NCBI GenBank assembly: GCA_033675265.1 | Contig: JAUJYZ010000630.1 | Location: 651,501-715,500, forward strand | Length of the DNA: 64,000 nt | Direction of reading: 5' to 3' | DNA from: Actinostola sp. cb2023 | Lineage: Eukaryota > Cnidaria > Anthozoa > Actiniaria > Actinostolidae | Part shown: positions 1 to 64,000 of the stretch, piece after piece | Position numbering within the stretch: the first letter of the stretch is position 1 | How the letters are laid out: each line of letters begins with the position of its first letter | Notes under the pieces: generated by a model | What the model saw: the letters and a program-made list of their open reading frames with translations, nothing else | Databases searched by the model: none | What the model was told of the DNA's origin: nothing | Translations under genes and position numbers: made by a program

Positions 1-856
1 CATCGAGTGTGTAAGTAAGTCCGTCCGTCAGTAAGTAATTCGGATAGTGTTCGGATATTGTTCGGAACTAGTCGGGTGATCGAAAATCAGCCACGATGTC
101 GCGACGATGTACCCGATGAAAATATACGTCGTGTGAAGCGAAAAGCACATGGAGACTCCATTGGGACGCTTTGTTTAGAAGGGTAAGTTTACACACTGTA
201 CTATTCTATGTTATTTTGTACCATAAACAAGACATATCTCTCGTGCAAAGTGTCAAGTGTTTGTTTAAGATTATTATTTTCCAGGAGAATGTCGATTGTA
301 AATAACTCCATCAGTCCATGACGTGACTAGTACTAGTCGAGCACCTCCAATGGCTCCATGTAATTATGTAAACTGCCTGATAACTGTTTTAACGGTCAAG
401 TAATTCTCTTCGAGGAACAATGTCTTTTATATAAGATAGCTTAAGCTTATACGACGGACAGTGAAACAAACACGGCTCTCGTAAATAGTTATTCTTTGTC
501 CCAAAACTCGCTAAAAGCCGTTCTAATCGCTAAATAAATGACACACAGGACTCAAGTAGATATTCATCTTTATTTTGAAAGCAGTTTTAGAAATGCAAGA
601 TATCAAAAGGACAGGATTCTAGAAGTGAATTTACGGCCATACACTATCGATCAAATAAAATAAGACACAGGAAGCCCAATACTCAAACAGAGGGTGGTGA
701 GCCTGTGAAACCTGAAAAAATATTAACACACGAGAGATGTGTCTGGTTTCTTGTGCAAAATAGCATAAAATCATGTAGAGTGTAAACTTATCTTCAAATT
801 AGAGATACTATTTATTATACTCAATGTTTTCATATAATAGCTAGTCAAAGTTAAAG

Positions 857-1320
857 CTTAAAGTGCTCCTAACCCCCTTTACAATTGTATTAAAAAATTA
901 ATGTTCATGAACTGATCAGCTATAGGGTTAAGTGTTTTTTCATTTGAGCTTCGCATTTAGGAGTTATAGTTGTTTGAAATCTCGATATTTTAATTCGATG
1001 ACGTCACTCCGGGCTTTTTACCTAACTTATTTCATTGTTTTCAGTAGATCTCTTCCCCGATATGGGGGAAAATTTTATATGAAATCATTTATATAGTTTG
1101 TAAAAATATTTTACAAGTTCAAAAATGTTAATAATTTGCACAAGGGCGTTTTTGTATAATAAATGAAGCCCGGGGTGACGTCATCTGATTTGCATATCCA
1201 GATTTCAAACCTCCATAACTCCTAAATGCAAGGTTCAAACAAAGAAAAAACTTAATCCTATAGCTGATCAGTTCATGTAATTTTTAATACAATTGTAAAA
1301 GGGGTTAGGAGCACTTTAAG
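857..1320. mobile_element. Foldback/MITE element
   Basis: The two ends are imperfect reverse complements over about 150 bases. The left end starts cttaaagtgctcctaacc and the right end finishes ggttaggagcactttaag. The inner arms also pair, including the segments around tgatcagctatag and ctatagctgatca and the tgacgtca cores. There is no coding capacity, so this is a non-autonomous element. Confidence 0.8.
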
Positions 1321-2562
1321 ACCTTATTATTATTATTATTGTTATCAAAATTGAGTTTGCTAAATATACACATTGTTAAATTAATGTAATATTCGATTAC
1401 TAACTGATCGATGCTGTTGATATCGTATACTGTTGTTGGGTTTACTGTATGTTTTCAATTAAAAGCATTATATAGAACCAAATAACAAGTTTCGGCAGAT
1501 AGTTCAAACATACTAGTTCAACAGAGGAATCAATCCAACTACACATTTCTTCTACATTTCAAAACCGCAGTACCTACATGTAGTTATAGACTACCACTTT
1601 TTTTTTTTTTTTTACAGTAGCCACATGCAGTCCTTGACTGCCTATTTTTAATATAAGTTACTGAACTCGATAAAAATAAATTTAAAGAACTGCAAAACTT
1701 CACTGCTGTCCGAGACCTGACATCGTATACTTTTGGTGTTTCTATGAAAATGCTTTCTACGAAATGAAACAGAAACCAAGCAAATACATTATACTTTTAG
1801 GAAGAAAGGAAGTACAACTGACAGGTAAGCTTATTTGGCATGCGAGTAGCGGCGTCGGAACGCAAGTTAGTAGCTATAAAAATTGTCACTTTTGAAGGCA
1901 CCATTTCAGTGAATAACTGTCAAACGTGGCGAAAATACAACTGCTACATTTGTATGTGGTATACTCACCCATAACCATTTTTTAGTTTCATACTTCCGCC
2001 ATCTTGAACTTCGAAGTTTTCGCGCCAGTTTTGCGCGCGCGCGCGCTAAAAAGTGTCCCATAATTCCCCGTACAACTACTAGTTACCAGTTTTCGGCGCA
2101 ACCTTGAAAAGTTTTGATCGGCAACCCTCTTTGGACCCAGTTACATGTAGCTTAAGAGGATATTTATTTGAACATCGCGTAATATCCGCGAAAAGCGCCA
2201 AAAACGAGCGCTTTTGAACAGTTTGAAAGCTTTGGATTAACACCTAATTTTAAACTAAGCACAAGCGCTTTTGAACAGTTTGCCATTTTCCTGCTTTCAA
2301 ATTTGAGGTAATTTCAGCAATAATAGTAAATATACAGATCTAGCCCATGTGGACAGTTTTCAAATCAAATTTTCACTTTGGATTAACACTCTAATTTCAC
2401 TTTTACCGGTCAAAAACCATCCCAAATAGCTTGAACTCTTTGCTAAAGCAGTTTTAGCCTTGTACAAAACGTATTCTCCATGCTATTGGTTTTTGGCGCT
2501 CAATACGCGCGTTCGTAAAAAATCTCCTCTTAATGTATAGTGCCGCTATAATGGGGACTTTA

Positions 2563-2989
2563 ATTAGCCATTACCAAAACGAGCAGGGGACTGGTACCTA
2601 GTCCGTAAAACTAATTAAATAAGAAACTAGCAAAAATGGGCATCATTTTCTGAGAGAGCAGATCAAACTTAGCTAGTCTGGAAAGTTTGGTGAACTTCAG
2701 CTTAATATTGACGATGCTAGACGGCACCAAAGATGTCTATTTTCCCATACAAACTCTGTAAATTTTTGACGTTGTCCAGCCAAACCATATATTCACTGTA
2801 AATTTTTGGCTGGACAACACAATTTCAAACGTTTACTGAATAATTCCAACAGAATTCGCCCAAATCACATCAAACTTTGCACAGATGCTAATTTCGACAT
2901 GCTCTTTCATGTCATGAACTTAATTTCGTAATTACATTAATTTTAATAAACTCATTCCCAGTCCCCTGCTCGATTTGATAGTGGCTAAT
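2563..2989. mobile_element. TIR element, copy 1 (inverted partner at 3994-4417)
   Basis: It is bounded by gccattaccaaaacgagcag on the left and ctgctcgatttgatagtggc on the right, about 427 bp, non-coding. A second copy lies in opposite orientation inside EDEM1 intron 1. Matching internal blocks include the segment around atcattttctgagagagcag. Confidence 0.85.
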
Positions 2990-3215
2990 GGTGTTTATGG
3001 AAGTTTTAACTTAACTAGAGAGATCTGGCGGGGATCTGGCACCAACGAAATAGTACACGGTATCGGATTGGTTAAAATCACTCCTCACTCCTACCCCCTA
3101 AAAAATAGGTTGATCTTTTCCGCCAAAAAAAACTATTTTGCAATAGACAGGCAACAACTGACAGAAAAACTTGCAACAAAACTTTTTTAATTTTACCATA
3201 ATCACTTTTGCCGCA

Positions 3216-3234
3216 CGTGCTGTGATCTGATTGG
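3216..3234 (-). promoter_or_regulatory. ERSE-like site (CCAAT-N9-GCACG) upstream of EDEM1
   Basis: On the minus strand the site reads CCAAT, nine bases, then GCACG. It differs by one base from the vertebrate ER stress element CCAAT-N9-CCACG bound by NF-Y with ATF6/XBP1. It overlaps a CACGTG core and lies about 100 bp upstream of the EDEM1 start codon. Vertebrate EDEM1 is an unfolded-protein-response target, so spacing and position make sense. Function is inferred. Confidence 0.5.
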
Positions 3235-3332
3235 CTCGATAAACAAAAGCTCCTTCAAGCTAGTCACCAGGCCTAATCGGTTCTTACATAAACACAGATG
3301 ATTCGAGCGGTGTAGTGGTGAAGGAGTTTATT

Positions 3333-6300
3333 ATGTTTTGGATGATATGGGGTAGTTTACTGGCTTTTTTGGTAATTTTAGAGGGGTTGATAGCCTTAAC
3401 GACAACTGAACACAATAATGCTAAGTTCCTCGAGAACAAATACCAATATTTTAGTGAATCAGAACGGATGAATTCTCGTGAGGACGCCCGTCGGATGTTT
3501 TATTATGGTTATGATAATTACATGAAATACGCATTTCCTTTGGACGAGCTAGATCCTATACATTGTACTGGACGAGGACCTGATCGTAGCGACCCGTAAG
3601 TTATACATTGTATATATCTAAGTACAGTACTATTACTACCACTGTATGAGAGCTGAGGCACATACTTCCTAGTATTTTATAAAATGTACCCGACATTCAA
3701 TACGACAATAGGTAGAATTATTCTACTCAATTATTGAATTATACTGAATCAGTTCTGATTATAGGACTAGTAATCAGTTATTGTATTGGTAATTATTACG
3801 ATATATTACAACAGTATTGCGTTGAAATGTAAAAAAATATGTGGATTTAATTTATACCTACATGTACATGTACTTGTGGGCCTCGGGGGGACTCCTCTCC
3901 GTCTAGTCTGTTGTAGCTAGTGGCCCTCTTAATTTTAAACCCAATCCACTGTGGAAGAGAGGGGGAGAGGGTACTCACTATAATTTCCAAATTTGCCATT
4001 TCCAAAACGAACCGGGGACTGGGAATGAGTTTATTAGAATTAATGTAATTACGAAATTAAGTTCATGACATGAAACAACATGTTGAAATTAGCATATGTG
4101 CAAATTTAGTTTGATGCGATTTGAGTAAATTCTGTTGGAATTATAAACTTTTGAAATTGTGTTGTTCAGCCAAAAATTTACAGTGAATGTATGGTTTGGC
4201 TGGACAACGTCAAAAAATTACAGAGTTTGTATGGGAAAATAGTCGTCTTTGGTGTCCTTTAGCATCGGCAATATTAAGCCGAATTTCACCAAACTTTCCA
4301 GACTAGCTAAGTTTGATCTGCTCTCTCAGAAAATGATGCCCACTTTTCCTAGTTTATTATTGAATTAGTTGTACGGACTTGGTCCCAGTCCCCTGCTCGA
4401 TTTGGTAATGGCTAATTAGTTACCCTGTTTTAGTGCTGTATATAATAATTGTTGTGTGGCATGTACATTATACCCATACCACTTACATGTAAATAAGGGA
4501 GTACCCCCTGGGGTCAAATTTGCACACTGTTACCAATGCTGTTGCAAATTTATGGAAATCAGGTTATAAGGTGGATGATGTGCATGTTACATTGTTATGC
4601 TATGTTGTTTTTGCTAGGTCCAATATCAATATCAATGATGTGTTAGGGAATTATTCACTCACTCTAGTGGAATCACTGGGGACATTAGCTGTAAGTCTTT
4701 ATCACCAGTTTAGTTTTTAGAAGCAGAGAATGGTTAAAACAATCCATCTGGCTTAATATTTGGAATGTGTGGACTCCACGTACAAAACCCTCTTTGCCTA
4801 CCCCCACCCGACCTCCTCTTTTAGACACCCTAGGATCAAGACCCTTAACATGTACATTTTATTTGATCCTTAATATTTTAACTTATTTTCACATTTCAAG
4901 TGCAAATCATCCCAGTAGAAAAATGGATGATACCCCCCTCCCCCTCCCCTCCTATATTCCTATATCCTGCCCATAATATGTACAAGCCCTATAAATATAT
5001 ATTGGAACTTCAATTATTTGGTCCTCACCTCATCACCATAGCAACCAACATATTGGGGTATCACTATGTTTCTCTCATTGCATTTCTATTTGGTCTCAGA
5101 TAATGAGAAATAGCAGTGAATTCAAGAGTGCTGTGCAACATGTTATAGATCATGTATCATTTGAAAAGGACAACACTGTTCAAGTCTTTGAAGTATCAAT
5201 AAGGTAATAGAGAGATTTTGCAAACACAACGCGACGTGAAAGAGGACAGTGTGTGCGCTGACGAATAACTGTGAAAACGACCGTTGGCGTGGACCCTCAA
5301 CGTCATGAAGAGGACGTGAAAACAAGTGAAATAGCGTTGTGAACTTGACGTTGCGACATTGTCACAGTAGTCACGCAATGATCAAAGGTGATATATATTC
5401 GCCATCTAACGTCACGTTCTCACATTGCGTCGTGTTTGCTAAATCGCCCTAATGTTGAAATAAATTATAATATTAATAATAATAATAATTAAGGAGAAAA
5501 ACTAGTGATTACGATTACGACATTTCGATGACATCCTGTCATCATTATCAAGTAAAGTGAGATGAATAATGAGTAACAATTATGGATGTCATCGAAACGT
5601 CGTAATCTCTTATCACTAGTTTTTCTCCTTAATTCCATTTCTAAAGTTACCCTTATAAGAATAAGAATAATATTAATAACAATAATAATATGAATATAGC
5701 AATAACATACATTTTTCTCATTTTAATTTAATTTTAATTTTAAAACACTAAAGTTATCCATTCTGGACAGATTCGTATTAGCCCATATTTCTGTTTTCTT
5801 CGACTTGAGGTCATGCCTAAATTTCTATTTCATACATTCAACTGTATGGAGATATATACATTCGAACCTCCCGTAAGCGACCACCCAAAATGTCAAACTT
5901 TGTGGTCGCTTACGAGAGGCGGTCGCTTACGAGAGGTTCCAACTATAGTGATTTGACTTGGAACTGAACTTTTGGTATTTTGGAAAACTGGTCGCTTTTA
6001 AAAGAGAGGTGGTCGCTTACGAGAGTGGTCGCAACCGGAAGTTCAACTGTATGTCAGAGATTGTGCTTTTCCATGAATCTGAAAAAGCCAAGCTTGAGGT
6101 TGGATAAATCCATACCACAACAAACCTGATAAAATGAATATTGTTATTTTTAAACCAGGGTATTAGGTGCTCTTCTATCGGCACATCTAATAATCAAGGA
6201 TCCACTACAGCCTTTTGGTGACATGGTTCCTGATGGCTATGATGATGATCTCCTGTTGTTGTCACATGATCTTGCTAATAGACTCATTGAGGCCTTTGAG

Positions 6301-9300
6301 AGATCTCCGCTGGGAATACCTTATCCGAGGGTAAGTTATTTTTTTTGTTAATTCAGCTTTTAAATTGTCCTAAAATGGTATGGAGAATAGGTGCCATTGT
6401 TTAATGCTGAGGATGCTGAGAGCCATGCTAAGGCGAGGCGAGCAACATGCATGGTAAAAAAAAGAAGAAAAAAGTAAAGGTCTTTATTTAACGTCGGTAA
6501 CTCGTAATAGTAATGGTAACCATGGTAACCTATCCAAGTGACTCAACCACCAAAGGGTGAATTTGTAAACTGGCGTTTTTTAATCGAGAGTAATTCTAAT
6601 TTTCATTAAGAACAACAATAACGCCCTCATCGCCATAGTCATCACCATGGTCCAGGGGCGTAGCGGGGGGGGTCACACTCCATATCGTTCACCACCAAAT
6701 CCCCCCCTCCCCTCCTCAAATATAAATTTAAAGAGTAGACCCCGAGGAAGGGGGGTCGCAGTCACCCTGGGACGCCCTGCCTACGCCCCTGTAGTCATCA
6801 TTGCCATCATAGTACAATCACCACCATCATCATGCAGCTTTTACGTCACTGATGTCACCATCGTTACCATAGGTCACCATAATCATTATCTACCACCACC
6901 ATAACTTAAATTACTGTGTTTTCAGGTCAACTTGAAAACAGGTTTACCAGTTGAGAGCTGGACCGAGACGTGTTTAGCAGGAGCTGGGACGTTAATTTTA
7001 GAATTTGGAATTTTAAGCCGACTTCTCGATGATCCAACATTTGAGAACTTGGCTCGACGAGCAGTTACTAGTTTGTGGACTCATCGCTCAAATACAACAG
7101 GATTGTTTGGTAAGGAAGTGCAGTATAGTTTCCATGGATTTTAGTGGGTTCGCTGTGATAGAAAGCCACATTGAGGAAAGTGAGTGTGTGCCCGATTAGT
7201 GTACTACTGTACATGTATTTGATGAAGTGTATGCACGGCGTAAATTTACATTGCATGCAATAATGCTGGCAATATGATCTGCATTATTGTGACTAAGTTT
7301 ATTGAAGAAATGCAATGTGATCCTACTTCTGAAATATTGCGCACAACATATTGACATACTGAGAAGGACGCGCACTGCCAATGCGGTATTGTCAGCAATA
7401 TCGCGCGAAATCTGATGTGGCGCTGTGTATCTTCACTCGCACAACTCGCACACTCACGCTTCTAACCACTGGCAAAATCGCACGCTCTTGGACATTGTAA
7501 GTTATCTGCATATTCTGTCAGTGAACATTGAACTTATAGAGAATATACAGTGGTCGATCAAGAGCATGCCGGCGATTTTTCCAGTGAAACGAGGTCAGCA
7601 CACTGACATACATGTTTTGTGCGCTCATATCTGCGCGCGAAAAAACCTTCCAAAATATCATTGGCGTTGTGGCGTTATTTCAGGATGACGTTTGTCGCTT
7701 TTTTCCTTACGTAGGCATCGAGCTTGCGCCTCTACTCGTTGCGTTGGGTTTAAGTGTCTTAACGAATGACTTAACTACATGTAGTGTGATTGTTATGTAG
7801 GTAATGTAATAGACGTCAGAACTGGAGAATGGAAGGGTAAAATGAGTGGAGTTGGAGCAGGAATGGACTCTTTCTACGAATATTTACTAAAGGTATATAG
7901 CTACCAACAATTGGACAGTCATTTGTAGATCCATTTTTGAAACTATCTGACACACGTTGTAATTGCAGGGTTACATCATGTTTGGTGATCCACGAGACCT
8001 CAAGCGATTTAATGAAGTGTACAAGACGTTACAAAAACACTTAAGAAAAGGGTGGGTTATCCTGGCTTTCTTCATTTCTTTCACCCTTCCTTTCTTCCTT
8101 CCCTTTCCTTCCTTCCTTCCTTCCTTCCTTCCTTCCTTCCTTCCTTCCTTCCTTCCTTCCTTCCTTCCTTCTTCCTTCCTTTCCTTCTTCCTTCCTTCCT
8201 CCTTCTTTCCTGCCTTCTTTCCTGCCTTCTTTCCTGCCTTCTTTCCTGCCTTCTTTCCTGCCTTCTTTCCTGCCTTCTTTCCTGCCTTCTTTCCTGCCTT
8301 CCTTTCCTGCCTTCCTTCCTTCCTGCCTTGCCTTTCCTAGGTGGTTATCCTGGCTTTCTTCATTTCTTTCACCCTTTCCTTCCTTCTTTCCTTCCTTCTT
8401 TCCTTCCTTCTTTCCTTCCTTCTTTCCTTTATTCCGTAGTTCCTTCCTTCTTTCCTTTATTCCGTAGTTCCTTCCTTCCTTCCTACCCGTCTTCCTCCAT
8501 TCACTTATTGCAATTTGTAATTTTAGGCGATTAAAGTGCCACGAAGGCTTAGGTGACACTCCTCTACATGTCAATGTCAATATCCATAGCGCTAAGCTGG
8601 AGAATTCTTGGATCGACTCACTACATGCAGCGTTTGCAGGAGTTCAGGTCAGTCGAATCTGGCTACTTCTTGATCTCCCATCATGCATTACCATTATCAC
8701 TACAAAATGGTGGACGCTCGGCTGAATCCTCGTTACAAAAAAATACAGCAGAGCAGCATATTTTATCCACAATCCTTTGCGCGCATAAACCACTCTACCT
8801 CGTAGAAACTCAGTTACAACAGAGAATTTCCAAAACATCAAAATTTGCAAGTATGAAGCTGTTGCCCGCTTTATTTATGTGAAGGTTTTAAAAGTTTGTA
8901 GATCTACGTAAATGGTACTAATTTAGGTTCGCAAAGGATTACTGGGTAAAATGTACAGCCGCCATCTTTTTCTGTACGGTGAATTTGAACTGTCGTCTAC
9001 TAAACTCACGTTGTTATCGTAGGTTCTGAAGGGTGATATTAGAGAAGCAATTTGTACCCACGCTATATTTTACTACATATGGCGCAAGTATCAAGCCTTG
9101 CCTGAGAGGTTTAACTGGCATACAAAACAACCAGAAGTACTATTCTACCCTCTGAGACCAGAATTAGTGGAAGCAACGTACCTTCTCTATCAGGTAAGTT
9201 GCAAGCGTAATAACTAGGGAGGAGAGGTTGGGGAGAATGTATTGCATATCACTCAGGTCTGCTACGGTTGTGATAGAGATTCAGTAAACGCGTAAGCGTA

Positions 9301-12300
9301 AACCGAGCTTATCACATGACCCGTATTTCCCGACTCGGGCGCTCTTAATAAAACCATTGGAGAAAGTCACGTGATGGGGTCCGGACCGGACGTAATGGCG
9401 TCAGTAAGCCGGTCTGGAAAAAGCCGTCCGGGCCAACCTACAATTGGATCTGTTTCCGCGCGGTATTCACCGAATCGAAATATGGCGACCAATTTGAATA
9501 ACTATTGTTCCTGACTGACCAACCTCTCATTCATGTGAAAACGCTTTTGTGTTTCCACGTGAACACGAGGTTGGTCAGTCAAAGAACAATGGTTATTCAA
9601 ATTGGTCGCCATATTTCGATTCGGTGTATATTTATTTGTTTTACAGGGTTTTTTCATCCCTTTTTGTAACAAAAAACTGGGTCATATGATAAAATGCTTA
9701 TTAATTATTGACTGAGTTAGGTCGGGCCGGACGGGAAACTTGATATTTGGCTGTTGGTCATTTGTACGGACCTCGCGCACGTCCGGCCCTCCCACTCAGT
9801 CAATACTCAGAGATTGACTGAGTACACTCAGTACATAGTACTTCGAATTGTGTCGCGATGTTATTTCCAGGCTGTCATGCACGTTGATATCGATTCTAAT
9901 TGCCCCTCTTTGCTTATTTTCTAGGCCACACGTCACCCATTCTATCTCCATGTTGGGCGAGATATTCTCAAAGACTTAGAAACCCACGCCAAAGCAGAGT
10001 AAGTCACTGCAGCTCGCGGTATTAGATACTGTTATTTAATACGTTAGTGAACGGTGTTACTATATTTCTATACCAAAACGTGTCGTTACTCTGTTTCGCG
10101 CGAACTTCTCGTAAAGGACTATGGGAAGGTTTATGTTAACCTTTAGTTTTCTTTAATCACTAGATGTGGCTATGCCACCCTACATAACGTTATTGATAAA
10201 ACACAAGAAGACAGAATGGAGAGCTTTTTTCTTAGTGAAACTTGCAAGTACCTTTATTTGGTAAGTAGGGCCATATTTAGATAGTAAGCCCTTATTTGGA
10301 TAATACGCCTTATTTGGATAATACGCCCTTATTTGGATAATACGCCTTATTTGGATAACACGACCTTATTTGGCAATAATACGCCCTTATTTGGATAATT
10401 TACTTTCACATTGGTTATATACAACTATAGGCTATATCCTTGAGAATCACCTTGGTCAAAATCCATTGAATGTCACCAAGTTTAATTAGCATAAGGGGTT
10501 ATATAATACACTATACAGGAAAAGATGGCGCCTGTACATTTAACCACAATCCTTTGCGAACCTACATCTGCAACCTCTCAGGGACCCTTACATTAGGTAG
10601 GCTTGCAAAAATCACTTGCAAAAATCACTTGCAAATTTAACCGTTTCCAGAATTCTCTGATGTTTCAAGGTATAGTATTATGCGCGCAAAGGATTCTGGT
10701 TAGTTAACATTCAATCCGCCATTTTGTTCGTTTATTATTTTTGAGTTCAGTGGATTAAAATACTAATTAATATTCAACAGTTGTTCGACCATGAGAACCA
10801 TGTGAACCAAGACGCGTCTAACTATATATTCAGCACCGAGGGACATCTATTTAGACTGGACACTAGAATAAGAAAGAGACCATGGGATGTGACGTCATTT
10901 ACGCGCCACACAGTAAAACCTAGAAGTCACGTGGTACCTGATACTAGGCATTATAGGAATGACTCGTGTGGGGTAAGTCATGGTCTAATTATAAGCCAGT
11001 TCACGCTGTCGTCCGCCATTTTGAATTGGGACAAACGCGACAAAATTTATAGAAGTCTGGATCACTTTGATTTGCCGTAACTCCGCTCGATTTCGTTGGA
11101 TTTTTAAAAACTTACCATTTTAGAAAATATGTTTTCTTTGTTATTTATGTCCTATAATATGATGGATATCGGAACTCAGGTATATTAAGGCTTGGCTTTT
11201 TAGAGCAACACGTAAAATCACATTTTTGACAATAACTCTATCCATTTATAACACATGATTATGGTGTTTGGTCCTTAGGAGGCATTTAGGTTTTGTAATA
11301 CTTTAAGTGCAATTATTTTAATTTCTAGGGGTCACGTGACCTTAAAATGAGGAAAAGAGAAAATTGAAAATGGGGAGTACAGAGACTTTTCTTAGAATAA
11401 TAAAATAGGTGTCATTTGATGATGTTTGAAGAGGTCTTCCTAAGTTAGCCTTTGATGGTTGTCCCCAGCTAAACGGTCAAGAGAAAAATGAGAATATATA
11501 ATTTTCAGCTTGGTCACGTGACCTGTTTTGTCAATTATCTCCATAACTAACATTGATGGACAACGAGAAAAGGCTATTTTGGAAAGAGCTATACAATTGT
11601 CCTTATTGAAAACATATTTTATTATTCTAAGAAAAGTCTCTGTACACCCCATTTTTTGTTGAATCTTTCGTATATTTGTGACCACGTGGTTTGTCACGTG
11701 ATACGGCATGTCCAGTAGTTACCATATAATATTATTTCATTCAACGAACTACAGCTACTGGCGAAGTTTCAGTTTGGTAGGCTTAATTCCTGACTCAATA
11801 TTTCAATAATTGTGATTTTATGCTAATTAGTCTCTGCAAGCCTTAATACACCTGAGAAGGCTACAAATCGAGAAAAAAAGATTTTTGCACGTGAATATGC
11901 AAATATGTAGCTCGAAATTTTAAGATACATTCGTGAAAAGAAGATTGACTCGTAAAAGGTAGTTAAAACACAAATTGGTCATATTTTCAGTCCAACAACT
12001 GACATGCGTGCCTGCTGATTATCGAAGTTTAAATTTTGAAAATCCAACAAAATCGAGCGGAGTTACGGCAAGTCAAAGTGATCCAGATTTCTATAAATTT
12101 TGCCGCGTTTGTCCCAATTCAAAATGGCGGACGACAGCGTGAAGTGGCTTATTGGCGGGTTTATTATTTAACAACAAGACGCTCTGTATAAGCGTAGGTT
12201 CACTCGGCGGGCTTCAGCAATGAGCAATGAGCCTTCGGTTTCCTCAGCGGCACAGAGCGCATGCGCCTTGGTACCCAGTTAGTGATTTGTGGCCATAAGA

Positions 12301-12943
12301 AAAAGAAAGCCCATTTTTCAACTCGACGTGCCACAGGCAGCCCGCCGAGTAATTATTCCATGAACGCGCTTCCGTGCTTCAGTTTGCTTTTTTCATGAAC
12401 AAACTCGACATTTTGACTTTGAAAGCAAATGATTTGGCAATGCACAGAGCTCACTAGCGATACACCAACCACGTGACTTCTAATCAACGCATGCGCTGTA
12501 GCTTTTCCACTAGCACCACATCCATTTTAGTCTTGCGATAGCGTTATAACGGGGCTCGTTAGTTTTGGTTTTGAATAGCTATCTAAATCTTATCTCTAAA
12601 GTCATAAGTTCTTCAGTTTTCAGTTCAGTTTCAGTATTATTTACAACCCGTTTCTACACATGCCGAGTCTTGACAATGTAAGCGCTCTATGGCTGATATC
12701 TTAGAAGAAAGATTCGCTAAAATCTCTTGTTCAAACAAAAGGCTACATTTGATCGATGTTCGAGGAACATTCACTGAAGGCTTTTTATCAACGACAATGG
12801 CCGTAAATACCAGTGTACTAAACATGTTTTCCGTTCTTTTTCAGTGTGAAAATCTTGTTGACAGTTTCTACAATCCCTTACCGCTTGATGCTAGTTATTT
12901 ATTACAAATTGAGAAGGAAGTTGGCAGTTTAGACGCAACTTGA
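3333..12943 (+). CDS. EDEM1: ER degradation-enhancing alpha-mannosidase-like protein 1, 13 exons
   Basis: This is a glycoside hydrolase family 47 protein of the ER that trims or recognises mannose on misfolded glycoproteins and routes them to ERAD. Exons: 3333-3595, 4618-4690, 5100-5203, 6159-6330, 6926-7109, 7801-7892, 7969-8051, 8527-8647, 9023-9193, 9925-9998, 10164-10260, 10781-10972, 12845-12943. All junctions are GT-AG and keep frame, giving 574 aa (human about 657). The ATG at 3333 opens a hydrophobic signal or anchor (residues 2-22); the same frame runs upstream only through GTG. The motif [18 protein letters not shown] is EDEM1-type. GH47 acidic residues are present: E143 in VFE, D288 in GMDSFYEY, E411/E414 in RPELVE, and T497 in STEGH (calcium ligand in the family). 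The C-terminus also aligns with EDEM1. Confidence 0.95.
3994..4417. mobile_element. TIR element, copy 2, in EDEM1 intron 1
   Basis: This is the reverse-oriented relative of the element at 2563-2989. It begins gccatttccaaaacgaacc and ends ctgctcgatttggtaatggc. The two copies bracket EDEM1 exon 1 as a large inverted repeat. Confidence 0.85.
5212..5640. mobile_element. Two adjacent foldback elements in EDEM1 intron 3
   Basis: The first (about 5212-5452) has ends around ttgcaaacacaacgcgacgt and acattgcgtcgtgtttgct that pair. The second (about 5490-5635) starts ttaaggagaaaaactagtg and ends cactagtttttctccttaa, with inner arms around cgatgacatcc and ggatgtcatcg. Neither has coding capacity. Confidence 0.8.
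5865..6055. mobile_element. Element with repeated ggtcgcttacgagag motif
   Basis: The motif gtggtcgcttacgagag or its complement (cccgtaagcgaccac) recurs four times in about 190 bp, starting from ttcgaacctcccgtaagc. The layout resembles short DNA-transposon derivatives with nested inverted repeats. Confidence 0.6.
6650..6795. mobile_element. TIR element with caggggcgtag ends, EDEM1 intron 4
   Basis: The left end ccaggggcgtagcggg pairs with the right end tgcctacgcccctgt. It is about 145 bp, C-rich inside, and non-coding. Confidence 0.7.
8052..8500. repeat. (TTCC)n tract with duplicated splice-donor flank, EDEM1 intron 7
   Basis: A polypyrimidine tract of TTCC, TTTCCTGCC and TTTCC units fills most of the intron. 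The block ggttatcctggctttcttc next to the exon 7 donor (8051/8052) is repeated at about 8341-8359. A tandem duplication with its starting edge at the exon boundary therefore probably preceded expansion. Confidence 0.9.
8750..8995. mobile_element. MITE family 'gcgcgc/gccatctt', EDEM1 intron 8
   Basis: The copy runs from ccacaatcctttgcgcgcat to aggattactgggtaaaatg and gccatctttttctgtacgg. The same ordered blocks recur at 26320-26590, 26870-27125, 28655-28895, 39890-40205 and 56365-56570. Partial or degenerate copies lie near 10510-10740, 21700-21760 and 52610-52855. Confidence 0.8.
9467..9632. repeat. Long hairpin in EDEM1 intron 9
   Basis: The left arm contains atatggcgaccaatttgaat and the right arm attcaaattggtcgccatat. 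The inner arms tgactgaccaacctc and gaggttggtcagtca also pair around a short loop. Confidence 0.85.
10275..10400. repeat. Small minisatellite next to EDEM1 exon 11 donor
   Basis: About six units of 18-19 bp based on ccttatttggataatacg start some 15 bases after the splice donor at 10261. Units differ by one or two bases. Confidence 0.85.
10991..12152. mobile_element. Foldback element with a nested TIR element, EDEM1 intron 12
   Basis: Arms at 10991-11106 and about 12035-12152 are near-perfect reverse complements; one arm has ttgccgtaactccgctcgat and the other atcgagcggagttacggcaa. Between them lies a second element, about 11175-11856, with ends ctcaggtatattaaggcttg and gcaagccttaatacacctgag. 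Elements with similar ttaaggc ends sit at 38981-39641 and 57825-58663. Confidence 0.85.
12194..12352. mobile_element. Short inverted-repeat element, EDEM1 intron 12
   Basis: The end segments actcggcgggctt and agcccgccgagt pair across about 160 bp. There is no coding capacity. Confidence 0.55.
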
Positions 12944-13321
12944 CGTCACTACAACTAGACGTGACGTGACGTCACAATTATTCAATGCCATTACGTCACA
13001 ATCCGACAATTTTCATAGTGATGTTCAATGACATTACAATCGATGAATTTCTTAATGACGTTTTATGACGTCAAAAATTCAACAATTGCATAGTGACGTA
13101 CTATGACGTCACAATCCAATCAGACCGAAACTCGTGCATCGACTACATTCGAACAGATTGTTTTGAATTGAAGATTTCTCAAGGTTGGTTTGTAAATATT
13201 ACATAAAACTCAAATATGATGATGGCCGGTTTTTACTAGTGACGCAATGCAGAAGCGCATACACAAGAGGCGTGACAACTAGCGTGACGCAAGCATAAGC
13301 ACCAGCTCAAGCATAAGCGCA

Positions 13322-13516
13322 ATAGACCTCTAGCTTCGTATGTAAATTGCCCATTTCAGATCATGTGATGTAAACATGGTGTTCTCTGGAGAATTAGTCC
13401 TTTCAATATGAACGAATAAATTTCAGATATATAAAGGAACAATTCTCCAGAGAATATCATGTTTACATCACATGATCTGAAATGGGCAATTTGCATACAA
13501 GCTAAAGAGGTCTATT
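13322..13516. repeat. Hairpin/foldback element
   Basis: The left arm includes gcccatttcagatcatgtga and the right arm tcacatgatctgaaatgggc. The outer ends tagacctctagctt and aagctaaagaggtcta also pair, spanning about 195 bp. Confidence 0.9.
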
Positions 13517-13944
13517 TTTTGTTTCATTTCTTGTGCTTGTGCCGGTGCATTGTGCTCGTTTTCACGTGACGTGAGTCCTTATGCTTGTGCTCGAGGTCAC
13601 CAGTGAAAACCAGGCTTTATGTTTTGTTGTGTTGTAGTTCTATATCCTCTTTTTTTACCAATTTTTGACGTCATCTAATGACTATGTTTTCGCTAAATAA
13701 TAACACTTATAAAAACCTTATAAATTAAGACGTATAAATAATGTTTGTACTGGGAATTAAAGCCTCTAATTTTTGATCTTCTGACTTACTTGTTTTCTTA
13801 CATTGACTTTGACTTCATCAAGCATGAAACTGATGAAATGAAACGGATGCCAGCCAAGACGGTCAGGGTGTTCATACTGCGCTTTCGATATTCGGCACGT
13901 TGTTAGGAGCGACACATTAATTTCACATTGCCTTTACTTAGTTA

Positions 13945-14140
13945 TAGTGGAACCTCGATATAACGATACTCGATATAACGATGTTCCCGGTATAACGATC
14001 AACATTTGACAGCCCGGCAAATGTTACAGTAAATGTATGGAGAAAAATTCCGATTTTACGATATTCGATATAACGATATTCCCGATATAACGATCACAAT
14101 CTGGCAGCCCAAACGTAAAATTTACCATGATATAACGATA
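13945..14140. mobile_element. cgatataacgat-repeat element (Tc1/mariner-derived type)
   Basis: Six copies of variants of cgatataacgat occur, starting at tatagtggaacctcgatataa. This resembles the terminal regions of pogo/Tigger-like non-autonomous elements. The family assignment is by general resemblance only. Confidence 0.55.
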
Positions 14141-14584
14141 AAATAAATCATCGCGCGATGAAAAAGGAGGCTTAACACTTGAAAAGATATGACAATACTT
14201 TAATCCTTTAGTTCTCATTGCATAAGGACTGTAACATGTCTGTGAACAGTATGTTACGATAGGGATTACATCGCCGGTACAGCTATAAGGCACAACGGAC
14301 ACTACATGAAAAATCAATTATTAACAATATACTTTATAAATGAAATGAACACTATACAGCGGGGGAGTAGCAGTACCCCTAGTTTCTCAGTTCATGCTTT
14401 GGAAACATCAGTGCTGGAGCTAAGGACCGGGCCGCGTTGGCCCACGCGCGTTGTCTTCTATTTAATGTTACTTGAATGTCCAAGCGCGGTCTCTTCTCGT
14501 TTGTTTACATGTCGGCCATCTTGAAATTTTCCCACCGGCTATACCAGAATGCACAGCGCGCAAATAAAACTACTGTCATTGGAT

Positions 14585-15556
14585 TCACCCTGCATTGCAC
14601 CGCAGTCGCCCAGGCAAGCATTTATAAAACGCTTGGCGAAAACCTCTAGCAAAGGTCAAATAAACCAAAGCGTTAAAGAAACCGTTCAGGTTTGCGAGTA
14701 TCGTGATTACAGGAAGCGTGATAGGATGAAGGTGTTGTCTTAACTGGCTGACCGAAAGAGGAATCATCAAGAACAGGAAAAATGGAGCCAGGCACAATTC
14801 AAATACCATCAGAACACAGACGATCATACCAGTAGCCCTCTTCGCTGTCTGTTGTACACTATGTTGTTGTGCGTCGTTGGGCTGGTTGCCAGGAAGACGC
14901 CTTGTCCATAGTGTATACCCTATCATGACGTAGAGGATCACTATGACAACGTGTGGGATGACGAATCCTACAACGACCATGATGACGCTATCCACAAAGA
15001 TGGTGGTCTGGATGGCGGCGTATGTTGAATCACAGTAATACGTATCATTGTACTTCCTTACAGCTGTTGTCTTCAATGCGAAGTGCGATGGTAGCGCTAG
15101 AGATACGGACCATATGAACGGGATAATGAGTCTGCAGGCCCATGGTGAACGAAACTTATACTTCAAAGGCCGACAGACTGCCATGTACCGATCATACGTC
15201 ACAGCAACCAGGCTAAACACAGAACAATACACCGATATGTTAATGACGTAAACGTACGAGTTACAGAGAATTGTAGCGAATATCCCCGGGCTCCATTCGA
15301 AGCCGGTATAAAGGTACTTAACACACCCTGCTATAGCTACTACACCAATGATATCTCCAATAGCCATGTTAAGGATCAGGTAGTTTGTTGTTGTGCGCAT
15401 GACCGGATTTACTCTCATCACGTGGATAATGAGAGAGTTGCTAAGAATGGATACCATGGCAACAGCTATGGCTGTAGACGTTAAGACTGGTCTGGTATAT
15501 GGATCAGAGAACTTGGGTCGTCTATTCGTGATATCCACATCTGCAAGCAAGCACAT
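14585..15556 (-). CDS. Class A (rhodopsin-like) G protein-coupled receptor
   Basis: This is an uninterrupted 323-residue ORF with seven hydrophobic segments, so a plasma-membrane receptor. Landmarks: N40 (TM1), D68 in LNMAIGDII (TM2), C98 before TM3, DRY at 122-124 followed by MAVCRPLKY, a Cys in the second extracellular loop (YYCDS), TM6 motif CLAPFF where CWxP is usual, and NALVY (295-299) where NPxxY is usual. The carboxy tail is short and ends after a Cys-containing stretch. The overall look is peptide- or amine-receptor-like, but the ligand cannot be assigned. The first residues could instead follow an upstream exon, because cttgcttgcag just inside the ORF resembles an acceptor. The gene stands alone between EDEM1 and the receptor cluster. 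Confidence 0.9.
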   Translation of the reverse strand: MCLLADVDITNRRPKFSDPYTRPVLTSTAIAVAMVSILSNSLIIHVMRVNPVMRTTTNYLILNMAIGDIIGVVAIAGCVKYLYTGFEWSPGIFATILCNSYVYVINISVYCSVFSLVAVTYDRYMAVCRPLKYKFRSPWACRLIIPFIWSVSLALPSHFALKTTAVRKYNDTYYCDSTYAAIQTTIFVDSVIMVVVGFVIPHVVIVILYVMIGYTLWTRRLPGNQPNDAQQHSVQQTAKRATGMIVCVLMVFELCLAPFFLFLMIPLSVSQLRQHLHPITLPVITILANLNGFFNALVYLTFARGFRQAFYKCLPGRLRCNAG

Positions 15557-15912
15557 CGAGTCAGTGCCTCACTTTGTACCATAATCCATTGCGCGCGTAA
15601 AACACTCACATAAAAACTCATTCAGTAAATATCGCATCTTTACATTTAGTACTTGTACTTGAAGTCCCATTTGAAAAGCGCATTTGGGCATTTTGGAAAA
15701 TGCGCTATATAAATAAATAGTTTTGTTTTTGCTTTATTTTTATTTATTCTTCATTTCTTATTTCTTATTAGACTTTGAGCACCAGCTCACTGCTCCCAGT
15801 CATTATTTTACATAAGTTGACTTTGAGCACCAGCTCACTGCTCCCAGTCATTATTCTTATTTAATATAAATTAAAGTTCTGAACTTTATATTTAAATGTA
15901 TCAACAAGAATC

Positions 15913-15913
<1 letters not shown>

Positions 15914-15947
<34 letters not shown>

Positions 15948-15979
15948 GTTGTTGTTGTTTGTTGTTGTTGTTGTTGTTG

Positions 15980-16049
<70 letters not shown>

Positions 16050-16050
16050 C
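15914..16050. repeat. Compound (ATT)n/(TTG)n microsatellite
   Basis: ATT units change to TTG units and back to ATT over about 135 bp. Confidence 0.95.
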
Positions 16051-16391
16051 TCGTATTATTATTAAACTTTAGAACAGAACAGAGAGATAGTTAATGTTGG
16101 AAACTGTTTTCCAAATGCGCATATTTACTATATTTAATTAGCGACATATTCCAATCCGCGGTTTCTACAAATGTACACGCGATGGTGATGATGATGATAT
16201 ACCGATCGACTATAATTATGCTTTCCTTTCTTATATCAACAGCTTTTAAATTCTGACCGCAAAAAAATCTCTGTAAATGTGTTAGTTTTAGGGCCACTAA
16301 ATCCATGCATTATAACTGATCGAGGAGTTTTAAAACTATATTCCGTCGCAAAAACTATAAAACACCGCATTTTATCCAATATTGCCCTTTC

Positions 16392-16393
16392 GT

Positions 16394-16470
<77 letters not shown>

Positions 16471-16471
16471 G
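16392..16471. repeat. (GTT)n microsatellite
   Basis: About 26 uninterrupted GTT units; the poly-valine ORF across it is an artefact. Confidence 0.95.
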
Positions 16472-16974
16472 GAGCTCAACCTATGATTTTATGTTATCTA
16501 ATGTTAAACTACCCATTTTATAATTCAATATTCAAAAATGTCTAACTGAAAATATGAAAAGAGCTAGAGAACTTATTCACTAAAATTAAAAAAAACTAAT
16601 TTGCGTTGTTTAAGACAAGAAATCAGCGTTGCCATCTGTTCATATCAGTGGTAACACGTCGTCGAAATTGAAGGAAACTCGTTGGGAATCGTGAAGTTTA
16701 TTGATTGTTGACGTTCGTTTTGATAAACTTGTTGACGTCGTTGATTTTATTTCTATTTGTTCAAAATCTAGTTCTCAGGTACAATGCTGCCGTGTTCATT
16801 TTTTCATTTTTGTTTCATTAAAGGTTTTTGTACAATTTAAACTGGACTATGTACAACAAACTGCTTTGTACTCATAAACAACAACAATCAACGAACTCTC
16901 ACTCTCCATCTCAAATCCTCATCTATATACATACATACAATCCGATACTGTCTGATGCGGCTCGCCGAGACCTT

Positions 16975-17316
16975 TTAGCTGAGTCTACACGACCCAAGTT
17001 TTCCCGCTTGACAAGTTTTCCTTGACAAGGAAAACTTGCTCGTGTAGATGACAAAAAAATTGTCAATTTTTCCTTGTCAAGGAAAACTTGTCAAGGAAAA
17101 CTTGCTCGTGTAGACTCAGCTTTAAGCCGCATCTACACGAACAAGTTTTCCATGACAAGTTTTCCTTGACAAGGAAAAAAATGACAATTTTTTGTCATCT
17201 ACACGAGCAAGTTTTCCTTAACAAGGAAACATTGGCGATATGCATTTTTTTGTCGTCTACAGGAGCAAGGAAAACTTGTCAAGGAAAACTTGCTCGTACG
17301 TGTAGACGCGGCTTTA
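16975..17316. mobile_element. Two adjacent foldback elements with ctacacg ends
   Basis: Element one (16975-17123) runs from gctgagtctacacg to cgtgtagactcagc. Element two (17124-17316) runs from agccgcatctacacg to cgtgtagacgcggct. Both are built of repeated aaggaaaacttg and caagttttcctt, so each folds on itself several ways. A similar element with cgtgtag ends lies at 25695-25860. Confidence 0.85.
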
Positions 17317-18854
17317 GGCGAACGACTCTCTCCGGCACTACACCTTACCTGCAGCTGTTCGATGGATGGTCGTAGTCAGGTTATCGTTGGTCTTGTTTTC
17401 GAGCTGTGATTCACAACCAAGATTGGAACTTAGAATTAAGAGTACTTGGTAAAACAAAATCAGAAATCCTCGATTTACATGCATATTTTGTTCGATACGA
17501 AATAGCACTTTCTATAGATCAACTGATACATGTATGGTGCTTAGTGAATATTAAGCTTTTCAGTAAAGGTTAGTTACACTTGCTGGCTTGTAATTACTGT
17601 ATGTACGTTTAAGCCTTAGTGGCTCGACCAATCAGGTTTTCAAATGTCGTACTGTTTACATTTAATAATAAGCAACGTCTGTTGTTTTAGACATAATTTT
17701 TGGTTACAAGAGACGGACTATTATTAAGATACAGTTCTTACATAGCGCATTTCACATTGTCACAATGCGCTTTACAACCGATGGAGGACTTTTTCGGGCT
17801 GCATATGATAGGCGCCCATGGCAGCCGAGCAGCTTATAGTCATGAGAAGTTAGTATGTTGTATGTTAGGGCTTTTATAAATACTAGCAATAATATACTAG
17901 TCAATCGGGAACTTCAGCAAAACATATCGTAAACTGGATACTGTAACTGCTGCCGACAGATGGCAATATACGAATCAAATAGGCGAGAAACCTATGGTAC
18001 CGTGACACTAAAATTGCTTCCTTTCTGAACCAATCAGATGCATCTCATCATCCAACCAAACTCGGCTTTCAATACGGCACAGAATTGATGCACTTTATGA
18101 CCGTTACGTACTCCCCTGACAAGGGGACTGGTACTAGTAATATTAGATCAGTCAAAAGTTTCGGCCGTATTTAATTTTGAACGTAAATAAACTGCGCAAT
18201 TAGTAGTCAGTATTAGAGATGGAACTGTCATATATGAGATGACAGTATCATAGTTTCTATTACTAAGTTACATACGAACAATCATCAATACTGTCTTTCA
18301 CTGAAGATGGCCGTCGACATAGGACGAATCATGTGGTCTGTGCATGATTTCATTTACAAGAGGTAATTTATACGGCTTCACAACGTACAGTCCTGATCAT
18401 GAAGAATAAAAAACTTGACTGGAGAGAAGCCTGAGTTTCTTCTCCATGATATGGGTACAAGATTCTGATCACTCGCATGATTTTCCAGTTTATTTAATTT
18501 TACGACGAGATTTCTGCTATTGTTTTATTTTTCTAAAACAAGGATCGGTGTATACGTAGACCATATTGTATTATTGTATTCTTATGGTATTATTGTGACT
18601 GACTGATTACTCTTTGTCATGTTTGTATGTACTTGTCTAATAATTACTGTGCAAATCAAAATGACCAGAAATGCAGATACTAATAAATCAATCAGAAACA
18701 CAAAGTAAGTTTCCTACTATTCCTACTATTTCCTACTATTATTACTCACAGGAAAGGGAGAACTAATAGAGAGCGCTGTAAGGTCCTGTAATGCCGCCCC
18801 GGCATGCACTCTGGGCATGCACTCAGGGTACAAAGTCCTTTTAGAGTTTCTAGA

Positions 18855-21800
18855 CTAGTTTCCAGTCTTTTTCTTCACTGCGCGGTTTCTCATTTCTTGA
18901 ATCACGTGATCATTTGGACCTGCTTTGCATTTGAATGTTTTTTTCTCAATCTGATTGGACGCCTTGATTTTGGTATTCGATTCTGATTGGTTATCAAGGA
19001 CATGGTAATATGGCAATGGTTTCTGTGGCTTCATGACTGCCTCTTTGTCTTCGGCTGATTTTCTTTTCGAAGCGTACGGCATAACTGCGTTCTTTGAGGT
19101 ACCCTTGGTGGGTTTTTGGGTACCCTGTGGTAGTTGACCTTCTGAGGTACCCTTGGTGGGTTTGTCCACACAGTCTTCAGAGCAGTAGTACAACTTATTG
19201 GGTTTTTGGGTAACCTGTGGTAGTTGACCTTCTGGGGTACCCTTGGTGGGTTTGTCCACACAGTCTTCAGAGCAGTAGTACAACCTATTGGGTTTTTGGG
19301 TAACCTGTAGTAGTTGACCTTCTGGGGTACCCTTGGTGGGTTTGTCCACACAGTCTTCAGAGCAGTAGTACAACCTATTGGGTTTTTGGGTAACCTGTGG
19401 TAGTTGACCTTCTGGGGTACCCTTGGTAGGTTTGTCCACGCAATCTTCAGAGCAGTAGTACAACCTATTTGGTTTTTGGGTAACCTGTGGTAATTGAACT
19501 TCGGGGGTACCCATGGTAGGTTTGTCCACGCAGTCTTCAGAGCAGTAGTATAAGCTTTCTGGTTCTTGGGTACCCTGTGGTAATTGACCTTCGGGGGTAC
19601 CCATGGTAGGTTTGTCCACGCAGTCTTCAGAGCAGTAATATAAGCTTTCTGGTTCTTGGGTAACCTGTGGTGGTTGACTATTCGGGTCTTCGAGGACATG
19701 ATAGTAAGGTTTAATCATCTGTGCATGCCCAGTTTTATTTGCTTCTTGATTGGTTGATGACGAACCAATTGACGCTGCCGCTGTCACATGTTCGTCGTAA
19801 GGATCTGAGTAGATATCGGTCCCAGGCTCTCCCTCACAGGTTTGGCCGTTCATTTCGTCTGGATGGGACTGGGATCCACTATTGCGTTTGAATAGGAGAC
19901 CTCGCATTTTTCTTAAAACAGACGCACCTTTGCCATGTTGTAACCGTTTACTGGAGAGGGTCTGGTAACTAGAGCTTGGCTTGGCCCCAATCAGTTGTTG
20001 GTAGTTCTTTATGGATGTGGGGGTTGGTTGCTTGGGGTTGACACCATCAGCACTAACATCTTCTGTTGAGAATTCACAATATGTTAGGTAGTATTTACAA
20101 TATGAGTGGCAATGTTGTATCTTATTTACAATCTCGAGCCGAAGGCGAAAGATTGTAAATAAGATACAACATTGTCACGAATATTGTAAATTACTTATGA
20201 TATTGTTTAATCATTGTTTGAACCAGGTAGGCGTTTCAACCAGAATTGTAGTCAATATCTGATTGAGATGAAAAGAATATTAACTGTTCATTTAGCATTC
20301 AATTCTCATTCCGATTGCTTGACCGCACTGAACAATGAAAGCAGTTTCGTATTATAGCTTAGTTAAGAGTCGATTGTTTAATACTGAAATGTTTTATTCC
20401 TTTTCATACTTTTGAATAGAGTTGATTGCTCATTGAGACAGACAAAGAACAAATACGGCAAATATGTAATATGAATGCTTTTTCATTTAGAATACATTTA
20501 CACTTTTGTTTGGTTTTCAAAGGGGGCTTTAATTGTGAATGAAATGCGAACGGAGTTTTGATTCTTTTCAATCAAATCAAGAACAGTTCTCACAGGAAGG
20601 TCATAAAGCTAAGACGGGCATTTGAGACGATGACTGGCAATTATCGTAAACTGCCAAAAGTGCATCACAAGAGAGTCAGTTGTTGAGGGAATGTGCCCAA
20701 ACTAGCACAAAGTGGAGTGTAAAGATTTTTGAAGACTGGCAGATGTCTCGTAAAAACAAGGTAGCAAGGAAAGAGTCTATTGACATGTCTTTTGACACAT
20801 AAATTCCGTATGAAGTTCTTCGACTAACATTACTTTACCATCTTCTAACTCGAGGTTCTTGAAAAGAATAATGTAGCAAGTAACGCAATATTTAGCCAGA
20901 ACGGTGTTATCATATTTAATTTGAAGTAATCTCATGTCTTTCAAAGTTAACGTTTGTTATAATTTATTTGAGATTGTGAAAGTATTGCCGCACAAAGCTA
21001 GAAATCCAATGATTGTATCATTAGTAAGTAAGTTAAAACTGTGAAGGTGCTAAGCTCCAATAGAGGAAGGGAGTTACATTAAAGAAACTGCGGAACAAAA
21101 TCTAACGAGTATTTTTTTTAATATAATACATTGATCGATACAGAATACGTATAGAGCTTATTAGTATTCTGTATATACAGAATACTAATAAGGTCTATTA
21201 GTATTCTGTATCAGATACAGCCGAATACTAATAAGCTTTATTACTATTCTGTATCATACTTGTATGGGAGTTACAAGGTAGCCACGTGATCAGAATGCTG
21301 AGCACAGATTGGACAGCTGCCTAATGAATTATTAATGAATATTATAATATTAGATACAATTTATCGGTCAAAGTACACTTTTTTCAGTCACAAAAATTAT
21401 TCTCAGATCGCTTCAGTTCTTTTATAATTACATGCAGCTGTTGCGAGTAACTTCCACGTGGATTTTTTTTGTGTGCAAAATTTGTGCAATTTATTATCTT
21501 CAATAAAATCATCGTTTTCAGACAGTGGAATTGGACCGGCAAACAGTGTATAGTCCGCTATAACCATATTTCTTACCATTGTCAGATGTTGGTTTATTCG
21601 CGTTATTCTTTGAATGCCTACAGGAAGAAAAATATTGGTCAAAATGACTCAAGCAATCAACACTTTAAAAAGTATGGGGAAATCAGTCCATTTTATGCTG
21701 CAGCAAATGTAAAGATGGCGGATCAGTATTTTGACCATAATCCTTTGCGCGCATGAATGTCTTAATTACATGTAAGCTAAGGTGAGGCATATCATGGGTT

Positions 21801-22238
21801 CAACAATCATGTGATAACTTTCATTTTCAAAAATGAGTCAGAGTATCAGTTGTTCAGGTGATGATAAACAAATATAATATAAAGATATAAAATTCGCAAA
21901 TGTTTATATTAAAAAGCCGGATTATCAGTGTTATACGGATTGAGTGCTAACCTGTGTTTCTTGACCCATCGATACAACACAAAACAACAAAACAGAGTCT
22001 CCACCAAAATTATGCTCCCCAGGCCCGTCGCTACTCTTTGTGCCTTCAGTGAACAATCAGCTAGTCTTGATTGACTTGTATTGGCGGCAAAACTCATCGA
22101 GGTAACTGTAGTATTTATGGTGCCATTAAAACCGGTTGTTGGTGTTGGTATGGACGAAACAGCACCGAGTAATATGACTACCAGAATGCCAAGCGAAGTT
22201 CTAGCCCAAGAAACACTCAAACTGCACTTAGTAACCAT
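18855..22238 (-). CDS. Protein D: short-ectodomain membrane protein with six tyrosine-rich tail repeats
   Basis: Exon 1 is 22238-21952 and exon 2 about 20052-18855, giving some 494 aa. Exon 1 encodes a signal peptide (about 1-30), an ectodomain of only about 38 residues with three N-glycosylation sequons (NGT, NTT, NTS) and one Cys, a transmembrane segment (about 70-90) and RWVKKH. Exon 2 is wholly cytoplasmic. It has IYSDPYDEH, PYYHVLED, six 30-residue repeats containing LYYCSEDCVDKPT, then a second PYYHVLD and a basic end. YHVL fits YxxL. The protein lies directly downstream of receptor A, on the same strand, with the same general layout but no recognisable cysteine or core domain. The exon 2 acceptor (gttag at 20053) is weak, so an extra exon, or two separate genes, is possible. 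Without splicing, exon 1 reads on to NPYNTDNPAF and a stop. Confidence 0.6.
19130..19690 (-). repeat. Coding 90-bp minisatellite in protein D
   Basis: Six in-frame 90-bp units, each encoding 30 residues around YYCSEDCVDKPT, with partial units at the ends. Differences between units are few (for example KPNR against EPES), which points to recent homogenisation or expansion. The array is open in a second minus-strand frame too, a by-product of the 90-bp period. Confidence 0.9.
20053..21951. other. Putative intron of gene D
   Basis: About 1.9 kb, AT-rich. It includes a hairpin (20083-20203, arms gtatcttatttacaatctc and gattgtaaataagatac) and a palindromic block of repeated agaatactaataag/ttattagtattct (21130-21262). 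A partial MITE lies near 21700-21760. No exon was recognised. Confidence 0.5.
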
Positions 22239-22919
22239 TTTCGCTCGGCCTTTTCTCAGGAACTCACTATTAAGTGTTACTAAGGATTGTTATGGCTTCA
22301 ATTTGCTTCGCTGAATAATTAAGCTTGCTTACAGTATCTCGATAAAGCAGAGTTTTTGGGAGTTTCGATTGAGCTTGCAGTAGACAAGCATTTTACTGGC
22401 TTTATGCAAAATAACTAGAAAGTACATGCGAAACGTGAAACTGAAATATTTTGCAATGTGTTTATTCCAAACAAAAATGGATGATGTTTACTAAACAAAA
22501 AAGTCGAGCTATTTACGGCGAATTGTATACCGATGAGAATACAGGAATTCCATCCGAAAAAGAAATCATTTAAAATTTGCGGCGTCAATTTTTTAGGCGC
22601 CATTTTGCCTAAGTCACGCATGCGCACATTAATTATTTTCCAGTTACAAAGAAAACAATATATATGCAAAACCTCATTAATATGTAAATTAAACTAAATT
22701 AAATAAAACGCAACTCTCCACCATTGTATCTGCCAAACATATCATGGCATTGATGGAGAGCGAGAGCCGGTTTGAGGTTTGAAGTGAGAAAACTTTGAAA
22801 CATTATTTCAACTCCGCGGTTCAAACGAGAATTGTCAAAATCAATTCCTAGAGAACTCCTCCAATGCGGGCCGGTACGGACTTCTTTGGTTCCTCTAGCT
22901 AACATTCACAGCTAGCGCT
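22239..22919. other. Intergenic region 5' of gene D
   Basis: It holds the presumed promoter of gene D. I see no recognisable motif or coding exon. The ORFs here lack start context and features. Confidence 0.5.
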
Positions 22920-24555
22920 GATTCAGTGTTCTGTGTAGGCAGACATGTGCTGTTGCCTGTGTAAATGCTCTACGTAGTACTAAGTCACGTGACTGATGGT
23001 CGATGACAGTATAGCGCTGATTGGCTTTTAACGGAGTACTTTACATGCTTGTAGTGTCAGTTAAGTGTTTTGTGTAGGCAATGATATGCTCTACGTAGCA
23101 TAGTACTATGTCACGTGACTGATGGTCGATGACATTCTAGCGCTGATTGGCTTTTAACGGAGTACTTTACATGCTTGTATTGTCAGTTAAGTGTTTTGTG
23201 TAGGCAATGATATGCTCTACGTAGCATAGTACTATGTCACGTGACTGATGGTCGATGACATTCTAGCGCTGATTGGCTTTTAACGGAGTACTTTACATGC
23301 TTGTATTGTCAGTTAAGTGTTTTGTGTAGGCAATGATATGCTCTACGTAGCATAGTACTATGTAACGGAGTACTTTACATGCTTGTATTGTCAGTTAAGT
23401 GTTTTGTGTAGGCAATGATATGCTCTACGTGTACTAAGTCACGTGACTGATGGTCGATGACATTCTAGCGCTGATTGGCTTTTAACGGAGTACTTTACAT
23501 GCTTGTATTGTCAGTTAAGTGTTTTGTGTAGGCAATGATATGCTCTACGTAGCATAGTACTATGTCACGTGACTGATGGTCGATGACATTCTAGCGCTGA
23601 TTGGCTTTTAACGGAGTACTTTACATGCTTGTATTGTCAGTTAAGTGTTTTGTGTAGGCAATGATATGCTCTACGTAGCATAGTACTATGGTCGTCACGT
23701 GACTGATGGTCGATGACATTCTAGCGCTGATGATATGCTACTTTACTATGTCACGTGACTGATGGTCGATGACAACGGAGTACTTTACATGCTTGTATTG
23801 TCAGTTAAGTGTTTTGTGTAGGCAATGATATGCTCTACGTAGCATAGTACTATGTCACGTGACTGATGGTCGATGACATTCTAGCGCTGATTGGCTTTTA
23901 ACGGAGTACTTTACATGCTTGTATTGTCAGTTAAGTGTTTTGTGTAGGCAATGATATGCTCTACGTAGTACTAAGTCACGTGACTGATGGTCGATGACAT
24001 TCTAGCGCTGATTGGCTTTTAACGGAGTACTTTACATGCTTGTATTGTCAGTTAAGTGTTTTGTGTAGGCAATGATATGCTCTACGTAGCATAGTACTAT
24101 GTCACGTGACTGATGGTCGATGACATTCTAGCGCTGATTGGCTTTTAACGGAGTACTTTACATGCTTGTATTGTCAGTTAAGTGTTTTGTGTAGGCAATG
24201 ATATGCTCTACGTAGTACTAAGTCACGTGACTGATGGTCGATGACATTCTAGCGCTGATTGGCTTTTAACGGAGTACTTTACATGCTTGTATTGTCAGTT
24301 AAGTGTTTTGTGTAGGCAATGATATGCTCTACGTAGCATAGTACTATGTCACGTGACTGATGGTCGATGACATTCTAGCGCTGATTGGCTTTTAACGGAG
24401 TACTTTACATGCTTGTATTGTCAGTTAAGTGTTTTGTGTAGGCAATGATATGCTCTACGTAGCATAGTACTATGTCACGTGACTGATGGTCGATCACATT
24501 CTAGCGCTGATTGGCTTTTAACGGAGTACTTTACATGCTTGTATTGTCAGTTGGT
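22920..24555. repeat. 126-bp minisatellite overlapping the stop codon of receptor A
   Basis: About 13 units of 126 bp, with some internally deleted (one is about 82 bp). The core includes ctctacgtagcatagtact, cacgtgactgatggtcgat and acggagtactttacatgc. The first unit contains the last codons of receptor A (TDNTSM and stop), and every other unit keeps a copy of that segment (tgcttgtattgtcagtt). The array therefore arose from the end of the coding exon. Confidence 0.95.
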
Positions 24556-25241
24556 TCTAGTACAAAGTACTCGTGGGCATCTGTTATTGGATCATCTGCG
24601 GACATCCCTGGCATGAATTCCACCGTCACTTGTGCGCCATCTGCTGGCAAAGTGTATTCTTTATTAGTCTCTACCGGGGGATTGTCGTAATCTGACGATT
24701 CATTAGTCGGGTAGTCAGTGTCAGTGGCAGTGGCCTGTGGTGGATTGTCGTAGTCGCCGCATGATTCTGTTGCATCGGTTGATGGATTTTCGTAATCAAA
24801 GGCTTCATTCTGCTCGCCGTTAGGATAAGAGATTGGCGGCAATGGCGGAGGCGTTGGTTCTGTTGAATTAATAATCAGGATAAATAAAGCCATAAGTTTT
24901 AATAAATAGATGCATTTTTCTGTGGTTCGGCGTTACCAACCGAAAGAAACGTGTGAACGGCCAGAGGTCCACTCACATGCAAGTCCGTCCTTCGCAGCCG
25001 ATTTTAGTGTCGTCACGCTACGTTCCTTGCGTGTGGAGCGAGCGAGCGTTGCGTGATGACACTAATTTAAGATGAAAAACGACTCATAGAACATGCAGTG
25101 GTCGCTTGCGCATGCGCGACAGGGGCGGATCCAGGATTGTTTTAGGGGGGGGGGGGGGGGGGCAAACGTATACTAAGCATAAAAAACAATCAATAAATAA
25201 AATAAATCATTTGAACCTCAGGTATGACATGGGGGTTCGGA

Positions 25242-25272
<31 letters not shown>

Positions 25273-27129
25273 GACCCCTCCCCCGACCCTCCCCCTGGAT
25301 CCGCCACTGCGCGAGGTGCATGGTCATTCCTTCATATCCTGATAAAACAGCCAATAATATTGACAGACGTATTACCTGCAATAGTCCTGGTAAGTTCATT
25401 CAGAGGTTGGTACGATGGTTCCATTCCTGGAATTCCAGGTAGAGGATCCAATTTGGATCTCCTTGTGAAGTTATCGTTGGTTGGATCGCAGTAAGTAGGG
25501 TTGTCTGAGAAAGAAAGGTATACATGTTAGACAAGTACTGACTGCATGGCAATCATTCCCTGGAGATTAAAAGTACAACTACACAGCGGCCATGTTGGTG
25601 GTACCAACAAGAGAAGGCTAATGATGAATGCTTTTTTATCGGGAACCAAATTAACATGGCCGTGCATGACATCACGTGCAACTCAGCAATCGGGGCACTA
25701 AAGCCCCATTTATATACACGACAATATTTTTTGGGCACGGCACTCCTAACCCAGTTTAGGCGGCACAATTCACGAGTGCCGTACGCGTGCTAAAAAAAGG
25801 CACTCGTACCTAAAGTTAGCAGTGCCGTGCCCAAAAATATTGTCGTGTAGATGGGGCAGCTGTTACGCGATCGATCAACTATCCTTGGTAGAGTGGAAGG
25901 AGATACAGGTAGGCTAATATCGATCAAGACTACTTGATTCATAATTCTTTGGAGTATAAACTAACGAATCACAATATAAATCACTGAATCGCTCACCAAA
26001 GTCTGGGTTTGTTTCAGGTAGCTCTGCATAGACAGGATCCTGCACAAAACACATCATTGTCAGTAAAATACACTCAAATCTACGCGACAAGACCGAAAGG
26101 GAGCATGGGTAATTATGATTATTTGTTTGTTTTCTATCACCATGACTACTGCCAATGACGGAACTTCCAATGAAGGTATAGCGTGCGTTTCTCCCAGTGA
26201 GGAGTGTGATACAGTTTTATTTGCAGGAATACTTTGTATTAAGTTATACAAACCTGGTAGTTTTCAATGTCGGCATCTGTAATTACGTAGATACAAAAGA
26301 CACGCATTAGTAAAAAAATACAACCTCGCCGATAAAATGGCGGATCAGTACTTTTACCAGAATCCTTTGCGCGCATAAACCACATATACCTCGTAGAAAC
26401 TACAGAACAGAGAGTTTTTAAGACTTTAAGATGTGCAATTAAAAGTGTGATGCTGTTTCCAGCTCTACTTATGTGAAAGTATCAGAGAAGATGAAGATGT
26501 GAGGAGCTGGTACCAACTAACTGATTTAGGTTCGCAAAGGATTGTGGTAATATGTATGGCGGCCATCTTTGTTCTGTACAGTGGATTTATTGACTGGCAA
26601 ACATTGAAATAAAAATAAAATTAAAGAATAAACAAAACGAAAAAATAAATAAATACAGTAAAAAGATTGAAACAATTTTCATTCGTTTGATATATTCTTT
26701 CGTCGTTGCAAATTCCAGAAATGAAGCATATTAATAAAACTTTAATGCTCACCTGAATTGACTACTGGTTTGGATTCCTTTGATCTCCAGGACAGACTGA
26801 CAACAAACAAGTAAACAAACAAACAAATTAACAATGAACGATTGAACAAAGAAAGAATGAAGATAATTCACCGTACAGAAAAACATGGCGGCTGCACATT
26901 TTACCCACAATCCTTTGCGAACCTAAATCAGTACCACTGACATCTACAGACTTACTGACACGGTTCCATAAATAAAGCAGGTAACAGCTTCATACTCGCA
27001 AATTTTGATGTTCTTAAAGCTCTCTGTTGCGATGGTTTCTGAAATGTTTTAGTTGTTTGGCGCGCAAAGGATTGTGGTATAATATAAAGCCGCCATCTTG
27101 TTCGTGCATGCACGTACAGTGTATTTAAC

Positions 27130-27199
<70 letters not shown>

Positions 27200-29708
27200 T
27201 TATCACTTATATAGCGCGCAAAATTACTAAGCGAATACTGCATTAATTACAAGCAAAGTATGCATGCTGAAACAGTTTAAATACCATGTCTTTCGTCTCC
27301 GGTATACCACAACGAGCAGGATCAAGATGCAAATCAATGCGACAATTCCTCCAATGACACCAAGGGACGTACCAACCGCACTGCTACTCGATTGCTCATT
27401 AGACTTTGGATCGCCAAGCTGCTGGTCACTTGAGTTGGACGACTGAAAAACAAACAGCTAGACTTGTCATGGCCTACATAGCTTGGTGGTTTTTAGGGGT
27501 TTGGGGCGAGGAGAAAGGGGAGGGGCGAAGGGGAAGAGAAGAAGATTAAAACCCGCCAAGGTACGCACACTAGACTTGTCTGAAATGACATCTCGTGTGT
27601 AATAACAATAAAATATCCCCAGCAGTTCATTGGCGCTTTACATGAAATAAACTGATCGAATTACATGCAGTAATCAAACTAAATAAATGTTACTAACATA
27701 TGTTGCAACAGAATAGAAGTCATTGTTGGTATTTACTTTTTCTGTTGGTTTCTGAGTCGTCGATTTTGGTGGAGTTTTCGTAGGTTCTCTACCGTCTCCC
27801 GACTGACCATCTTTTACGCTGACCGACGTAGTTATAGCCGGTGGAGTTGTTATAGGTTGCTGTGGTGTTTTCCTATCGTCTACAATAGAATTAAAGACAT
27901 CAAAAACAATACTCAACTCTCGTTCAAATAGTGTAAGCGAACGAGAAGAAATAGAACTGAGAAGAAAAACAAGAAATGAGATGATGATGATGAGGATTAA
28001 TCAGGATGAGGATGAGGATGATGACGTGTAAACGAAAGAAAAGAAATAGAATAGAAGAAGAAAAAAGAAATAATAATAATAATAATAAGATGATCGATGA
28101 TGATCGATGATGATGACGATGCACTAGCTGCAATTATTTTTCTCTTCGCCTGCGTTTGTACGTACGTTGGCTAGCGGTTTTTCACTATCAGGCTTCGCCG
28201 CTCGATTTATTGAGAGTAAATAAAGAAATAATGACGATTGCTACCGGCATGAATAAAAACGTATGGAGTAATTAAACGACGTATACACTCAAAGTGAAAT
28301 TGTGTCTGTACTCACATGTATGTGTGCCGTTAATCTTGGCCAACAGACACCCTATATGATGCTTGTCTTTACAGTATAAAGACACTCTTATCAGCAGACC
28401 TGCATACTGAGCGTCCAACTTTCTATTCCACTGAAACGACAAATATTATAAAGTATATACCCGTATTTATTTTACTTTGGCCGATAATTAACTATAGGAA
28501 AAACAGGATGAAAGTCAGTCCGAATAGTTGCATTGTAACTTTCAACCTGTTTTTCCTTAAGTTATCGGATGGACATGGTTTTTAATTAGCCATGTAAGCT
28601 GTAGCTCAAAGAAGAGTTGGAATTAATTGGAGCGTCGCATATCGGAGGACTGGAGTTTGACCAAGACTAGTAAAGACCCTTTGCGCGCATAGATCACTAT
28701 CTGGCTTCATAGAAAATTTAGAACAGAGAGAAACCGCGGCAAATCTTGCAAGTGCGAAGCTGTCACTGTGCGTTATTAATTCATGTAAACGTGTCAGAAT
28801 GTTTACTAGATCTTAGTGGAACTGATTTAGGTTCGCAAAGGATTACTGGGTAAAACGTACACCAGTCATCTTGCTCTGTACGTATAGTACATTTCACTTA
28901 TTCTCTTGTTTTATATTCATTTTGTACCTGCAGAAAAGTGAGATCCTTTATATCATGCGTCGGTCCACCAACAGTGTTGTGACCAACAGTGAATATGTCG
29001 CCATGTCCTACAATCCACGCGTCTTGTGCGTTTAGGTATTGCCATTGATCGACGATCACATCGTCATCACAGTCGATACGGACATGACTTGTGAACTTCG
29101 CCTTGCCTGATGCTTGTTCGGTGAGTAGAAGTACTTCAAGTGGCACGTTGTCTGGTCGGATACTGAACGAGCAGTCTGTAGATGAAGCCGTATGATTATT
29201 AAAACAAGCATTTGGTCTATAAGTGTTCTGTCAGAAGTAAACAGGAAGACATAAAATATTACAGTCAAACAAGCATTAGTCAAGAGGCGATAGAGTTCTT
29301 AGAGCATCAATACGGCCTTGTAAGTAGTCTGTAGAAGAAGTTATGATTATATAAACAAGCATTTAGTCTATAAGTGTTCTGTCAGACGCAAACAGGAAGA
29401 CATCAAATATTACAGTCAAACAAGCATAATTAAGAGGCGATAGAGTGCTTAGAGCATCAATACGCCCTTGTATGTAGTCTGTAGAAAAAGTTATGGTATA
29501 TAAACAAGCATTTAGTCTATAAGTGTTCTGTCAGACGCAAACAGGAAGACATCAAATATTACAGTCAAACAAGCATTAGTCAAGAGGCGATAGAGTTCTT
29601 AGAGCATCAATACGGCCTTGTAAGTAGTCTGTAGAAGAAGTTATGATTATATAAACAAGCATTTAGTCTATAAGTGTTCTGTCAGACGCAAACAGGAAGA
29701 CATCAAAT

Positions 29709-29744
<36 letters not shown>

Positions 29745-31161
29745 TACAGTCAAACAAGCATAATTAAGAGGCGATAGAGTGCTTAGAGCATCAATACGCC
29801 CTTGTAAGTAGTCTGTAGAAAAAGTTATGATTATATAAACAAGCATTTAGTCTATAAGTGTTCTGTCAGACGCAAACAGGAAGACATCAAATATTACAGT
29901 CAAACAAGCATAATTAAGAGGCGATAGAGTGCTTAGAGCATCAATACGCCCTTGTACAAGTAGTCTGTAGAAGAAGTTATGATTATATAAACAAGCATTT
30001 AGTCTATAAGTGTTCTGTCAGAAGTAAACAGGAAGACATAAAATATTACAGTCAAACAAGCATTAGTCAAGAGGCGATAGAGTGCTTAGAGCATCAATAC
30101 GCCCTTGTATGTGTTGCGTACAGCAAATTTATTCATCTCAATTTCAAACACTACTTTAATCCATAATAATTGACAAAACTCACTAGATGTAGGTTCCTAT
30201 AAACGAAGGAAAACGTGATTACAAATAAATTGTCAAGGAGAATGTCCATGAATACAAAAATACTTACGAAAGGTTGAGGGAAAAAGTCAATGTCTATCCG
30301 TATGAAACTCAGAGCCAGAATGCTAATTTAAACGATGTACAGTAGATAAACTAGAAAAAATTTAAATACTAACAATGGAAAAGTAACAAAAGACGAAAAC
30401 AATGACGGCCTAAGGACTAACTAAGTACAAAGAACAAAAACTAAAGTAAACGAAATACCATTAACAGTATGTAGTCTGTAGAAAAAGTTATGATTATATA
30501 AAAAAGCATTTAGTCTATAAGTGTTCTGTCAGACGCAAACAAGGAAGACATGAAATATTACAGCAAACAAGCATTAGTCAAGAGGCGATAGAGTGCTTAG
30601 AGCATCAATACGCCCTTGTATGTAGTCTGTAGAAAAAGTTATGATTATATATAAAAAAGCATTTAGTCTATAAATGTTCTGTCAGACGCAAACAAGGAAG
30701 ACATGAAATATTACAGTCAAACAAGCATTAGTCAAGAGGCGATAGAGTGCTTAGAGCATCAATACGCCCTTGTATGTAGTCTGTAGAAAAAGTTATGATT
30801 ATATAAAAAAGCATTTAGTCTATAAGTGTTCTGTCAGACGCAAACAAGGAAGACATGAAATATTACAGCAAACAAGCATTAGTCAAGAGGCGATAGAGTG
30901 CTTAGAGCATCAATACGCCATTGTACTAGTCTGTAGAAAAAGTTATGATTATATAAAAAAGCATTTAGTCTTTACGTGTTCTGTCAGAAGTAAACAGGAA
31001 GACATAAAATATTACAGTCAAACAAGCTTTAGTCAAGAGGCGATAGAGTTCTTAGAGCATCAATACGGCCTTGTAAGTAGTCTGTAGAAGAAGTTATGAT
31101 TATATAAACAAGCATTTAGTCTATAAGTGTTCTGTCAGACGCAAACAGGAAGACATCAAAT

Positions 31162-31200
<39 letters not shown>

Positions 31201-34200
31201 TACAGTCAAACAAGCATAATTAAGAGGCGATAGAGTGCTTAGAGCATCAATACGCCCTTGTAAGTAGTCTGTAGAAAAAGTTATGATTATATAAACAAGC
31301 ATTTAGTCTATAAGTGTTCTGTCAGACGCAAACAGGAAGACATCAAATATTACAGTCAAACAAGCATAATTAAGAGGCGATAGAGTGCTTAGAGCATCAA
31401 TACGCCCTTGTACAAGTAGTCTGTAGAAGAAGTTATGATTATATAAACAAGCATTTAGTCTATAAGTGTTCTGTCAGAAGTAAACAGGAAGACATAAAAT
31501 ATTACAGTCAAACAAGCATTAGTCAAGAGGCGATAGAGTGCTTAGAGCATCAATACGCCCTTGTATGTGTTGCGTACAGCAAAGTCTGTAGAACTACTTT
31601 AATCCATAATTGACAAAACTCATAGATGTAGGTTCCTATAAACGAAGGAAAAAGCATTTAGTCTATAAATTGTCAAGGAGTTCTGTCTTACGAAAGGTTG
31701 AGGGAAAAAACATCCGTATGGAAGAACATAAAATAGTTACTAGTCAAACAAGCATTAGTCAAGAGGCGATAGAGTGCTTAGAGCATCAATACGCCCTTGT
31801 ATGTAGTCTGTAGAAAAAGTTATGGTATATAAACAAGCATTTAGTCTATAAGTGTTCTGTCAGACGCAAACAAGGAAGACATGAAATATTACAGCAAACC
31901 GCGCATTAGTCAAGAGGCGATAGAGTGCTTAGAACATCAATACGCCCTTGTACTAGTCTGTAGAAAAAGCTATGATTATATAACAAGCATTTAGTCTATA
32001 AGTGTTATGTCAGACGCAAACAGGAAGACATGAAATATTACAGTCAAACAAGCATTAGTCAAGAGGCGATAGAGTGCTTAGAGCATCAATACGCCCTTGT
32101 ATGTAGTCTGTAGAAAAAGTTATGATTATATAAAAAAGCATTTAGTCTATACTTGTTCTGTCAGACGCAAACAAGGAAGACATGAAATATAAATATTACA
32201 GTCAAACAAGCATTAGTCAAGAGGCGATATCTAGAGTTCTTAGAGCATCAATACGCCCTTGTAAGTAGTCTGTAGAAGAAGTTATGATTATATAAACAAG
32301 CATTCAGTCTATAAGTGTTATGTCAGACGCAAACAGGAAGACATAAAATATTACAGTCAAACAAGCATTTAGTCAAGAGGCGATATAGAGTACTTAGCTA
32401 GAGGATCAATTATGATTGTATTAAACAAGCATTAGTCATTACAAGATGCAATAGAGTGCATGCTTAGAGCGCCAATACGCCCTTCTGAGTCGGTTCAAAA
32501 GTAAACAAGAATAAATATAAACTATCTGCACTAGCGTTCCTATCTTAGTAAGACTGGATAAAACTAAGTTGATGCTATTATTATGCCATAAATATATCCA
32601 CTGGATAAGGATTTATCAAGCGGCGAATAGTGCTATCCATGCACTCTATGAACAACTGAGGCAGGCTGAGAAGACTGTGAGGTAACCGACTAAAAATAAA
32701 TTCTACAAAATCACGGAATACGCATGACGTACAATTCGAGATGAATTGATCAAATAAAATATCTACAAAATCCGTATTTGTTTTCTTCAAGATCAACATG
32801 ATATCGACTGCTTGAAATTCTCTGGTCCATCATCAATCAACACACTGACGTCATTCATGTAGTTGCTCCACATGCAAATATATATCACAATAGACCCTTT
32901 GCAGGATTACGATCACGTGGTTGTACTGACTGGCAAAAAAATCTGACTTTATTTATTTGAAGAATCGTACATGATATCAGTAGTGACAGTTCTCAATCAT
33001 TGGCATGTGACTGTAAACTGCAAAGGGCCTATTTGTACCACTTAATTACAAATGATGTAGGAACTGCTTGTCATTGTTTATGTGATAGGTTCTAAGCCTT
33101 TAGCAAATCTTCTCGCACAGCAAAGTCATCATAAATGGGAACATGTCAACTATGTATCAAACGGGTTGATAAGGTCTGTAAGGACGAAACATGTTCCCAT
33201 TTTATGATGATTTTGCAATGCTGAAATAACCCGGCACTGCAATAAAGTTTATCTATCTTTTTTATCAATCTATCTAGCTATCTGTGCGTGAAGATTTTAT
33301 TTTTTTAATAACTTTATTTGTCACAAAAAAAATTAACATTATTAATTACCATTCGAAAAAAAAAAATATTTCAAAATACTTATTTACCTTCATATACTTA
33401 TTACAGTTGATTTACAAATACAGTAATATACCTGTAACTATAATGGTACTGATTTGCGGTACTCCCAGTGAGTGAAGATTTATTAAAGGTTTAGGGCTAA
33501 CAGCTAAATATGTCCAGTGACAAGAATTTCAAAATCTTTTGAAGTCCAATCAAGAAGAATTTCAACGAGATGTAGGAATAGGTACTGACCTATTTCTTGG
33601 TAACCCTCAGGCTGAAATCTGCATACCGCGAGCTTATTCAATGGTTAAATTAACAGATAATACGCGCAGATATTTCACGAGGTGTGTAGTACTGAGTAGA
33701 GCCCGTATTATCTCCAAACCATCGAATAAGGGATTTGTTTTATTCCACTTATTTGATTTGTTTATTTTTATGTCTTGGTTCGTTCAAGTTCGGCTGTTTT
33801 TGCTCTGTTTCTGCCGCGCGCTACTGTGTGATGCGCTGTCATTTACGTGTTTTCTTATGACGCAAGTGTGGACTTATAAATGAGAGAAAAAACTGCGGTT
33901 TTAATTAGCGCGGCTGTACTTTTACGAGTTTACTAGAAGGATATTCTGCGCAATAATGAAAGCAGAATGGTGTCAAAACGATACTCGAATCAACGATCAC
34001 TTTCGTGAGATATATTAATTTACTCGATTGTTGCGATATAAATCTGCATGTTTAATTTCATCGCTTTGCATTGAACTTCAAATTAATATTTAAATATTCC
34101 ACATCTTTAGATAATATTTTGTCAGCAACTGAATATCGAGTATCTTGCCATGCATCGTATTCTAAGTATCTTTATATAGTGCTTTTTAGCTGCTTAATTG

Positions 34201-34718
34201 TGTTTTTGTGTGTTTGTTTTGTGGCTGTAAACAATGCATTGAGTGCAGGTGGACCGATATATTGACGAAAGCAGTCATAGCTAGATATGTTATCATAGCT
34301 AGCGAACACTGACTAGTTCCCAACTGTAGAACAAACTACACGAACTGTTGCCGCTGTTTTCATTTGATATACTAGCCCATTCTAACTTATTCGAAGTTTT
34401 AAAATGTCTTAAAAGTTGAATTTGAATGTGAACAAACTTACTTGCTTTCGTCTGCTGTTCTGTATTTGGATTAGACTTGCATTCCCAGACTTTGACTAAG
34501 AAATTCGGCTGATTGTAGTTACACTTACACATGCAGCATGAACTAGAGCAGTGTGAATTGGAAGGACAGTCGCTAGAACTACAAGTTGGATTACTGAATG
34601 TGTCTTGATCGGAAACGTTATTAAGCCCGACACGGCGAACTACACGCACTGTCAGCGAACTAGCACCAAGTTTTAGAAGCAAGCATAACATTAGCATCAA
34701 ATACTGTGATCGATCCAT
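24531..34718 (-). CDS. Receptor A: type I membrane protein with novel ectodomain and NPxY/YDNP tail
   Basis: Ten exons rebuilt from splice sites: 34718-34442, 29175-28928, 28430-28316, 27879-27698, 27442-27285, 26796-26753, 26276-26254, 26039-25997, 25504-25376, 24859-24531. Phases 1-0-1-0-2-1-0-1-1 match gene B exactly; 515 aa. Order: signal peptide; eight-Cys module (C-x4-C-x5-C-x3-CC-x-C-x-C-x13-C); core domain (93-213) with VRIDCDD, DQWQYL, IFTV, LDAQYAGLLIRV and two further Cys; Thr/Pro/Ser stalk; TM about 301-320 then YRRRK. The tail has IENYQ, DPVYAEL (YxxL), DNPTY (NPxY, also YCDP), PSYQPL, a proline run PPPLPP, YENP, two YDNPP, and HEYFVL. I do not recognise the core domain; an immunoglobulin-like fold is possible but unproven. 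Likely a phosphotyrosine-signalling surface receptor. Intron 1 and the 3' end carry minisatellites. Confidence 0.85.
25121..25313. mobile_element. TIR element with ggggcggatccagg ends, receptor A intron 9
   Basis: The left end caggggcggatccaggatt pairs with the right end ccctggatccgccactgcg. Next to the left end is a run of G and before the right end a run of C, so the whole element can fold. Low-complexity Gly/Pro ORFs across it are artefacts. Confidence 0.85.
25695..25860. mobile_element. Foldback element, receptor A intron 8
   Basis: The outer ends cacgacaatattttttgggc and gcccaaaaatattgtcgtg pair, as do gcacggcactc and cagtgccgtgc. The cgtgtag/ctacacg end theme matches the elements at 16975-17316. 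Confidence 0.8.
26320..27125. mobile_element. Two copies of the gcgcgc/gccatctt MITE, receptor A introns 5 and 6
   Basis: Copy one (26320-26590, in intron 6) runs from aatggcggatcagtac and cctttgcgcgcataaacc to aggattgtggtaatatgta and ggccatctttgttctgtac. Copy two (about 26870-27125, in intron 5) has the opposite order, starting at gtacagaaaaacatggcgg. Exon 6 (26753-26796) lies between them. Confidence 0.8.
27130..27200. repeat. (AAT)n microsatellite, receptor A intron 5
   Basis: About 23 AAT units; the poly-leucine ORF on the minus strand is an artefact. Confidence 0.95.
28655..28895. mobile_element. gcgcgc/gccatctt MITE copy, receptor A intron 2
   Basis: Blocks aagaccctttgcgcgcatag, ttaggttcgcaaaggatta and tcatcttgctctgtac occur in family order just 3' of the exon 2 donor. 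Confidence 0.75.
29171..32500. repeat. 150-bp satellite array in receptor A intron 1, abutting exon 2
   Basis: About 20 units of 148-150 bp, with cores tagtctgtagaagaagttat, gtgttctgtcagacgcaaac and gaggcgatagagtgcttag. The first unit edge coincides with the exon 2 acceptor (gcagtctgtag at 29171-29181), and every unit repeats an acceptor-like ctgtag. Two units carry an identical (AAT)n insertion (about 29710 and 31160), and two blocks are followed by gtgttgcgtacagcaaa (about 30112 and 31567). This indicates a higher-order duplication of about 1.45 kb. A unique insert lies at about 30120-30470. Confidence 0.9.
32501..34441. other. Rest of receptor A intron 1
   Basis: AT-rich with no exon recognised. 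It holds an inverted-repeat element (about 32890-33035, ends atagaccctttgcag and ctgcaaagggcctat) and a hairpin (33117-33220, arms catcataaatgggaacatg and catgttcccattttatgatg). Confidence 0.5.
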
Positions 34719-36086
34719 TTTTTATCTTCTTTTTCTCGGAGTAAAACCGCGAGTGATCTTCTAAAAACTCCTGTAAACTTTTGCAAATTTTTGTCGTCAG
34801 TATTTCTATGTCGCATGAAGTTCTCGAGGTATTTGTTAGTCAGTAATACTGACGTAAGGGTTTTGTTTTTTGTTCAAAATATTTCATATTTCAATTATTG
34901 CCTATTGTCAAGTCTAAAAGCCCTGGGGTTATTGAAACAAGAAACATGGCTCTTATTGGACGGACGTAGTGAATTGGAAAGCATGCAACTACAGCTTTCA
35001 AAACACCCGGTAAACTGGTAGTTCCTTTAGTATCCATTTCTTGAGGTCTGAAGATCAGCGAAATGCATGGAAATCATTTTTGAGCTGAGAAATTAAAATA
35101 TATGCGAAGTATTTATAAAATAATACATTTGTGCCAAATTGAATTAATGCACGGATAGTCACATGATCAGTGACCTTGAACGCCATCATGACGTCATACC
35201 AATTACTCGCGCTTCATACGTAGCAAAGTTATTTTATCAGGGTGTTTGTCTGTATGGACATGCAAATACAGAGCTTGGGCTTCCTGTGTATTAAAAGTTG
35301 CTCAAATAATCTCAAATAATCTCAAATAATTATGTCAAAGTTTATTGCCATCTAAAGTATTATTATTTTATTATTATCTAGAATGTTTACAGTTCTCAAA
35401 TATATAACTGGACCTAGTGTTCAGGGAAGGAGAAGAGGTGAAAGAGTATAGAGCTTATCAATATGCTTTTTTTTTACAATTTTTTTTTTTACAAAAAGAG
35501 AAGAAATATGTAAACAATTCCAAAAAAGAAAACAAACAAACAAAAACAAATCAATGAAGATTTCGACCCCACCCGCGCTATCATCAGGTTAGTAGTCAAA
35601 GAGGGAGGGAACAATCGGATCCTAGGCCCACTAAATAACTGCCCCGCACCACTAGGCTATCGTACACGCTTGTTGATTTGGAGCTCGAGGACAAAATAAC
35701 CTAGTGTGTCTTGTGAATGGACTGTCTATTGTTGTGCAAATTACTATATGGTCCCGTGGCTCGCACTGAAACACAGCGCGTTCCAGCGCGTTAGAAGCAC
35801 ATGGCCTGTACCGATTTCCCCCCCTTTTTTTACTGTTTCTATTATTAATAATATTATTATTATTATTATAATTATAATAATTATTATTATAATTATTATT
35901 ATTTTTCATCAGAGGCCGGTCTAGGAATGTTACAAGTAAAAACTAATTTTCAAATGAGTTTCACTGTTTCTAAAAAGCATTTGAAGTTAGCTTGTCGTCC
36001 GGTACAGCTCTTCTAAAGCAAGACCATTATTATTCAGCATTACAATTAGCATCACGTGACTCAGAGTTGGAGTTAGTATTTTCAGC
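34719..36086. other. Intergenic region between receptors A and B
   Basis: It contains the presumed 5' flank of A and 3' flank of B, T and A runs near 35470-35550 and an AAT-type microsatellite (35840-35905). No coding exon or RNA gene recognised. Confidence 0.5.
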
Positions 36087-44582
<8,496 letters not shown>

Positions 44583-47030
44583 CTTCACAATTGTATCAAA
44601 CGTGATTAAAACACTCTGAGAGATATTCTTCAGCAAGCAAGATACTGAATGCTGACTGAGACTATTTCTTCCCGGCTTGGAGTACGTAGAGGTAGAGTAC
44701 CGTTTGAGCTAGTCATGCATCGTTTAAAACGATCACAATGACGTCTTTTGAAGTACTTTTGCGGTAATTAGGATCTCAAGTGTTTTGACTCTGAGAAAAT
44801 TCCACTAAAAGTACATAGTTAATTATAGAATAGCTAAACTTCACGTCCAATTTAATTCAGACTTTTCCTAACTTTTCTTCCAGTCTGCAAATAACTGTCT
44901 TTGTTATGATTATTTTTCGGTACAAACTTGACTGAAGTGGGAAACCAGTTGAATGCATTGACACCGGATTTCTATATTTTGACCGACATTAACGAGGTTT
45001 TTGATGATTCAGTAAGCTATATTTATAATTTTGACTGCTATATTTAACTTTCTTTAGTTGTGCAGCAGCTAGCAACTTTTCCAGTGCGCGCGATTCACAT
45101 CACTTTTAACGAGGACGTTCCGAAGTTCGTTCGGTAGTCCGGGGGCCGGGTTCCGAAGTTCGTTCGGTAGTCCGGAATGTGCTTCGAACTTGGGAAAATC
45201 GTAGGGAAAATTAATAAAATGAACTTCGTTGGCGAACTTCGAACTTCATCCGGCGACCGGGTGAAAAACGTACTGCGCATGTTCGGTAAATGAGGGGGGA
45301 AATGGCGGCGGTATTTTCCTCTTGCGCTTAGTGAAAACCAGTGGTATAATTGACGTAATTGCTAATGCCAGACGTTCTACCCATGCATTCCGGCAAGATC
45401 ACTTTTTCAATACTCGACGTAGCACAGTTATGTCCGACGTTACGTTTTATCAACTGAAAACTATTTAATTTATCTTGGTTTAATTTTATGCCAATTTTGT
45501 AAAAATGAGATTGTTCTAGTAGATTCTCTCAGGAGCCCAGAAAGTGGGCTCCTGATTCTCTTCTATATTCCATACTCGTCATGTACCAATGCTTTGCTTG
45601 TATAGTCAATTACTACTCTGTGTTGGCTTGGCTGGAGGTGAAATAAAATCTATTTGCGTTTGGTTTAAATTTTACGTGTGTTGCATTTTGTGACTCAATA
45701 ATTCGCGCTTTTGTGTTATTTTATCGGGAAAATTGGCTGACGATTCTTTCAAATACGAACAGAAAGTAGAAGTGATTGTGAAGACCCTCAATTATGAACT
45801 GACACTTAATTAATTAAGCGAATAAAACTTGCTATTGTGAACCTTGCTTGGACACTGGTCGTATACGTCAGCGTTCCTGTGGAAAATTGGAGTTCCTGTG
45901 GGAAGAGAGATTCATCTCCTTCGTTCACAGGAACCCCAATTTTCCACAGGAACGCCGTGCTACGCAGGCTAAGGTAATTTGTGCGTGGGTGTTTCCGCTG
46001 CCATTGAGCACATGACTGGACCTATAAGTATCAGTGAATACCGACTACCGTTACGCACTGGACTTGAAAAACATCGAGATACAGTACAAAGGAGTTCTGA
46101 CGTCAGACGGTCCAAACAGGAAAACGTCATTGGTCTCTCCCTTACCATATATGGTCATCTTTTCACAAGAGGTTCTCAGGAATATTATTTTTCCACTCAC
46201 CCCCTCCCCCGTCAGTAGTAAGCTGTTTAATTTCAAGCAAGTATTTCTCACAGGATTTGCGTTCTTTTTGTATCTCTAAGAGTATTTATAATAATCGAAA
46301 ACTAGTTTCACTAGAGATACAAGTATAACGCAGGCATACTTTATTCATGACGAGTCCGAGGTTAACTAATGCGAGAGGCAATTTAGAAAATGCAAAAAAA
46401 AGGGTATAAATTGATCCTTGTGCATATAGACATTCTCGCCTCAGGCCCAACTTCACAACCAATATGGCTATATCGATCTGTGTGCGTTTATGGTTGCGTG
46501 GCTAGCCAGACGTAAACGCGCAAGCTGCTTGTACCTGTTAAACGAAGTCACAAGCATCAGCAAAATGATCTTTTCTTCATTTCATGTTCGCGTCGGACGA
46601 TAGTCTCCCTCGCAGCCGTCTTTAGTTCCGTCACGCAACGTTGCGTGACGGAACTAAAGACGGCTGCGAGGGAGACTACCGTTTTCATGACACAAGTTAT
46701 TTTTGTGAGATCCTGGCTTATCGTTTTCATCAGCGCGCATGACTGACTTCATATTCTATTTTATTATCATTTTGATGATTTCTACTTTTTACAAAACAAA
46801 ATATAAATTACTAAAGGCAAATAAATTAATTCTTGTGTAAAACTTCAACTATATCGATAATGTGATACGTGTGATATACTTTGTTCTGATCTATACAATA
46901 ATGTCCTTCAAACTTTGTACATCCAATCTGGAATAAATCTGTTTGGTTTTCTATGTGCAGTGTAATAATAATAATAATATTATTAATAATAATAATAATA
47001 TATAACTATTGGTAATAAAACCGACGAATT
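44583..47030. other. Intergenic region between receptors B and C
   Basis: No coding exon recognised. It has an inverted-repeat element (about 45100-45290, repeated ccgaagttcgttcggtagtc), a hairpin (45868-45965, arms gcgttcctgtggaaaattgg and ccaattttccacaggaacgc) and a perfect 78-bp palindrome (46601-46678). Confidence 0.55.
46601..46678. repeat. Perfect 78-bp palindrome
   Basis: Two 39-base arms with no loop meet at the centre caac/gttg. The outer end is tagtctccctcgcagccg and its complement. A diverged relative with cgcagccgattttagtgtcg lies near 24990-25070. Confidence 0.97.
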
Positions 47031-47039
47031 TCTGCCGTA

Positions 47040-47780
47040 ATCGAGTTCCATATACTCTGGATAATTACTGCTATCATCTGTAAGCTCCATATCACTCTTT
47101 GACCTTGGTCACTATCACTACCATAAGGTGCATGTGAATATAGGTTCAAGTTCCATATACTCTGGATAATTACTGCTATCATCTGTAAGCTCCATATCAC
47201 TCTTTGACCTTGGTCACTATCACTACCATAAGGTGCATGTGAATATAGGTTCAAGTTCCATATACTCTGGATAATCACTGTTATCATCTGTAAGCTCTAT
47301 ATCACTCTTTGACCTTGGTCACTATCACTACCATAAGGTGCATGTGACTAGGCTCGAGTTCCATATACTCTGGATAATCACTGTTATCATCTGTAAGCTC
47401 CATATCACTCTTTGACCTTGGTCACTATCACTACCATAAGGTGCATGTGAATATAGGTTCGAGTTCCATATACTCTGGATAATCACTGTTATCATCTGTA
47501 AACTCCATATCACTCTTTGACCTTGGTCACTATCACTACCATAAGGTGCATGTGACTAGGCTCGAGTTCCATATACTCTGGATAATCACTGTTATCATCT
47601 GTAAACTCCATATCACTCTTTGACCTTGGTCACTATCACTACCATAAGGTGCATGTGAATATAGGTTCAAGTTCCATATACTCTGGGATAATTGCTGTTA
47701 TCATCTGTAAGCTCCAGGTACACTCTTCTACTGTGATTGCTATCATATGCCATCAAGTGCATGTAGGTTGTTGAATCCAA
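47040..47780 (-). repeat. 105-bp tandem array derived from the last exon of receptor C
   Basis: Seven units of 102-105 bp follow the stop codon of receptor C. Each matches the coding segment that encodes SHTPEGDDSDQGQ through PEYMELEP (48144-47795). Relative to the exon the units carry a one-base deletion, so SHAPYGSDSDQGQ and PEYMELEP fall in different frames. The unit nearest the gene is the most diverged. This is a non-coding, exon-derived array in the 3' flank or UTR. Confidence 0.88.
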
Positions 47781-47794
47781 ATGTGAGAAGTTAG

Positions 47795-50700
47795 TTATAC
47801 ATTTGGATCATCATGACCAGAATCAACAGGCTCGAGTTCCATATATTCTGGACATTTACTGTTATCATCTGTAAGCTCCAGGTACACTGTTTGACCTTGA
47901 TCACTATCATCACCCTCTGGTGTATGTGACCTAACGAGTGCTTGGTATATGCTGTTGTTAAGATCTCTATCATCCTTGCCTTGTAAGGGCGCATATTCAT
48001 GGTCGAATGGAGCTGCTGAGTGAGGGAGTGAGCGATTTGATTTTTTACTGTTATTGGAGTGTTTTAATATGAGTGATTCCATGCTGATCGCAGGCGTTCT
48101 TATGATAAGTTCATTATCTGGCCCCCGTCCATACGAAGCATTTTCTATGAATAATCAGAGATAGAAATTAAAAACTAATTCAACTTATCAATAATTATTA
48201 TCATCTCTGTAGTATACAGAATATATACCGACAAAGAACTAAACAAAGACAGAAAGTAAAACAAAATAAGGATAGCAGTCACAATCAGCGCTTGATAAAA
48301 AGTTTATCTCATCACAGGGCAACATGTTGCTTTTGAGACAAAACAAACTGCTACCAATGATATACTCCCCCACCCTTCCCCTGAAATGCAATCCTTGGAA
48401 GTACAGTACTTGTGGCATATTATATAGTATTACTAGATGTGACAACTCACCTAAACTGTTTGAAGACGAAGGTTGGAATCCGTCTTGTAATGCAGGGTAT
48501 ACTACATACTCATAGTCATGGGTAGGGCTAGTAACACCATTGTCTGTGTGCCGTGAATGGCTTGAAGGTCTAGTACATGCCATCACTATGTTATCTATAA
48601 AGCAAATTTAAATTATCATATATAATAGATACAATATGAGCAGCCGTAGAGTATGGGAATTACAATGTCACCTACATTACCAATACTATACGTAATAGAT
48701 ACAATATGAGCAGCCGTAGAGTATGGGAATTACAATGTCACCTACATGTACATTACCAATACTGTACGTAATAGATACAATATGAGCAGCCGTAGAGTAT
48801 GGGAATTACAATATCGAACCGCAGGCAAGACATTTCAATTCCCATACAGTTTGGTTGGGAATATTGAGCATGTATATACGGTATTGAATATTTTATTGGA
48901 CTTATCATATGCACAGATGTATAAAATCTTGTTCTGTTATAATTTTGAAGATACAAGTAAGTTTGGCTGAGAAAATCAATATTCACAATATACATGTGCA
49001 TGTAGAAGAGCTGTGTATGACATTAAAAAATGACAAGTTTACTTCAAAAAATGGAGAGATTTTGTAAGCATCATAAAAAATGCACCGTGTATCAATCAAT
49101 CAATCAAATAGCTTTATTTTGACATGGTAAATGGCTCAGTAAACTGTTTTTCAGACATGCCGTGTATAATAATAATACATAATTTAAAACTCTACCATGT
49201 TGTTTCTTCTTTCTTTGTCTGCGAAGTAACAGGAATATAACCAAACCAGCCACCAACAACACAATCAAGAAAGTAAGTCCACCTGTTAGGAAAACTATCC
49301 AAAGTCTCCCATTATTTGCAGTAGATGTTTCTCTATTTGGTTCTTTTGACAATGTAGTGGATGAAACTGTAGCTGTTGTTGTAGGTACTGTAGGATGTGA
49401 GACCTGTATATAAACAGAATTGATTTTATTGATAACAAGAATTAAAGGAGATGTCATTGTATTGATTGCAGTACTGCATAGAGTGCAAACCATATGTCCG
49501 TGAAATAGTACTATTACTAAATAGTACTAAATAGAGTTATCTCCATTGTTTTCTATTGTTTCATTAGTGCTATTCAGTACTAATTAGTTAGTACTGTTTC
49601 ACAGACATATGGTTTGCACTCTATACTGCATACACTGTACATGTAGCCTTCTGTCTCTGTGTACCACCATGCTGCAGCCTGTAACCACTGTGTACCACTA
49701 TGCTGCAGCCTGTAGCCACTGTGTACCACCATGCTGCAGCCTTTTACACTGTGTACCACTATGCTGCAGCCTGTAGCCACTGTGTACCACTATGCTGCAG
49801 CCTGTAGCCACTATGTACCACTATGCTGCAGCCTGTAGCCACTGTGTACCACCATGCTGCAGCCTGTAACCACTGTGTACCACTATGCTGCAGCCTGTAA
49901 CCACTGTGTACCACTATGCTGCAGCCTGTAGCCACTGTGTACCACTATGCTACAGACTGTAACCACTATGTACCACTATGCTGCAGCCTGTAGCCACTGT
50001 GTACCACTATGCTGCAGCCTTTTACACTGTGTACCACTATGCTGCAGCATGTAGCCACTGTGTACCACTATGCTGCAGCCTGTAGCCACTGTGTACCACT
50101 ATGCTGCAGCCTGTAACCACTGTGTACCACTATGCTGCAGCCTGTAGCCACTGTGTACCACTATGCTGCAGCCTGTAACCACTGTGTACCACTATGCTGC
50201 AGCCTGTAGCCATTGTGTACCACTATGCTTCAGCCTGTAACCACTGTGTACCACTATGCTGCAGCCTGTAGCCACTGTGTACCACTATGCTGCAGCCTGT
50301 AGCCACTGTGCACCATAGTGTTGCAGCCTGCAGCCACTGTGTATATGTGTACCACTATGCTGCAGCCTGTAGCCACTGTGTACCACTATGCTGCAGCCTG
50401 TAGCCAGTGTACCACTATGCTGCAGCCTGTAGCCACTGTGTACCATAGTGTTGCAGCCTGTAGCCACTATGTACCATAGTGTTGCAGCCTGTAGCCACTG
50501 TGTACCACTATGCTGCAGCCTGTAGCCAGTGTACCATAGTGTTGCAGCCTGTAGCCACTGTGTACCACTATGCTGCAGCCTGTAGCCACTGTGTACCACT
50601 ATGCTGCAGCCTGTAACCACTGTGTACCACTATGCTGCAGCCTGTAACCATTGTGTACCACTATGCTGCAGCCTGTAACCACTGTGTACCACTATGCTGC

Positions 50701-53700
50701 AGTCTGTAGCCACTGTGTACCACTATGCTGCAGCCTGTAGCCACTGTGCACCATAGTGTTGCAGCCTGTAGCCACTGTGTACCACAATGCTGCAGCCTGT
50801 AGCCACTGTGTACCACTATGCTGCAGCCTGTAGCCACTGTGTACCACTATGCTGCAGCCTGTAGCCACTGTGTACCACTATGCTGCAGCCTGTAGCCACT
50901 GTGTACCATAGTGTTGCAGCCTGTAGCCACTATGTACCATAGTGTTGCAGCCTGTAGCCACTGTGTACCACTATGCTGCAGCCTGTAGCCACTGTGTACC
51001 ATAGTGTTGCAGCCTGTAGCCACTGTGTACCACTATGCTGCAGCCTGTATCCACTGTGTACCACTATGCTGCAGCCTGTAGCCACTGTGCACCATAGTGT
51101 TGCAGCCTGTATCCACTGTGTACCACTATGCTGCAGCCTGTAGCCACTGTGCACCATAGTGTTGCAGCCTGTAGCCACTGTGTACCACTATGCTGCAGCC
51201 TGTAGCCACTGTGTACCACTATGCTGCAGCCTGTAGCCACTGTGTACCATAGTGTTGCAGCCTGTAGCCACTATGTACCATAGTGTTGCAGCCTGTAGCC
51301 ACTGTGTACCACTATGCTGCAGCCTGTAGCCACTGTGTACCATAGTGTTGCAGCCTGTAGCCACTATGTACCATAGTGTTGCAGCCTGTAGCCACTGTGT
51401 ACCACTATGCTGCAGCCTGTAGCCACTGTGTACCATAGTGTTGCAGCCTGTAGCCACTGTGTACCACTATGCTGCAGCCTGTATCCACTGTGTACCACTA
51501 TGCTGCAGCCTGTAGCCACTGTGCACCATAGTGTTGCAGCCTGTATCCACTGTACCACTATGCTGCAGCCTGTAGCCACTGTGCACCATAGTGTTGCAGC
51601 CTGTAGCCACTGTGTACCACTATGCTGCAGCCTGTAGCCACTGTGTACCACTATGCTGCAGCCTGTAGCCACTGTGTACCATAGTGTTGCAGCCTGTAGC
51701 CACTATGTACCATAGTGTTGCAGCCTGTAGCCACTGTGTACCACTATGCTGCAGCCTGTAACCACTGTGTACCACTATGCTGCAGCCTGTAGCCATTGTG
51801 TACCACTATGCTGCAGCCTGTAACCACTGTGTACCACTATGCTGCAGCCTGTAGCCACTGTGTACCACTATGCTGCAGCCTGTAGCCACTGTGTACCACT
51901 ATGCTGCAGCCTGTAGCCACTGTGTACCATAGTGTTGCAGCCTTTTACACTATGCACCACTATGCTGCAGCCTTCAATTTATGCAGGCTTTTGCACTACA
52001 TTTAATTACTGCAAATGTACCTTTTCTGTCTCTGTTTGCCATGTCTTTGCTAGAGTGGAAGGTACATTTTGTACTGTTGTACTTAATGTAACAGTTGTCT
52101 TGGTTGTACTTGGTGGCTGAGTAGTTGGAACAACTGAAGGTACGGAAAAACATGTTAAAATCTGGGCAGAGGAAATTGCAATGTTGCATGCAACAAGTTT
52201 TTTTTGAGGTGTCACACGATGCAACGTTGCGTGCAACAGTTGCAGAAGTAGAACTTGATCCTACTTCTGCAACTGCTACGTGCAACGTTGCAAGAAATGT
52301 TGCACCATGTGTCCGGGCCTTAATAGTAAAAAGTACTTTACCACCATCTATTTCTATACAGTGGATTTACATCACTGTATTTACTAACCTTTATGTTTCC
52401 CCAGTGTTTTGAACATTACACAGTTTGGACCAGGATTAAATCCATCTTCAAACTCACATTGTGTTGTTACTTTTATTAGAAGACCATGGAAGATTGCAGG
52501 CAGGCTGTCAGATATCTAAAACCAAGGAACATTGTTTATACTGATTTTCTGCAACAATCAAGTGTGTACTCTGATTGTGCTGTAACATGGACTTGTAGTC
52601 TCCCCTTTTTCAATGTTCAATCAACTATACAGAATAAGATGGTACATTTGTACACATGCAGTTGTACATTTGCCCCAAAATACTTTGTCCATCGATATCA
52701 GTACCTTGCATGTACTTACAGTACATCTACAAACTGTCAGCCACATTCATATCAATAAAGATGGTAGCAGCTGCACAGTTATACTGTTATTCATGTGCAC
52801 AAAGGATTAAAGCAAAATGTACTGATCATCTTTTTCTGTACAGTCAATTGGGTCAACATTCAATAAAACTATGACCAAAAGGAATTCTGGGAAATTAAAA
52901 TTCTCAAATGACATCTTAAAATCAACAACCTTTCTTTCCATACTGGTAGGTTCTAGGCTCAGGGAGGGGGGAGGGGGGGATTGGCTGGTGGGACTTTGAC
53001 CCCCCCCCCCCCCCCCCCCTAGGCTCAGGGAGGTGGGAGGGGGGGGGGGGGGGGATTGGCTGGTGGGACTTTGACCCCCCCCCCCCCCCCCCCCCCCCAC
53101 CCCCACACACACACTTTTAGCCAAAAGGTTTGTCCCAATACATTGTTTTCTGATATATACTAGTTCATCCCTCCCTCACTACTGGCAAGTATAGGATCAG
53201 GTAAGTACTCCACTGAATCATCAGTGTGACAGGTGCCTTTAGTGGTGGGCTGTGACAGGGTTGCCATGGTAACCTTGCATCACTAGCTTGTAGTTCTTGG
53301 GTTGCCATGGTAACCTTGAGTAGGTCTTGGCATCCCCACCCTATGAGGCTCCTACCTCCAAGCTCATCTATTGGTGATGAGCTTAATAATATACTAGTCT
53401 ACTAGTATATCCAGCGCCCCCACTTTCAAGGGTGCTCAGCAGTCCCTGGGGCTGAATTCTATATTATTGATTTATTTATTTATTTCATGTGCATGAAACA
53501 TGGTTCATTTACTGCTATCCCAGACATCCTTGCGGTCATAGAATCAATGATTCATGATTATTAATCTGACAACAATAAGCAACTATGTGTATATGGAATA
53601 GAAATGTACCCGTTGCATTTGGACCTCACTTATTATGACACTCTGGTTATATCAACTCACCCGAAGAATCCATTCATTATTTGCAGCCTTCTTTTTCTTT

Positions 53701-54982
53701 TTTGCTTTATATTTAATTTTACCGCTACGTTGTGATTGTCGAGAGATCACACTAAAGATGTTGTGTGCTCCAGGAAACCAAGCATTGTTTTGATAATAAA
53801 ACCAAGACGCCTTGACTGTTGTACAGATACTTGATATGTTGACAAGGCGTAACTCCCTGGGTGTAGACACACTTATGTCAAGACCTGACAGTGTTGAGGA
53901 CAATGATGTCCCTTCTTTAACACCTACTGTACATGAATCTGAAATACAGATAATTCAGACTTAGAATTAAAGCATGTACATGTATGTCTGTTATTTTATG
54001 GTGCCTGATTTTTAGTGGTGTACATGTAAGCATTTATAAATATACATGTACTTAACAAATAGTAATAAAGCATGCCATACATGTACATGTAGGCGAATGT
54101 TTCTCCCTACTTCTTGAGTGCTCTCAGCACTTTCTAAGTGCTTTATTACTGAATGGAGCAAGTTCGTTCTGTTAGTTCTTGCATGTTCTCAGAAAAGACT
54201 AGATTGTATTGCATCTGGCTGACAGCCTGACAGCTAGACTGATGCAGTAATGACTATTTATGAAATACAAGTCAGCATGGTGGATAAGGCAGGGCATTGT
54301 TGCTTAACAGCATGTGTGCTTATGATCTCATGGACTAGCTGAAAACATTCTTCCGCTTCAAAATATAATAAATATATGTGCTGTTGTGTGAAGCTATAGA
54401 TTACTGTTTTATATATAAATATTTAAATTAGATCAGCTTTTTCATTTATTGGGGTAGTATTTTACTGGACAACGAAAGTCCTCATATTTGAATATAAGAA
54501 ATTTGTACATGTAAGTAAGTCTTAATTTATATAAGCTTACTCTTGAAATTGCTTGAATATTCCATTTCAAAATTAACATGAACTAAAATAGTCTATAATT
54601 TATTTCCAATGTCTAAGCTTATGTATAAATTATAACTGCTTATCAATACAAAATGTATGAATTACTCACTGTTCTTAGCGATGTCTTTATTGTCCACGCA
54701 CTTTGACTGTAGGCCATAAAATGTTGGTTGAAAAATCTCTCCACATTTACAAATACAAGGGCTTCCCAGTCCTGAATGACTCATAGCATTGTACTTATCA
54801 CATTCACTGCTATCGCATAATAAAGCAGGCCCTTGCTCTGGTTCAACTTCCAATGAATCACCTTGATCAGAACGAGTGACACTAATAATATTTTGACTTG
54901 AAAACTCCGTGTTTATCAACAACACGAGTCCAAAAGTAAGGAAGTTCTGAGGGGATATAAAACGGCCATTTCTTGCGGCCAT
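47795..54982 (-). CDS. Receptor C: paralogous type I membrane protein with multiple YxxL tail motifs
   Basis: Seven exons: 54982-54670, 53938-53661, 52515-52389, 52133-52021, 49403-49196, 48594-48451, 48144-47795; 510 aa, phases 1-0-1-0-1-1. Order: signal sequence (residues about 12-30 hydrophobic); Cys module reduced to six (C-x4-C ... C-x-C-x-C-x14-C); core domain (105-239) aligning with A and B at LRLVN, W...AW, HNIFSV, FHGLLIKV and the Cys pair of exon 3, with a lysine-rich insert KAKKKKKAA; Thr/Pro stalk over two exons; TM about 311-337; RRQRKKKQ. The tail differs from A and B: it lacks NPxY and YDNP and has YEYVVYPAL, HEYAPL, SIYQAL, TVYLEL and PEYMEL, a set of YxxL motifs as in ITAM/ITIM or SH2-docking tails. 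It is the first gene of the head-to-tail cluster. Intron 4 and the 3' flank hold minisatellites. Function not known. Confidence 0.85.
48628..48815. repeat. Three tandem copies of a ~65-bp unit, receptor C intron 5
   Basis: Three copies share taatagatacaatatgagca and gccgtagagtatgggaatta. The last is followed by an inverted piece near 48838 (attcccatac). Confidence 0.85.
49477..49625. repeat. Palindromic element, copy 1, receptor C intron 4
   Basis: The ends atagagtgcaaaccatatgt and acatatggtttgcactctat are complementary, and the interior is made of agtactaaatag/ctatttagtact-type arms. A nearly identical copy is at 57933-58080. Confidence 0.95.
49650..51985. repeat. 31-bp minisatellite, about 75 units, receptor C intron 4
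   Basis: The unit is based on ctgcagcctgtagccactg plus tgtaccactatg, 31 bp, spanning about 2.3 kb. Unit types (caccatagtgttg, tatccactg, ttttacactg) recur in ordered blocks, showing multi-unit duplication. The many ORFs on both strands across it are artefacts of the period. Confidence 0.97.
52610..52855. mobile_element. Degenerate MITE copy, receptor C intron 2
   Basis: Blocks ttgccccaaaatac, gtgcacaaaggattaaagca and tcatctttttctgtacagt resemble the gcgcgc/gccatctt family in order, but diverged. Confidence 0.5.
52955..53105. repeat. Duplicated block with G and C homopolymer runs, receptor C intron 2
   Basis: A unit of about 70 bp (gattggctggtgggactttg flanked by G and C runs) occurs twice in tandem. 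The runs are 8-20 bases long. Confidence 0.9.
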
Positions 54983-56364
54983 GTTGGATTCGCTCGAATG
55001 TCTTGTAGTCCTTTCCTTCTTCAGTTAAACAACGTCTTCTTTCTTGGATGACTTGGATGGTTGTGTGCGGATGTGATAAGTTCCAGTGACGTAAACATTC
55101 TGCCAGATAACACGTATTTTTGGGTGAATACTCCGTCTACACACCCTCTAAACCAGTTCCGCCGTGATGAATGAGCGATAAGCACTTGATTGGTTGTTTT
55201 TAGTTTGTTTTCGGAATCATCTGTGACCGGAAGTACGTGTGACGAGCCAAATAAGTAATGGTAATAGAACTGAGTGGAGTGCAATTTGGTCTGAAATCAT
55301 ACGAGTGATTACAAAATTGCACGACCGCGTAGCGGGAGTGCAATTTGTTATCACGAGTATGATTTCAGACCAAAATTGCACGACACGAAGTTCAATTACC
55401 TATTAATCATATTCATTTTGAAATCTTTTCAAATACACTCGTTATATTTAGGTGGTAAGTTGCAATAATAAGAATAATTTTGATGCCTAAAATACAACTC
55501 TTTCATTCTAAATTACAAATTACTTTTTATGAAGAATCGTTTGAATTTAATAAAATTAGAGTTTCTGTGCGAAAATAAAAAAAATAAAAAAATTGGTGCA
55601 ATTAATGATCCAAAATAGTGCAATTAATGATTTAATCGCACCATTTTTAGCCAATCAGATTGCAGGATTTACTAGTGATTTCAAAATGAATATGATTAAG
55701 TACATAACAGACTCACGCATAGTTTATGAGACCAAATACGCCCACAGAATAATAGATAGGCCAAGATCGAATGAGTTGACATGCCATAAGACATACCGAA
55801 ACAGGTCATTTTGGAGATCATTTTTTTCTAACCTCTGACCACAGGTAGCCCAAGCAGCTGTACGCGATCAAGAGAATGTTTTTGAGAGACGCATATATTT
55901 GAGCATGCTTTATTGGTCATTTTTAGTACGTTTTAGTGTTTCTCTAACTGACTGAAATGTAATTTCGCATCAGTCACATTCCCCCCATTCCATTTTCTCC
56001 TGATTTCCCCGGCCGATAACTGAAATTATTTCAGACTGGCCCATGATGGTTGACGCACCCTCCCGATCCCCCCAATTTAAAAAAGAAGTTATGATATTTT
56101 TTTAAAAGCACGTACTTTCTTCAAGTAAGCTGAAATTTTTAAAAGATATCAATTCAACATAATCAGAAACAAAGCCATACTGAGCTACTGTACGGTATGT
56201 TGAGTATGCTGCAGAACCGGCTTTGAATAATGACCGGACAAGGTGCGGTGAACAAACTGAGATTTTCACTTCCGTACTGAGAACTGTGCCGGTAGTTGCC
56301 GGTATTCAGCGGAATTCGGTATTTTCAGTATCCGCCCGTGACGTCACGCCCGTGTGTTCTTCAA

Positions 56365-56570
56365 GATGGCGGCTCTACATTTTACCACAATTCTTTGCTA
56401 ACCAAAATCAGTACAACTCACATATACAATCTATCTGACACGTTCCCATGACTAAAGCGGGTAACAGCTTCATACTAACGAATTTTGGTGCTCACAAAAC
56501 TCTCTGTTGCGCTGTTTTACCGGCAAGATGTTGTCTTTTGGGCGCGCAAAGGATTGTGGTAACAGATTAC
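56365..56570. mobile_element. gcgcgc/gccatctt MITE copy
   Basis: It runs from caagatggcggctctacat through ttctttgctaaccaaaatca to ggcgcgcaaaggattgtgg, the standard order of the family. Confidence 0.8.
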
Positions 56571-56919
56571 ATTTAGAGACTGAAACCGCTATATGGAATG
56601 GCAGTGGTCTTCGAGTCAGGAACCGGCAACGGGCGGATCAACGAGAATTTTTAGGTGAAACTTGAGAAATCTGTTCTAACCTAGTACGTGCTCTCAGTGC
56701 AAATTATCCAACATTAAAATTGGGGGATCGCGAGAGGGGTGTTCAATAATACTGGATATTAGGCAATACAATAACCTTTATTTAACGTGGTCAAATGTGC
56801 GATAATCTTGTCGCCGCCCGCTGTAGCTAGTTTTCATTCCGGACACGCTATATATAGCTCATTTTCCCTTTGCAAAGCCGCTCGAAATTCATACCACGGC
56901 AAGAGAGCATGACCCCTTC

Positions 56920-57230
56920 TCCTTCGCGGTATACAGCTATTTCAAAAAAGGTTGGTGAAGGTTTTGTTGCACCTTGCATACCAAGCCCGAAATGCACTAT
57001 GGGCGATGCGAAGAGAGTCGGCGAAAGGTCACAACAATATGGACTCTGGGAATTTTCCCAAACTTTATCTTCACAATATGGAGCCGGCATATTTTCTTCT
57101 GTATGTGCATGCAGACATTATTTACATATGATCCACAATACATTTCGGGCTTGGTATGCAAGATGCAAGATGCAACAAAACTGGCACCAACCTTTTTTGA
57201 AACAGCTGTATATACAGCCGGAAACAAGAA
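56920..57230. mobile_element. Inverted-repeat element
   Basis: The segment from gtatacagctatttcaaaaa to cataccaagcccgaaatg (56930-57000) reappears as its complement at about 57140-57225 (catttcgggcttggtatg ... ttttttgaaacagctgtata). Confidence 0.85.
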
Positions 57231-57824
57231 AAAAAATAAAAATAAAAATAAAAACGCGCGCGCTCTTCAAAGCTTGGAAATTCATTGGAAATGGTTTGAA
57301 GAGCCCGCGTTTTTGGAAGCACATGCATTCAGTATTGAACTCTCAAGGATGCCTTGCGGTATACAGGCTTATACGACTATACAAGTCGACGACTATACTA
57401 CTAGGAATGAAATTAAAGTCATATACCTTGCACTGTAATACGTTGTGAGCTACTACGTAGTAATCCGACGGCCTTCAGTCGTGCCAAGAAGTCAGACAAA
57501 ACTCGTGCGCTTTTAGTTCAGTCTGAAGTAGCCTCCTTTGCAGGCGTTCTTAGGGGCGGTCGTCCGCTGACGAGCGAGGCTCTCAGTTAAAATTCTATCA
57601 TGTTTCTCTGCAGCCAATCAATGACCATTGACATTCAACGAAAATGTGTAACAAGTTTCAATCAACTTTATTATTTATCCACGTGGTACTAACAGTTATA
57701 AAACTGATTTACATAGAAGCCGTGTGATAATATACTATAAATATACAATATTTAGTCAATAATATACAATATGTACATACTGCATGAGGACGCTTTATAA
57801 TCACAAATCAATCTTTGTAGTTCT

Positions 57825-58663
57825 ACTCAAGGTACTTAAGGCCTGGTTCAAAAAGGCAACTTGGAAAATCACTTTTCTTGTAATAAGTCGCTGCTCTAAT
57901 TTACTTAGGCACTCATATTTAGGCATAAGGTTATAGAGTGCAAACCATATGTCCGTGAAATAGTACTATTTAACAATAGTACTAAATAGTGTTATCTCTA
58001 TTGTTTTCTATTGTTTCATCAGTGCTATTTAGTACTAATTAGTTAGTACTGTTTCACGGACATATGGTTTGTACTCTATACAAGATTTTAGACAATTTGG
58101 ATCTAACAATTGTGACGTCATGTGGTCACGTGACCTTATGGAGGAAAATATAGTTTTTCTTAAATGCGGTCGCGAATTCAATTCACAATGAAATACCTTT
58201 TACGTAATAGCGTTAAGGATAACCAGTTAAACAAGATAGCGTTTAGAAAACCTCGAAATTATATATAGTTTAAGAAAAAACTACAGAAATATAATCTGAT
58301 GAAATGGTCACGTGACCTCTTTTCCGAAATATTCTCCTTGCAAAAAGCGGAAGACAGGTTTTCTAAACGAGGGTTAATAGATGATCATAAACGTGATTAT
58401 ACACAACTATTTGCTTTCACTTTCCTCTTAAACTGGCGACCGTATTTTATATTTTGTTTTCAAAATTCTTTGTCACGTGGTTAACCACGTGATACGCTGT
58501 TTTGGATTTCATTCACTTAAATGAGTAGAGGATATAAACTCTCAAGCTGTGCCAAGTTTTGTGATGTTTAGTCAAAATGATTAGACATTATAATTTTTTT
58601 CGTTTTTCTGCTATTTAAGGCTTGAACCAGGCCTTTTAAGGTACTTAAAAGTACCTTGAGTAC
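57825..58663. mobile_element. TIR element with a nested palindromic insertion
   Basis: The ends ctcaaggtacttaaggcctg and ccttttaaggtacttaaaag with the gaaccagg/cctggttc arms define about 840 bp. At 57933-58080 it holds the palindromic element also found at 49477-49625. Removing this leaves about 690 bp, the size of its relatives at 11175-11856 and 38981-39641. Confidence 0.85.
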
Positions 58664-59606
58664 ATAATACGTACAGTCATATATAGCTAATTGCATAATC
58701 GTTGTCGGGTTCAAAGTCGTAGACTCCATTGAAGCTGAGACCGCTAGGATGCATGGGTAAGCCGGGTAAACCAGCTAAGTTTTATGTAGTCAGAGGAAAA
58801 TGTTGGTGTTTATTGAAAGAAATGATCTCTCTAAGCGAAATTCTACACATATTCTGGAAATAAATTACGGCTAAAGCGACCGCGTTATTTGACGCTTTCC
58901 CAGGTATCCCTTGCGGTCATAGCTTCTATGTTCTATGATATATTTTTTTCCAACACCTAACTATCTGCAAAATTCTACCCTATGTATTAAAATGATTGTA
59001 AAAATATGGTGTAAATGGAATAAAAATCTAATCTAAATCTAATCTATCTAAATCTACATCTAAAAAAAAATTCTAAATCTAAATTTTGAACCCGACAATT
59101 AACGATTCTGCAATTTAAAAAGTAATACTGCGGTAAAGTACTAATCCATTGGAACATCACTTCCGCATTTTATTCGTTGCTATACTCAGTACGTTCTATT
59201 TCTCGAATCAGATAGAAATTGAGGGAATTTGAAGTGCTACTATAAACTACCCATAAAAATCCTTCACCTGAGCGTTAGCCAACTCAGATCGATATGTTTT
59301 CTCTTTCTCCTCTCCTTCTAGGGCTAACGTACGCCTCAGAAATATTTTTATGGATAATTTATGGCACTTTAATTTCTATGTGTTTTGATAAGTGCTACGC
59401 GGCTTCCTTTCCAAGTATTTGTCGATCTATTTTGAATGGATTAAAATGTATTATAATAATTTCATTACACCGTGATACGAAAAGCATAGTGATCTCAAGG
59501 ATACCTTGTTACTAACACATGGTGCACGTGGCTGTGGCATGCCACTATTAACACTACAAAGAACTTCGATTACATACATCTGGAAAAAAAAATCATTCTC
59601 TTTGAT

Positions 59607-61067
<1,461 letters not shown>

Positions 61068-64000
61068 GTCTGTCTCTGTTATTCATCAAATCTCAGTTGT
61101 TAAAGTGAGCAGTTAGGCTTCGGTAACACTGACTTTTATCTAGTCAGGCAGACCTAAGGGCGCGTTGCTGGAGAACCAAGAAGGTTTACAGGGGAATGCG
61201 GGCACAATTAGTGCTTCTAACAAATCGTAATCTCAGCATTAGTTAACCTTATTATGACTTGCTATTACGTGCTATTAGGGAAACAGAAATTGGGCCATTT
61301 TATTATTCAATTTTGTAATTTTAAAACGAGAATCGGTATCGTGCGGAGAGAGACCGCTAGTGTTTTGACTGTGATACAGTCTTTATGATTCATCGACAAG
61401 TCGTCAAGAGCAAAGTACAATTTCATCATTTCGTAATGATATTGTTTGTCAATTAAAATTAACCATAATTTAGGAAATATGTGATAAGAAAACGTAAAAC
61501 AAACTCAATTTGCACCGAACGGAATCACTCCTCTATAGTTTATCCACCTAAAATGAATTCAAAAACTTCGCACTGCTTTTGGTGGGCAAACGAGTTAGCA
61601 TGCAATATTCTGGCTAAAAGTGAAGATGAACAAAAGACAACAAACAAAAGCAAGCAATTTGTATCGTGAATTGATTTCATTTTGATCTTCACAGCTCCTG
61701 TATTGACAACCAAGGCAATTAAGTGTACTTCAGCAAGTATTTGCTCTCTGGTGTCATTTAGATACTGACTGACTTCACGACCATGTAATTGTAAATTAAT
61801 TGGAAATTCTGTGAAGATCATTCCACAAGAAATTCCCACAAATTACCCTGCGCGTTGATCGTTACACACCCCAACGGCTAAACGCGCCAAATGATAAACA
61901 ATGCTAATCATTCACAAATCAGTGAGCAACTCAGAAACGTTTCCGCATCCTTTCAAGCGAATTAAACGAAACTAAGCTAATATTCATTACGAGTACGTGG
62001 AGTACTTGGCCTAGTGAATAGCCATTGCGCAAAGCATCAGGCCGGTTGTTCGTCTCAGTCTGCGGCGTGGCCTTTTAATTTATTTAAGTGCCAGTGTTAA
62101 AATAGGAACAACAGTTTTAATTGAACAACTTCACAAAAAGTTTTTTTAATTTTTACATTTGATATTGATTCAGATTTTGTTCCGCAACCAATGCGCGTTT
62201 ACTAATTTTCGATCTTTCGTACGTGTACGTGTCGTGAATATGGTTTTCTAAACATACAGAAAACATTGAAATGTGGCATAAGTATCTCTTTCATTTGGTA
62301 CACACACAAAGACTTGATCCAACAAACTCAGATTCACTCGTCAATCAGGGCGGGCGGCAAACGTAATCGTTGTTTTATGTCCACAAGCGAGTAGTACATC
62401 TATAGATGAACCGATCGGCATTACTTGTGCAAAGAAGACTTCGCTTCTCGTGCAGATTTAAACCCCCAGCTATATGATCATGTATCTTGAAGTCATTTTT
62501 AAAGCCTTTATTATCGATTGGTTCACATATTGTCATTAACAGAAACCATTTATTCCTCATTAAAGCTATCTTTTTGTCCGTTTCTTAGGCAACGCTTACT
62601 CACCTCATAGAAACATGCTAGCCCCATTCTGTGTGCCTGTAGTCAAGGACGGCTCTTTCGAGGCTTAGTTTGTATTTACTTTACAATGATTTCCTGACTT
62701 GACGAGTAACTTATAATGGGCATTTAGCAGCTACAGCCTGCCTGGATTTATGAATAGCTGGGGCTGAAATAATACTATATTTGCTCAACGCTTTGTCTGT
62801 AGTTCCTCGCTCCGGGACTGAACGAACTTGCGTCAATTGAACTCGGTACCGGTAACGGTCGAAAGAAGGTCTTGTTTAACTTATCGGGTAGAGGTTTGAA
62901 TGTTCTTGAGAAACTATATCAGTGTAATTATATAGGGAGGCATTCTTAACAAGACACGCCTCAGATTTTACAACGCCGGGCTAAAATTCGTTCATTGTCA
63001 GATACAAACTTGACAATGAAATGTTACTTCAATGATTTTAGTTTCCTTACGATAAGACTATAGCTCATATATCCTTGTGAAAAGAATCGTATAATATTGA
63101 CAACAAAGAGAAAGTATTTGAATAATGTAATGAACACATGGGTACTACAATCTCACAAAAGGTATCCTTGACGACAGAACTACCGAGATAACTATTTCTA
63201 CAACGGGAAGTCTTTTCTGATCGATGTGATTGATTGCAGTTCATGGCGCTTAATAGTGTCTAATTGGCAGTAATTTTGATATGTATTAGAACAATAGCCT
63301 TGAGTATCTGAGTAGGAAATCCTAGATCATTTTGGTAAACAGACTGCACAAATTAAATACCAGTAATAATTCCGTTTTCTTGATTCCGTTAGTTTTAATC
63401 AACCTTACATCCCACTCATGAGTTTATTCGTTCGTTAATTTGTTCATTTACTCATCGATTCATTCCGTTAAAACATAGGATTAGGTCGTATTTTGGTCCG
63501 TAAAAATAAAACGCAAAACGTACCGACATTTTGGTTCTCAGACAATGAATTGATAGGGAAAACGTCCTTTCATCTGTAGAAACAGAAATAAAGTCATTCT
63601 CAAAAAAGTTGTCCAGAAGCAAAGAATACAATACTACAATAAAGTCACGTGATTCACTATGTATTCAATTTCCTCGCGTGGAATTTCACTTTGAGATGCA
63701 AAAGTACACGGCATTGTGAGAACTAAATGTAATGGCGCTGGTATCAACTCGTAGTTCCGCGCACAGAAATTGAAAACATAATGATCGAATCACGTGACTT
63801 TATTGTAGTATTGTAGTCTTTTCATCTGGACAACCTTTTTGAGAATGACTGTATAGACAGTTCCGCTATAACAGAACGCTAGCAAGGATTTTCGACATCT
63901 TTCAAGGAAGTTATGGGGTCCCTGTGTTTTACCTCCAAGAAGACTGGGTTCTAGTTAGTATCTCCATAGCAACATGCATTATCAAAATGGCGGTGTATGA
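61068..64000. other. Region upstream of the homeobox gene
   Basis: It holds the presumed promoter and 5' regulatory region of the homeobox gene. No coding exon or RNA gene recognised. A foldback element lies at 63576-63862; the rest is unique AT-rich sequence in which I see no repeats. Confidence 0.55.
63576..63862. repeat. Foldback element near window end
   Basis: The left arm has aaagtcattctcaaaaaagt and acaataaagtcacgtgatt. The right arm has aatcacgtgactttattgt and acctttttgagaatgact. Confidence 0.9.

Follow-up and report, generated by a model that had tools for sequence, protein, structure and literature searches.

Hydractinia Alr1 and Alr2 combine an Ig-like ectodomain with a stalk, one transmembrane (TM) segment and a tyrosine tail, and belong to a multi-gene, polymorphic complex. 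ITAM adaptors of the DAP12/FcR-gamma type have a short ectodomain with cysteine, an acidic TM residue and a partner with a basic TM segment. Among tyrosine motifs, YxNP is preferred by Grb2-type SH2 domains and NPxY by PTB proteins. In the fly, trichomes show an extreme phenotype when shavenoid is lost, and the protein it encodes has been termed a pioneer protein (PMC4053989); the role described there, in trichomes, does not directly support a signalling receptor.

Gene models and relationships

The window, the whole 64,000-nucleotide stretch analysed, contains four exon chains (genes A to D). Exons were placed by eye and then joined, and the models derive from genomic sequence alone. Every internal junction is GT-AG and each CDS is open to its stop, which upholds the initial annotation of a cluster of four single-pass receptor-like genes, all on the minus strand. 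Signal-peptide-like starts and TM stretches were found by hydrophobicity, and each product is predicted to be a single-pass membrane protein.

47795..54982, minus strand: gene A, 7 exons, 510 aa (GT-AG junctions, open frame)
Gene A exons, minus strand: 54982-54670, 53938-53661, 52515-52389, 52133-52021, 49403-49196, 48594-48451, 48144-47795 (splice model)
36087..44582, minus strand: gene B, 10 exons, 463 aa, exon-for-exon homologous with gene C
Gene B exons 1-5, minus strand: 44582-44306, 42030-41765, 41327-41213, 40847-40768, 40439-40276 (splice model)
Gene B exons 6-10, minus strand: 39756-39728, 38645-38620, 38160-38118, 37762-37634, 36349-36087 (splice model)
24531..34718, minus strand: gene C, 10 exons, 502 aa (splice model)
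Gene C exons 1-5, minus strand: 34718-34442, 29175-28928, 28430-28316, 27879-27737, 27442-27285 (splice model)
Gene C exons 6-10, minus strand: 26796-26753, 26276-26254, 26039-25997, 25504-25376, 24859-24531 (splice model)
18855..22238, minus strand: gene D, 3 exons (22238-21952, 21617-21577, 20062-18855), 511 aa

Genes B and C each have nine introns in identical order, with end phases 1-0-1-0-2-1-0-1-1 in both. Several exons had been described as equal in length, and four are so in this pair (exon 1, 277; exon 3, 115; exon 8, 43; exon 9, 129). Pairwise BLASTP gave E 5.15e-48 (160 bits). Alignment and exon structure clearly mark B and C as sister copies, with similarity beyond chance.

Introns 1-4 of gene A have phases 1-0-1-0, matching B and C. 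The proposed sharing of exon order and phases by C, B and A therefore holds fully for B and C, and for A no further than the stalk, because the TM exon of A ends in phase 1 (2 in B and C) and BLASTP gave no convincing match between its tail and the others. BLASTP between A and B was weak, and the A ectodomain is weakly similar to those of B and C. Nine cysteine columns are invariant in all three genes, six in the N-terminal module and three in the core, with the second core cysteine of A displaced. Against a B+C ectodomain profile, A (searched at full length, against 1000 shuffles at ectodomain length) scored 14.5 bits and ranked first of 1003 targets; the best shuffle reached 13.2 bits, and its best-domain score of 13.2 exceeded the 12.8 of A. 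The core of A alone scored 8.7 bits, behind 4 of 1000 shuffles. On these comparisons there is moderate support for A as a relative of B and C, and it would be a distant member of their family.

Gene D matched C at E 0.010, and its BLASTP matches to A, B and C were all weak. Its TM exon and the following exon have the same end phases as those of B and C. Support for D as a putative relative of A-C is weak; it is probably a fourth signalling protein, having in common with the others only the TM/juxtamembrane exon pattern. It could be supposed that the genes are chance neighbours, with one duplication giving B and C, and A and D being unrelated single-pass proteins of convergent layout. The weak A-B and D matches, the failure of the A core to beat shuffles and the different tail and later phases of A would suit such an arrangement, but A has four intron phases in order in common with B and C, together with the nine cysteine columns and the same best Pfam family, and we think it unlikely.

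A Shavenoid-type module and an undescribed core

54670..54982, minus strand: first exon of gene A, with a signal-peptide-like start plus the six-cysteine Sha_B_N module (Pfam PF23328)
44306..44582, minus strand: first exon of gene B, with a signal-peptide-like start plus an eight-cysteine module that is Sha_B_N-like (Pfam PF23328)
34442..34718, minus strand: first exon of gene C, with a signal-peptide-like start plus an eight-cysteine module that is Sha_B_N-like (Pfam PF23328)
52389..53938, minus strand: core domain of gene A, encoded by exons 2-3 (unmatched in Pfam and PDB)
41213..42030, minus strand: gene B exons 2-3, core domain (splice model)
28316..29175, minus strand: gene C exons 2-3, core domain (splice model)
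49196..52133, minus strand: Thr/Pro-rich stalk of gene A with the TM, encoded by exons 4-5 (splice model, hydrophobicity)

The initial annotation did not recognise the ectodomain. This no longer applies to the Cys module, which an HMM search matched to Pfam Sha_B_N (PF23328, the Shavenoid isoform B N-terminal domain; curated cut-off 24.4 bits), and so far stands for the core. Gene A passes the cut-off (ectodomain 30.3 bits, E 5.2e-7; full length 28.2 bits), while the ectodomains of B (19.3 bits, E 0.0013) and C (14.5 bits, E 0.042) fall below it. When each ectodomain was scanned in isolation, Pfam reported no family but Sha_B_N at E <= 10, and the three alignments span much the same stretch of the 62-position profile (2-60, 3-59 and 8-59). 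In full-length scans SIT and TM_ErbB1 ranked ahead of Sha_B_N for B, where it was third by E-value (0.0046); for C it ranked seventh (0.27). We link B and C to Sha_B_N because their cysteines align with those of A and they have intron phases in common with it. The match appears to go beyond cysteine spacing alone. None of ten Cys-preserving module shuffles (six from A, four from B, none from C) matched any Pfam family, the true modules having been scanned within whole ectodomains and so differing in length from the shuffled ones.

A role in shaping epithelial cells and organising their apical actin, comparable to that of fly shavenoid in trichomes, is suggested by the Sha_B_N match and by the extreme trichome phenotype (PMC4053989); in that case the tails would couple contact at the surface to the cytoskeleton and not to gene expression. 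However, the similarity is seen through the Pfam profile and for the N-terminal module only, which here is followed by an undescribed core, a stalk, a TM segment and a tyrosine tail. We consider such a role rather unlikely.

The core (~120 residues) has no Pfam match at E <= 10. A PDB sequence search with the ectodomain profile returned none at E <= 10, and one with the B+C profile gave just three TM-segment rows (E 1.4-4); an ectodomain of known fold by sequence was dropped on the absence of a match in these searches. Two AlphaFold2 runs on contiguous pieces, one from exon 2 and one from exon 1 with three sequences apiece, gave models of low confidence (pLDDT 46.6 and 50.0).

Tyrosine tails

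47795..48594, minus strand: gene A tail, encoded by exons 6-7 and carrying five YxxL/I (motif count)
36087..37762, minus strand: gene B tail, encoded by exons 9-10 and carrying NPVY plus four copies of Y[DE]NP (motif count)
24531..25504, minus strand: gene C tail, encoded by exons 9-10 and carrying NPTY plus three copies of Y[DE]NP (motif count)

The tail of A contains two extended ITAM-like pairs, YAPL-x12-YQAL and YLEL-x9-YMEL, a number reached by 0.16% of shuffles; a motif scan of this tail found no strict ITAM. It also carries two ITIM-type motifs, seen in 4.2% of shuffles. The Y[DE]NP counts of B and C were each matched by 0 of 5000 shuffles, which suggests Grb2-type SH2 docking. NPxY is not enriched, at least one being present in 10.7% (B) and 13.5% (C) of shuffles.

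Copy number and flanks

Seven exon searches of the 424-Mb assembly found nothing beyond A, B and C below E 0.7, and the three remaining rows were at chance level (E 0.75, 2.6 and 3.4). The protein of B exon 2 matched in B and C only, and C exon 2 DNA gave a single match. As far as single-exon searches reach, these results point to a low-copy family. A further 120 kb of flank (60 kb per side, in 10-kb pieces, part of one being N) was scanned for open frames of at least 20 aa, and three of four profiles found no further member. With the exon-1 profile there were ten rows, all weak (E 0.021-0.75), of which the best seven are similar antisense frames inside a collagen-Ig-COLFI array.

This collagen-Ig-COLFI gene array lies directly below the window.

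The initial annotation had drawn an analogy with allorecognition or immune receptor complexes. On an Alr-like reading, the genes would encode allorecognition or immune receptors with polymorphic ectodomains read by neighbours and ITAM/ITIM-like tails. The order of ectodomain, stalk, one TM and tyrosine tail is indeed that of Alr1/Alr2; the extended ITAM spacings and ITIM-type motifs of A (two of each), the one strict ITAM of D and the adjoining array could be counted in favour. The analogy fared poorly, however, as no Ig family appears at E <= 10 in the Pfam results for these ectodomains of A-C, the B and C tails are rich in Y[DE]NP and not ITAM-like, and copy number is low as far as searched. 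Below E 0.7 the exon searches found only A-C, which argues against an expanded allorecognition family, and a large family of this kind was dropped on that result. We regard the allorecognition reading as quite improbable.

Gene D

By hydrophobicity only, the product of D has a signal-peptide-like start, ~40 extracellular residues, a TM at 69-89 containing Glu80, and a 422-residue tail; the earlier description of the same topology with a tiny ectodomain is confirmed to that extent. The tail includes an in-frame 30-residue repeat in about 6 copies and an ITAM-spaced pair, YQQL-x8-YQTL (YQQLIGAKPSSSYQTL at 130), fitting YxxL/I-x6-8-YxxL/I. One strict ITAM occurs in 1.4% of D shuffles, before allowing for four tails and eight patterns. 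Pfam rows above cut-off for zf-FCS and Ecl1 were judged artefacts of repeat and composition.

D resembles DAP12/FcR-gamma in its short Cys-bearing ectodomain, its acidic TM residue and a YxxL-x8-YxxL ~40 residues past the TM. Unlike those adaptors, it has a much longer tail with the 30-residue repeat, and no basic residue that could pair with Glu80 occurs in the predicted TM of A-C, the only genes examined for one. That D is a DAP12-like ITAM adaptor next to a small Shavenoid-type receptor family in a non-vertebrate animal, the locus being a compact unit of receptors and adaptor that feeds a Syk-type kinase, is a long shot. If D were such an adaptor, it would be a concrete candidate upstream of Syk-type kinases in early-branching animals.

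Proposed function of A-C

We lean, with some reserve, towards A-C being low-copy single-pass surface receptors that bind ligand and recruit adaptors through tyrosine-signalling tails. Their predicted architecture runs from a Shavenoid-type N-terminal Cys module (Sha_B_N) through an undescribed cysteine-bearing core and a Thr/Pro-rich stalk to a single membrane helix and a tail rich in tyrosines. The Cys module and core would bind an extracellular or neighbour-cell ligand, and receptor clustering would lead to tail phosphorylation and adaptor recruitment. In B and C, Grb2-type SH2 domains may dock on the repeated pYxNP and PTB proteins on NPxY; in A, SH2 proteins may dock on the YxxL pairs. For all three, surface location, ligand binding, phosphorylation and adaptor choice are what we infer from the predicted proteins. 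If this reading is right, an almost unstudied module, named via a fly hair-forming gene, would be tied to tyrosine-tail receptors, suggesting that Shavenoid-type proteins may have begun as, or may include, signalling receptors.

Gene models and exon architecture

The exons of four neighbouring receptor-like genes (A to D) were placed by reading the minus-strand sequence and were then joined in silico. All internal junctions are GT-AG and all four coding sequences are open. The predicted genes, and two neighbouring features with Pfam assignments, are as follows:

59607-59948, minus strand: homeodomain exon (PF00046), upstream of A
47795-54982, minus strand: A, 510 aa, 7 exons, predicted
36087-44582, minus strand: B, 463 aa, 10 exons, predicted
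24531-34718, minus strand: C, 502 aa, 10 exons, predicted
18855-22238, minus strand: D, 511 aa, 3 exons, predicted
14585-15568, minus strand: rhodopsin-type GPCR, one open frame (PF00001)

The exon order and phases that the initial annotation held to be shared by A, B and C are borne out for B and C, which have nine introns in common in the same order (end phases 1-0-1-0-2-1-0-1-1), four exons equal in length (277, 115, 43 and 129) and a pairwise alignment of E 5e-48. A agrees for introns 1-4 only (phases 1-0-1-0) and differs beyond these. D, described as having the same topology with little ectodomain, indeed comprises a signal-peptide-like start, ~40 extracellular residues, a transmembrane (TM) stretch and a long tail. 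As in B and C, the end phases of the TM exon and of the exon after it are 2 and 1; sequence similarity of D to C reaches E 0.010 only. Signal and TM stretches were called by hydrophobicity rather than by a trained predictor.

The introns, the homeodomain exon and the rhodopsin-type GPCR are in keeping with an animal genome, possibly a cnidarian one. Tandem arrays occupy intron 4 of A (49657-51973; 2.3 kb, 31-bp unit, ~75 copies) and the last intron of B (36367-37622; 70-bp unit, ~18 copies); in the 2-kb bin around the latter the plus strand is much richer in G than in C. Just below the window (contig bases 601501-651500) lies a tandem array of open frames of two types, collagen-Ig and Ig-Ig-COLFI; ~8 units were counted by eye, some split between frames, and a Pfam check covered one frame of each type, both from one 10-kb piece.

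Ectodomains

Pfam scans assigned the Cys module of exon 1 to Sha_B_N (PF23328, Shavenoid isoform B N-terminal domain). Against a cut-off of 24.4 bits, full-length A scored 28.2, B 17.6 and C 12.0, with other, TM-centred families equalling or outscoring Sha_B_N in B and C. For the isolated ectodomains the scores were 30.3, 19.3 and 14.5 bits respectively (same cut-off), and Sha_B_N was the sole family listed for each. None of ten Cys-preserving module shuffles (six of A, four of B, none of C) matched any Pfam family, and thus the match in A and B does not arise from cysteine spacing alone. The module contains six cysteines in A and eight each in B and C.

The core (exons 2-3) of A, B and C had no match in Pfam or PDB. 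Invariant positions shared by all three cores comprise two Trp, a Gly, Phe-x-Val and three cysteine columns; two structure predictions made from pieces of exons had low confidence, and nothing was concluded from them. The ectodomain had initially been called unrecognised; so far this stands for the core but not for the module. The cluster can be recognised in part, its core domain being undescribed.

The relation of A to B and C was examined with a profile of the B and C ectodomains searched against 1003 targets (full-length A, its core, D and 1000 shuffles). Full-length A ranked first (14.5 bits); however, the best shuffle (13.2 bits) exceeded A's best-domain score (12.8 bits), and four shuffles outscored A's core alone (8.7 bits). 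Since profile scores overlap those of shuffles, the case for homology is made on intron phases, nine cysteines invariant across A, B and C, the order of parts and the Pfam family combined.

Cytoplasmic tails

Eight motifs were counted in the four tails against 5000 composition shuffles per tail, the percentages being uncorrected for 32 tests. Y[DE]NP occurs four times in B and three times in C, counts reached by none of the shuffles. YxN (0.8% of shuffles in B, 0.7% in C) and YxxP (0.02% and 0.16%) are raised along with it, their sites partly overlapping. NPxY occurs once each in B and C, which is not significant (at least one in 10.7% and 13.5% of shuffles). In the A tail YxxL/I occurs five times (0.06%), extended ITAM spacings twice (0.16%) and ITIM-type motifs twice (4.2%); the motif count found no strict ITAM in it. 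For the D tail the counts were one for the strict ITAM (1.4%), two for ITIM-type motifs (10%) and four for YxxL/I (5%). Allowing for 32 tests, Y[DE]NP holds, the YxxL/I of A roughly holds and the ITAM of D fails.

Phosphorylated YxN is bound by Grb2-type SH2 domains and NPxY by PTB domains. We propose that A, B and C would be ligand-binding receptors whose tails, once phosphorylated, would recruit SH2 and PTB adaptors.

Two tails are associated with repeats. Directly past the stop codon of A (47044-47716), ~6.4 copies of a 105-bp repeat duplicate its last coding segment (ELTDDNS..PEYMELEP), with all three frames broken by stops; the tyrosine motif of A is thus tandemly copied into the 3′ flank. 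The tail of D contains a 90-bp in-frame repeat (19109-19678; ~6 copies of 30 codons, YYCSEDC motif). When six units were compared in every pairing, 58 of the codon differences were synonymous and 56 non-synonymous (pairs not independent).

Copy number and possible roles

The 424-Mb assembly (1594 contigs; window at contig positions 651501-715500) was searched with single exons. DNA searches with C exon 2 and B exon 9 gave one match each. Protein searches with B exons 2 and 9 returned B and C; B exon 1 also returned both genes (C at E 0.02), together with one row at E 3.4. Those with A exons 1 and 2 returned A, plus rows at E 2.6 and at E 0.75 (with three stops), respectively. As B queries did not retrieve A, more distant members could escape such searches. 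No further convincing member was found within 60 kb either side of the window.

The low copy number, to the extent covered by these single-exon searches, makes a role in allorecognition, to which the layout had been likened, less likely. An excerpt of a 2025 allorecognition perspective (PMC12018476) makes no mention of A to D. As an alternative, A, B and C may act in cell shape, fly shavenoid being described in an excerpt (PMC4053989) as a trichome gene whose product is termed a pioneer protein; this is the possibility most worth testing. A to D are a real, small receptor cluster.
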